DNA from: Nymphaea colorata
Lineage: Eukaryota > Streptophyta > Magnoliopsida > Nymphaeales > Nymphaeaceae
DNA: 64,000 nucleotides
Direction: 5' to 3'
Assembly (NCBI RefSeq): GCF_008831285.2
Contig: NC_045144.1
Location: 10,519,672-10,583,671, forward strand
Shown here: positions 1 to 64,000 of the stretch, piece by piece
How positions within the stretch are numbered: position 1 is the stretch's first letter
How the letters are laid out: each line of letters begins with the position of its first letter
The notes under the pieces: model-generated
Told to the model about the DNA's origin: nothing
Database searches by the model: none
What the model saw: only the letters and a program-made list of their open reading frames with translations
Program-made: the position numbers and the translations under genes

Positions 1-120
1 TACTAGGAAAATAAGTTAGTAATCCTAAACCTGGGATTTCAAAATAATTTTTAAGAAACTTTTTAGTTTCTTTAACCTTGTCACTCCCTGTGACAATCAT
101 GTCATTGACATGTAAATAGG
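1..120 (-). mobile_element. Ty1/copia reverse transcriptase fragment, cut by window edge
   Basis: Read on the minus strand, one frame gives VNDMIVTGSDKVKETKKFL and continues to a sequence resembling the conserved PGLG..TYFLG stretch. This is the copia reverse-transcriptase region around the YVDD active-site box; here the box reads HVND, so the catalytic Y-V-D-D is altered. The frame is open to base 1, so the rest lies outside the window. Upstream on the minus strand the similarity stops near base 120 and unrelated sequence follows, so this is a truncated remnant. Confidence 0.7.
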
Positions 121-404
121 GACAAAAAATATTGTGCTAGAATATAAAGCACAAATAGGACAAGGCACAAACACTTGGTGTGCACCAAGGCACAATATGA
201 AAAAGCTTTATTGAATAAGAGAAATAAATACAAGAGAGCGAGAGTGAGAAATAATCCTCTAAAAGGATGATAAAAGAGAAAGAGCTGCCCTTTATAAAAA
301 GAGGACCATGGGCTAGCTCCTGTGGCTAGAAAGCTAGCTGTTGGAGCTGGCCAATGACTAGCACTATACTTCAAAGGTAGCCATCACAATATGCTTTTTT
401 TTTT
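121..404 (-). repeat. LTR-like sequence remnant
   Basis: No gene is seen. On the minus strand a TTTATAAAGG TATA-like box is followed by a CT-rich leader and an AATAAAGC polyadenylation-like signal, an order typical of a retrotransposon LTR. Related wording (AGCTGTTGGAGCTGG-type stretches) recurs near 1580-1625 and 2225-2290. Ends and target duplication could not be located. Confidence 0.35.
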
Positions 405-877
405 TCACATTTGCATCAAGAACTTTGCCTCAACGCTTATGCAAATGATTGCATCTTCCAAAGTCTGGAGATGAAATGAGTTTACAACATTGAATGAAAC
501 ACATGCATCATAAAAGCATCTCCCAATTGCATTATTTGCCTGTTCTATCAAATCTTTAGTAGTCATAGTTCTTTGAATTTTAGTTGAGAACCTTAAGCAG
601 TAAGGGAAAAAAACTTTTGATTTCACTCAGCCTGCCACTAGTGCTCTACCGCAAGACTGGCACCTGCTCCACCTCTTTTATTTCTGCTAGAACCATCTCC
701 TTCATACATCTGCCATTTTCTTTTTGCCCTAGAACTAGCCATGTCTGATTGTAGACTAGCATCAGCAGGATCAGAAATACAAAACTTAGGATCATCCTCA
801 TCCTCCACTTTTGAGGGCTCATTGTAGCCCATTTTTGTGTGTTTAATTTTTCTCCAACTTTTTTGCTTTTGAAGCAT
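405..877 (-). pseudogene. hAT transposase fragment (BED/DUF659 type)
   Basis: The minus strand encodes TTKDLIEQANNAIGRCFYDA, closely matching the DUF659-domain start of the full-length hAT transposases at 29971 and 42673 (SKD...[15 protein letters not shown]). The upstream minus-strand frame (877 down to 638) is a charged linker with acidic and KRK stretches like the linker between the BED finger and DUF659 in those proteins. The two pieces are in different frames and no BED finger or C-terminal domain remains. This is a decayed fragment of a related but distinct hAT element. Confidence 0.65.
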
Positions 878-2555
878 TAATCATGTCCATACAGAGATGT
901 TGCACACATGCTGAGGCTAGCTTTTTTTTTTTTTTCCAACTACTGGTGCATAAAGCCACATTCTCAATTCCAGCTGAATGGTGCTTTAACCGAGAGATCC
1001 TTCTGATAAATCTTTTCTACAGCAGTTATAAATTATTTGAAACTGATTATTTTCCTGCACTATTGCTATGAATCCATCTGAAGCTATCTGTTAACAAAAG
1101 AATAAAAAGCATGGTAAAAGTGAGAGATTTATACTTTTATAGAAGATATTGGGAGCTTGATATTCCACATGCAAATCTAGCTTCAAATCAGTTTTCTCCC
1201 TCAAAGTAGTAGGAGTCGCCCTCACACTCTACTCATAAGTATGTCTAGGAGTCGGGTAGAGAGGGTTTCTAAAATACTTAAAATTGACTCTCAGTTGCCA
1301 CTTTTTTCTGCTGAACGCATATCATATGCTACAAGGTGTATCGCACCATATCGTAGGATACAATGCTACGAGATGTATCACACCATCTCAGTTACATGCA
1401 ATTACACTAATTATAGGAGTAAAACATATCAAATAGTTACAATAGAATATGTATGCAATTGGAAAACTGCACTAAAAAAGGAAAATTTTTTAACAATGCT
1501 TCAAAGGAAAAACATACAATACAATGGGAGAAATCCCCTTATATACAAGAAAAAGATGGCTAGTTTGACCATTGGACCAGCTCCACAGCTCCAAAATAAA
1601 GCTGTTGGTGGCTGGTCAATGGCTGGTTAGCCATGGTCAAGGCTTGACCAAAAATATAAAATGAAAAGAAACAAAATTACATTGGAAAATCTATATACAT
1701 GAACTACCTATCTAAATACTTATATAAACATACCTTCATATGCAATGTATGCAAAGAAGTATATATTTGTGTATGTGTGTGTGGTTAAATAGAAATTTGT
1801 GTATAAGAGTATTGTACAATGATAAGCACTGGATGCCCTTGTTGCATAATTCGTACATGTTAAATTGAGAGTTGGTATAGCAGTAAAGTCTTTCTCATCC
1901 ATAGTGGGTAGAGTGGACTCCAAACAAAAAAAAATAAGAAAAAGAAGAGAACTCAACAAGCTTCAATACATGCTTCTCATGTAGCACCTCATCTAGATGC
2001 TTTGACAAGAGCTTTGAAGTCATTCCAATGAGCAAGACTGCAATGAAAGCACCTTCAGAAAAGAGTTCTCTCAAGGCAAAAGAATTCGACAAGCTTCCTA
2101 GCTAAAGCACATCAAATATGGTCAAAGCATATATAACTAAAAACAGAATGGAAAAATCCTCACATTATTAGACAAGAGCCTTGGTTAATATGAATGAAAT
2201 CAAGAAGCTTAATATATACATAAAGGAGGGAGCTAACTGTTGGACTGGCTCCAAGGACTAGAATCTAGCTGTTCAAGCTACCCAACATGTAGTACCAAAG
2301 GTCTTTTATAGACCTTAAAGACACAAAAACCCCAAATGCAAAATGATAACTACAAAAAGTGGAGTACTATAATATACATAGGTGTATATATAAAATTTTG
2401 CATCACTATTCTCTCTAGCATGCTATGTTGTACCTATTATCTTATTGGACAGATTGTTATACTTGGTAATGTTTACTTGTGATTAGTCTCTAGTATTTCT
2501 GCTAGAGATTTGAGAGAACAGAAATTAATTTTATTTATCTTGTTTTGCTGTTCAG
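878..2555. other. no gene recognised; LTR-like debris
   Basis: AT-rich sequence with a T run at 921-935 and short decayed repeats. 1440-1660 and 2220-2300 contain wording related to the LTR-like block at 121-404 (AGCTGTTGG and GGACTGGCTCC-type stretches). The open frames here show no recognisable domain. If the downstream gene at 2556 is complete in the genome, this is probably intron or upstream DNA. Confidence 0.4.
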
Positions 2556-4412
2556 AGGTCTGAAAATTCCCTCTAAGATTCCCTCTATAGTCTGCGAGAA
2601 TTGCCTTTACTCACAGAAGAGTGATATGCGTGCAAGAGCCTTTCACATCATGGATCCCCATGGAGTTCTTGAAATGCTTCTCATTTTTCTTGAGAAAAGG
2701 GAGGATGGGACACCAATTTCATCAGCTCCTGGCAAATTATTGGTAATACAACTTATGTTGCTAGCAAGAGGGGCTACCATCCTCTTATCTGTTTTTCTTT
2801 TTCACTTCTCCCATGCATAGAACTGCAACATTAAATGGTTGTCCATGTTTATCCATCATGCCTGGGTGAAACCCATTTGACTTTTGATTGGGCCGTTCAA
2901 ATGAGGTGGATCTCATCAACCCAATCCAACAACTCAGGCACTGCTATGGAAGTGATTGGTGCAGTCAATGTGTATGTGTCTATTTCTATGACAGATTAAG
3001 CTGGAGTTAGGATTGATACTCTAGCTTTGTGCAGAAAATGAAAACAGTTTTCTTTTTTAAAGCTATTTTATTATGTTTTTAGTTTATAAATATAAATTTT
3101 ATCTTAGTTTATGAGAGTTTACTATTAATTTTTACTTGCTTGTTTGCTTCACTATACTGTTTGTAATCTTTTTAGGGATGTAAAATAGGTCCATGGAGGG
3201 GGGCGGGGGGGAGGGGTGTGGTTGTGTAATCACTGAAGTGCAAACTTTTACTATTGAGTCTATCTGTATCATGTCATGTCTGATTTATTCTTCGACATAT
3301 TATTCTAAGTCTATGCAGTTTGAGTCAAATATTACATTATTATGGCCAAACCATGAAAGGTAAAACAGTGAAACCTATGATTTATTCTGATTATTTTATG
3401 CTATTGCAGATTTGGTTATTATTGTCTCCTAGAATAAAAATCTCAACAACCTTCTGTTTTTTCAGTAGCGTGTTTGGCTTGTGAAGTTATTAAGGGAGTA
3501 TCACCTCAACATAATAAAAGATTCTTTTCATTTCCAGGATGATTCTGCTGACCGCATAACTCCATTTCTTGGTGAATGGCAAGGACATTCTCTAACTAAA
3601 CGAACTGGTGTGTATGGGGCCACAATCACTGAAGCTGATACACAGGTTATTCTTGAAATGAATGATGGTCGGCTGATTCAGGTGTGCCTCATGCCTTTAC
3701 CAATTTCAAAGCTAAAATTAATTTGAAAATGTGGAAGGTGTTTTTATAAACTAAAGAGCCATGGCTGGCATTTGACAGAAGTGAGTCACTGAGGCTCGTG
3801 AGTGCAACAGAATGATAATTAAATGCTATGATGAAACGGTCTTCTTGTTAATTGTTACATTTAAAGAGCAGAATTTGGAAAAAAAATATAAAGCCATAGA
3901 AGATACAGTGACATAGCAAAGGTAAATAATGCATGAGGTAGTGGAATGAATTATGCAACTTGACACGCTGTCCGGGTTTGTCATCTTTCTAGTTCTTTTA
4001 ACATGGAGTCCTTGGACTGAAGTATTAATGCTAATGCATCTTCAGGTTATGATATTGGTTGAATCAGAGATCTCAAGAGATGCAAAATGTAATCAATAAA
4101 ATGTTAACTGTTTAACTTGTGTTACAGAATATCACCTCAACCTCCGATGATGGGACTAGCAGTGTCCAATGGACAGGCTCAATATCAGGCAATCTGATTA
4201 GCTTTGATAGAGGCTTCCAGATGATCATGCTACCTGGAGGTATGTATATGGCTTGCCCGGAGGACTTGTCCAAGAATGTATCTAGCTCACAATCATTCCA
4301 TCTAGAGTTTTGTTGGATGGAAAGTTCAGATACGCGGCAGAGGCTTGTTCGGACGTTCGACACAGATGGCTTGGCAGTATCTTCAACTTATTTTTACGAG
4401 ACGAAGGTATAA
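2556..4412 (+). CDS. DUF3598/calycin-like protein, 3' exons only
   Basis: Three exons join in phase: 2556-2742, 3538-3681 and 4128-4412 (stop TAA at 4410). Each intron has GT and AG ends, and both are phase 0. The first exon encodes RAFHIMDPHGVLEMLLIFLE followed by KREDGTP, the second DRITPFLGEWQGHSLTKRTG and a glycine-rich strand, the third a beta-rich C-terminus ending in YFYETKV. The pattern (GEW.GHS.TKR.GVYGA, then repeated Trp/Gly strands) matches plant and cyanobacterial proteins with the DUF3598 calycin-like barrel; the function is not established. No initiator ATG or N-terminal half is visible upstream, where only transposon debris is seen, so the 5' exons lie outside the window or are lost. 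AATAAA signals at 4526 and 4796 could serve 3' processing. The exon structure is secure; the family name is less so. Confidence 0.65.
3196..3216 (+). repeat. G-run tract in intron
   Basis: Runs of six, seven and four G separated by single C or A, in the intron between the first two visible exons of the DUF3598-like gene. On the sense strand this could form a G-quadruplex if a fourth G-run joins in. Confidence 0.5.
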
Positions 4413-4938
4413 ATGGCTTTTACGATTTATCAGCAAGCTGCTACGTCTGACGCTAACTTTTTTTGCTCGTGGTGTAGAAAATTGATCTATTTGTACTTTT
4501 TCTTCACTTCCATCCAGAGTATTTCAATAAAGAGTACATCATTGAGAATATATATACATATGTCTGGTCCAGTCCCAGTGATCAGTGATTTAGCTACAGA
4601 GATCTGTCACCATCATCATTGCACAGGCCGTCATCTGATATTGTCCCATTTATGTGATTGAAAAAGAAAAGTTCCATTGCAAAACGGCAACCAGATACTG
4701 ATGATCATCTCAGTAATTAATTCTCTCTAGATAATTATCCCGAACGCTGCTTCGTGGGTGATGCATCTGTTTGTGCTTCATTGCCCCGTGAAATCAATAA
4801 AGTTATACAACCACTGCTGAGTGCCCATGAAACAAAAAGGTTTACATAATCGAAGGTTGCCACTGATAGTGGTCTCTCTCTCTCTCTCTCTCTCTTGGCT
4901 TGGCGGGCAGGAAGCGGAACGTCGCTCTGGGTTCTCCC
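4413..4938. other. 3' UTR and intergenic DNA with (CT)n
   Basis: Downstream of the stop at 4412 there are two AATAAA sequences (4526, 4796) and a (CT)n microsatellite at about 4871-4894. The interval ends at the 8-bp target duplication (4931-4938) of the hAT element that follows. No further coding sequence is seen. Confidence 0.5.
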
Positions 4939-6329
4939 TAGGGCCGGGCATCGGGCAGGCCTGGCCCTGCCCAGCCCGATAAAAATGTCAAAATCGAAGC
5001 CTAAAAACTGTATCGGGCTGGGCCCATGTAATATCGGGCCTCGGACTTCGGTTAATGCCTGAGGCTCAGCTTGGCCTGATTGATAACGGTTCAGGCGGGC
5101 TGAGTCGGTCTTTTGGGTGGGCCGGGCCTGTTTCTCATGCTTGTTTCTCGTCTCTTGTTAGTTCAGGTAGAACAAATGCAATTATCTCATAAAGAATAAC
5201 AGGGCTCCCAAGCAACAGCCCATAGTATCCAGAGACCTAAATGTTCACATAGTCTCCAATAGTCACTTTGATGTCACCACTTTCAACATGAAAAGCTAAC
5301 AAAATTTGTGCGTTGATAGTAAACAATGCAGTAAGAGGGAAAAAATTCCTGATATTAGCCATAGAACAAAGATCACAATCCTCATGTAATTTACTTCAGC
5401 AGACAAGCTACCTACCTCAGGAAAGAAGTTATTACATACACAAACCAACATTTAAGGTCTTAAACACATAGGCAGATCCAAACACCAAATATTAAGCATC
5501 CAAGATGGTTTCCCATGTTTCCAACAGATCACATATGCAGCCCTGTATGTGTTTTAAAGCTATACAAAATGGCCCATGAAGTATTTTAAAGCTATACAAA
5601 ATCAAGAACATAATAGCATCTACATTCAGAATCCAAGTACAAAGCAAAGCAGGCTCCAGCCATAGTATAAAAGAAATCCATAAGCATGTACAATTGTTTT
5701 CCAATAGTCTCAAAGTACATGATCGATCACTGTATCTCTAGATTAGTGGTAATACCAGCTATCCAGACAGCACATGACAACTTACTTCCCGAACTTACAA
5801 GATCCCAAACCACCTTAACAACCAAGATAGCAAAAGAGTACAAATCCCACCCACATAGCATGCTACATATATATTAAGAGGGCTGAGCAAACAAGAGCAA
5901 CATTTGTGTTTTCTTCCCATTGAGCAAAATCTGATCAAGCAATGTGACGTCCTCCTTCAGCTGTGTTTTCACTGTAACAACCACAACCATTGCATTTGCA
6001 TGAGAAAGCAAAGAGAGAAAGAGAGACAATAAGATTGATCTGATATGGTGCAACACTATGTTTATAGCATAAGAAACCAGCCTGTGTGTGCATGTGTGTC
6101 AAGGAGATTTTATAAAATGTCAAGGAAATGTTTTACCATAATGGAATATAAATCATGCTAATTCGTCACCAGAAGATTCTTTCTTATCTTCAAAACTACA
6201 AAAAACACATCACCACAAGCAAACTACAATGTTAGTATATCATGCAAAACAAAAGGAATGATTAAAATTAAACATTAAACAATGAACATCTTACGTTTCA
6301 CATGAGATATCTTCATCACGAATCCAACT

Positions 6330-8304
6330 CTATGTGCAAACTAGTGCTTCAACAGTTTCAGGAGTGGTTGAACATCGATAATCATTAATAATTCTTCCAG
6401 TTGTACTGAATGCAGACTCAGATGCAACTGCGGATATAGGGATTGCCAAGACATCTCGAGCCATTTTGGGTAAAACTCTATATATACTTTCATTTGCCTT
6501 CCACCAATATAATATATTGAACTCTTCATTAGGTCGAAATTGTTCTATTAGATCAGTTAAATATGCTTCTAGATCTGTGTGAGGTACTTGAAGAGATGCA
6601 GAACTCATGTAATATGTGAAGAAGACATCTCTTAAAAAAGTTGAAGCTCTCTCTTCTTCAAAATCAACAATGGCATTGTTTGCATTTTCATTTTCTTCAT
6701 TGTGTGTACCATACACGTTTTTGTACTGAGCATACAATTTATGAAGACCGCTCTCTATTTTTTCATATTGTACCATTGCATCAATTTCATTTAGACTCTC
6801 AAGCACGTACTTCAAATATCTCAGTCTGGACCTAGCATCTAAGACAAATGCAATTCTAAAGAGGACATTGTAGTCATTTTTTCAATATTTGTCAAACTTT
6901 TCTTGCATTTTGTATGCTAATGACCTTATATAATCATTGTCTGCCAAATGATGTTTACACAAATGGTTGTGTACCTTCTGTATTTTTTTAAAAACCACAT
7001 TACGTTTCTAGTGGCAGAGAAGATATTTGTAACACTATAGAATAACTTCAAAAACTGGCACAAGGTAGTTGCATCATACCATTCATCATCAGAAGGTAAA
7101 TTTATATAATTCGGATCTACAAAAGCTAAATGTTGAAATGCATCTTTGTAGAACAATGCATCTCTCAACATGACATATGTAGAGTTCCATCGAGTTGGAA
7201 CATCATAAGTTAATTTTTTTATACCAATCAAGCTCACTGTTCTTATACAATCCTTAAAGGAATGTAACCGCTTTAGTAATCCCTTTACATATTTAACACT
7301 TTCATGAATTTTTGAAATTGTATGATGCAGATCCTGCATACCATCTTAAACCATAAGATTTAGAATATGTGTACCACAGCGAATATGCAAATGTTGCCCT
7401 TACATTAGAATAAGATTTTTTCTTCCTAAGTTCCTTTTCAGTGCAGTTATTGCACTATCATTCGTCGAACAATTGTCAGTAGTAATAGAAAATAACTTTG
7501 ACTGAATGTTCCATTTAGAGATGCATTCTAATAAAGCCTCACACAAACTATATGCATTATGTGGCGGAAGTACATGTACAAAACTGAACATATGAGCATG
7601 CAACTTCTAATATCTATCAACATATTGTCCTGTCACGCATATATTACCCAATGTCTGCTTTGAAGTCCATATATCAAATGTCAATGAAACTCGCTGCGTA
7701 AAATCATTTATAAGTCCTTCAAGTCGGGCTTTCTCAGTCTTGTATATTGACATAATTTCTCTTTTCAAAGTTCTTCTAGAAAATGAAACGAACCTAGGTT
7801 GCAAGCTTGAAGAAGTTTGTTATGATATTTATATTCTGCCAAATTGAACGAAAGCTCATGTGCTATTATACACTTTGACATCAACTTTCTTATAGACTCC
7901 ATGTCAAATTTTTGTATACATATAAAAGTTGCATCAGAGTCACTAACTGCAAGTGATAAAGTTCTTTGTTTTCCTTCATTGATTTGCCTATTTAAACAAG
8001 ATTTTATATGTCGACTTAAATGGCTAGTTCCATGAGCACTGCTTGCTTTCAGTCGTTCTCCACAATGTTTGCATTTGGCAAACTCTTCTCTTTTATATGT
8101 AACCAATATAAAATCAATCCATACTTTTGAAGTCCTTTTTCTCTTGGAGACAGCTTCTCCCTCGGTAGATGATTCAACTGATTCCATATTAGAAGTTGGA
8201 CGATATTCTTTATCAGAGGAACCAGGCGACATAACTGACATAAGTTGAAATGACACATGTAAATAACCAAAAATAAAAAAGACCATTAAGATGCACAATA
8301 TCAT
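6330..8304 (-). pseudogene. hAT (Ac/RICESLEEPER-type) transposase pseudogene
   Basis: In minus-strand order: a BED zinc finger around 8140-7990 (CKHC then HLSRHIKSC); the first catalytic-core strand (SLTFDIWTS) near 7680; the second (TTDNCSTND) near 7470; CGTHILNLMV near 7380; VPTRWNSTYVMLRDAL near 7170; and the C-terminal dimerisation region (IPISAVASESAFSTTGRII) near 6420. The order and motifs are those of Ac-family hAT transposases. The reading frame shifts at least twice (about 7800 and 6900) and has several in-frame stops, for example between the frames ending at 7607 and 7400. It sits inside the TIR- and TSD-bounded element 4939-10408. No intact product is possible. Confidence 0.85.
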
Positions 8305-9654
8305 AGGAATGGACTTATTGAAACTATTGATAAATAATAACTAAGACATAATAAGTTGCAACTTGTTGAAAGAAACAAACATACCAAAACATGATCTTTA
8401 TGTGCAGACCTATAAAAGAGAAGCATTTCAACTAAAATAGACATGGTACCATTAACCATATCAATATATAAATGTCAAGATTCTAACCTTGGCAAGTCAA
8501 TAAGAGTTAAGTCAACCTGGTCCAAGAATTGAGTGCCTTGATAATGTTTCCTCTCTTTGCTTTGGCACGCTCAAAGACCTACAATGTCATCAGAATTAAA
8601 TTCATGAAGACCAGCATCATTGAGCATGGATGGTAACAGCGTAGTAAAGCCAAATTGGATGGTAATTTTTTATATAGACAAACAAAAAAACACAAACTCT
8701 CAGTATTAAGAAATGATACATAGACAATACAAAACATCAGTTCTCAACATTAAGTAACATGATCAAAGGAATAAAAATCATACTTAAATTAATTCATATG
8801 AATGGCTGGTAAGAACATATTTTGATGGTAATCAATATCCAAAGAACATGAAATAAAAAATTGTGAAACAATGCACATCAGCTCGTTTACAGACATGTTT
8901 ACTTATCTGATTTAACAGAACAAGAGGAAAAAAACTTCATTTACATTTATAAAAAAGGAACCGACAATCCGGGAATAACTTGAAAAGTTCAGTTGCTTCA
9001 CATGAAGCGATTGTCCTGCATATGCAACCACAGAACAAATTTTATTACAGTAATTTTTTTATATATGCAACCACATGAAATGATTGCCCAAGTTGTATAT
9101 AGTTTTTTCTTTCTCAGAGTTTATCACCCTTTATTTCCCAAGCACATGAGTTGTTGTGTTCACGTATGCAACAGTTCCAAGAAGAGAAGCATGTTAACCA
9201 AAACTGCACAATCATAAAAGAAGTGCGCTTGTTGAAACTGTACTATCATAAGGAGGCAGTCGCTCCAGTCATTAGCACTGCTCACAAGACCAATAACTTT
9301 CCATTGGCTTCTACCAATGCTCATGAAAGTAAACCTGGTACCAAAATCATAAGCCCTAAGAAAACATCTATATCTAAAAAAGGCAGATCATGGACAAAAC
9401 TTCTTAGCCAAAATATGTCTATTACGACTTGAGAGATGTATTGAGTGTCACATCAGTGGCTTGAAGCATTATCAAGTAACAGGAATCTACTTAGGAGACA
9501 GAGTGGAATGACTCCAACAGAGAATGGAAAAATTGGACATAGCATTGTAACGTAGTACTTTCTACTGTTCAATTGACAACAGAAGCAGAAAATGGATTAA
9601 TATTGAATGGAGAAAAAGAGAATAAGACAATATAACAAGAACTAAGAAAAAAAC
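8305..9654 (-). other. 5' non-coding part of the hAT element
   Basis: AT-rich sequence between the transposase pseudogene and the 5' tandem repeats of the same element. Open frames here (for example 9151-9432, plus) show no domain or codon bias. It probably held untranslated exons and introns of the transposase. Confidence 0.4.
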
Positions 9655-9951
9655 AAAACTATCAAGCAAAGTTTGCATGTTGTAAGACCGACATTCCCCA
9701 ACAATCACAGTATGCTCAAATAGTTCTGATAAAGAAGAAAAAAAAGATGCAAAACAAGGAAATGAGACAGACAGGGAGAAAGGGGACAAGTAGCGCACAG
9801 ACAAAACTATCAAGGCAAGTTTGCATGGTGTAAGACCAACATTCACCAACAATCACAGTATGCTCAAATAGTTCTGATAGGGAAGAAAAAAAGGATGCGA
9901 AATAGGGGAATGAGACAAATAGGGAGAAAGGGGAAAAGTGGCGCACCTACA
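9655..9951. repeat. two-copy tandem duplication, about 148 bp
   Basis: AAAACTATCAAG at 9655 and again at about 9803 begins two near-identical units. Both contain the CAACAATCACAGTATGCTC word and end in AGGGAGAAAGGGG...GCGCAC. The units lie near the right (5') end of the Ac-like hAT element. Confidence 0.8.
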
Positions 9952-9954
9952 AGA

Positions 9955-10135
9955 AGGACAGACGGGGAGACAGCCAATGGGCGATGGCAATGGAGACGAC
10001 CGACTCGGATGACCTGAGGACGCAGTCGATGGCCGATGGGGACGGCAATGGCGACGACCGACTGGGAGGACTGGAGGAGGCAGCCGATAGGCGATGCCGA
10101 CGGCGACGACCGGAGGAGGCAGCCGATGGCGACAA
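9955..10135. repeat. GC-rich short tandem repeats
   Basis: Variants of CAGCCGATGGCGATGG and GGCGACGACCGACTGG repeat in a GC-rich block. The open frames on the minus strand (serine, proline and arginine rich) come from this repeat and are not convincing proteins. Confidence 0.6.
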
Positions 10136-10588
10136 GGACCAGTCTTGACTCTTGAGTCTCAATGGGGAGGAACACGAAACTTTCACAGCGTTAACCCTAA
10201 GTTCATTTTTCTGAAAAAAAAAATCATAATCAGTCGGGCTACTCGGGCTGCCGACGATCACAGTGGTGGGCCCGAGCCCGACCCGTTAATTACCGGGACT
10301 GGCCGAGCCCAGTAATTAACAGCCCGAAAATAAATTTTTCAAGGCCCACGCCCGAGTCGAGGCGGGTACCGGGTACCCAGCGTTGGCCAGGCCCGGTGCC
10401 CAGGCTTAGTTCTTCCTCCCTACCTATGCACTACTTTCTGTTGGCGGTCGGTGTTGTTAGTCTGCGGCACTGCTGTTCCCCCATGTTGGAATCCTATAGT
10501 TGCTTCCTCATTGTCGTTCATTGTGTTCGCTTGGTTCACTGCCTCTTTGTCGTCGCTACTGTTTGCTGCTTTCCCGCAACTTTATCGG

Positions 10589-11009
10589 TAGGAATGCACA
10601 ACAACTGAAGTCAGCTCGGGCTTGTCTTGTCCATGGCCAACTAGAGCTTGACTTGAACTCACCTACGTAAGGTTGACTCGAGCTCAACTTATTAAATAAA
10701 TGAGTCAAGCTTGAGCTTATGTTAAAGTTATAGTTATAAATGAGTCAAGTTTGAGTTACACGAGTTTGACTTGTTTAAACTCGACTCGGCTGGTGTTTTC
10801 CATATTCTTTAATCTTCAAGGGCAAGTTGATAAATTTTTATGACTTTTAACACCTTGTTGTGATATATGAATCAAATGGCACGAGATTAAACAAGTCTAA
10901 CTTGAGCTCAGACTCGGTTTACTGAAGTTGATCGTGCTCAAACTTACCTCATAAAACAATATGTAACTTGAGCCAAGCTCGAGCTGCCTAAGGTCATTGC
11001 ATGTTCCTA
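10589..11009. mobile_element. hAT-like MITE rich in TCGAG/CTCGAG words
   Basis: The left end is TAGGAATGCACAA and the right end, read on the opposite strand, TAGGAACATGCAATGACC. The flanks are TTTATCGG (10581-10588) and ATTATCGC (11010-11017), sharing TTATCG, a decayed 8-bp duplication. The interior repeats GAGTCAAG/TTGAGCTC/ACTCGA words and has no ORF. Related TCGAG-rich blocks lie at 20620-20790, 21298-21425 and 38129-38335. Confidence 0.6.
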
Positions 11010-11017
11010 ATTATCGC

Positions 11018-12204
11018 TGATTTTTGTTGCTTCACCACTCCTCTCTTCCTGGCCCATTGCCCCTTTACCGCCGGTCTATTGTTGGTGCTTCATTGCTTCA
11101 TCATCATGAGTTCAGTTGCTATGGGTTCCCTTCGTCACCGCTCCTTAAACCCGTAATCAAATACATAAATTAATAGAAATTACAAAGTAATGATGCTTCT
11201 AGTTGCTATGCGCCCGGGAACGTCCTCCTAATTTAAGACGTTGGTATTTAAATGATCAGTTCACTAAGGATCCTCTCTGGTTTCTTAACAATAAGCACTG
11301 GTCAACAACAAACCAAGAGACTTTACTTTCTTGAATCGGAAGTCTCTCGAGTCATCTCCAATTTCGATTTGAATTTCATTTATGAAATTGAATCCACACC
11401 GACTACCATCACCAATCTTCACCATGTGATTGGTTCCTAAGGTCTAATAGGATGAAAACCTCCATCGCCTTCCCCATAAACCTTCCTAGTCCCACTGCCA
11501 TGGCAGTTTAGTTCTTGAAGAACGACCACAACGCTCATGAAGATCGGCACTCGCCTAGCTATTGGAAGATCATCAGAAAAAAGAAACCGAGAAGGGGAAA
11601 GTGTGAAGCTGAGGGAAAAGGTTCATTGATCCAATGGAAAAGAACAGAAGTTGTTGTGGCCATTGTCAGGTCTGCCATACAAGTTCGACGGCTGTTGCCA
11701 CTGTTATGCAGCCAACCGAGGACGCAAATGCCTGTAACCAGGGGGAGTGAAATTTACCGTGGTAAAAAGTTAGACCCCTTGAATCCCATTATTTACCCAA
11801 GTTACTATCACTCAAAATCTTAGGATTTTTAGTGAAAATTTAACTTGTGTTTGATTGTGTCGTCTAAATTCTTATGCTTTCAACCTTTCTACAGTGTTTC
11901 ACCGCACAACCAAATGCACCCTCAAATTTAAGAAGATTTTTGCAACAAAAACATTGTTCTAGTTCTTTGAATCTATTCTAAAAATAATGAAATACTAAAC
12001 CCCAGTAAACAATGGAATCTATCTAATTTTTTAAAATAGATTTTTAAAATACTAAACAGTGTTATGTAACCAAACACCGGGTAGTTTGGCAGCAAAGACA
12101 CTTATCCTATGAATTTGTTCCCAATTGGAGAAAGTTTGGAGCAATAGTTCTAATGCCCAATAAACCTACCTCAATATTTGGAATAGATTTATGCTAACAC
12201 TTAC
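11018..12204. other. no gene recognised
   Basis: Mixed-composition intergenic DNA. Small frames at 11252-11440 and 11515-11823 carry no motif that I recognise. No RNA gene or repeat boundary was seen. Confidence 0.4.
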
Positions 12205-13396
12205 TGTAACGCTCGACGTCTTTGCAGGTCGGGTTCGATCAGGTCCAGACCTGGATGCGAGCTCCTCGTGTGAAAAGGGAGCCCTACACGGGGCTCTTCT
12301 TCTCTGTTTTCCTCATTTTCTCCCTCTTCGTCGCTCTCTCATCTCGCGGGTGTGAAACGATGCAGTGAAAACTAGAGACGGAAGAAGGGCAGTGGCGACG
12401 GAGGTGAAGGGCAGAGGCGGCACATAGGTGAACCCTCTCGATCTCTCTTTTTCTCTTCTATTTTCTTCCTCTTTCTCACCCCTCTATCGCTGTCCTTCTC
12501 CCCCTCGCCATTCTCTATCCATCTCCCCCTTTGTCCCGAGCGTTCACTGCTCATTTCCCCTCTCTCTCCCGTACTGTCTCCCTCCTTTGCAACTCTCCCA
12601 TTCCTCTACCCGCACTCTCTCTCTCTACCGCCAGCCATTTGCACTTGCACCCTCCTCTCTCATTGTTTCTCTGCTCGCACTCTCTCCCTACCTCTTCTGT
12701 CTTCATTGTTTCTCACCCTCGACCGAGCACTCTCTCGCTGAACTCTCCATCTGGCCTTTTTTTTTTGCCCATGCCTGATTGTTGTCTCTCCCTAATCGTG
12801 TGTGTCAAAATCAACTAAACCACCTCCTTCTCATGACCGGATGCCCTCTTCTAATGGTAGACTTCTCTTTTGATCTCTCTTTCGCTAATTTGCATTCTAT
12901 TTAATGCTGTCTGATTGGATTGCAGCTTGGGAACGCATCTTTCCCCTCATCACAGTGAATTGAAAGCATTGGAGGCGATGGTAGCAAACAATCTTTGTCA
13001 TTGGTGCTTGGTCGAGCATTTGAGGTGGCCATCGAGAACAATCCAGTAGTTAGGACTCTAAGAGTGGGGTGAGCGAGGCCTAATCGAGCCTAAATTGTCT
13101 AATATTTTCTGTTTGTGCATGTATAATTATTATTTGAGCATGCTAGACTAAAGATTAGATGATTTAGAATGCATGTTCGAGTCGTTGCTATGTTGAGAAA
13201 GGTTTAGGACTATTTTGGAAGGACACTGATCTATGTATATAATTATCTTTTTAGTATGATGAATTGATTTTGAAGCAGTTTAGAAGCATGGTGGAGATTT
13301 AATGTTGTTGATAAGGTTTAGAACGGTTTTTGTGAACTTGTAGCGCATGTTATTTTGGTTGTGCGTATTGCATTGTTGGTCGTGAAAAAATATATA
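12205..13396 (+). repeat. TGTAACG-type long repeat, copy 1 (truncated)
   Basis: It begins TGTAACGCTCGACG and is colinear with 54275 onward: both have CTTTGCAGGTCG or TTTTGCAGGTCG, GACCTGGA/GACCCGGA followed by GCGAGCTCC/CCGAGCTCC, a pyrimidine-rich block, GGGGTGAGC, and a long AT-rich tail with GTATAATTATT.TTTGAGCATG. TGTAACG is a common start of Gypsy LTRs, so a solo or truncated LTR is possible. The CT-rich centre (12430-12780) generates spurious open frames. The right side is cut by the copia LTR at 13397. Confidence 0.55.
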
Positions 13397-13903
13397 TGTT
13401 GGGAAGCGTAATTACTGGGAAGACAGCTCAACTAAGAAAACAAGGGAGAAACGTATTGGTGATAAGTTAAATCGAAAGTTCAGAGTTTAAATCGTTTGGT
13501 CACAACCTCAAATAGTTGGGAAGTGATAAACAATATCATAATATGATAAGCAGCTCCACGAGTATCGCTGAAGGAAGAAACGTTGGAGGAGATTATGCTG
13601 AAGGAAACAACGTCCATGCCAACAAAATCAGCTCCAAGATTTTAGCTAGAAGAAATTATGATAATGATGATTCTAGAATGGCAACTACCTCAGAAAATGG
13701 AAAACTGTTGGATCTTGTAAATCAATCTAATCCCAAGAAATATGGGATTGATGAACGAATAAGTTCAATATAAATGAAATCTCTCCTCTTGTGAAAAATA
13801 ACAAGAAAGAGATATCTTTCACATCGTGGATGTAGACTGATAAGTCGAACCACGTTAAAACATTGTTAAGATCTTTCTCCTCTCTCTAGCGTAAGGTTTT
13901 CTA
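13397..13903 (+). mobile_element. copia 5' LTR remnant
   Basis: TGTTGGGAAGCG opens the repeat. The 3' part has the plant-copia LTR wording TTTCACATCGTGG and GAACCACGTTAAAAC. It is followed directly at 13904 by TGGTATTGGAGC, a variant of the TGGTATCAGAGC primer-binding site complementary to initiator tRNA-Met. No gag or pol follows, so this is an LTR plus leader remnant. The open frame at 13516-13773 lies wholly inside the LTR and is not a gene. Confidence 0.7.
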
Positions 13904-13915
13904 TGGTATTGGAGC
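13904..13915 (+). promoter_or_regulatory. primer-binding site remnant
   Basis: TGGTATTGGAGC, two mismatches from the copia consensus TGGTATCAGAGC, placed immediately after the LTR end. Confidence 0.6.
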
Positions 13916-14079
13916 TCTAGGTTGATCAACTTGAGCTACATCGATTGAAAGAGATGTGCTGCAAACAGAGAAGCACCTGTGAAGAACAAGATATTGCAGG
14001 AAAGATAGCGGGTCAAGTCTGTCGTGCGTTTTCAACCCTAATGATCGGTTGAATCTGAAAGTTGGGGCGTCCATTCCTC

Positions 14080-14180
14080 ACAAACACCCGGGCCGAGACC
14101 CATGATATCGGGCCGGCCCCGGGCTTTGGGCCCGACGGGCCGACCGGGGCCAGGTTTTACCCGGCCGGCCCTTTGAATCT
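14080..14180. repeat. GGGCC/GGCCGG-rich block
   Basis: A GC-rich stretch with repeated GGGCCGGCCC, GGGCCC and GGCCGG words. It resembles the termini of the hAT element at 4939-10408 and the blocks at 54190-54274 and 37171-37400. It probably is a remnant of such a terminus. Confidence 0.5.
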
Positions 14181-14283
14181 CCTTTGGAATGAGAATGGTA
14201 GAGGGTCGAGCAATGGCCGGACTGAACTGTGTCAACCCGAAAACGGCAAAATCCTTTGCCGCCGCCTTCCGTAGCTACAGAAG

Positions 14284-14320
14284 CTACACTTGATCTTAGC
14301 CAAAAGGCCGAGAGAAGAGA
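14284..14320 (-). ncRNA. U2 snRNA 5' fragment (pseudogene)
   Basis: On the minus strand bases 14313 down to 14284 match the conserved 5' end of U2 snRNA (CTCGGCCTTTTGGCTAAGAT then CAAGTGTAG), about 30 contiguous bases. The next bases read CTTCTG where functional U2 has TATCTG, which disrupts the GUAGUA branch-site pairing element, and the rest of U2 (Sm site, stem-loops III and IV) is absent. No plant upstream sequence element is visible. It is a partial, non-functional copy lying antisense about 45 bases upstream of the BPG2 start codon. Confidence 0.75.
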
Positions 14321-14361
14321 GCGGAATGAACAGCACGGCTAAGAGTTTCAGTCTTTGAGAA

Positions 14362-16578
14362 ATGGGCACACTTTCCCCTAAATGTTTTGGGGTTCATCTT
14401 CATCATAGAGGCAAAGCGACGCTCACCGACCGTCCCTTTTCCACTGCAAAGCACTATCGAGTCTCTCTTTCTTCCGTTTATTCCCTCCCGCCGTTCGAAT
14501 TCTATCGTTTTATCTCATTGAGGCGATTTCTCCCGCTGTCACCCACATCAATAAGAAGGCCTACTATCCTCTACTCGTCTGCTGGATCCACATCAACCAC
14601 CACTGCCAAAAGAGTTTCTGAAAGGAACCCATTCTTCAGTGAGGGAAGAGATGAAGACGAGAAGCGACCTGTGTGCCCAGGATGTGGGGTCATCATGCAA
14701 GACAGAGACCCAAATTTACCCGGCTTCTACATGAAGAGGGATAATGCTGTTGAGGAGAGTGAAGAAGCTGAAGAAATTTCCGATAATTTGGGCGAGGTAT
14801 TCGAAAACTATGAAGAGGAAGATGAAGACGGTATGGATGACGATGATGATGATGATGTTGATGAAGATGACCGTGATGTGAGCGAAGGTCTGTTCGACCC
14901 GAAAGATGAGATAGACTGGAATTCTGACTGGGAAATTGAAGACGAGGAAGAGGAGTGGAGCAAGAGCCTGGATGGTTTTGCGCCGGCCGGAGTTGGGTAC
15001 GGTAACGTAACCGAGGATATTTTGGAGAAGAAGGCTGTAAAGATTACTAAGAGTGAGAAAAAGAAGCAGGAGAGAGAGGCCAAGAGAAAGGAGGAGGCGG
15101 ATAGGGTACTGGTATGTGCTCGTTGCCATTCGCTCAGGCACTATGGCCAGGTGAAGAACCAGAAGCTAGAGAATTTGATCCCAGATTTCGACTTCGATAG
15201 GTTGATTGCAAATCGGCTGATGAAAGCCAGCAATTCGAGCGCTCCAGTGATTGTAATGGTGGTCGATTGCGTCGACTTTGATGGTTCATTTCCGAGTCGA
15301 GCAGCAAAGTCCTTGTTTGATTCAATGGAGAAGAAGGGCACCAGTGCATCCAAATTCAGCCGATTGCCCAAATTGGTCTTGGTGGGGACAAAGGTTGATC
15401 TTCTTCCTTCCCAGGTTTCACCGACGAGGTTGGTTAAATGGGTTCGCAATCGAGCCAGAGCTAATGGGGCCCCAAAACTTAGTGGTGTTCATCTCGTTAG
15501 TTCGAAAAAAGATTTGGGCATCAGAAACCTGTTGTCGTTCGTGAAGGAATTGGCCGGTCCTCGAGGAAATGTGTGGGTAATAGGAGCTCAGAATGCTGGG
15601 AAATCTACTTTGATCAATGCTTTCGCAAAGCGGGAAGGTGTAAAGATAACAAGACTAACAGAAGCTGCAGTTCCTGGAACCACGCTTGGAATACTGAGAA
15701 TCAAAGGGATCTTGCCTGCTAACGCGAAATTGTACGATACTCCAGGCCTGCTACATCCATATCTAGTAAGCACCAGGTTGAATTTGGAAGAGCTGAAGAT
15801 GGTGGAGATGAGGAAGGAGTTGCAGCCACGGACATATAGGATAAAGGTCAGTTTCATTGGCTTCCTTGCATTTCACAGTTGTTGTCTCGTGCTGATTCTT
15901 GTTCAATGCAATTAGCGGAATCATGCTAACAAGATTTAGGCTATGTTAGTATACTGATCTACTTGAATAACTCGCTTCCATTGACTTCTTAGTTTCAGGA
16001 TAGGACATGAGAGCCGGCCGATTCTGCGTCTCTATTTTTCACTACGGTTATTTGCAGCTGATCCTGCATAGACTTGCTTCTAGCTAAATTTGAATATTTT
16101 AGGCTTCCATTTCATCTAGATTTGTATTGGTGGACCGGTGTCTGGCACCTCCTGACGAAGTTTATGAGTCAACTGTGGACGTGAATTTGCATGTTTCTCG
16201 TTACTTTGTCCTAGTTCTCCGTACTTTTAGCCTTTTTACAACCGTACTGGTTTAGATGCGGACTATGCTATCAGTGTTCTTTCTTTTTTCTAAGTTTTGA
16301 TCTACTTCTGCCCTGTAACATAGTTGAATTTGTTTTGTTTCTTGTTTTTTGTTTTCCTTCCATTGAACTAATTCGCTTCAGAAAATGATCCAATTGTGAC
16401 AACTGTAGGCAGGACAGGCAGTGCATGTTGGAGCATTAGCAAGGTTGGACTTGATCCACTCTTCAGTGCAGACTATCTATGTTACAGTCTGGGCCTCACC
16501 AAACCTTTCCCTTCATTTAGGAAAGTTAGAAAATGCTGACGAGATATTTAGAAAGCATGCCGGTGTTCGTCTCCAGGT

Positions 16579-16666
<88 letters not shown>

Positions 16667-17685
16667 GGCTCTGCATCTTAAAATTTATCTCCTGAAATGC
16701 CATTTTTCGAGTGTGAATCTCCTGTAAGACCACCTCTCTGCATGTTAGAATTACATGTTCTACTGGAAAAAATGTAGGCAGATGATCTACAAGGTGGATG
16801 AAGTTAAAATATCATTTGTGAAAAAATTAATTTTATTGTGATAGATGCGGGTGCTTGCAGGAGCACCGTGTCATATAAGAAGAAAAAAACCAAGGAAGAA
16901 GAGGAAGAGAGTGTGTGTGGGAGAGAGAGAAAAACATACAAGGAAAAAAGGGAGTGAGGAAATCTCTTTTTCAGTGCATGGTTTTTCATCAAGGCGTCCG
17001 CCTAGATTTAGAAGGGAAAAAGCAAACTTGTTGCGAACTCCGTTGTTCAAAATCTAGTTTAAAGGCACAACCTAGTTTCACTAAAACAGAGTTTTGCCCA
17101 CATCATCTGAGACAGTTCTTATGATTCTTTAGGTCTCTCACATATTCATGATTTTAGTCAGTGTAGTGTTGAGCAAGGTCTTTTTCATTGCTGAGCGTTG
17201 CCTTTTCTTTTTCTTCAAAATCGCATGTAAATCACTATCTAAAGAATCCATTTCCTTCATGACAGACAGAAGGCTCTTCCTCGTCATGTTCTATTTGCCT
17301 ACTTATGTCATTGGGTTTATGCTATGCAGCCCCAAGTGGAACAGATAGGGTACCAAACCTTGGTGACTGGCAGCAAAGGGAGATTCACGTGTCCGGGGTT
17401 AGCTGGGAAGTGAACAGCACTGACATAGCAATTGCAGGGCTTGGATGGTATTCACTTGGGCTGAAAGGGGGTGCGACCATAGCACTATGGACTTACAACG
17501 GCGTGGAGGTTACCATCCGAGAACCCTTGGTTCTTGATAGATCTCCGTTTCTTGAACGGCCAGGATTTTTGTTGCCCAAGGCAGTGTCAGATGCCATTGG
17601 AAAAGAAACCAGTATTGGGGGAAAGAACAAAAGGCTTAATGAAGATGGAGGAACGCAACCTCTTGTAGAGGCAAATAGTACTTGA
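14362..17685 (+). CDS. BPG2: BPG2-like chloroplast GTPase (possible frameshift)
   Basis: Exons: 14362-15846, 16409-16576 and 17330-17685. Exon 1 encodes a Ser/Arg-rich transit-peptide-like start, a CPGCG zinc-binding pair (about residues 104-108), an Asp/Glu-rich stretch (about 150-210), a second CARCH pair (about 251), then a circularly permuted GTPase in the order G4 (GTKVDLL, about 343), SSKK (about 379), P-loop GAQNAGKST (about 407) and DTPG (about 458). This G4-G5-G1-G3 order defines the YqeH/NOA1/BPG2 class; BPG2 is needed for chloroplast ribosomal RNA maturation and greening in Arabidopsis. Exon 3 carries the C-terminal domain (LERPGFLLPKAVSDAIG). With the obvious splice sites, exon 2 ends in phase 0 but exon 3 needs one more base, so the join is out of frame. 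The rest looks intact. Family assignment is firm; functionality of this allele is uncertain. Confidence 0.88.
16581..16668 (+). repeat. (CT)25(GT)15 compound microsatellite
   Basis: It begins four bases after the exon 2 end of the BPG2-like gene (CAG then GTGG), so the simple repeat directly abuts the 5' splice site. It generates several artefactual open frames on both strands. Confidence 0.95.
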
Positions 17686-19015
17686 GAGAATTACTCCCAG
17701 GTTGTCATTTTATCTTTGTTCATGTGTTATCATTGTACCAATGTCATTCTGGATCTTAAAGAAAAACGAAAAAAGGCCAATGCAAATCATTGCCACCTTA
17801 TCTCATTTATCTGTGGACTGCCCATTGATGTCTATTTTGCACGAATTGGTCTGGAATGTTTGTTGTGATATCAAATTTTCACCTAGGGGTTACGGGTTAG
17901 ACGTAGTGGTTATTCCATGGTTGCTAACCTCTTGCACAAGCTGATGTAGCCCTGGACATTAAGAGTGTGTTTTCCGTGTGTGGATTCCACTATTCAAGTG
18001 GAATCTCAATACATGTTTTTGAAAAAAAAAAAAAATCCTGAATGCCGACAAATGTGGGAACGGAATCTGGGATTTCAGATGCAAAACAGGGATTCCTTTC
18101 CATGGATTTCAATCCGCCTGTGAGGGGTGCATCTAAAATCCTTGGATTTTTTTTTTTTAATCGTTAGGGCTTGCATTCCCTTTGACCTCTCTCTTGCTCG
18201 TACTCCTCAAAGAAGGGGCAGATAAGGATAATGGATTTCTTTGGAGGCCAGGGCCCAAGGGCATAGACCAACGATGCCACAAGTTTTCGGCAGCCAGCGT
18301 TGATGTTATCATAGGAGCCGGTGGTGTCGACGGTCTCATGATGCAACTGGCAAGAAGTGTAACACTTCAAGAATACCGACATGCCCTGCCCTTTAGTGGT
18401 TCTTTGTTTTTCTTCTCTTTCTTTTATTCTGTTTCTGGTGTAGTTTTTTCAGGCTCTCATCTTACAAATAACCTACAACATTGGGAAGATACCTACTTCA
18501 TTTTTCTGTTTTTTTGTCTTATTTTATCTTGATTAAGCTTTGTAACATATGTAGAAGAATTGCGATTTATGATTTCATTGCGTCTCTGGATGTTCATCGG
18601 CAACGATTTTCTTTTTTGTTTGTTTTCCTTTCCCCTGCTTTATTCGCTACTTGTCCTTCCACGAAGTTGTGACAAATTTGGAGCTTAAAGTTGATGCAGA
18701 GGTGATTGTTTCCGTTTTTTATGGTACCGTATCAACATTCTTTAAATAATCACTATGCAGCACCATGCGCGCCAGATGGGCTAAGTTCAAAGGGAAAGGA
18801 AGGAGTCTTGCCTTATTGTTCCATTCCAGATGATATATCAAATCAAAATCACCTTGTATTGAGCATCTTTAGCATGTGCTTCACCTTTTTGTTGTATTTC
18901 GTTTGTGTTTTGTCCCCCCTGCGTCCTCATAATGGGCCAGGGTGGTGCTCTCATAATGTCTCAGCCTATTCAAAATAACTGGATAAATGGGTGCTTCAGA
19001 AGAGATACAGTGGTT
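17686..19015. other. 3' UTR and intergenic DNA; no gene recognised
   Basis: Downstream of the BPG2-like stop codon. It has A- and T-runs near 18019-18033 and 18148-18160 and repeated GGATTTCA/GGATTCC words between about 17985 and 18145 that suggest a small MITE. An open frame at 18182-18532 has balanced composition over its first 60 codons but no motif that I recognise. Nothing is firmly supported as coding. Confidence 0.4.
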
Positions 19016-19689
19016 CCAGTTATCACTGCCGTATCGTATCGCATATTAATCGGACCGACTTATATGTCGTATCGTAACGTATCATAAAATTAAAAAATAT
19101 TAAAAAAATATAAAAAATCAGAAAAATTCTAAAAAAATCCAAAAAAACAAGCAAAACTCTCTCCTGATATGATTTGCTTATTTGCTTACAATAATTGCAC
19201 TTTAACTCTTAACCTATCTTTGGGATTCACCCGTGTACACCACTACCATGCAGGATCTGACATTATATCTTCACAAAACAAGTAAAAACATACAAATAAA
19301 TGTAAAAAATAAGAGAAATGAACGATTCAACAACAAAAATGAGTTATTTCTTACCTTCTGGGTGTTAGAAACCAAAAAACCTTCTTTGCTTCCCACCGTC
19401 CCGAGACTCCCCACAACGAGAAATAAAGCTTCTTCACCAGCAAATCTTGATGCAAATGGAGAAAATCTCTTCCCCCCACGTCTCTTGCAGTGTTTAGAAA
19501 CAAGAAAAGAGAGAGAGAGAGAAGCGTAGGTTTCAAAATAAGACGCAAAAAAGGGGCCGTCAGGCCCCTTTTTCATTTTACCCCTGTATCGTACGCATGT
19601 ATCGTGCGATACGGCCCCCGTATCGCACAATACATGCGATACGGGTGCGATACGTACGCGTCCGTGTCGTACGATATGGATAACATTGG
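19016..19689 (-). mobile_element. deletion derivative of the hAT family at 29460
   Basis: Reversed, this element reads like the ends of the 29460-32901 hAT joined together. It keeps a CCAATGTTATC-type terminus with GTATCG/CGATAC arrays, the GGGGCC...GGCCCC hairpin, the 5' leader, the ATG and about the first 100 bases of the transposase frame, then jumps to the AT-rich 3' subterminal region. Termini are CCAGTTATCACTG (19016) and GATAACATTGG (ending 19689). No clear 8-bp target duplication was found. It lies in the 2.5-kb gap between the convergent BPG2 and cyclin H genes. Confidence 0.85.
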
Positions 19690-20184
19690 TTAGAACCATT
19701 ACTCTAGATGATAGACTGTGAGAACCATGGGACTTAAACCATCTTAAATGGCAGAAAATAACAGCAAGAGCAAGATTGAAAAATAAACATGTGAGGTTAC
19801 ACAATTAGTACATTCAGGTAAGTGCTAACCCCAGTAGCATGAGCTATACAAATAGACTTGGCACTTGTCTGTTCTGCCAGAGTGCATTCTGTTTCGTTGA
19901 TGTCCTCAGCGTTCAAGGTTCTTAAATGCAGAATCAGAATCAACAGTATGATGCACCTTTCTGAAATATCATCATGTGCTATTTCATTGGCTGTAACCAG
20001 TCCCAAGGTATATTTAATAAAAGGTATAAGAAAACAGATTTAACAATTTAAGCTCTGTTAGAGGAATCACTTCACAAGAACAAAATTTCCATCAGCTAAA
20101 ATCCAAATAAGGAATCAGAAACAAAAGAAATCACATTGAGGTGAATCATGTTATTCAGCTAGAAACACGACAAGGAACATAAAT
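19690..20184 (-). other. cyclin H 3' flank
   Basis: Immediately downstream of the cyclin H stop codon (20185-20187, minus strand). It presumably includes the 3' UTR. No domain-bearing open frame was seen. Confidence 0.4.
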
Positions 20185-21004
20185 CTACCGAGCCCCTTGC
20201 ATTTCAGCTGCCGTTCTTTTGGACTTATGCTTAGATTTCTTTTCTCTCCTCTTGCTCCTGCAGAATAGACAAGCCAAGAATTTTAGGACTTCTGTCCAGA
20301 TGCATTTTTGAAGGGTAAACACTAAAGGATAAGTGGTTTAAAATCCCATCACAGGCAATAGATTATCTGATTCCTATCCAAATGCTTGATACAGAATACA
20401 CTGACAGTGTATTGAAGGAATTCATGCAGTTATTCACAAACGCAGGTGCAAGTGAGTTGCAGAAAAAAAAAAAGACTAGACAGTGACAAAAGAGAAGGAG
20501 AAAAAGAGAGAGAGAGAGAGTATTCAAGGAACTCATGTAGTTATTTGCAAGTTCAGTAACAAGTTAGATGCAAAACAAAAAAGACATCACATAAGAAACT
20601 GTTACATTAGGTCTGAGTTTGGGCTGTTCAACTAGTCGAGCCAACTCGGTAATGACCCAAACTCGACTCTTTAATAAATGAGTCAAAGTTCGAGCCAAAA
20701 ATTGAATTTGTTTAATTTAATGAGTTGAGCTTGAGCTAGGCATGCTATACTCGCTTAAATTCGATTAAGCTCATGTAGAAAGAATATGTAAAATACTTTC
20801 CTTTTTTACGTCAGCGAAACGTACCCTGATGGTCTTCTTTGAGTATGCCGACCCACACGTTCAGGGTTTAAACCTAAACATTTCACTTTGTAGTAAAAGA
20901 TAAATTTTTTATATATATCTTGCTACTAAGTCACATAGGTACGAATATGGGTTACGGGTATGGCAGTTTTAGAAAATTTTGGTACATGGGTATGGAAAAA
21001 AAGT

Positions 21005-21049
<45 letters not shown>

Positions 21050-24000
21050 AGAGAGAGAGAGAGAGAACACATCATGAAAACAATGTTTAATAGTTTCTTT
21101 CATAGTTCCTACATATAATCTCACAAAACATAAATAGGCCAACAAAAATATGGTTAAAACATAAGAAAAAGATGTGTGGATTGGCTCTGACCTGAAACCG
21201 ATCCAAACATACCATCAACAGACAACCATAGTGGTAGCGGCATCCCGCTGTACCAGTACTGGTACATGAGCATAACCCACATACCTATGTGACTTAGCTC
21301 GCTAAGCTCCAGCCGAACCTTGGCTTGAGCTTAGCCACATCAAGTTTGAGCTCTCTAAACCCTAATCGAGCTCAAGCTAGCCAACTCAGTCTCGAGTTAT
21401 GGCTTATGTTAGAGCGAACTTGGCTCACAAAAGGTGCAAGCGTGGACATTGGTTCAAAGCAAATTCAACAAACATGCTGGGAAATGAATAAATATATAAA
21501 CAAATAAATAAATATAAATATATAGTATGTACATATATAAAAAGAAAGAGAGAAAGGGATGGGGTAACAAACCCTGTTACAAGATCCCACCCGCCTATTT
21601 CACTGGCTGCTCTACCTTCCATTCCCCCAAATGTTGTTTTCCCGTTTCAAAGACTGCAGTGAAAATCCATCCATTGATGATTGACCACCAAGTACATCAC
21701 CATAGTGGCTTGCGAAATGGCAAGAACTAAATGCACCAGAGCTTACATGGGAAGATTCCACTCAGCAGCTACAACATTTTCCTACGTGCACTCCTTTAGG
21801 ACAAGGTTTCTCTCAAGAGACGCGGAAGAATATGACATTTCGGAAATTAGACGGTAAATATTAGAGTGCATGGGGTAAAAACATGTAATAATCTGGTTGG
21901 GCCAAGAAACCGGCATGCAGACCAAAGTAAACTTACATAAGCAGGTGTTAGAGAACCCCACAGTTTTATGCATGGATAACTAACGTTTGGTTTCTGCTAA
22001 CGTTAGTGGAAAGGGTGCATGAATGCCATTTTTGTTTTCCTTCTTCATTGTGATAACCAGGAAAGCCAGCAGCTACCAGCCTACCACATGGAGATGTAAA
22101 ACAGAATAACAAGTCCCTATTGTCCATCGCAGCTGAGTGTCGTACTACGACAACTGTAAAGATGGAGATTGTTTGGATGTAGAATCTTTTGAATGACATG
22201 CACATCCATCTTCAAAAACCAACCAAACTTCGTTGCGGCAACAGAAGACACAACATATAGTCAGTATCCATATATGCCAAGAGTGAAACAAGCATATATT
22301 GGAGTGGATTGTCAATATGTACAGTAAGAATTTCTAAAAAAATCTATTGTCATGTACCCTCAAGAGTTTTTCCTAGCAGATTTGTTTAGTAAATTGTGCA
22401 AATTTCTGATCTGTCTTGACAAACTTTTGGTCATCACATTGTAAGCCAATTAGAGGTGTTAAACATGTATACGTGTTATGTTCCTTCTGTCCAGCACCTT
22501 AAGTGATGGTCTGTGCATGTACGTCTTTTAATTCAAAAGGAAAAAAAAAATGAAAACTTGTACATAACATGAAGAAATTAAACAATTTATGAGATTAAAC
22601 TGATGATATGAATTTGGACTTATTTAACAAGACAAACTTAAGTAAATGTCGAGTCTCATTTGCCATATGTAGTTGACTCCACTTGTCATAGCTAACAATC
22701 GAAATTGGTCAGTGGGAGAAGTACCATAATAATTACCTGATGTAGGTGTCCATGTTTTATAGGATAGAAATCACCCAAATGAACATAATTGTTCAAGTGA
22801 AATATGGCCAAACTACTAACTTTAGAAAGTTTTTACTTACTCTTCCTGCAAACTAGGATTCCAACAGCATTTCAGTTTCCTGTCAATATGCCTCATCTCC
22901 TTTGCAGCAGGGATCTTTACATCTTTCATCTGCATAACAATCATACTAGCATGAATAAACATGTCGATTAATAAATTGAATAATATCATAATGAATTGGC
23001 ATTTTCTGTAGCAGCCCTACTGTGAGATTGAAACTAGCTCGGCTTTTTGTGCTTTGGTATTGTAAACTTTAACACTTTTCCAGATACATGTGTTTGAACA
23101 GCTAATTTTAGTGTTCTCGAGAGCAAAATGAGAATGATTTTCCTTGTGATTGAGATTAATATCTGAATCTAATACCAATGTGTAACCTATACCTAGTTGT
23201 TAAACCTATCTATGCTGCTCCAGCCTCACATAACACTCGAAAAATTTAGTCTCGTATTGAAGATTGTGAGGGATCTTTGAGAGCTTATAAAAGGGGTTAT
23301 TAAATATATGGTTGTCCTAGTTCCTGCCCTTTTTAGAGTTGAAGCCGAAACTGCTAAAAGACGGGTTGGAATCCACCGAACCAGGAGCCTGAGCCTAAAA
23401 GTGGGTCAGGTTGTTACAGTGGTATCAAAGCTGGTTCAACACTCGAACTTAAGGTCCCACACGCGTGGATGTGTGTGCCTTGAGGGGGTTGGATTGTAAT
23501 ACCCCAAAATTTAGTCTCATATTGAAGATCGTGAGGGATCTTCAAGGGCTTATAAAGGGAGTTATTAAATATATGGTTGTCCTGTTTCTTACCCTTTTTG
23601 GGGTTGAAGCCAAAACTACTAAGAGGCGGGTTGGGATCAGTCGAACCAGGGGCCCGAGCCTAAAAGTAGATCGGGTTGTTATACATCATACCAAATTCCA
23701 CTACCGGTGCAGCAACTCGAAATGTTCAAAAGTAATTTCTCAGATTTTAAATATTAAGAATATTAGCACATTCACTGCATCACAAGGAAACACCATTTTG
23801 TTCATGCACTGGGTACATAATGAGGTTGTTTGACAAGAAGGAATACAGAGAATAGGCACACCATTTTGTGCCATTCAACGGTTTATTATAAAACACTAAT
23901 GTCTTCCCACCATAAATTTTTGCCACCCTTACCATGTTTTCTTACCCACTGCTTGCATGCGCCTACAGAGTCATACTGAAAATCCCAAGAATGCCAATCA

Positions 24001-26022
24001 TAAAAGCTTGAACAAACATGAGATGATATTCTAAAACAAAGATTGATGCCTGCAGTTAATGTTTTTCATATGTTTATTATTTTTTCAGGATTTAAATAAT
24101 ATATATGAAAAAATGACTTTTAATATTAGAGGATAAGAAAGTCCACCTTTGGTTAAAACATTAGAGAAGATAATTTCCCTCACATCTTAAAACAAGAAAA
24201 AACAAATTGAATTTGTAAGTTGTAACCCCAGCCCCTTAAAAAATTAAGGACACCAGCCCCTTAAAAAATTAAGGACACATAGCAATGCATTTTAGCATGA
24301 ATCAGTGAGATGTTCATATTGGCTTCTCAGTCGCAGATGAAAGGCCTATTTTTCTACATCCAACTATGGAGTGTTTGTCATCTATCTCTTTTGTCGTGTC
24401 AACATCTACTATAAGTGATTGCTGATACATAAAAAGGATGTGACTTCTTGTCACGGTTTCCTCATCAAACTCATTCTTCACCATGAAAGATTTGGCTGCT
24501 GTTTTGCAATACTAAGAAGAACAAAGAGAAGACACAGGAATGCAACAGATGTCATGCCTATAACAGACAAGACGTGCTTTAGTTCTCATTAAAATATACA
24601 CAAACTTTTGTAAAGAAAATACGAAGGACAAAAAACTCTTACTTAACAAATAAATGCAACTGTTAGTACATAAGGGCATGTTCATCAAGATAACATAAAA
24701 ATCTAGATTTAGACTGAACCAAATGGACCCAAAAAATATCTGCCTTAACAACCTCCCTGAAGTCGAACAAGTTCTTCAACCATAGACAGCTTGCCCTTAG
24801 TTCCCTTTATAAACAAGTCAGGCACTTGATTCTCAAGCTATGTCACACGGATATGTATGAAAGGCCCAATACCTGTGTTAGCATATGGGTATGGTGTATA
24901 GGTACGTGGGTATCGTGGGATAAAGGCATAAATCTGTATTTTAAAACTAAAAAAAAAAGTTATATCTTTAAGCTCAAATTTTGCATTGGTTTTGATTTTT
25001 CCCTTCGATCTAGCTTCTGTTCCCCCATTTTTTTATATAACTTTGATTTTTTGTGAAGTATTATATATATAATGTGTGCGTGTGTGCGTGTGTGTGTGTA
25101 TATATACCATTGTATCAATAATTTTAATTTTTCATAATTGGCAATGCCCGAAACCCCACCACCATATCCATACCACACCCATGTTACATTATTGTCAATG
25201 AACATGCTACTAAGGCCCACACAACTCTATCTTCATCCTTCTATCTGATAAGATGTTGATCTATCTCAATCTGTTACGTGTGGCTATGATGGATAGAATT
25301 AAAAGCACTATTGTAGCACTTTGATTGTCATCCAACAAGAGCAACTTTAAGATAAATTCTCCTAATCCATCGTGAAGATGCCTAACCCATATAGCTTGAG
25401 CAATAGCAGCAACCATAAATCTGTGTTTTGCTTCAGTACTTTGATGTTGCATTTGCAACAATGTTTCCATTCAATTACTAGAGGCTGTCAAGTCATCTCC
25501 AAGAAACACACAACGGCCTGAAACTGATTTTCTATCACGTAGATCTCGTGTCATCAACATTTGCATAACTGATAATCTCATGAAGCTCTCTGTTTGACCA
25601 AATTCTTTGGTAGAGAAGCCCATCTCCGATTTCAAATATCTCAATCCTCTCTTCACCGCACCTAGGTTTGTACATTTAATTATGACATGTGATAATAGAA
25701 TAAAGAAAGTCTATTTTAGTAAAGGTGAAACACTGAAGCATATCATCATACAATTATCTGAATTGAAAGCTCAGTTTTTGAATCATGATTACTTGGATTG
25801 CTCAAAGCTTGGAGTCTTCATCCTTGCATCGTTCAACCCAATGGTGTATTTATGTTGAGTGAGACTTAAGACTTCATCTTTTCTATCAATTTCAATCCCC
25901 ATAAAGTACCTCAAGCGGCAGCCCAAGTCACATGGGTACATGTAGGGGCGTGGATTCAGGTATGGCAAAGCGGGCGGCGGCTTAGAAAATTTGGGTAAGG
26001 GGGGTATGATAGAGTGTACATG

Positions 26023-26062
<40 letters not shown>

Positions 26063-28141
26063 CCACAAGAATTCTCAATTATTGAAGAAAAATGAGAGGA
26101 TAATATAGAACCTTGGTGGAAGGGAAATAAAAAGGAAGGGAAAAATCAAAACTAAAGAAAAAATCAAGTATGAGAAAATAAATTTTTAAGTTTTAAAATA
26201 CAGCCACACCCACGTACCCGTGTCGCCGTACCTGCATATCGACAAAGGTACTTGGACACATCACATGTACCTGTTCACTTATTGAGCCAAGATCCCTTAT
26301 TTTGAGGATTTGACTTAAAAAGTATTTCACTGTCCTAATATGTTAGCATGAAATTACTCCTTGTTTTTGAAATACAGCATAAACTCAAAATTTTAATTCA
26401 AAATTTAGCAGATCTTACACTAAGAGTGTATCCGACGCCATATCACTGGCAACCCTCCCGCTGGTCACCATTGCATTCCCCCTGAGACTGACAGACGACC
26501 CTCTTCTCTCTTTCTTGTCTTCCATTTTTTCTCACCAGCTTCTTGTATACTCTATTTTTTTCTTGCTTGCCAGCAACACATGTAGTTGGTTCAATTTCCT
26601 CTCACCACTGTCACAGGAAATTCCTCTCTCCCTCTCACTCGCACACAAGCACACTGTTGACTGACTGGTACTCTGTTTTCTTCCATGGTGGCAACTCATA
26701 TAGCTCGGTTTCTCTTGTTGTCCCTCCCACTGGCAATGATAGTCATCATTTTTTACTCTTCTAATACTTCTATCAATTCCATTATCTCTCACTTTCTCTT
26801 GGTCTCTAGTTCTCTCAATTATTGTCGATTTAATTGGGACTTTGATATGTTTACTTGGTTTTTCATTAGTTTATGTTTTGTGTTTTGTAAATTATGAGTC
26901 ATAAAACCATTGTTTTGTTTGTTTAAAATCTTATTTTTGCCACATATATAAAATATCCCACACCCAAGTTTTTTAGAATTGCTCCATGACTCATAACATA
27001 GAATGTAAGGGATATCCTGGACATACTGGTCCAGCTCCATAACCACTTTCTCAGAGCAACAAGTCTGTGTACATGATTGTGAAATAACGCAACAAGCTGA
27101 TTAAGGCATGAGAACATTAAGTGCAATTTTGGCACAAATGGCCATGTGACTTAAAAGATGAAATAGAAACCCTCTATAATGTTCATATAATTTGCCTTGT
27201 GTTGTGTCAAGGTGAATTACATTACCAATGACTCAATGGCATTAAGAGTTTCGTCTAGTTCATAGCAACTCTGTTCATGTTGCCGAGAAAAAATGTTGTC
27301 CAAATATCTGCACAACCATAATCCAGTAACAGTCATAGACTTTCACCTGTATGAAGTTACATTAACACAACGAAATGAAAAATGGCAGGATAAGATAATA
27401 ACCTGTCAAAGTCCAGAACTTTAAGCACTTCATTTGATTTACGCAAAGCAGCCAGTGCCAACTAAAAAGAGGGAAAAAAATTAATAATCCTTTCAGCAGC
27501 AAACAAGAAGGAAAAGGCCAAAATGCATATAGCCATTAAGCCATCACATTTCAAGGAAAGCATATTCATGGTAAACCGGAAGGTGACAAATAATAGAAAA
27601 AAACATAAGAAAGAGGGGGTAGGGAGTAGGAGGTGTTCCCTTGATTTCATATGTTTGAGACTAATTGCCTTGCAAAAAATCACTTTTCCAGTAAAAGAGG
27701 GCAAAAATACACAATAAGCATCCTAATTTGGGTCAGATTGGTCATCAGCATCACTCTACCTCTTTGTTTGATTGGTTTAAGATTTGAAGCTCTACAAAAA
27801 ATCAATCATTAGAAATTGTATGCAAATAAGTATATATTTACCCCATCTCTCTCCCTCTCTCTCTCATGTAAGGAGTACGCGGCTTGTGGAGCATCCGATC
27901 TTTTAGATTGGAATCTCCACTTACTTAAAAAAGAAAAAAAAGTTCCCTGATGCCCTACGGACCTGCGGTTTGCAGGGGGAGGCCGTCGCCTCCCCTCCGC
28001 AATGTTGGGACGCCTGGCAAGGCATCGTCACTGGGTATCCCAAAACTGTTGGCAACTCCTCGTTCGCTATGTCACCTAAGTGCGGTTGCGGGTGCAAGTG
28101 AGGGATGCGGCAAATCCCAAAAAAATTTCAATGCGGGTATA

Positions 28142-28199
<58 letters not shown>

Positions 28200-28203
28200 C
28201 GTG

Positions 28204-28238
<35 letters not shown>

Positions 28239-31200
28239 ATATATATATATATAATAATTTTTAAGATCTAATCAATAAATATAATCATAAAATATGTCAA
28301 ATACTCAAAATGAAGCCATGCATCATTTTATCCTTTTCTAATCTACCTAGAAACTACATGTGCAGACAGTGTATGCACAGCTGCCAGATAATTCTTGCAG
28401 CAAGCAATGAGAGATTGATAATTGTAAAACAAAAACTAAAACCAGCATTCGGTAAAATTAAAAAGTAAAACTGTAAAACAAAAAAATTATGTGGAATTGA
28501 CTAATGACTGACATATAACTGAGAACAGCATTCCTCACAGAAAAAGCAAGACTCGGACCGAACGGAAATAATGAAATAGATTAACAAATAACATTATAAC
28601 AACTTACGAAATAAAGAAGCAAAAGAAGATAAAAAAACTTAATGAAAAAGAAATAACAACAATGAAAAAGTGAAAAACTCAGAACAGCATGCACAAATTG
28701 GGACAAATCAGTAGAAATAGGCCAAGTGGCCAACACATCAAAAAAATAAATAAACACGATATTAAGCATGAAAACATTCATAAGAAAAAAAAAATGAAAG
28801 ATTTGTAAAACACAAACCCAGTTACCCAAAGTCGAAATCACTCATTTAGGTTGCCGTCACTGATTAATGCTCACCGCCACGTCTGCCGATCTTCGTTGAA
28901 TGCCTAAGCTCGTATTGAATGAAGGAGGGCTCACCGACAAAAAATCTGCTGCTCGCCGGAGGTAGGACCTAGGAAGTCGAAGACAGAGGAGGGAGGCAGT
29001 GTTGTACGTATGTACCATATCGTTTTAAATCTACAATACGATACACCACCTGCACACAAACAGGTGGTGTATCGTATGTGTATCACATGTCGTACGATAC
29101 AGGGCGATACATCCCGTATCGCACAATACATGTCTATTTTGAAAAATATGGGGTTAAAACCATCCCTTTTCAAACTAATTTTTAAAACTTGCCTCCCTCT
29201 TCATTTCTGAACATATCTAATAGTTGAAGGAGGGGGGTTGTAGCAATTTTCAAAAGGAATAATCAGTTTCACCATGAAAGCGTCAATTTGAGGGCAGATT
29301 TATGCATGGATGATTGATTCTTGTTTAGATAAAGAGAGTTTATATCTTATATGTAAGATGAAAATGAGAATGAGATGATAAAGGTTATGAATGAAGCTAT
29401 TTTCATTTGTTATTTGCATAAACATTGAACAATTTTGTCTTGTGATGTGATGTACAGCGCAATGTTATCCGTATCGTACGATACGAACGCGTATCGTACG
29501 ATACGTATCGTCCGTATCAACGTTTTCGATACGTTACACCTATTAAATACGATACGCGTACGTATCGTACGCGTATCGTACGTATCGTGCGATACGGTGG
29601 GCGTATCGCACGATACGTGCGATACACCCCCGTATCGCACGATACGGGAGTAAAATTTAAAAAGGGGCCGTCGGGCCCCTTTTTGCTTCTTATTCTCAAA
29701 CCGACGCTCCTCTCTCTCTCTCTTCTTGTTTCTCAACACTGCGAGGGACGTGGGAGGGAGAGATTTTCTCCATTGCATCAAGATTTGCCGGTGAAGAAGC
29801 TTCATTTCTCGTTGTGGGGAGTCTTGGGACGGTGGGAAGCTTGGAGAAAGAGGGTTTTTTGGTTTTTAACACCAAGAAGGTAAAAAATAACTCATTTTTG
29901 CCGTTGAATCGTTCATTTCTCTTATTTCCTACATTTATTTGTATGTTTTTACTTGTTTTGTGAAGATATAATGTCGGATCCTGCATGGCAGTGGTGTACA
30001 AGGGTGAATCCCAAAGATAGATTAAGAGTTAAGTGCAATTATTGTAAGCAAATCATATCAGGAGGGATTTCTCGCTTTAAACACCATATAGCTGGTACAC
30101 ACAGCGATGTGGCTGCTTGCAATGGCTCCCAAGAGATCCCATTGCCAGCGTATGTAAAGCACCAGTGTCAGCAGCTTCTTGATGCAGTGAAAGCAAGTAG
30201 GATTGAAAAGGACATGGAAGATGCGGAGGAAGGATATGGGGACCCACATGAAGGAGAAGAAAGTGAAGGTGAATATGTTCAACTTGAACAAGAAGATGTT
30301 GGTGTCAGTTTGGGAACAACTAAAGGGAAAGGCATCATGCATGGAGGTGGTTCTTCTGCAACTGCAACCAGAAAAAGAAGAGGTGCAAGTATAAGTTCAG
30401 TTTCACGAGGACGTGGCAGAAGTCAGGGTCGTACTGGTGGTGGTAGAGTACCTACTATGAGGTCGAGCAATATGTCTGGTTCGATCAAGAATTTTTTTCC
30501 CAATTATACTGCTGCTGGTGCTCAGCCTGAGATTCGTATAGCCATGCAATCAAAGGATATTATTGAAGCAGCAGATGAAACCATAGGAAGGTGGTTCTAT
30601 GATGCATCCATTCCCTTCAATGCAGCAAACTCTTATCATTATCAGCCTATAGCAGATGCGATTGCTATTGTAGGGCGAGGGTATAAAATGCCCTCTTTTC
30701 ATAAATTGCGAGGTAAAATTCTCAACAATATAGTTAGAGATGTGAAGACATATTGTGATGAACTAAAATTGAGTTGGAAAGCTACAGGATGCAGTGTAAT
30801 GGCAGATGGGTGGACAGACATCAAGAACAGAACATTGGTAAACTTCCTTGTATATTGCCCTCTTGGTACTATGTTCTTAAAATCTGTTGATTTGTCTGAT
30901 ACTCCGAAGACTGCTGATGTGTTGTTTGGGATTTTTGATAAAGTTATAGAAGAAGTTGGGCCTGAAAATGTCGTACAATTTATCACTGATAATGCAGCAA
31001 ATTATAAAGCTGCAGGTGAAATGTTTGCAGCACGATATGGGACATTTTATTGGAGTCCATGTGCTGCTCACTGTGTAAATCTTATGCTTCAGGATCTTGG
31101 TGAAAGGGATGATATGAAGTTGACAGTTCACAGATGCCAAGAAATCACGAAGTTTATTTACAATCATGCTTATGTCTTGAATTTGATGAGGAAATTCACA

Positions 31201-34200
31201 AATGGGGCTGAATTGATTCGACCTGCACAAACACGGTTTGCTACAAATGTTTTGACTGTGCAGGGTATAGTCAAGCAAAGATCTTCTCTCAGGCAGATGT
31301 TTTCAAGTGATGATTGGGCTGCATATCCACATGCCTATAAAAGAAAGGCTACGACAGTTGTGGATACCATCTTCGATGTTGACTTTTGGGAATCATGTGT
31401 GCACTTATTGAAGATTTGTGTACCTCTAGTGAAAGTCCTCAGATTAGTTGATAGTGAAGATAGACCTTCTATTGGATATTTATACGAGTCTATGGATAGA
31501 GCCAAGGAGGCCATTAGAGATAATATGAAGGGAAAAAAGAAGTTGTACATGCCTATATGGAAGATTATAGATGAAAGGTGGTCTGGACAACTTCATCGCC
31601 CACTTCATGCGGCAGCCTACTACCTAAATCCTGCCATTAGATATCTTCCCACTTTTAAGAAGGACAGAGAGGTCGAGTATGGCATGTTGGATTGCATTGA
31701 TGTATTAGTAAGTGATAGTAAAGAACAAGACGCTATCCATATGTCGATCAACAAATATGATACGGCTTCTGGTACCATGGCGAGAGACACAGCAGTTCGA
31801 TGCAGGACAACTATGCGTCCAGGTATTAGAAAAAGAAACTTTATACTTTTTGTTCTTTAGCACTTATTCTACCTTCTCATATATTTATTTCTGACAACAT
31901 TTTTACTTTCCATCTGTTATTAGATTTGTGGTGGGAAAGGTTTGGGCTTGATTGCCCAGAATTAAGGAAGCTTGCAATTAGAATCCTCAGTCAAACATGT
32001 AGTGCAACTGGATGTGAAAGAAATTGGAGTGTATTTCAGCACATCCATAGTAAGAAGAGGAATAGGCTGGAACATAAAAGGTTGAATGACCTTGTTTATG
32101 TTCGTTATAATATGAAGTTGAGACAAAGGTAAACATTTGTTTTGTTATACAAGAATATCAAATTCTAATATATATTTTAATCTCTAACAATTTGTTAATT
32201 TTTTCTCTTGTTAGGCAACTAGAAACAACATCTACGAGGAAGCATCACAATCAATATGATCCTATCTTCATTGACCATTTTGATATATTAGATTCTTGGG
32301 TTGAAGAAGAACCAGCTGCAATACTTGATGAGGACGATCTTGATTTTTTGAATGTTGAAGGAGCAGCAGAGATTGTTGAAGAAGGAGAGGCTGGGGGGGA
32401 GCAATGGAATGTTGGTGACATTCCATTTGCAACAGAGGGGATAGAAGAAGAAGTTAATGAAGGAAGTGAAGATGATGATGAAGAATGAAGATGATGATGC
32501 AAATGACGATTGACGATGCTTTTTGTTTTGAGTTTTGAAAACTATGTCAATATGTTCTGAGTTTTGACTTCTGAACTTATGAATTGTGATGTAATTGAAT
32601 ACTCTTAGGTTGTTTAGTATGTTATTTTGTTTTTTGAATGTTTGATTTCTTATTTTGGAATGTCTTGTTCATATGCATAGCTCACAGGTCATACTTCATA
32701 TACATGAATGATGAATGTTCCTTTAAATACATTTTTCTTGAATTTTTCTGATTTTTTTTCTATTTTTTATAAATTTTTAATATTTTTTACAAATTAAAAA
32801 ATTAATTTTACGATACGTTACGATACATTTACGATACGTTACGATACGGCGTATAGGTCGGCCCGACCGATACACGATACGATACGACAGTGATAACATT
32901 GGTACAGCGTACGTAATGATGTGTTATTGATCTTATGACCTATGAGTTATTATGTAGACCGTCTTATAAATTATGTTTCCTGATGTCTTAGTTTATGTTG
33001 TGTTGCTATATGATATTATGACCACTTATTAATGTTTGTGAAGTAACTTCATATCTATAATAAGCCTGCCATTATGTATGACATGTATTTTCACTAAAAA
33101 AACATAATTTTTATTTTCTTGATTTTTCTCTATTTTTTTATTTTTTAACTAAAATATAAATTTACACATATGATACATTACGATATGACGTATCTATTGG
33201 GTTGGCCGATACGGCTTACGATACGCTTTTTACAACATTGGAGGGAGGTGCTCACTACCCACACGTGAAAGGGTTAAACCCTAAATGTGTGAGCCTTTTA
33301 AAACTTCAAACGCAAGTGAAAAAAGAGGATAGGATTGTCCTCCCTGCATGCTGATTGCACCTACTTGTCGTCAGAAGCGAATCCACACCCGCACCCACAC
33401 GCGTGTTGCGTCGACGAGCATGTGGGTGCCTAACACACGCACTCAAGTGACTTAGCTCGTCGGGTTTGCCAGTACTGGAGTGTCGACAGCCCACATACTT
33501 TTTATTAAAAAAAAAAAAACACGTTGAGAGGCCCGCTCTTCAAAGTCTAAGAAGTGCTCAAGTTGTGAAGTCTCTAAGAGTCATGTTCTTTCATTTCATA
33601 TTATTAATACAAGAGCTTCGAAGCATTTTGAAATTGTTCGCTCTAATGTTTGGGGACCCACTCCTATTCCTTCTTTGTCTAGAAGCCGACATTATATCAT
33701 TTTCATTGACTCATATCCCGCTATACTTGGATATATTTCATAAAACATAAACATGAAGTATTTTAAATATTTCGAAATTTTCATTATATGGTTATAAAAA
33801 AAAATTCCTATGAGATTATGCATCTACAATGTGATGGTAGAGGAGAGTATGTGTCAAACGATTTTATTGTCTTTCTTCGAGTTAATGGAATAGGACGATA
33901 GGTTTCTTGCCCATATACCCCGCAACAGAATGGAGTTGCAAAAAGGAAACATCGCCATATAGTAGAAAGTGTTATGAGTATAAGCATGTTACATGATAAT
34001 AATGAGTAACCATTAGCCTTTGGATGGAGGCTTTTCATACATCGGTCTACATTATAAATTGTCTTCCTATGTCCATTGTGAACAGAAAATCTCCTTATTA
34101 TATTTTGTTTGATGAACATCCATGTTGTAATGAATTGCGTGTTTTTGGGTGTGTATGTTATGTACATATTGATTCATCTTTGAGAAATAAGTTTCAGGAC

Positions 34201-37200
34201 AAGGTGGGAAAGCGCAGGTTTGTAGGATATGCAAACGAGTATAAATGATATCAGTGTTATGATCCCACTTCAAAACGTATTAGAACCTCCAAAAACGTTG
34301 TTTTTGATGAACAGGATTTTCGCATGGATGTGTCAGTTCAAGTGCAACCCAAGACAGTGGAGATGTATGATCCATGGTTCAGTATTGATCTTTTTAATAA
34401 TATGGAGCAGACATGTCAATCCACCATTCATTCATCCTCCAAGAGTAGTGAGGGTTCAAGCAGCCATTAGACTGATGAAGAACATCCGATTGAGTGCTTT
34501 TCTGGACAAGTATATGTTAGAAAAGGCAGAGAAAAGGGGCCAATTAGTCTAAAGGTAACCATACTAAACAAGGGTGGAGATCGACTCGTATTCGCATCCA
34601 ATGCAAGGATGGGTGAGTCATGATACATTTTCTCTTGATTTTCAACTATTTATGTCTCAACTCACAAAGCAGGATGAGCCACTCTCTCTCAATCAAGCTG
34701 TCAAATCGCGCAATGGATTGAAGCCATGAATGAATAAATGGAGGCTCTTCATGAGTGTTAGACTTGGGATGTGGTACCACAACTAGAAGGAAGGAATGTT
34801 GGTTCCAAATGGGTTTATAAAATAAAATATAAACCTGATGGGAGCACTGAAAGATATAAGGCATGTCTTGTTGTTCAACGTTTAATGCAATAATATGGCA
34901 AAGATTACGATGAAACTTTCAGTCCTGTGGTTAAAATGGTACAATACGTATCATCATATCTTAAGCACTTGATCGAGGATGGACACTCAATAAGATAGAT
35001 GTTAAGAAAATGCATTCTTGCTTGGAGATTTGAAGGAAGAAGTTTATATGGAACAACCCGTAGAATATGTAGAAAAAGATCCTTCCACTTGCGTCTACAA
35101 ATTGAAAAGGTCTTTGTATGGGTTAAAGCAAACATCTCGTTCTTGGTTTGAGAGTTTTTCTTAACAGATTCAAGGTTTTGGTTTTAGAAGATGTTCATTG
35201 GATCATACCTTATTTGTCCACCAAAAGAAAGGTATCACAACTCTTCTCTTCATATATGTTGATGATATTGTTATAACAAGGAATTCAAATGAGTATGTGG
35301 GAGAGGTAAAACAATTCTTAGTAAAGATATTTAAGATGAAGGATTTAGGAGAATTGAGGTACTTTCTTGGAGTAGAGGTTGATAGACAAGGGGACACGTT
35401 AACACTGATGCAGCAAAAGTATACTCTTGAGTCTTGATCTCTTAAAAAAGACGTGCATGACAAATTGTAGACCAGCTACTACTCCTAGTGTATTACATTA
35501 GATATTAAGATCTGAAGATGGCGAGGCTTATGCCAATCCTACATGATATTGAACCATTGTTGGCATGTTACAGTATCTTACATTTACTAGGTCTGACATT
35601 GTTATGTTCTTAATCAGATTTCTCAGTTTATGCATACTCCAAGAGAAGGTCATATGGAGGCAGTGAAGCACACTTTAAGATATCTAGAAGGCATTGTAAA
35701 AGACTGCCTTGTTTACCATAAGAATGACAATGTGGATCATGGACATGATATAATCACTTATACATATGCGGATTGGGCAGGTGATCCAGATGAGAGGAGA
35801 TCAGTGAGTAGTTGTTGTGTTTTCATAAGGCGTAATCTTGCGTGTTGGAGCAGCCGAAAACAAAAGGCTGTGGCACGATCAAGTACCGAGGCAGAATACC
35901 AGTTAGTGGTTGTAGGCACAGCAAAAGCTACTTGGATGAGACATTTATTGAATGATTTAGGGGAGAAGATTGCTTGACCAATGCTCCTATGTAACAATCA
36001 AAGCGCAATTAACATTGTTTTTAATCCCATTCATCACTGCAGGCCAAGCACATTGAAATTGATCAACATTTTATTCAACAAAAGATTGAAGAAAAGGAGA
36101 TAGAGCCCTAACATGTTAGAACTGAAGATCAACTAGCGGACTTATTTACTAAAGGACTACCGGACGACAATTCAGGTTGCTAAACAAGTTGTACTTGTAC
36201 ATGATCCAAGAACATGTACAACTTGAGGGAGGGTGTTAAAACGTGTACAAGGTTTGGGTCATGACGTCTGGATCTGGATTCAGATCCAGACGTCATATTA
36301 GGTGTTTCCTTTTCAAACGTTGTTTTTACTCATTAATGGCATGGCTGTAATATTTGTTTTTAATAGGACTTACTAGTCCATGGTGTAAAAGATTGATTTT
36401 ATAATATAATCTTAGGGTTCAAGATACAGTTACTGCTGCTCCATCCCTATCCTTTGGCACTTCTCTTCTCCTTCTTTCTTGTTTTTCTATGCATAAGCCT
36501 TCAGTGGATGACACAGTAATCTGATATTACAAAATCTTAAAATCTCCCCCTTCACTCTGCTGCAGTGGAGGTATTGCCCCTGCCACCCATCACAACATCC
36601 CTTTTTCTTTTTTATGAGAAGCGGGTCGTCCAAATGGATGGCACACCAGCCTAGCAGTTTGCTCGGCTGGGATTTGCATGGTAAAGGACAGCGTGGTAAA
36701 GGGTATCCATAATTGTTTTCGGGTTTAAATAATGTGGTTTTTCTTGGGTAAAAAAACGACAAAGTTGTTTTTTGGAGCAAAAAATTTCAGAATAAATAAT
36801 CTTTCAGCAAAAAAAAGGAAGATGGCCAAGTGAAATAAAAGTCTGGTAATTGCTGTACAAAACATGATAAAATGCAAACAAAAATGACAAAATGAAAAAA
36901 AGACAAAAATGTGAAAAAACGATAAATTGCTGTTTTTTCGTGTTTTTTCATTTTTGGTGTTTTCTAAAAAATTGTGTTTTTTTCTCGCTTTCTCAGTTGA
37001 CGTGTTTTTAATATTTTAACGCGTCTTTTGAAAAAAAATGTGCTTTCTATAGCTATGATATAACAGACACACAAGCATGCAAACGCTATTGGGGCCAGCT
37101 CTCACTCACTTAGTTGATTGAAGCACTCTAACCTCTATTCAAAGGACAATGTCATCACATCTTACAGGTAAGACTGGGCACGTAGCTGGGCCCCATTGGG

Positions 37201-40200
37201 CTTTCAAGACAGGCCCAGGCCGTAAAAATGGGCTCGGGCCAGCTCAGGCCTGATTTCAATTTTTATTAATATTAAATATATTTTTCTTTATATGTACATA
37301 TAATATAAGTATTTTAATTTTTTTTACTAATTTAGAATTGGGCAAGCCCGCCCTGGTCATGTTGCTCAGGCTTGGGCCCAGGCTGTGCTACTTAGAGGTG
37401 CAGCTGTTTCATCCTCATCACTCCTAGATATGTGTTTTTCGCTTCTTGACTATGATGCTTCTTTTCACATGATTCAAAATGAGCTTATCTTATTAGATTA
37501 TTGCACCAATTCAATAGTTTCTTTTGTCTCAACAGCAAACGGGTCAACTCATGAAGTTTAAATCACAGGAAATTTTGTAAAACATTGTCAAAAATCAAAA
37601 GGTTTTCATATTAAAATATATATATGCACTCCAAGATTAAACGTGAATCTTCTTTTTGTATCTTTGTTATCAGATTGTAGATGTGATCGGGTCACCCAGA
37701 CCCGACCCATTTGATCCACGCGCCCAACACATCATGGGCGGTGGCATACTTGTAAATCTTAATGTCAATTTGTGTATTTTATGATGTACCCTAAATCGTG
37801 ATTAATATATAATGATAACAAGAGGCAAGCGTCATTTGTTGCTGCCCTCTTTCATCTCTCTCTTGCTTGGACGTGCACCCCACTTCTCTCTTCCTCTTGC
37901 ATCTAACTTCATTCTGTGATTTGGTATCAGATATCAAAATCTTACATGGTATCAGAGTGGGGTTTTGCCATCGAGAATGCCCGGTAAGAATCTTTAATTA
38001 TGCCCTAATCTTTGTTTTTTTTTCTGCCCTAATCATCAAATCTCTACTTTCTACCCTAATCCCCAAATTCCAGCCCTAAACCTAATCCCCAAATTTTCTG
38101 CCTTAATCTGCCCTAACCCTACCATCGGTAGGGCTGCACAACGAGTCGAGCTAACTCGGGCTCGATTCGAACTTGCTCAACAAAGCTCGGCTCGAGCTCA
38201 ACTTATTTATAAACGAGTCGAGTTCGAGCCGAAAGTTAAACTCGAATCAATAAACGAGTCGAGTTCAAGTTGGAAGAACTCGACTCGTTATATTAAATCA
38301 ATTGAATTGAATGAACCGGCTCGGGAAACCAGTTCACCGGTTTAGGGTAAAAACTTTCCCATTCACTCACTCATCCTTCTTCCCATCTGTTCTCTCTCTT
38401 CCGCTGGACCGCTGCTGGCTGCTGCTGCCTTCTGGCCCTTCTCACACCGCTTCCGCAGCCCGTTGGACCGTTATTGTTGCCTCTCTCGCCGCTTCCACTG
38501 GACCGCTGCTGCTGCCTTCTCAGTTCTCTCGCCGCAGATGCCTTCTCTCGCTGCTGCTGCCTCAAACGCTGCGACGTATCCGTCGTCCCTCTCGCTCTTG
38601 CTGCAGCTTCTGCTCCCGCCTTCACGCCAGGTACCCCTTCGGCCTTCCTTTCTTCTTCTCCTTGTTCTTCTTCTTCTTGCCCAAATGAAACCCACCAGAA
38701 ATCACTGCTGCTGCCTCAGACGCGATCAGCACTCGCATTCACTGCTCTTGCGGGCAGGACTGTTTGCTACCTCCTCCTTTCCCCTTCCACAAGGTTTATA
38801 GGTTTTTTCTCTCCCTCTCTTTCTCTCTGCTGCTTTGTGGCATAACACCTTTTTCTTCTGTGAGTTTTTTTGAGAAGTTTTTTTAGTCTGATGAGGAAGA
38901 GTGTGTGGATCTCAAGTAAGAAGTTTTTATTGTAGTGTCAATCTTTTGAGATTTTTTTTTGGTGGATTTTTAGATTTTCTTGCGGCTGTCTGTTCTTCCT
39001 TTTGTTGGTGGGTCATGTTTTTTGTCCTCCATAAAAGTATGGAGTTGTTAAGTATATAAGTATACTAATAACGTTCATGATAATATTGTTTTATGAAAAA
39101 AGAGCATAGTGAACTTCAACAAATTGTTCTCAAGAATATAATGTTCTTTTTATCAAATGCTCACTCTTGGCTAACAGCAACTTCTCAGCAGCACTATAAT
39201 TTTGAACGAGTTCAGTCACCTTCACTACCAGTAAAAAATTTAAACTTGTGAGTTGGTGAAACTTCAACAACCCAAGTGCAAGAAAGTATGGATCAATTAC
39301 TGTTGGTTTTTTTGTAGGACACTGCTGAAGGTGACATAGCATGACATGATTCAACATCGTTTCAAACATATTATGCAGTAACAAATAACAAAATAACAGG
39401 TATTGTAGCTTCATCGTTGTTTATAATATTCCATTTGGTTTTTTTGCATTGTTCACACTAATACATTTTATGAAAAGCTTTCATAATGGGTGGCAATGCA
39501 ATTTTTTTCAGTTATGTTCTGTTTAACAATTCAGAATTTTTTTTGTCAGACGTGGAGAGAAATAATTGGGCAACCTAACATACGACATAGATATAGAAGA
39601 ATCCGTAGAAAACTCAACCATAGATATTGTTGCCTTTGAATGGATTGTTTGGGATGAAGAAGGACCTTCGCCGGTGGCAATTCTACCTCCACCACGTCCA
39701 GAGGAGACGTTCGAACGGAGGTGAGGATGCTTGTCCCAACAACGATCCTCTAGATGACAAATTTTGCCACAATAAGAGCACTGAAATCTGCCACGTCCTG
39801 CACCACGGCCTGTACCACGTCCCCTAGTGCCACCAAAAGAACTAGGGCCCCGTCCTCCTGATCTCACAAGTGCAAAGACTGGTGTGTCATGCGTATTCTG
39901 AGAAAGAGTGGCTGCAAGACGACTCTTCCTATTATTAGTGTCTACTAGATCTTGAAGATCACTGCCTGTGAGAATTTGAGACTTTGTCACAAAGTATTCT
40001 AAAGATAGGCCAGATAGAAACTTCACTACCATACCAGTTTCAAAGTGTAATGCATAACAATGCTGGCAAGGTGGACGAAGAGCCTTTAACCGTTCATATG
40101 CAACAGTCAATGTAGCAAAATACTGAGATAGGTCCTGATCCCTTTGCCGTATGTTGCATAACTCCTCTTCCAGAGGTAGGATTTTGACTACATTAGTGGC

Positions 40201-43200
40201 ATGTGAGTATGTCTTCCTCAAGAAAGACCACATATCCTTGGCCTTGGTATAATATGCAATAGTTGAGGCTATATGAGACTCCACACTATTCATAATCCAA
40301 GACATAACAATATAATTATCTTCATCCCACGCAGCATATATCCCTTTTCTCTCAGTAGGTTCATCCTCCTCAAGAATATATTTCTTCCTATGGCCAGCCA
40401 CCGACATTATGAATACCCTAGACCATATTTCATAATTGGAACCATTGAGCTTGATTGTGGTTTCATAAGAAAAGGAATTCCCAGACATCTTGTATTCAGT
40501 AGACCCTTCAGATTTACCATTCTCAGCCATAGTAAATAAAGAAGACAAGATTGGCGCAAAAGTTAAGAGGCTAAGAAATCACTGTCACTTACAGGTTTGA
40601 ACAGAAAACGTAGTGTACTGATCACTAGTATTAGAGAAATATCAATTACGACACAGACGAATCTGGAAAAGAAACTTATAACTCCAATATCAGATCTGAA
40701 ACTTTATAGATTAGGCAACAATATAGAATAATCTGTTTCAGCCGATGACTGAAACTCAATATCAGATCTGAAAGTTTATAAATCAGGCTTCTATATTGAA
40801 TAAACTGTTTCAGCCGATGACTGGAATTTCTTCCCCAATTGACTGAAGACTGCTGCTACTTATAACTACAGCTGTTTCACATAAAACTAGTTGTCCACAC
40901 GACAAAGGAATCAACGATATCAACTTACAGATCTTGTACTAACAATCAGCAGCAGTCCACCCTCACGCAGCCTCACTTTACTGATTTTACATCCACGATC
41001 TATAGAAGATTCTGCTCATATCAAAACTGCGTTCATAAACAGCATATAGACTCCACAAACAGCAGCTTCACAAGTCACGCTGCACCCACAACACTCTGCC
41101 CCACGTGGTCAACATGAAGTTCCAATCACCGTTGAAGTAGCATCCACGAGATCAACTTGAGGATCTGATCACGCCATCCACATAGGCGTGATAAGGTCCT
41201 TCTCCACAAAACACGCCCAAACCCTATTCTCTCACTGTCTCCTTATTGGGTGACAAGAGGGAATAAAGGATGGGCGATGACAAGAAGGAGGACAAAAGAA
41301 CTATAAAGAACTCACTTGGTTGTTCGCCGAAAAGGTGGCCGCCGGAGAAGATGGTCGCCAGAAAAACTCACCCTGCTGTCGACGCCACACCTTGCTTTGA
41401 TACCATGTTACGAGAGAGAGAGAGAGCCGAAAAGAAGGATTCATTAGCGTAACCCTAATCTCTACTAAAAGAGATTAGGGTTGGAGACTTTACAAAAGTA
41501 GTCCACCAACTATAGGAAACTATTTAAAGACCTCCTCCCTAACTTTCTAATATTTCAGAAAAACTCTTTTACATCTTTAACAGTATATAATGATAACAAA
41601 ATGCAGACGTTCTTTGTTGTTGCTCTCTTTCATCTCTCTCTTGCTTGGACATGCAGTCCACTTCTCTCTTCCTCTTGCATCTAACTTCATTCGGTGGTTT
41701 GGTATTAGATATCAAAATCTTACAATTTTGTGTTCTCATCCAATGACTATCAAGTTCAGGATTATCAGTCTGGTGAATTTATTGGGCCAAGGTCATAGGA
41801 AAGGAGATATATACTGCATTCCAAAGCAATATTCTGGAATCATTCTAATGTCTTTTATTTATTAGGGGTGCTTTTGACCCAAGTTATACTTGCATAATAG
41901 GAAGATTTGCTAGCCCAAGAAATGCAGGGTAAAGGGAAGTGAGAACTAAGAAGACCCCATGGCTAAACTAACACCTCTAAAACAAGAGGGGAAAAGGAAA
42001 CAAGAGAAACAGAAAAGAAAATCAACAAATATCATGTTCTACATGCTATACACTAAATATAAACAATATATCTAGAAACAACAGAACCGAAAAGGAAATC
42101 AACTTATGTCATATGCTACATGCAATGTTGTACGTATCGTACGATACGACCCCGTATCGTACGATACGTATCGTCTCGTTTGAAAAAAATGGTACGATAC
42201 ACCCCCCGTATCGTAAAAAGGGGGTGTATCGGCCCTGTATCGCACATATCGTACGATACAGGGCCTGTATCGTATGATACGGGGCGATACACCCCGTATC
42301 GTACGATACGGCCTAAAAACGAAAAAGGGGGCCGAGACCTACTTATTCGGCTTCTTTTTTAAATTTTTCTTCCGTTCTTCATTTCTAATGCTTGGATAGT
42401 GCCGTGAGGGAGGGCGATCGTTCATTTTCACCGTGAAAAACTTGATTTTCATCGTCAAATCGAAGATTAAGTGGTCGATTTGTGCGTGGGTGCTTGATTT
42501 TCGTGGGAAGGAAAGGGGTTTTCTTCATTTCAGACATTTCTTCTTCGTAAGGTATGAAATCTCATGTTCTTACCATGTATTCTTAATTTTTTACCGTATA
42601 ATCGTAGATTGGAAGACTTTGAGTGTTTTTCATTAAGTTTACCATAGGATTTCGTTTTTTTTTTTTGAAGATATGGATCCTACATGGCAATGGTGTGAAA
42701 GGGTGAAGGAGAATAACCGTTTGAAACTCAAATGTGGCTTCTGTGGGAATACACTTTCAGGAGGGATTATTAGAATGAAACACCATTTGGCAGGGACCTC
42801 CAAAGATGCGTCTCCTTGTGTTGGAGGACCAAACAAACATTTGCCTCCATTTGTGCGTCAACAATGTTTAGATATGCTTCATGCTTTACGTCAAAAGAGA
42901 AAATAAAAAGAAATTGAAGATGCAGATGTAGGCTATAATGTGCCTTTGGAAGATGAAGAAGAAGAGGAAGAAGCTTATGAATGTGATGATGAAGACGATA
43001 GCAGTCTAAGAATAGATTTGGAGACCTCAAGAGGTAGAGATCGTAGAGGAAAAGGGATTATGTATGAAGGAGGTCGATCTGGCATAACGGGAAGGAAGAG
43101 GAGAGGCACAACAGATGTTAAGGCCAGGTGTGGTATGCGACCACCTAGTGGTAGAGTTCCTACTGGTAGGTCTAGTGTTGGCTTTATTAAGAGTTTTTTC

Positions 43201-46200
43201 CCTTCATATACCAACCCAGGTGGTCAGCCGCATATTCGTGCTGCTATGACATCTAAAGATATGCTATATCATGCACAAAAGCAGGTAGGGAAATGGTTTT
43301 ATGATGCATGTATTCCATTTAATGCAGCTAATTCTTTTCAATTCCAAGTCATGGCAGATGCAATTGCTTCTATAGGCCCCAGATTCAAAATGCCATCATA
43401 TCATCAGTTGAGGGGCAAAATTCTTCAGGATACAGTCAAAGAAGTGTCTGAGCATTGCAATGAGTTGAAATTATGTTGGAAAGAAACAGGTTGCTCCATT
43501 ATGTCAGATGGTTGGACTGATACAAGGTCAAGAACACTTGTAAATTTTCTTGTTTATTGCCCTAAAGGTACAATGTTCTTGAAATCTCTTGACTTGTCTG
43601 ATGTTCCTAAAACTGCTGAGATTTTATTCAATGTTTTTTATAATGTCGTACAAGAAGTTGGACATGCAAACATTGTACAATTTATTACAGATAATGCTGC
43701 AAATTATAGAGCTGCAGGAGATTTGTTATTTCAAAAGTATAGAACATTTTATTGGAGTCCATGTGCCACTCATTGTGCTAATTTAATGCTTCAAGATCTT
43801 AATGAGATGCATGATATGAAATCAGCCATTGACCAATGTCAAGAGGTAACAAAATTTATCTATAATCATGCATATGTATTGAGTTTGATGAGAAAATTTA
43901 CAAAAGGAGTTGAATTAATACGACCTGCACAAAATAGATTTGCCACAAATGTATTGACTGTGCAGAGTGTGGTGAAACAAAGAACTCCTTTGAGACAGAT
44001 GTTTGCTAGTGAAGAATGGGCTGCATATCCACATGCTCATAAAAGAAATGCTTCTTTAGTTGTGGATATTATATTCAATAACGTATTTTGGGAATCATGT
44101 GTGAAGCTATTGAAGGTTTGTGTTCCATTAGTTAAAGTTCTCAGGTTGGCTGACAGTGAGGACAGACCTTCCATAGGGTACTTATATGAGGCTATGGACA
44201 AAGCAAAAGAGGCAATTCGAGACAACTTAAAGGAAAAGAAAAAGTTATATATGCCCATATGGAAGATTATAGATAAAAGGTGGACTGGACAGCTTCATCA
44301 ACCTCTTCATGCAGCAGCTTATTATCTAAATCCTGCAATTAGATTTTCTCCTACATTTAAGGACAGAGAAGTCATGCATGGTTTGTTAGATTGTATTAAT
44401 GTGTTAGTGGAAGATTCTACAGAACAAGATGCTGTGCACAATGAGTTGGATCTATATGATAGTTGTTTTCGGAACATGGGACTACCTGCCGCCGTTCGAG
44501 CCAGGACAACGATGCGTCCAGGTAAATACATAGAAATTTTTAATTTACTTTGCATTTGTTACATTTGATTCTTTTAAAACTTTCACATTGATTTGTTATA
44601 TTTTTGTTTAGATTTGTGGTGGAATAGGTATGGGTTTGATTGTCCAAACCTAGCACGTTTTGCAGTCAAAGTCCTCAGCCAGACATGCAGTGCTAGTGGA
44701 TGCGAAAGGAACTGGAGTGTGTTCCAACATATCCATAGCAAAAAAAGGAATAGGCTCGAACATAAAAGGTTGAATGACCTTGTCTTTGTTCGATATAATA
44801 TGAGGTTGAAACAAAGGTAATATAGGCATATAGCTTAATTAATGTTTACACTTTACATTTTTTGTACAATATATTTATATGAAATTATATACTAACAAAT
44901 TTTCTCTTATTTAATGTAGAGAATTGGAAAAATCATTAGCAAGGAAGCACACATCTCAGTTCGATCCTATCAGCTTGGAAAATTTTGACGATCTAGAGCC
45001 ATGGATTGAAGAAGAACCAGCTACAATATTTGATGATGAAGATCTTGAATGCTTCAACCTTGAAGCTGAAGCAACAGAAGGCTTTGTTGATGAAGGAGAG
45101 TCTGCTACTGCTGGTGCTGAATATGTTGGTGAAGATCTTCCAATTCTTGACGATGAAGAAGAAGAAGAAGATGAAGATGAAGATGATGAAGATTATGAAT
45201 GATGAATCATGAATGAGAGTCAAGTCAAGAGTGCTTTCATTTTATATGTATCAAAAACTGAAGAGTTATGAATCTATGGTTGTTGAACACTTGATTGAAT
45301 GTTTTATGACTTTATCACTTTATGGCTTATGGCCTTATGCTTTGTTGAATGATATTGTATTATTGTTATGAATTTTGATGTTTATGAATGATGAACGCGT
45401 AAGTTTATAGCAATAATAAGTCTATCATTATCTCAAACATGTTTTCTATGAACAATTTATTATTTTTAATTTTTTCTGATTTTTTTATGAATTTTCCGAA
45501 TTTTTTTAAATTTTTTCTGATTTATTAATAATTTTTTAAAAAAATTTACAATACGGTTACGATACGGTGTATCTTAAAGCCCGACCGATACGGCTTACGA
45601 TACGCGTTTTACAACATTGGCTACATGTCTACATGTTACACACTAAATATAAACAATATATTATGTGCATGCATAGTACATATGCATCACAAACACATAT
45701 ATAACGATATATAGATACACATATATGCTCATGCTTATATATGGCCATACAATACATTCATATAACGTTTTTGCGTGTGCCTATGTATATTGTAGCGAAT
45801 AGATCATAACACTCTTTTAAGGAAATACATCAAGGTGCTTCATCCATAACTTACAAAATATGATTCTTCCCTATAAGAATAAGGAGAAAAGACTATGATT
45901 GTCATCTTATCACATTAGATTATACAGCATGGATACTATGAAATCTGATTTACTTCAGGTCTCAAAACCCAACCTGGATTTCTCTTACCTTATTAGCATA
46001 TTTAAGAATGGCATTTGAACGGATAATTTTCACCTTTTAGCTACATTTCTATGCATGCTTACAGTTCTACTTTAGAATCTATAGTAAAACAAGAAGTAAT
46101 CTCCCAACCATCATCCCAGAAGAAATGACCAGCATAGCATCCAGAGAGTACCATCAATCTAACAGTCAGAAGCAAGTTTATTCTGGAAAGAAATAACTAA

Positions 46201-48095
46201 TATATCTATTCAAAATACAGAAAAGAAACCTTCATCTGATTTGACATTTTATGCCAATATATTTGTTTCATAAAAGAGATGCACACCTGTGCAGGCGGGA
46301 ACAAGAGGGGTGCATCTGTCAGCATAATTTTGTCGACCTCCAGCCTTGCAGGATCCCTTAGATCCTATTAATCAGAGAATAGATATTAGACAAATACTGG
46401 GAAATATAGTTACTAAACTTTTGGGATAAATAACACATGTGCATTTGCTTGCACATCTGCATGTACTTCTGCAGGTGCATACACATGCAAATGCTTGAGC
46501 ATAGACTAGTTTACATTTAGCTTTTCTCATTGAAATGTCTTCGAAGGACTATTAAAAATCTTAGATTGTGCATATCATTGAAATCCAAAAGAAGTTTTTA
46601 AAGAGAAACATTATAAACAGAGAAAAGTAAAAGAAAGCAGCAACGGCGTGGTTGAAAGGGCATATATGTTGTATGAGAAGTGGGACTGCCCATGCTTTTG
46701 AGGACAAACCTGAGTTCAGGTTCAACGTGTTTTCGAGAGCAAGGATAACTGTATCCATCAGCCACAAATAAGAAGGCTTGAAAAACACGGCAATCAATAG
46801 TACCTTAAATTGGCGCTGACCATCCATTGCTCGGCAACACTCCTAAAGACCAATTGAAACAGATTCATTGGTCAATGTTGGTGCATTACATGTCAAAGAG
46901 TAAAGCAGCACAAAAAAAAATAATAACAGGACATCGTCATAAAAAAGTTCTAGAAACATTTGACAACACCTGATTGAGATAACTAATAAAAGATGTTTCA
47001 AGAATGTGAGACATTTTCAGAAATTGTATAACCAATAATTGACATTGTTCTGATGCAAAAACTGATAGATTATGTAACTTAGACTCTTCAATGAGGTTAC
47101 CACACCTATGTCGCATCTACACCTGCAGCTGGTGCCATTGTGGTCGTCCCCATGACAAATGAAGCTGGACATGTGCCCATGCTGGATGCAACCAAATGCA
47201 CCCACACCAAGTCTCTGCACATATGAATGCACAATTGGCCCAAGTTTTCTTAAAGTTATTCCCATCCATTTTTGCACCAAGGAGCCACCATTAGGGGCAT
47301 TTTCAAGTTTTTGTACATTAATCTGTTTCATATTGTTAAGAAGATCTCGGCCAATTCTTCTATGGTGTAGACACTACAACAGCACATAAAAGCAGGATAT
47401 CTGCTCACTACAGCCGAGCAGATCATTTTCAGCCCGACAGGCCAAAGTTCTTGATGTTTTAATTTTAGACATTTGTAAGAAACCAATCTATGTACGAGTT
47501 AAGAATTTTGTTTGCTTGAAGTGAAAACTTTCAAAGAGTCAGGAATGCAAGCTAGTAGAAGCTGCGATAGTGAAACAAATTGGAGGTTGTATCACAAACA
47601 TCTGACTCAGCTAAAAAATGGAAAACCTCTTAAACCAGAATAAACCCAGTTGCAGCCCTAACAAGGATATCTAAACAGAGGAAAGCTGCCTCATAAGCTT
47701 TGGCACCATAAAGAACTGATAATGAGTTATTGAAAGCTTCTTTCTTCCATTTGTACATGACATGTTGACTGGGCTACTAGTTGCATATAAAAGTTATCAG
47801 CAAAAGGTTGTTGCTTACCTCCATGTCCTCGAGAAAGCCATCAATAGAACGATAGGGTGCATATACAATAAGATCAAATCCCAAACTCTGATCAGCATTA
47901 ACGACCAAATGAGAACAGAGGACCACATACATCAGATTCAAAGAAGAAAACCAATAAAATGACTATGACCTTGCCTGCAAAACTATCATTTCATTGTTAA
48001 GAATAACTTGATGATCTTGCTGAATTCCTTTGCCAAGTTCCTCTGCAGATACATGAAATTCTTCAACTTTGCAAGACGCATATACACAAGTCAAC
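20185..48095 (-). CDS. CYCH1-1: cyclin H (CDK-activating kinase/TFIIH subunit), 5' end missing
   Basis: Eight exons, minus strand: 48095-47975, 47887-47819, 46842-46804, 46364-46287, 27461-27403, 27307-27226, 22929-22841 and 20257-20185. Phases agree at every join and give about 202 residues. Hallmarks in order: [12 protein letters not shown] and GKGIQQDH (first cyclin fold), [38 protein letters not shown]...LDFDRYLDNI (second cyclin fold), [11 protein letters not shown], and a basic tail [13 protein letters not shown]. These match plant cyclin H, the partner of CDKD in the CDK-activating kinase and TFIIH, which phosphorylates CDKs and the RNA polymerase II tail in the nucleus. The first visible exon starts mid-codon, so about 130 N-terminal residues are encoded further right; I did not find them before 64000. 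The intron after 47975 has a GC donor; the others are GT-AG. One intron is 18.8 kb and holds four transposons. Confidence 0.9.
20620..20790. repeat. TCGAG-rich dispersed repeat
   Basis: AGTCGAGCC, ACTCGACTC and GAGTTGAGCTTGAGC words, related to the MITE at 10589-11009. In the last cyclin H intron. Confidence 0.5.
20926..21295. mobile_element. MITE with AAGTCACATAGGTA termini and (TA)n core
   Basis: The left end CTAAGTCACATAGGTA is matched by CATACCTATGTGACTTAG at the right, an inverted repeat of about 16 bp. The interior has repeated GGGTA/GGTAC words, a (TA)n tract (21013-21046) and a (GA)n tract (21049-21066), and no ORF. Related termini occur near 24850, 25927, 28064, 52661, 52878 and 59440. 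Confidence 0.65.
21298..21425. repeat. TCGAG/GAGCTC-rich dispersed repeat
   Basis: GAGCTCAAGC, CTCGAGTT and TTGAGCTCT words directly beside the MITE at 20926. Same wording as 10589-11009. Confidence 0.45.
22236..22740 (+). mobile_element. copia 3' end fragment (RNase H tail and LTR start)
   Basis: The plus strand gives HIGVDC-like wording ([10 protein letters not shown]), then [17 protein letters not shown] and CDKLLV-like residues with interrupting stops. This is the C-terminus of copia RNase H. A purine-rich TAGAGG is followed by TGTTAAACATG (22457), the probable LTR start; the LTR end is not clear. It lies in the last cyclin H intron. Confidence 0.6.
23229..23685 (+). mobile_element. TRIM (terminal-repeat retrotransposon in miniature)
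   Basis: Two direct repeats of about 190 bp (23229-23418 and 23495-23685) share AAATTTAGTCTC, GAGGGATCTT, TATTAAATATATGGTTGTCC and end in TTGTTACA/TTGTTATA. Between them are only 76 bases: a primer-binding site TGGTATCAAAGC (23420-23431) right after the first repeat and a purine-rich TGAGGGGGTTGGA before the second. With no coding capacity, this is the layout of a TRIM. It lies in a cyclin H intron. A second copy is at 51840-52247. Confidence 0.8.
24226..24277. repeat. short tandem duplication
   Basis: CCAGCCCCTTAAAAAATTAA followed by GGACA, twice in a row. Confidence 0.8.
24500..25656 (-). mobile_element. copia fragment: RNase H, polypurine tract and 3' LTR
   Basis: On the minus strand 25656-25261 encodes copia RNase H wording ([26 protein letters not shown], then STEAKHRFM and [12 protein letters not shown]), broken by a stop after TASSN. 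The C-terminus ([24 protein letters not shown]) resumes at 24833-24755, directly followed by a CAGGGAGG tract and a 251-bp LTR (24750-24500, TGTTAAGG to AAAACA). A MITE at about 24838-25215 separates the two coding parts. Upstream pol and the other LTR are missing. It is in a cyclin H intron, same strand as the gene. Confidence 0.8.
24838..25215. mobile_element. MITE of the GTCACA-GGTACG family inside copia
   Basis: It interrupts the copia RNase H coding sequence. Left wording CTATGTCACACGG and GGGTATGGTGTATAGGTACG, an AT-rich core with alternating TA and GT/CG runs, and right wording CATATCCATACCACACCCATG. Similar to 20926-21295. Confidence 0.45.
25927..26285. mobile_element. MITE with (TA)n core
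   Basis: Begins CAAGTCACATGGGTACATG. It has a (TA)n tract at about 26029-26060 and ends in the complementary wording CCACGTACCCGTG...TACTTGGACACATCACATG. No ORF. Same family as 20926-21295. Confidence 0.5.
27950..28261. repeat. GC-rich repeat fragment and (TA)n/(TG)n microsatellite
   Basis: 27950-28060 is GC-rich with no relative seen in the window. GCTATGTCACCTAAGTGCGG at 28066 is a MITE-type left end. 28141-28253 is a compound TA/TG/TA/TG/TA microsatellite. The open frames here are low complexity. Confidence 0.6.
28262..28996. other. cyclin H intron sequence; no gene seen
   Basis: AT-rich intron sequence. The last part (28860-28996) becomes GC- and GA-rich and ends with GAGGGAGG, the target duplication of the following hAT element. 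Confidence 0.5.
29460..32901 (+). mobile_element. full-length hAT transposon nested in 28997-33240
   Basis: Termini CAATGTTATCC (29460) and, on the opposite strand, CCAATGTTATCACTG (ending 32901). Flanked by GTACAGCG at 29452-29459 and 32902-32909, an 8-bp target duplication typical of hAT. Left subterminal DNA (29470-29645) is an array of CGTATCGTACGATACG-like palindromes; the right (32808-32890) has the same TACGATACG words. A GGGGCC...GGCCCC hairpin follows the left array (29663-29683). The transposase gene 29971-32488 appears intact, so this copy is a candidate autonomous element. Confidence 0.92.
29971..32488 (+). CDS. hAT transposase, apparently intact (776 aa)
   Basis: Exons 29971-31822, 31924-32128 and 32215-32488, with GT-AG introns of 101 and 86 bp, joining in frame. 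The start ATG gives MSDPAWQW, a BED finger start. BED zinc finger: CNYC and FKHHIAGTH within residues 20-45. Then an acidic and basic linker, the DUF659 domain with the first catalytic Asp in MADGWTD (residue 279) and second in FITDNAANY (about 340), [10 protein letters not shown] (364-373) and the hAT dimerisation domain in exon 2 ([20 protein letters not shown]). The protein would cut and paste its element in the nucleus by binding the subterminal repeats. It ends with an acidic tail. No stop or frameshift was found. It lies in TIRs with a target duplication, so it is transposon, not host, coding sequence. Confidence 0.92.
33520..36493 (+). mobile_element. decayed Ty1/copia element with 3' LTR
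   Basis: Domains in order on the plus strand, in shifting frames: integrase ([11 protein letters not shown] near 33645, [12 protein letters not shown] near 33835, [14 protein letters not shown] near 33920), integrase C-terminus ([10 protein letters not shown] near 34140), reverse transcriptase ([16 protein letters not shown] near 34800, [12 protein letters not shown] near 35255) and RNase H ([17 protein letters not shown] near 35760, STEAEYQLV near 35880). The polypurine tract GAGGGAGGG (36225-36233) precedes an LTR starting TGTTAAAACG (36234) of about 260 bp; its end is approximate. There are many stops and frameshifts. Gag and the 5' LTR are absent. Inside the large cyclin H intron, opposite strand. 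Confidence 0.88.
36494..37675. other. cyclin H intron; GGGCC-type block, no gene
   Basis: AT-rich intron sequence with T- and A-runs. 37171-37400 has ACTGGGCAC, GGGCCAGCTCAGGCC and GCTTGGGCCCAGGC words flanking an AT core, resembling a small hAT-type MITE with GGGCC ends. No coding sequence is seen. Confidence 0.4.
37676..37969 (+). mobile_element. copia-type LTR with primer-binding site
   Basis: The stretch from TGTAGATGTGATCGGG (37676) runs to a TTGGTATCAGA (about 37921) and a second TGGTATCAGAG (about 37949), the copia primer-binding wording. Its last 130 bases (ATATAATGATAACAA to ATCAAAATCTTACA) recur at 41585-41725. No gag follows in frame, so it is an LTR and leader remnant. Confidence 0.6.
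38129..38335. repeat. TCGAG-rich MITE fragment
   Basis: TAGGGCTGCACAACGAGTCG start (compare TAGGAATGCACAA at 10589), then repeated AACGAGTCGAGTTCGAG and GCTCGGCTCGAG words. The right end is not clear. Confidence 0.5.
38336..39522. other. CTG/CT-rich block and intron sequence
   Basis: 38390-38860 is rich in GCTGCTGC, TTCTTC and CTCTCT. It yields overlapping Ser/Leu-rich (plus) and Arg/Ala-rich (minus) open frames that look like composition effects, not genes. The remainder is AT-rich cyclin H intron with no motif recognised. Confidence 0.45.
39523..40548 (-). CDS. copia Gag polyprotein (nucleocapsid), 341 aa
   Basis: Open frame starting [11 protein letters not shown]; the second Met (MAENG) is probably the real start. 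It has the Gag_pre and UBN2-like retrotransposon gag signature ([12 protein letters not shown] near residue 32, then [12 protein letters not shown]), a basic Gly/Arg-rich stretch and one CCHC zinc knuckle, [14 protein letters not shown], near residue 250. The frame is open for its whole length, but protease and downstream pol are absent, and the last 25 residues probably read into other sequence. It would package element RNA; no host role is suggested. Confidence 0.85.
   Translation of the reverse strand: MSSLFTMAENGKSEGSTEYKMSGNSFSYETTIKLNGSNYEIWSRVFIMSVAGHRKKYILEEDEPTERKGIYAAWDEDNYIVMSWIMNSVESHIASTIAYYTKAKDMWSFLRKTYSHATNVVKILPLEEELCNIRQRDQDLSQYFATLTVAYERLKALRPPCQHCYALHFETGMVVKFLSGLSLEYFVTKSQILTGSDLQDLVDTNNRKSRLAATLSQNTHDTPVFALVRSGGRGPSSFGGTRGRGTGRGAGRGRFQCSYCGKICHLEDRCWDKHPHLRSNVSSGRGGGRIATGEGPSSSQTIHSKATISMVEFSTDSSISMSYVRLPNYFSPRLTKKILNC
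39523..41582 (-). mobile_element. copia element, 5' part only (LTR, PBS, gag)
   Basis: On the minus strand: a 176-bp LTR (41582-41407, TGTTAAAGATG to CTCGTAACA), primer-binding site TGGTATCAAAGC immediately after it, a leader with a roughly 90-bp repeated segment (40672-40830), then gag (40548-39523). Pol and the 3' LTR are missing. The element follows the same 5' sequence as 51250-49990 (same family). It is inserted next to an LTR fragment (41583-41735) of another copia. Same strand as cyclin H, in its 18.8-kb intron. Confidence 0.85.
41583..41735 (+). repeat. partial copia LTR, second copy of 37676-37969
   Basis: AGTATATAATGATAACAAAA, then CTCTTTCATCTCTCTCTTGC and CTTCCTCTTGCATCTAACTT, nearly identical to 37810-37945. 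It starts exactly where the minus-strand copia LTR ends (41582), so that element seems inserted into it. It ends in TTGGTATTAGATATC, a decayed primer-binding region. Confidence 0.7.
42123..45619 (+). mobile_element. full-length hAT transposon, near-intact
   Basis: Termini CAATGTTGTACG (42123) and, on the opposite strand, CAATGTTGTAAAAC (ending 45619). Flanked by a perfect 8-bp duplication GCTACATG (42115-42122 and 45620-45627). The left subterminal DNA (42135-42310) is an array of CGTATCGTACGATACG palindromes, the right (45550-45605) carries ATACGGTTACGATACG and CTTACGATACGCG. Same family as 29460-32901, with transposases about 70 percent alike by eye. Lies in the cyclin H intron, opposite strand. 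Confidence 0.92.
42673..45202 (+). pseudogene. hAT transposase with one premature stop
   Basis: Exons 42673-44521, 44612-44816 and 44920-45202 join in frame, with the same intron positions as the 29971 copy. BED finger: CGFC and MKHHLAGT. Catalytic core: MSDGWTD and FITDNAANY, then [10 protein letters not shown], and the dimerisation domain in exon 2 ([20 protein letters not shown]). The tail is acidic. The only lesion seen is a TAA at 42904-42906 (codon 78), after which the same frame continues for 700 codons. Without suppression it yields only the BED finger; a start at a downstream Met could make a finger-less protein. Recent inactivation or a sequence error are both possible. Confidence 0.9.
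45628..46286. other. cyclin H intron sequence
   Basis: AT-rich with ATATATAC/CATATATG words. It ends at the 5' splice site after the exon at 46287-46364. No insertion is recognised. Confidence 0.5.
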
Positions 48096-48773
48096 CTGCA
48101 AACACCCAAAAAAAAAAAAGAAAGAAAAACATGCAACAAAGATAACCAAAGTAGGCCAGAGAACTTTACTGCCAATAAAGATATTTCAAAGACCATACAT
48201 GTTCATAAAAATTCAACAGAAGTTAAGTTGCCATTTTTTTTTTCTTACTTTTGTGAAGCAAAATAAGAAACAAACAAAATTGGGAGTTAAGCCAGAGAAT
48301 CTAGATCACATAGAGGCACACCAAATATGCTTTCAGACGAACAAGAAATTAAATTACACAAAAATATGCATAAGTTTTTATCATGACAAGTCCAGCCCTG
48401 GTTAGGTAAAAAACAAAGAAAGACTTCCAGAAGCAGCAGAGAGAGAAGGAAAATTCATTAGAATATGGTTGACCAAGGAGGTACAAAACTAAGAAGGATA
48501 ACAAGCATATGAAAAAGAATCTCACATTCAGTTGATACTACAGACAACATGAGAATACTCTATTAGTATCCAGCAATAATAGAACAATATAGTTGATCCT
48601 TTCTTTCATCCTTTTCCAATTCTTCTTTTTTTCCGCAGGAAGATACTTTCTAGTGTGTTTGTGGCTTTGTGCTGCCTGGCAGAAATGAGATTTGGGCAGA
48701 AAAACAGAACATGGAAAAAGTGATAGATGTAAAGAGGAGACTTTCAAGTGCTGATTATAATTACCAATGTTTT
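48096..48773. other. cyclin H intron upstream of first visible exon
   Basis: An acceptor with a pyrimidine tract (TTTTTTTTTGGGTGTTTGCAG on the minus strand, at 48096 upward) precedes the exon ending LQ at 47975. No further cyclin H exon was found here. Confidence 0.5.
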
Positions 48774-51250
48774 TGTTACGATGAGAGAGAGAGAGCCAAA
48801 AAGAATCAATTTCACGTAACCTTAATCTCACGTTAAAAGAGATTAGGGTTGGCAATATAAAAATTACAAATTCAGTCCACTAAATATAAGAAAATATTTA
48901 AAGACCTACTCTCTAACTTTCTAATATTGTAGAAACACCCTTTACCACTCCCCCCTCAAGCTAGAGCATAGATATCAATCATGCTCAACTTGTTACAACC
49001 TCTCACGAAATCGCCTATGGGAAGAGCCTTGGTGAAAATATCAACTGCTTGATCTTTAGATGAGACATGAATAGTGCTAACAATTCCTTCTTGAACTAAA
49101 TCCCAAACATAGTGTCAATCCACTTCAATATGTTTTTGTCCTCTCATGAGTGACAGGATTGTTAGCAATATAGGTTGTTGCCTTGTTGTCACAATACATT
49201 TCCATTAGGAGATTTACTGAAACACCCACCTCTAGAAGTACTGATATGACTCATGACATTTCCGCAAAATTTGAGCCATAGCCCTATATTCAGACTTAGC
49301 ACTAGATCGAGCCACCACATCTTGTTTTTTGCTCCTCTAAGAAATAAGATTACCTCCCACAAAAGCACAAAAACCTATAGTAGACTTTTTGTCCTCTACA
49401 GACCCTGCATAATCAGCATCACTATATGCTTCTATATCAACATCTTCTCCCTTTTTGAACCATAACTCCTTTCCTGGGGCTGATTTCAGGCATCTGACAA
49501 TCATTAGAGCAGCGTCCCAATGAACTTTCCAGGGTTGCTCCATGAATTGACTTATAGCTTATTCACAGCGAAGCTAATGTCAAGGCAAGTGACAGTCAAA
49601 TGTAGCAGTTTTCTTATCAGAGATTTGTAAGATCTAGAGTCAAAAAGTCTCTGATTCATCATCATGTATATGAATGCAAGGATACATGGAAAGAGTGACA
49701 GGTTTAGCCCCCAATAAACTTGTTTCCTGCAGAAGATCAAGAACATATTTTCTCTGAGATACTACAACTCCTTTACTACTACGGGCCACCTCAATACCAA
49801 AGAAATAAAGGAGTTGTCCAAGGTCTTTTGTGACAAAGTGTTTCTATAGAAACTCCTTTGTCTGAGTTATCTCTTGATTACTATCCCCGGTGAGAACAAT
49901 ATCATCAACGTAAACAATCAATATCACTATGATATATTCATAATCCAAGGCATAACAATGTAATTGTCTTCATCCCACGCCGCATATTTTCATTTTCTCT
50001 CAGTAGGTTCATCCTCTTCAAGGACAAATTTCTTCCTATGACCGGCCACCAACATTATGAACCCACTAGACCATATTTCATAATTTGAACTATTAAGCTT
50101 GATCGTGGTTCCATAAGAGAAGGAATTCCCAGCCATCTTGTATTTAGTAGACCCTTCAGATTTACTGTTTTCAGCCATAGTAAATAAAGAAGACCAGAAT
50201 GGTGCACAAGTTAAAGAGTCAAGGATGTAGTTGTAACTCACAGATTTGGAAAAAAAAACGTAATGTACTGATCACTGATATCAGAGAAATATCAACTGCA
50301 ATACAGTCGAATCTGGAAAAGAAATTTATAGCTCCAATATCAGATCTGAAACTTTATAGATCAAGCAACAATATAGAATAAACTATTTCAGTCGATGACT
50401 GGAACTTCTGAAAAGAATCTTATAACTCCAATATCAGATCTGAAACTTTATAGATCAAACAACAATATAGAATAAACTGTTTCAGCCGATGACTGGAATT
50501 TCTTCCCCCATCGACTGAAGACTGCTGCTACTTCTAACTACAGTTCTTCCACATAAAGCTAGTTGTCCACACAACAAAGGAATCAACGATATCAACTGAC
50601 AGATCATGTACTTACGATCAGCAGCAGCCCACAACTCACGCAGCCTCACTTTACTAATTTTACATCCACGATCTGTAGATGATTCTGCTCCTCATGTCAA
50701 ACTGTGTTTACAAACAGCAGATTGACTCCACAAACAGCAGCTTCTCATGTCACGCTGCATCCTCAACCAGCAGATTGACTCTGCCCCACGTGATCAACAT
50801 GAAATTCTGATCACCGCTGAAGTAGCATCCACGAGATCAACTTGAGGATCTGATCATGCCTTCCACATCGGCGTGATCAGGTCCTTCTCCACACAGCACA
50901 CCGAAACCCTATTTTCTCATTGTCTCCTTATTGGGTGATAAGAGGGAATAAAGATGAGCGATGAGAAGAGGGAGGACGGAAGAAATCGCCGAAGAAGATA
51001 GTCGAAGGAGAAGTTGGTCGCCGGAGAACTCACTTGGTTGTTGACGCCAAACCTAGCTCTAATACCATGTTACAATGAGAGAGAGAGAGAGAGAGAGAGA
51101 GCCAAAAAGAATCACTTTCACGTAACCTTAATCTCATGTTAAAAGAGATTAGGGTTGGCAATATAACAATTATAGATTCAATCCACTAAATATAAGAAAA
51201 TATTTAAAGATCTACTCTCTAACTTTCTATTATTGCATAAACACTCTAAC
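48774..51250 (-). mobile_element. internally deleted copia element with both LTRs
   Basis: Minus orientation. 5' LTR 51250-51068, then a primer-binding-like TGGTATTAGAGC, a leader with a roughly 90-bp direct repeat (50330-50490), and the gag start (MAENSKSEGST... 50178-49990) nearly identical to 40548 onward. Near 49930 gag is fused to the C-terminal RT region (VYVDDIVLTGDSN) and RNase H (49746-49337; DADYAGSVEDKKSTIGFCAF). A purine tract (CCCCCCTC on plus, about 48951) precedes the 3' LTR 48950-48774. About 3 kb of gag and pol is therefore missing. It cannot move by itself. Confidence 0.85.
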
Positions 51251-51839
51251 TCCTTGATATGGGAACAAGAATAGAAGAACCAACTGATTTATGTTGCGAC
51301 AACAATAGTTCTATCTACATTCCTAAAAAACAAACATTCCATGAAGGGACGAAGCATATAGAAATGGATTGTCATTACGTTCATGAAGATTTTTTAAAGA
51401 AGACTATCAAGCTTCCATATGTCTCCTCCGCCAACTGACTGATTTCTTCACAAAGTCTTTATGTTCTCCTAGATTTAACTTTCTTTTCAATAAACTTTCG
51501 GTGATAGCACCGTAAGTTTAAGAATGGGTGTTAAGAAATAATATATCATAGTGATATCATAGCTAGGTTTTAACTTAGGTAGGTTTTACATTTTATTTTC
51601 TTATTTCTTCTCTTATTTTTTATTTTCCTTTTGTCCTTTTAGTCTAGCCGTTGGAGGCTTTAGAGTCGTTGGAACTCCCAACAGCTAGAATGGTCGCCTC
51701 TACAGCCTCTTCTTCTTTCTCACTTCTTGTATAAATATCTAAGCAGTCTCTGTACAAGGCATGTTGTGTTTTCCAGCCATTTGGTATTCAATTGAATAAG
51801 ATTTATACTTTTGTTATATGTTTCTTTAGTGACTGTTAT
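51251..51839 (+). mobile_element. copia 3' end: RNase H tail and LTR
   Basis: The plus strand gives CDNNSSIYI, FHEGTKHIEMDCHYV and IKLPYVSSAN, the C-terminus of copia RNase H. A likely LTR starts at 51529 (TGTTAAGAAATAAT) with a TATA-like TTGTATAAATA near 51730, and runs to about 51839, where a TRIM follows. It starts exactly at the end of the minus-strand copia at 48774-51250, so the latter may have inserted into it. Confidence 0.7.
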
Positions 51840-52247
51840 TGTAACAACCTAACCCACTCCTGAGCTCGGGCCCTTGGTTCGGCGGATCTCAACCAACCAC
51901 CTAGCAGTTTCAACTCCAACCCTAAAAAGGCTAGGAACCCGAACAATCATCTCATTTAATGACCCCCTTTATAAGCCCTTGAAAATCTTTTACAGTCTGC
52001 AATACGGGACTAAATTTATGGGTGTTACAATCTACCTCCCTTAAGGCACACGCGTCCGCACGTGTGGAACCTTAGGTATGAGTGTTGAACTGGTTTTGAT
52101 ACTACTGTAGCAACCCGACCCACTCCTGCGCTCGGACCCCTGGTTCGGCGGATCCCAAGCTGCCCCCTAGCAGTTTCGGCTCCAACCTTAAAAAGGCTAA
52201 GAAGCAGGACAATCTTCAATACAGGACTAAATTTCTAAGGTGCTATA
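51840..52247 (-). mobile_element. TRIM, second copy (minus)
   Basis: Two direct repeats: 51840-52029 (TGTAACAACC to GGGTGTTACA) and 52106-52247 (TGTAGCAACCC to TGCTATA, internally shortened). Between them, on the minus strand, a decayed primer-binding site (TAGTATCAAAAC) and a purine tract AAGGGAGG. Same family as 23229-23685. It abuts the copia LTR end. Confidence 0.75.
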
Positions 52248-52258
52248 ATTATAGTCAC

Positions 52259-52261
<3 letters not shown>

Positions 52262-52303
<42 letters not shown>
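52262..52303. repeat. (TA)n microsatellite
   Basis: About 20 TA units directly after the TRIM. Confidence 0.9.
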
Positions 52304-52316
<13 letters not shown>

Positions 52317-52660
52317 ATTCCAAAAATAAAGGGGCCAATGCTCTAAAATTAAAATAAATAGATAACAATACCTAAAATTAAGCCTAATCAGCTTTAACTT
52401 TTCATCCACATTGGACAAATTTAATGAATGAAAAATCATTCTAAATTCTTATATTCCAATAATTGAGGAGATCCACATCAAAAATTAAGTAATTAATTAG
52501 TTAGTAACCAATCACCTTCTTGATTACAACATACAAAATTTTTACCAGATTGCACCAAGTCAAACGAGCTTTAGCCGAGTCCAACCAAGTTTCAGCTGGG
52601 TCATGCCTGATTTACACCATGTTTCAAACATAAGAGTCCCCCTACTAGATTGACCTGGTA

Positions 52661-52733
52661 GCTATGTCACATAGGTACGGGTGCCGGTGCGGGTAATGAC
52701 CATTTTCAAAAAACTTGAGTGCGGGGTACAGCC

Positions 52734-52781
<48 letters not shown>

Positions 52782-52975
52782 GTGTGTGTGTGTGTGTGTA
52801 TGTGTGTGTATATATATATGTATGTATGTTATATATATATATAACAATAAGAAATACTTATAAAATATGTATCAACTATGCCACATAAGTACGGGTACGG
52901 ACCATTTTTAAAAAACTTGGGTGCGGGGTACAGCCGTACACACACATGCACATATACATATATATGTCAAAAAAA
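52661..52975. repeat. two tandem MITE left ends with TA/TG core
   Basis: CTATGTCACATAGGTACGGG at 52664 and CTATGCCACATAAGTACGGG at 52876 each continue to AAAAAACTTG.GTGCGGGGTA then CAGCCGT. Between them is a (TA)n(TG)n(TA)n tract. Same termini as the MITE at 20926. Confidence 0.6.
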
Positions 52976-53369
52976 TTCAAACAGAATAACATATTCGCAC
53001 ATTACAAACAGAATAACATATTCATAAATCATAATTCATATTCCAAAATTTATCAGTCTTGATTCTCATTCTCCTCAATCGCATAATGAACAAGCCTTCT
53101 TGATTCTCATTCTCCTCAGTCGCATAATCAAGATTAGAAGGAACAACAGGTTCTGTAAGATCCATATTAAGAGCATGAAATCATGTTCTCCTTGAAGGTC
53201 CACGTCAATGTCCTCTAGATTAACATCCCAATACTTGGATGATCCTGAACTGCAAGTTGCAACAAAATCAAAATATGATTTAAGTTAATATTAACTTTAA
53301 ACAACCAACATAATATATTATATGTATACATATCAAAGATACAAAAAGAAAGAAATACCTATAATCATC
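52976..53369 (-). other. hAT 3' flank with short duplication; no gene
   Basis: TTCTTGATTCTCATTCTCCTC is duplicated (about 53060 and 53097). AT-rich sequence continues to the hAT C-terminal fragment. Possibly the 3' non-coding part of that element. Confidence 0.4.
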
Positions 53370-53757
53370 TCAAGTATGTGAAAGTAAGCGTAGGTTGGAG
53401 TAAACATAAACTAAACCTTCTGCTCGCTTACTAGTTAGCTTATTTCTCTTGATGTTGTGAATTTGAGAATAAGTGCTCCAATTTCTTTCACAACATGAAG
53501 AGGTTGCAGGTTGAGATAATAACTTCAATGCAAGTTGTTGGAGATTTGGTGTCAATGCTCCAAAACACAAAAACCAATTAACAAGATCTTCTTCATCTCT
53601 TGCCATTGCAACTTGTATTGAATCATTTCTTTGACCAGAGAAGCTCGCAAACTTAGAATTAATTATCTTCAACCGATGAGAATCAGAATATAGTCTTCCC
53701 AAACATATCTCCCTATTTTTGATATTTCAAGATCTTGATTAAGAGGAACACGAATAG
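53370..53757 (-). pseudogene. hAT transposase C-terminal fragment
   Basis: The minus strand gives RDEEDLVNWFLCFG, then LALKLLSQPATSSCCERNWS and RNKLTSKRAEGLVYV, the hAT dimerisation domain. Upstream, the frame continues through WEDYIL-like residues to about 53757, where a GGCC-rich repeat begins. The N-terminal half of such a transposase is at 57330-58296 on the same strand, suggesting one element split by the 3.5-kb insertion between them, with loss of its middle. Confidence 0.75.
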
Positions 53758-54274
53758 GCCTGGGTAAGGGCCAGCCCGGCCCCTGCCCGGCCTGGCCCGT
53801 CTTCCCATCGCGCTCCGATGGAGGAGGAGGGGGAGCGGCGAGGGAGACAGAGAGGGGGAGAGGGAGAGGGGGAGCGGAAGCAGAGAGGGAGAGGGAGAGG
53901 GAGAGGGGGAGTGGAGAGGGGCAACGGGAGCAGAGAGGGAGAGGGAGAGGGAAAGCGGAGAGGGAGGGGGAGAGGGAGAGGGGGAGCGGGAGCAGAGAGG
54001 GAGAGGGATAGGGGGAGTGGAGAGGGGGAGCGGGAGCAGAGAGGGAGAGGGAGAGGGGAAGCGGAGAGGGAGAGGGAGGGGGAGAGGGAGAGGGGGAGCG
54101 GGAGCAGAGAGGAGAGGGAGAGGGGGAGGGGGTGCGGAAAGGGAGAGCGGGAGGGGAGAGGGAGAGGGGAAGCGGAGAGAGAGTGAGGGAGTAGGGCCGG
54201 GCCGGGCTATCGGGCCCGGGCCAGGTTTTCCCCGGCCCTGACCTAGGTCCGATCAGGCCGGGCTGGGCCGGCCC
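53757..54274. repeat. GGGCC-ended block with (GA/GGGA)n minisatellite
   Basis: The left part TAGGCCTGGG...CAGCCCGGCC and right part (54190-54274, GGGCCGGGCC, GGCCGGGCTGGGCCGGCC) are GC-rich and roughly inverted. Between them 53815-54190 is a GAGAGGGAGAGGGGGAGCGG minisatellite. Its Gly/Glu/Arg open frames are artefacts. It may be a non-autonomous hAT with an expanded core. Confidence 0.6.
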
Positions 54275-57200
54275 TGTAACGCTCGGCTTTTTGCAGGTCG
54301 AGTCGGGTCAGGGTCTAGACCCGGACCCGAGCTCCACGCGCGTAAGGAACCCGACGCCGTCCTCTTCTCCCTTGTTTCTCCTTCTCCCTCGTTTCCCCTC
54401 TGCGTTTCTCCCTTAGCCACGATCGCAACTCAGAGAAGAATAGGGCGGTGGGTTGAGCAGCGGCGACGGCGACGGCAGCGGCGACGGCGACGGCAGCAGC
54501 GGTAAGCTACCTCTCTCGCCCTCTCTGTCTGCCTCTCCCCTTCTCTCCTGCACATCCTTTCGTCTCTGTAGCGCTCTCTCCTTCCACGCACGCTGTCCCT
54601 CTACTCCTTGCTCGAGCTCTCATTCCCTCCTTCTCTCGCCACCTTCTCCCTCGCCTTTTCCTCCTTCCTCTTCCTTCTTCTCCTCCGTCCTACGCAGACT
54701 CTCCCTCACCGTCTGAACCCTCTCTCTCCGACCGTCTCTCCCCTCTCTGTCTGCCCTACCTTCTCTGCCCATCTCTCCACTCCGTCTGAACTCCCTTTGG
54801 TCGGTTTTTTACTCGTTTAGGGCTTTTTGGTCAATGTGCAGCTTGGGGACGCAATTGTTTCCCCACATAGCAACGGGGTGAAGGCGTTGGTGGTGGCGGC
54901 ATTGAGGGATTCTAGTCGTTTGGGGGCCTTCCGAACCCGTGAGGTGGCTGCCGGAAGGATTGCAACAGTCTAGACTCTTGAATTGGGGTGAGCAAGGGCT
55001 AATCAAGCCTAGATGATTGAATATTATCTATTTGACACGTATAATTATTGTTTGAGCATGATAGAATTAAGTATTGGTGATTTTGGGATATATATTAGCG
55101 ACTTTGCTATTTTGGGAAGTTTATGACTATGTTGAGAAGACGATGATCTATGTGTGTAAGTGCTTTTCTAGCATGATGTGTTGATTTTCGAAGCAATAGG
55201 GAAGCATGGTAGAGTTTTGATGTGGGTGAAAAGATTTAGAATCGTTTTGTTGAGCATGTGGCACAAGCTTTTGTCAACGGAGGTATTGCGGTGTTAGTTG
55301 GAGAAGAATATGTAAATTGGGTGTATTTTTGGGGAAGACGCATTAACTATAGAAAACATTTAAGAATGTATTAAGGATGGATCGATCGAAGCATTGTGTT
55401 TTGACGTTTGGTAGCAAGCAACGGCAAGATGTTGGGAAGTGGCCTATTAGAGGGCTTGTAGGTCGACACTACCCGTCGACACCTTCTTGAGGCAATGACA
55501 TGCGCCTCAATGATTTTGTTTTATATTTGTTTGGATCGATATGCTAATTAGTAGAAATCTTATCTTTTGTTTATGTCTGCAGGTACACCGGGCACGTCCC
55601 GTCGACCTTGAGCTACCAGATTCGAAGCTCGAGGCATTTTGAAGAGTTTTGTGAGCGCGCCACAGGTATGGCGGCATTCCAGGCAAATCCCTGCCTGGGG
55701 AAAATGTGTGAATGTGTGTTCCTAGGATCGTGGGATCCTAGGACCGTGATGTGAATTGATTGATTGTTTTGTGAATGAATGTGTATGCATGCAAATTGTT
55801 TGATATATGATATGATTTGTTTTGAAAGGCTATGAGAATCATGTTTTGAAAATGTTACGCACTTGCATGTGCATGTTAGAATTGATAACTGTTTAGAACA
55901 GATGAGGTGGGGTATCGAGTCGAGTATCTCCTCGACCCCAATTATGCATTAGAAAGCATCCTAGAATGATAATTGTCTAGGATAGATACGAGCCAATCAC
56001 GGATCGAGACTACTCTCCGTGGTTTGGCTAAGTTTTGAAAGGTGTGACTGATGTGTGTGATTGTGAATGATTTGTCATGTGACAAGTTCTGTTTTGGAAA
56101 ACTATTAGAAGCTTGTTTTGAAAACTGTTACGCATTTGCATGTGCATGCTAGAATTGATAACTGCTTAAGACAGATGAGGTGGGTATCGAGTCGAGTGTC
56201 TCCTCGACCCCGATTGTGCATTAGAATGCATCATAGAATGATAATTGCATAGGACAGCTACGAGCCATCACGGATCGAGACTACTCTCCGAGATTTGGCC
56301 AAGTTTTGAAAGATCTGATTGATGTGTTTGATAAAATGTGAATGTTGTGATTTGTTGCATATGTATTACCGTGGGCAATAATGCAATTGATTGAAACTTG
56401 AGGGTAGTTGTACTTGTATTGTATGACGGCTAGCTATGACTGTTAATGTTATGTGCAGGCCTCGTGTGGAGGCAATAGGAGGTGTGGGTGCACTCGTGAA
56501 GTGTACCAACCTCATGAGCTAGACAGTTATTTTGTGATTGTGCTATTATAATGATAATAATGAATGAATAAGAGATGAGAGGCCAGTGGGATGTGGCTAT
56601 GTGTTGGGAGACGTCCCGCTTTTGCCACTGGTCTCGCCTGTTCGGAGCGCAGGCGGTGCAAGGCCCCAAGGTACTGTTGTGTGATGTGCTTGGAACGTTG
56701 GCCTCCTGCCTTCCTAACCTGCGTGTCCTAGGGAAGGCTGAGTACCTCTCCTTGGAATTCACACATCCATGGATGAGTGTTCTACCGCTCCAATGGATGA
56801 ATGGATCCATACTATTCTGGGCCACCACGGGTGTTGTCTCTCAGCTATGGGCCACCCGCGGTGTGCACGTGCCTGTGTTTGCACCCACAGGAACTGTCAA
56901 TTCACTAAAGCTAATGAAAATGAAAGTATGTGAATGAAATGTGTGTGAACGAATGTATGTGATTGATGGGCATGTGAATGTTATGACTGAAATGAAATGT
57001 TTAAGCATGTCTTGCATGTGATTGAGATTGTGTAACTGTGGCCCTTGAGTGGCCTTTTCATGTCGTGGTCTATGTTAGGGGTTTTTTTGGCAAATGATGT
57101 GCCTATGCCCTGACACGACATGACGATAGATTGTTTTTTTTATTGTTCTCATACTTGTGCCCTACTTAAGAGGGTTTAGGATTTTCCTAGCTTGTTGTCA

Positions 57201-57330
57201 TAGTACGAAGGCTAAGCCTTCAGTTGTTTCTTTTTCAGGTTTTGGCGGACCCGGGGCAGCAGGTTGATCAGATGGCTTCACTCACATCCTACTAGGGAGG
57301 TTTTGGGTCTTTGGTAGTGCCGACGCGTCA
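54275..57330 (+). repeat. TGTAACG-type long repeat, copy 2
   Basis: It begins TGTAACGCTCGGC and follows copy 1 (12205) for about 1.1 kb, then extends a further 1.9 kb. It contains a two-copy duplication (55818-56350) and no retroelement protein. TGTAACG and length are compatible with a long Gypsy LTR (solo LTR), but no 5-bp target duplication was found. The open frames at 56430-56937 lie inside it and show no domain. The right end is placed near 57330, where hAT similarity begins. Confidence 0.5.
55818..56350. repeat. two-copy tandem repeat, about 273 bp
   Basis: Both copies carry GTTACGCA.TTGCATGTGCATG, GACAGATGAGGTGGG/GAACAGATGAGGTGGGG, GTATCGAGTCGAGT and CACGGATCGAGACTACTCTC, about 272-273 bases apart. 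Confidence 0.85.
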
Positions 57331-58296
57331 TGTGACTATACTTGGGATCACTTGCCACATTCATCCCTGCTCGTTGGCAAACTGGAGCATTATCGATAAT
57401 TATTTGCCCAACACTATCTTCACCCACTTCTTTGATGACTTCTATAAATAGCCCTTTTAAATACTCAACATCTTTATACTCCCAAGATGCATCAACACAT
57501 TTCAAAAGATTGGTCCATCAAGCGAATAAACAATAAAATTTATCAGTGGCCGCCTTTGTATATCAGTCCACCCGTCAGAAGCAATGGATACTCCATATTG
57601 TATCCAGGAAAATTTCTTCTCTCTAATAATTTTTCAATGTTTGCCTTTGCTTCTGCAAGAATTATTGTTCTCAACTTCTCTGAACTCGTGGGTACATAAC
57701 CACTCAAACTACAATTAGCCAAACCTGTAACAACATTTTTCCAATAAGGACTTTTGGCTACATTAAAAGGAACTGAACTTGCAAAAAAGAAGGTAAAAGA
57801 ACCTTCTGATCTTTCTATCCATCTCTGCCCTTCCCATATTTTTGAATGCTTGTGCTAATGTTTTGGTAGCTCCAATCGCCACGTTCTTTTTTCTTTTCTT
57901 TGAAGCATCTTCATCTTCTTCAATAGCATAAAGGGGAACAGATAGTTCACTTGACTTGGCTGAAGATTTCTTCGTCTCAGCTGCATCCTGTTCTTTTTTT
58001 AATATTCTAATCTCCTCGTTGGTAACTTTTGGGCATGGTCTAATTCCAATGCCTGAGATATGCAACAAATGTGCTTTGCAACGTGTATAAGAGCCAGTGA
58101 ACATCATATTACAAAATTTGCAAGAAAAAATTACATTCCCACCACCACCTGGTTCTTTTCCTAGTTTTTTCACATAGCGCCAAAGAGGCTGAGATGAATT
58201 ATCCTTCTCTACTGCAGCGGTATTAACACTACTACTGCTGCTTGCTACATTTCTACTTCCACTTGTAGGCAGTGTTTCTTTTCCTTTATCAGCCAT
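57331..58296 (-). pseudogene. hAT transposase N-terminal fragment (BED finger)
   Basis: The minus strand starts MADKGKETLPTSG, with a Ser-rich leader and a BED finger (LWRYVKKLG, CKFCN, RCKAHLLHISG). It continues past a frame change at about 57780 to the DUF659 region near 57480-57360 (YLKGLFIEVIKEVG, QIIIDNAPVCQRAG, including the second-Asp motif IIDNA). Similarity stops at about 57340 at the junction with the TGTAACG repeat. The protein is truncated and frameshifted. Confidence 0.75.
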
Positions 58297-58949
58297 TACA
58301 ACTTATATGAAAAGCACCTAGCAAGAAATCAACACATTTCAGAGAACAAGACACGAGTTGTATCCAAAAGCTAAGCGCAAATTTACTGCTCGACTGAGCT
58401 GAAGCACAAACAATGATCGAAGTGGAAATGTGACGAACAAAACACAGGGCAGAAACAAACGTGAACAAGAAAGCAGATGTACAAAAATGTTAGTCATTCA
58501 AAACGTGACGAACAAAAAAGAGGGCAAAAGAAATAGGGAACAGAAAAAAGAGACAAACAAAAAAGAAGATGAAGAAGAAAACAGACGTCCGCCTGAGAAT
58601 CACCACCTGTCCTCGCCGGAGAACGTCCACTTGCTGTCGCTGATCGCCGGTGAATGAAGATGAAGAAGAAAGCAGACGAACGAAAAAGAAGAAAAAACAA
58701 GCAAATACCCGAATACCGTCGCCGGAGATCGTCCGCTGTCGCCGTGGCCACCTGCAGTGGTCGTCTGTCTGCCGTCGCAGTGCGTGGTCGCCGGCCGCCG
58801 TGCATGGTTGATCGTCTGTCGTGCGTGAGAGAAGATGAAGAAGAAAGCAGACGAACAAAAATTTGGGCTTAAGGGTTTCGAACAATTTCACGTTAAAATA
58901 GTTTAACACCTTAAAATCTAAAACTCGTTAATAATAAAAGCGAACAGAT
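58297..58949. other. hAT 5' flank; A- and GA-rich low-complexity DNA
   Basis: Repeated GAAGATGAAGAAGAAAGCAGACGAACAAAAA words and GTCGCCGG/CGTCTGTC words; no gene. Probably the 5' non-coding region of the hAT fragment. Confidence 0.4.
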
Positions 58950-59460
58950 TTGGCCTTCGGTACGTTGACCGAGTCCGAAAAAGGTCGAAAATGGCCTTCG
59001 GTACGTGACCATACCCGGTGCGGTCAACGCCCACCACTGCCGCACCCAATGGCGTACCCGTACCGGTACCGATTTTGTACTAGTACCGTGCGGGTACTCC
59101 TCCTTAGGAGGAGTACCCGTGTGACAGAGGTATCAAAGTAAAGAATATACATCAACATAAAGAAATAAATAACACAAAAAATATATATAAACGGCTCTTG
59201 CAACAGTGTGTTTAAGGAACCTATGAAAAACTTTAAACATATAGACAACTGAGCAGCCCCCTAGACAGTCAAATATGAACATCAACCGAATTTTCACATC
59301 CAAATAATAGAATGAAAAGTAAGATGGAAAAAAATAAATCAAAATAAAATTAAGCAGTTTGGATCTATAGGAATCCAAGTGTATCCAAGTACCCATTTTG
59401 GGTACGGGTACGGCGACACGGGTACGTGGACCTTACTAAATTACCCATGTGACTTAGCCT
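58950..59460. repeat. GGTACC/GTACCG-rich repeat, MITE-like
   Basis: Left part (58955-59120): CCTTCGGTACGT twice, and GTACCCGTACCGGTACC; right end TACCCATGTGACTTAGCC (59440-59457), matching MITE termini at 20926. Flanked by a decayed CCTCCTTAGGAGG palindrome. No ORF. Confidence 0.5.
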
Positions 59461-59652
59461 CGTAGGGGGGACAAGAAGGGCTGAGACAATTTAATGAGTT
59501 GACTCAGTGAATTGTAAAACATTGCTAACTAAATATATAAATGCAGTTGAGAAATAGAATAGGAAGAAGATTGAAGGTAACATCCACAAAACTTAATTAA
59601 CTTGGGACATCGGCTAGAAGAGAAACAAAAATTGATTATTAGAAATGATGCC
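59461..59652. other. flank of copia element
   Basis: AT-rich DNA up to the 5' LTR at 59653; nothing recognised. Confidence 0.4.
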
Positions 59653-59930
59653 TGTTAACATATCGTGTATAGGGAACCGGGTCTGGATATAGACCCGGTC
59701 CCATGGGCACGGGTACCGAGAGTGGCTCGGTACCCTAGGCGGGTCTCCCTCTTATTTAATCCCACTTATGGTGTAATTGTTGATAAAGTGGAATAACATT
59801 TTCTCTCTCCTAGGGTTGCGGTTGTGCCCCTAGGTTAGAGCTTCTCCGTGGTTTTTCACCTCTCTTTGAGGTTTTCCACGTATATTGTGTGTCTCTTCTC
59901 TTTCTCTCTATCTTGGTTTGTGTTTCGACA
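59653..59930 (+). repeat. copia 5' LTR
   Basis: TG...CA ends, a promoter-like CTTATTTAATCC (about 59751), then a CT-rich region before the primer-binding site. The mate LTR is not in the window. Confidence 0.85.
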
Positions 59931-59942
59931 TGGTATCAGAGC
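59931..59942 (+). promoter_or_regulatory. primer-binding site (tRNA-iMet)
   Basis: TGGTATCAGAGC directly after the LTR, the classic plant copia primer-binding site. Confidence 0.9.
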
Positions 59943-60176
59943 CAACGCGCAAGAGATCGTTGGTGTGCTATAGTCGTGTTTCCGCCGTTTTTCCGCCGCT
60001 GTTGTTTCCGCCGTAGCCTCCGCTCTCTGCAGCGCCGTCGCCATCTTCAGCGCCGCCGCTGCCCACCGCTGTCGCTCTGACCAGCACCGCCACCGTCCAG
60101 TGCCGCCGCCGTCTAGCGCCGCTGCCTCTTGTTTGTCGTCTCTGGTGCTAGGTATTCCTTCTCCTTGGTGATTGTG

Positions 60177-61493
60177 ATGGCCGAGGAGATGTCCCTCAAG
60201 ATCGATGATGCCCTAGACACGGGCAGCAATACCAAGAGCGAGATCTTGCCTGTTCAAGTCACCTCCATCCGGCTGAACAAGGATAACTCTCTCTTGGTCT
60301 GCTGCCCTAGAAATTGGGATAACCAGTCGTGGTCACCTGTCCAACATTACTGGGGAGAAGCCCGCACCTTCTAAAACAGATCCGCGATGGGCTACTTGGG
60401 CGTTGGAAGATAGTCAGGTTAAAGTATGGATTATTAGTTCTGTTTCCGCAGATATTCAGCCTTTGATCTTGCGTAAATCGACTGCCTACGACATGTGGAC
60501 TGTGCTTGCACGGATGTATGGCCGTAAGAAGAGAGTGTTGCGTACGTACCAAATCAAACGTAGCATATACTCTCTTAAACAGGGTGACTTGTCCGTAGCC
60601 TCTTTCTTTGCAGCCCTGAAGACTAAATGAGAGGAACTTGACTACCATGGAAATGATGACTGGCACTGTGGTTCTGATCATGCCTTGTACTGGGACAAAG
60701 AATGGATGGATCGGACGTTTATTTTCCTTGGAGGCTTACGCGATGAATTTGAATCCATTAGGAGCCAAATTCTCAATTGTGACGAGGTCCCCGGAATTGA
60801 AGAGGTGTATGCCCGTGTGGAATCTGAGGAACAGCGTCGCCAGGTGATGCATATTGACACCAGTCAGGGGAGTTCTCCATCAGCCTTTGTTAGTCGTGCT
60901 TCTGGGATTGGACAGCGTCCTGCTCGGCGGTGTAGCCATTGCAACAAATTGGGACATTCTGTTGACTTTTGTTGGGATCTTCATCTTGAGAGGCGGCTTG
61001 TTCGGGGTCGTCCTCCTTCTAGCCGCCGGAGTCCTTCTGTGCCTGAGCCTAGTCAGAGTAGTCCTTCAAATGTTGCCAAATCTAAGCTTTCCTCCGATCA
61101 AATCAAAGAACTGCAAGCGTATATCAGCCGGTTGTCTACTACTCTGGAGGATGCTTCCACGTCTGAGGGGGCTAAGTTAGCCCAAGCTCTCGTGGCCACT
61201 AGTGACCAAGGTAATTCCTCACATGGTAATTGGATTGTTGATAGTGGCACTACGCATCATATGACAGGGGACCCTAAGATGTTCCAAGAATACAAATTGT
61301 CTTCTGGGCAGCAACGTGTGTCTATGGCTGATGGTTCTTCTATCTCTGTGGCTGGGAAAGGGAGTTTGTCCTTGTTAAATAAATACTGTCTTCATAATGC
61401 TCTTCATGTTCCCAATACTCCTGTGAATTTGTTATATGTCAGCAGTATTACTAAAGAACTCAACTGTAATCTGATCTTTTCTGCCTGCAGGAC
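60177..61493 (+). pseudogene. copia gag-protease region, broken
   Basis: ATG at 60177 (MAEEMSLKI), a gag frame that shifts near 60296, resumes in another frame (WALEDSQVKVWIISSVS) and has a stop TGA at 60628-60630. Downstream: a CCHC knuckle (CSHCNKLGHSVDFC, 60931-60972), a Ser/Arg-rich linker, and an aspartic protease with the DSGTTHHMTGD catalytic box near 61240. The next frame change is near 61490. It encoded the capsid, nucleocapsid and protease of the element. Confidence 0.85.
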
Positions 61494-63983
61494 TTGGTGA
61501 CGGGGCAGAAGATTGAGATTGGTTCGGCTATTGATGGGCTCTATAGACTGCCTGTGCAGGTTGCGTCTGCTCTTATTTCAGCCACTAGTGGACAGTTGTC
61601 AGGCATGGAAGACAGATCTATTATTATGCGATGGCACGAGTGGCTTAGTCATCTTTCGTTTCCGTTGATTAAGAAGTTGTTTCCTAGTTTGTTTCATTCT
61701 GTTTCCATGGACTCCTTCACCTGTGAAGTGTGTCAGTTGGCTAAACATGTTAGGGCCTCGTACCCTATTTCATTCAATAAAACCACTCGTCCATTTGCTT
61801 TGGTTCACTCTGATGTTTGGGGTCCTTCGGGAGTACCCACGTGTCGTGGTTTTCATTACTTTATGACCCTTATTGATGATTACTCTCGTTGTACGTTCGT
61901 GTATCTGTTGAAAGAACGTAGTGAAGTTCCCGTTATTGTCAAAAACTTTGTGGCATTTGTTGAGACTCAGTTTCAGACGTCTATCCAAGCTTTTCGCACC
62001 GATAATGCTAGAGAGTATGTCTCTCAATCCCTAGATGATTTCTTAAAGAGCAAGGGCATTGTTCATGAAACGTCCTGTAGTTACACACCTCCCCAAAACG
62101 GCGTGGCTGAATGGAAGAATCGCCATTTACTTGATGTTACCCGGGCTATTCTGTTCCATCGGCAGGTTCCCAAGCGCTACTGGGGTGATGCGCTTCTCAC
62201 TAGTGCCCACCTTATCAACCGTATGCCTACCCGTGTGTTGCAGGGTCATTCCCCGTACTCTATGCTTTGGCCAACTCAGAATCCCTGGCCTCTTACTCCT
62301 CGGGTGTTCGGGTGTGTCTGTTTTATTCATGACCATAGTCCCACCCTCAAGAAACTTGATCCTCGGTCTATCAAGGCTGTCTTCCTGGGGTATTCCTCCA
62401 CTCAGAAGGGATACAAATGTGTTGATCCTACCACTTCTAAAGTCTATGTTTCCCGGGACGTTACCTTCCATGAACACGAGGCATACTTTCATGTGAATCC
62501 TCTTCAGGGGAAGTATCTAGGGAACAGTAGTGAAGAGTATTCCTCAAATCAGTTGATTCAGTTTATGGATTTCTTGGATTACAAGGCTAGTGACAGTGTG
62601 GCAGACACAGTCAGAGATGATAGAGACTGTCACATGGACGAGGGCCTTGTTGATAATCAGCCTACGGCCCGTGATCATTTGTTTGGCCAGGTGTACAAAA
62701 GGAAAAAGACAGATGGGGTTGAAAATGTTGATGTAACCAATCCCAATCCTGTGAGTTCCCCGGATGACCCAAGTCTAATCAATGAAGAGCTTCCTATAGC
62801 CCTGTGCAAGGGCACCAGGTCTTGTACTTCTCATCCAATTCAGAGATTTGTCTCTTATGCGAAATTGAGTAAGAGTTACAAATGCTTTATAACATCCTTG
62901 TCTAAGTCTGTTATTCCCAGGTGTGTGGAAGATGCTAGAGAGGATCCTAAATGGCTACAGGCCATGACAGAGGAGATGGATGCCTTGGCGAAGAATGACA
63001 CTTGGGAAGTTGTGGATATTCCCAAGGGGACTCATTTAGTTGGTTCAAAGTGGGTGTTCAATGTGAAGTATAAACCAAATGGTACTGTGGAAAGGTATAA
63101 GGCTCGGCTTGTTGCAAAGGGGTTCAGCCAGAAATATGGTATTGATTATCTTGAAACCTTTGCCCATGTTGCCAAACTGAAAACTGTGAGGGTCATCTTA
63201 ACACTTGTCGTGCAAAAGGGGTGGAGCATGGATCAACTTGATGTTAAGAATGCATTCTTGAATGGCCATCTAGAAGAAGAGGTCTACATGAGTATGCCTC
63301 CTGGATATGTTCAATGCGGAAAATGTTGTTATCTCAAGAAAGCCTTGTATGGATTAAAGCAGTCTCCTAGAGCATGGTTTGAAAGACTGAGGATAGTGAT
63401 GAAGACGAATGGATACAAACAGGGAAATGGTGATCACACCCTGTTCATTAAGCAGAGAGATGGCCTGGTGAGTCTTCTTCTTGTGTATGTTGATGATATG
63501 ATAGTCACAGGTGACGATGAAGAAGAGAAAAGGAAGATGAAGGAGAGGTTAGCTGCTGAATTTGATCTTAAAGATTTGGGTAAACTAAGGTACTTTCTGG
63601 GAATAGAGATTGCTCGGTCAGAGACAGGGCTGGTTATGAGCCAAAGGAAATACACTCTGGATCTTATAAAGGAGACAGGCAAACTTGGATGTAGGCCCTT
63701 TCTAACTCCAATGGAGTCCGGTACAAAGATAAGCATCAAAACTGGCAACATCCTAGATGAGGAAGGAAAAGGGCGGTATCAGAGGCTGGTTGGTAAGCTC
63801 ATCTATCTTAGTCTTACTCGACCTGATATTACTTATGCTGTAAATGTGTTGAGTCAGTTTATGCATGATGCTCCTACTTATTGTCACTGGAAGAGTGCAG
63901 AAAGAGTGTTGGGGTACCTAAAGAATGACCCAGGAAAAGGATTACTCTATACTAAGCAAGACCAACTTAATATTGAAGGATAG
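61494..63983 (+). CDS. copia integrase, reverse transcriptase and partial RNase H
   Basis: One 829-codon frame. Gag-pre-integrase with WHEWLSHLSF and CEVCQLAKH (HHCC zinc site); integrase core with HSDVWGP (61807), FRTDNAREY (61996) and PPQNGVAEWKN, the D-D-E residues all present; GVFGCVCF; a variable linker with acidic stretches; reverse transcriptase with WVFNVKYKPNGTVERYKARL, LDVKNAFLNGHLEE and the YVDDM catalytic box (63486-63500); then the first part of RNase H (DITYAVNVLSQFMHD) up to TAG at 63981, after which SDADW continues in the same frame. The frame begins within pol, so the ATG at 61494 is not a real start. The product is part of a polyprotein, normally made with gag. Confidence 0.88.
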   Translation: MVTGQKIEIGSAIDGLYRLPVQVASALISATSGQLSGMEDRSIIMRWHEWLSHLSFPLIKKLFPSLFHSVSMDSFTCEVCQLAKHVRASYPISFNKTTRPFALVHSDVWGPSGVPTCRGFHYFMTLIDDYSRCTFVYLLKERSEVPVIVKNFVAFVETQFQTSIQAFRTDNAREYVSQSLDDFLKSKGIVHETSCSYTPPQNGVAEWKNRHLLDVTRAILFHRQVPKRYWGDALLTSAHLINRMPTRVLQGHSPYSMLWPTQNPWPLTPRVFGCVCFIHDHSPTLKKLDPRSIKAVFLGYSSTQKGYKCVDPTTSKVYVSRDVTFHEHEAYFHVNPLQGKYLGNSSEEYSSNQLIQFMDFLDYKASDSVADTVRDDRDCHMDEGLVDNQPTARDHLFGQVYKRKKTDGVENVDVTNPNPVSSPDDPSLINEELPIALCKGTRSCTSHPIQRFVSYAKLSKSYKCFITSLSKSVIPRCVEDAREDPKWLQAMTEEMDALAKNDTWEVVDIPKGTHLVGSKWVFNVKYKPNGTVERYKARLVAKGFSQKYGIDYLETFAHVAKLKTVRVILTLVVQKGWSMDQLDVKNAFLNGHLEEEVYMSMPPGYVQCGKCCYLKKALYGLKQSPRAWFERLRIVMKTNGYKQGNGDHTLFIKQRDGLVSLLLVYVDDMIVTGDDEEEKRKMKERLAAEFDLKDLGKLRYFLGIEIARSETGLVMSQRKYTLDLIKETGKLGCRPFLTPMESGTKISIKTGNILDEEGKGRYQRLVGKLIYLSLTRPDITYAVNVLSQFMHDAPTYCHWKSAERVLGYLKNDPGKGLLYTKQDQLNIEG

Positions 63984-64000
63984 TCTGACGCAGATTGGGC

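Follow-up and report, generated by a model that had tools for sequence, protein, structure and literature searches.

Introduction

Long introns filled with LTR elements have been described in housekeeping genes of Chloranthus and magnoliids (PMC8626473). Of the 2,184 orthologs compared in that study, 876 exceed 20 kb in C. spicatus, whereas rice has 2 such genes and Arabidopsis 0; a TFIID subunit serves as the example of a long gene. For rice, a second study gives 4,227 of 37,866 gene models with intronic transposon-linked heterochromatin, many of them transcribed, and describes genes with heterochromatic introns as dependent on OsIBM2 for transcription (PMC7145194).

Here we describe a very probably functional cyclin H gene of 13 exons, part of which lies in a stretch of 64,000 nucleotides that was analyzed as a whole (C7:10,519,672-10,583,671; hereafter the window). 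Positions above 64000 are continued window coordinates and refer to the next 80 kb, taken as eight stretches. Cyclin H is the cyclin of the CDK-activating kinase and is basic to transcription and cell division. The gene resembles the long genes of C. spicatus and the magnoliids (PMC8626473) in exceeding 20 kb and in its LTR-swollen introns, although it is another gene in another plant. It shares transposon-bearing introns with the rice genes of PMC7145194. Because such genes have been described in Chloranthus and magnoliids, the gene is an ordinary housekeeping gene of an already described class of long genes with LTR-filled introns, and its importance is modest. An earlier reading of the window from its letters (the sequence-only reading) had placed more weight on a cyclin H gene hidden among transposons than this earlier knowledge in plants allows. 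Still, together with a dead duplicate about 0.5 Mb away and young nested Copia elements, the locus makes a tidy case of a basic gene that has been growing with its frame intact.

Gene Structure

A sequence taken to be that of Arabidopsis CYCH;1 served to locate matches in the window, around each of which the minus strand was then inspected. The exons are as follows.

77012-76953 (continued coordinates), minus strand, exon 1
75540-75490 (continued coordinates), minus strand, exon 2
71416-71338 (continued coordinates), minus strand, exon 3
71059-70947 (continued coordinates), minus strand, exon 4
70867-70794 (continued coordinates), minus strand, exon 5
47975..48095, minus strand, exon 6, 121 bp
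47819..47887, minus strand, exon 7, 69 bp
46804..46842, minus strand, exon 8, 39 bp, the weakest by similarity, placed by splice sites and frame
46287..46364, minus strand, exon 9, 78 bp
27403..27461, minus strand, exon 10, 59 bp
27226..27307, minus strand, exon 11, 82 bp
22841..22929, minus strand, exon 12, 89 bp
20185..20257, minus strand, exon 13, 73 bp, with the stop codon TAG

The complete gene comprises 13 exons with 987 nt, or 328 codons and a stop, and runs from ATG to TAG without internal stop or frameshift. It spans 56,828 bp (C7:10,539,856-10,596,683), of which 1.74% is coding; the length of more than 20 kb is thus due to the introns, and the coding part is of normal size. Within the window, the eight exons between 48095 and 20185 join into a frame of 202 residues that is kept at 7 of 7 junctions. 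The introns 1 to 12 measure 1412, 4073, 278, 79, 22698, 87, 976, 439, 18825, 95, 4296 and 2583 bp. Eleven are of the GT-AG type and one, intron 6, is GC-AG. Those of particular interest are listed here.

48096..64000, minus strand, window part of intron 5 (22,698 bp as a whole, reaching 70793 in continued coordinates)
47888..47974, minus strand, intron 6, 87 bp, GC-AG
27462..46286, minus strand, intron 9, 18,825 bp, in which DUF659 (hAT-type) and Copia sequences are found
22930..27225, minus strand, intron 11, 4,296 bp
20258..22840, minus strand, intron 12, 2,583 bp

As exons 1-5 were found at 77012-70794, all of 48096-64000 lies inside intron 5. Queried with the Arabidopsis protein under an E limit of 2, tblastn reported no 5′ exon in 48096-64000.

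The sequence-only reading had proposed eight minus-strand exons of 39-121 bp that join in frame into 202 residues, and these hold to the base. The lengths it gave for the seven introns between them (87, 976, 439, 18825, 95, 4296 and 2583 bp) are all equal to ours. It had also expected the 5′ exons further to the right and everything up to 64000 to be intron. Indeed, five exons were found beyond the window end, on the same chromosome and strand, and the window ends within the 22,698-bp intron. That reading located eight exons within 28 kb exactly and rightly predicted where the remaining ones lie. The case shows that coding signals, even if weak and far apart, can be correctly recognized in raw sequence.

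Intron 6 begins with GC instead of GT. An alternative in-frame GT-AG solution exists that differs by one Ala codon, the positions concerned being 47970-47974 and 47886-47887. This solution is less likely, since the extra Ala would fall in a stretch that aligns ungapped to solved cyclin H. It is possible that the two solutions reflect alternative splicing.

The exons were compared with chance in a 68-kb region that includes the gene (16001-84000, continued coordinates), using 40 first-order Markov sequences and the reversed sequence as controls. Seven tblastn pieces scored above the best control (30.4 bits), with 86.7 bits for the top piece; the best score in the reversed sequence was 27.3. Four of the seven lie within the window and cover exons 6, 7, 9, 10 and 12. 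Taken singly, exons 8, 11 and 13 stay below the best control; exon 11 scores 23.5 and exon 13 scores 27.7 bits, and exon 8 is not among the tblastn matches listed. The placing of these three exons relies on their splice sites and reading frame, on their order, and on how well they fit the protein alignment.

Protein Identity

The full 328-residue protein is identical to the Arabidopsis CYCH;1 sequence in 193 of 324 aligned columns (60%), and the 202-residue part encoded in the window in 118 of 198. The identity extends over nearly the full length, and the two proteins share a similar MADF start and a tail containing KSKHK. The Arabidopsis gene is presumably compact, in contrast to the 56.8 kb found here.

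Two Pfam domains were found above their curated cut-offs, Cyclin_N at residues 79-172 (1.5e-10) and Cyclin_C_2 at 177-275 (1.7e-14); the related TFIIB-repeat family also matches the full protein (3.4e-07). We then compared the protein with solved structures, by sequence search of these structures only. The best match was cyclin H 1kxu (E 3.3e-36), followed by cyclin CCL1 (1.2e-29), and at lower significance by a cyclin-domain protein, 6z3u (5.3e-17), cyclin C (1.2e-11) and cyclin L2 (1.5e-4). By this search cyclin H and CCL1 are closer than the other cyclins, in agreement with the cyclin H identity given in the sequence-only reading. The matches to solved cyclin H and CCL1 (1kxu, 1jkw, 7kue and 6xi8), the best by sequence, range from E 3.3e-36 to 2.5e-29. 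We take 1kxu and 1jkw to be human cyclin H, and 7kue and 6xi8 to be the yeast cyclin CCL1. The 202-residue window part by itself matches Pfam Cyclin_C_2 and solved cyclin H (E 4.5e-19).

In cyclin H, the cyclin fold is flanked by additional helices on either side. The end regions, where such helices may form, are present in the predicted protein, of which residues 4-258 align to CCL1 in the sequence alignment. Compared with 1kxu, the protein shows a 7-residue gap in the first-box region, and the alignment with it stops short of the tail, at residue 305 of 328.

A Cyclin_N family search of the assembly scored 80 candidates and gave 49 matches, among which cyclin H itself was not reported. Cyclin_N matches were paired by eye if they lay less than 10 kb apart on one strand and covered mainly different parts of the profile. 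Twelve such pairs span 314 to 6,312 bp, a rough yardstick that omits single matches and pairs more than 10 kb apart and is biased to compact genes. A neighboring pair at C9, 7.20 Mb, was left out, as both matches largely overlap on the profile. The Cyclin_N domain of cyclin H is encoded by exons 4-7, from 71059 to 47819, and stretches over 23.2 kb.

Copies in the Genome

The assembly (407.8 Mb, 783 contigs) was searched with the last 202 residues, so that the copy count draws on this C-terminal part of the protein and on the Cyclin_N search described above, in which cyclin H was not reported. Twelve matches were obtained, eight of them at the window gene, two at a second locus and two weak ones elsewhere, on C13 and C2 (E 0.28 and 0.70). 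The search with the last 202 residues did not find another intact cyclin H, be it processed or compact; an intact compact gene elsewhere is what the sequence-only reading had named as speaking against its proposal. The second locus is the following.

C7:10,030,441-10,053,057, opposite strand, copy 2, about 0.49 Mb from the window gene

Copy 2 holds exons 1-5, 12 and 13 in the same order as the window gene. When the 13 exons were searched one by one as DNA against 90 kb at this place, exons 6-11 were not found. Of the exons present, exon 1 has a one-base insertion, exon 2 has lost one base and carries an extra base at its donor, exon 3 has lost three bases in frame, and the donor after exon 12 is GC instead of GT. 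Other insertions have widened the interval from exon 12 to exon 13 to about 12.9 kb. One match here joins residues 131-180 without an intron, as a retrocopy would, and this reading was rejected since the DNA before exon 12 shows no exon 11; the remainder of the match is exon 12 of copy 2.

The introns and flanks of copy 2 are also similar to those of the window gene. The best chain runs over 14,304 aligned columns, with a mean identity of 89%, although some of its blocks are probably just copies of the same mobile elements. Because the similarity includes introns and flanks, copy 2 is a segmental inverted duplicate whose middle has been lost. For the rate comparison we used 14 blocks. The mobile-element blocks 48941-49930, 64437-68923 and 69036-69496 were removed, as was a weak 5′ flank block at 77148-77307 (80% identity), and blocks skipped by the chain were added. 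The two loci differ at 15 of 535 aligned sites in the shared exons (2.8%) and at 602 of 10,629 other kept sites (5.7%). The lower divergence of the exons is the pattern expected if they are under selection.

Mobile Elements

Transposon proteins and LTRs were found inside the introns, as DUF659 and Copia frames and as two pairs of LTRs with target repeats. DUF659 is associated with hAT-type elements.

29908..31860, plus strand, 650-codon stop-to-stop frame with BED zinc finger and DUF659, intron 9
42907..44568, plus strand, 553-codon stop-to-stop frame with DUF659, a relative of the frame at 29908..31860, intron 9
33686..35600, plus strand, Copia polyprotein remnants, intron 9
39523..40578, minus strand, Copia gag frame, intron 9
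59653-69909 (continued coordinates; 59653..64000 in the window), plus strand, outer Copia element, target repeat ATGCC on both sides
64333-69496 (continued coordinates), opposite orientation, inner Copia element inside the outer one, GATCC on both sides

Intron 5 further contains Copia remnants at 49.4-50.2 kb and, at 57.4-57.6 kb, fragments that are relatives of the DUF659 frames. The nested Copia pair occupies 10.3 kb of this 22.7-kb intron. The LTRs of the outer element differ at 1 of 278 aligned sites, with 5 gap positions in addition, and those of the inner element are identical over 274. Local BLAST, with slightly different extents and with gaps and ends counted, gave 97.9% and 99.3% for the outer and inner pair, respectively. 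Set against the 5.7% between the duplicates outside the exons, the near-identical LTRs make the nested insertions look much younger than the duplication, and the gene has therefore grown recently.

Two further segments, 40287-41567 in intron 9 and 49935-51247 in intron 5, are 82% alike, including the start of the Copia gag frame. An insertion at 19023-19691 is absent from copy 2 and has GTTA on both flanks. As its ends match parts of the hAT-type element at 29.6-32.9 kb in inverted order, it seems to be a derivative with an internal deletion.

Interpretation of the Locus

The best explanation, to which we assign a probability of roughly 0.92, is a functional flowering-plant cyclin H gene whose 13 exons are spread over 56.8 kb and which is transcribed to the left, from about 77.0 to 20.2 kb (continued coordinates). 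The intact frame, the splice signals, the two cyclin domains and the best match to cyclin H argue for it, as does the lack of a second intact copy among the matches to the last 202 residues. In such a gene, RNA polymerase II would transcribe introns 5 (22.7 kb) and 9 (18.8 kb) in full, transposons included, and the spliceosome would remove all 12 introns, the 11 GT-AG ones and the GC-AG one. The protein would join a CDKD (CDK7-type) kinase and MAT1 to form the CDK-activating kinase of TFIIH. The intronic elements may be silenced by DNA methylation, with IBM2-type factors letting transcription pass, as reported in rice.

The locus could also be a dying or silent copy with its exons still intact, in which the long introns keep full-length transcripts from being made while cyclin H comes from a different gene. 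The very long introns with their young Copia insertions and the fact that a duplicate of the same gene is already dead would fit this. However, cyclin H is essential and a second intact copy was not found with the last 202 residues, the 328 codons are without stop or frameshift, and the exons diverge less from copy 2 than the surrounding sites do, which makes a dying gene very unlikely. Even harder to credit is that the exon groups are separate partial copies joined by chance or by an assembly error. The groups are 22.7 and 18.8 kb apart and the gaps hold many pieces of mobile elements, but the 13 exons follow each other in order, on one strand and in one frame along the whole Arabidopsis protein to residue 324, and in copy 2 the order of exons 1-5, 12 and 13 is the same and the intron sequence next to them is similar.

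A single gene whose main product is truncated by polyadenylation in intron 5 or 9, with the full protein as a minor product, appears improbable as well. The reported need of rice genes with heterochromatic introns for OsIBM2 (PMC7145194) speaks for such truncation, with no direct sign of it at the locus, but long disuse would not have preserved exons 6-13 intact and in frame. Another idea, just as doubtful, is that the only intact cyclin H found is hostage to transposon silencing, its full-length output needing readthrough of two heterochromatic introns. If this were true, a loss of silencing would lower CDK-activating kinase and general transcription, and genome-wide transposon control would be tied to the cell cycle via one gene.

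Other Features of the Window

Scans of the window for Rfam families (gathering threshold) and for tRNAs gave 0 matches. At 53820-54196 there is a purine-rich tandem array with units of 25-31 bases and longer that is open in several frames and in both directions; these frames are likely a low-complexity artefact and not genes. A long open frame on the plus strand at 14359-15915 contains a CxxC motif and a 50S ribosome-binding GTPase domain (MMR_HSR1). It is perhaps the first exon of a gene for a BPG2-like plastid GTPase. It lies on the strand facing cyclin H, so that the two are arranged tail to tail.
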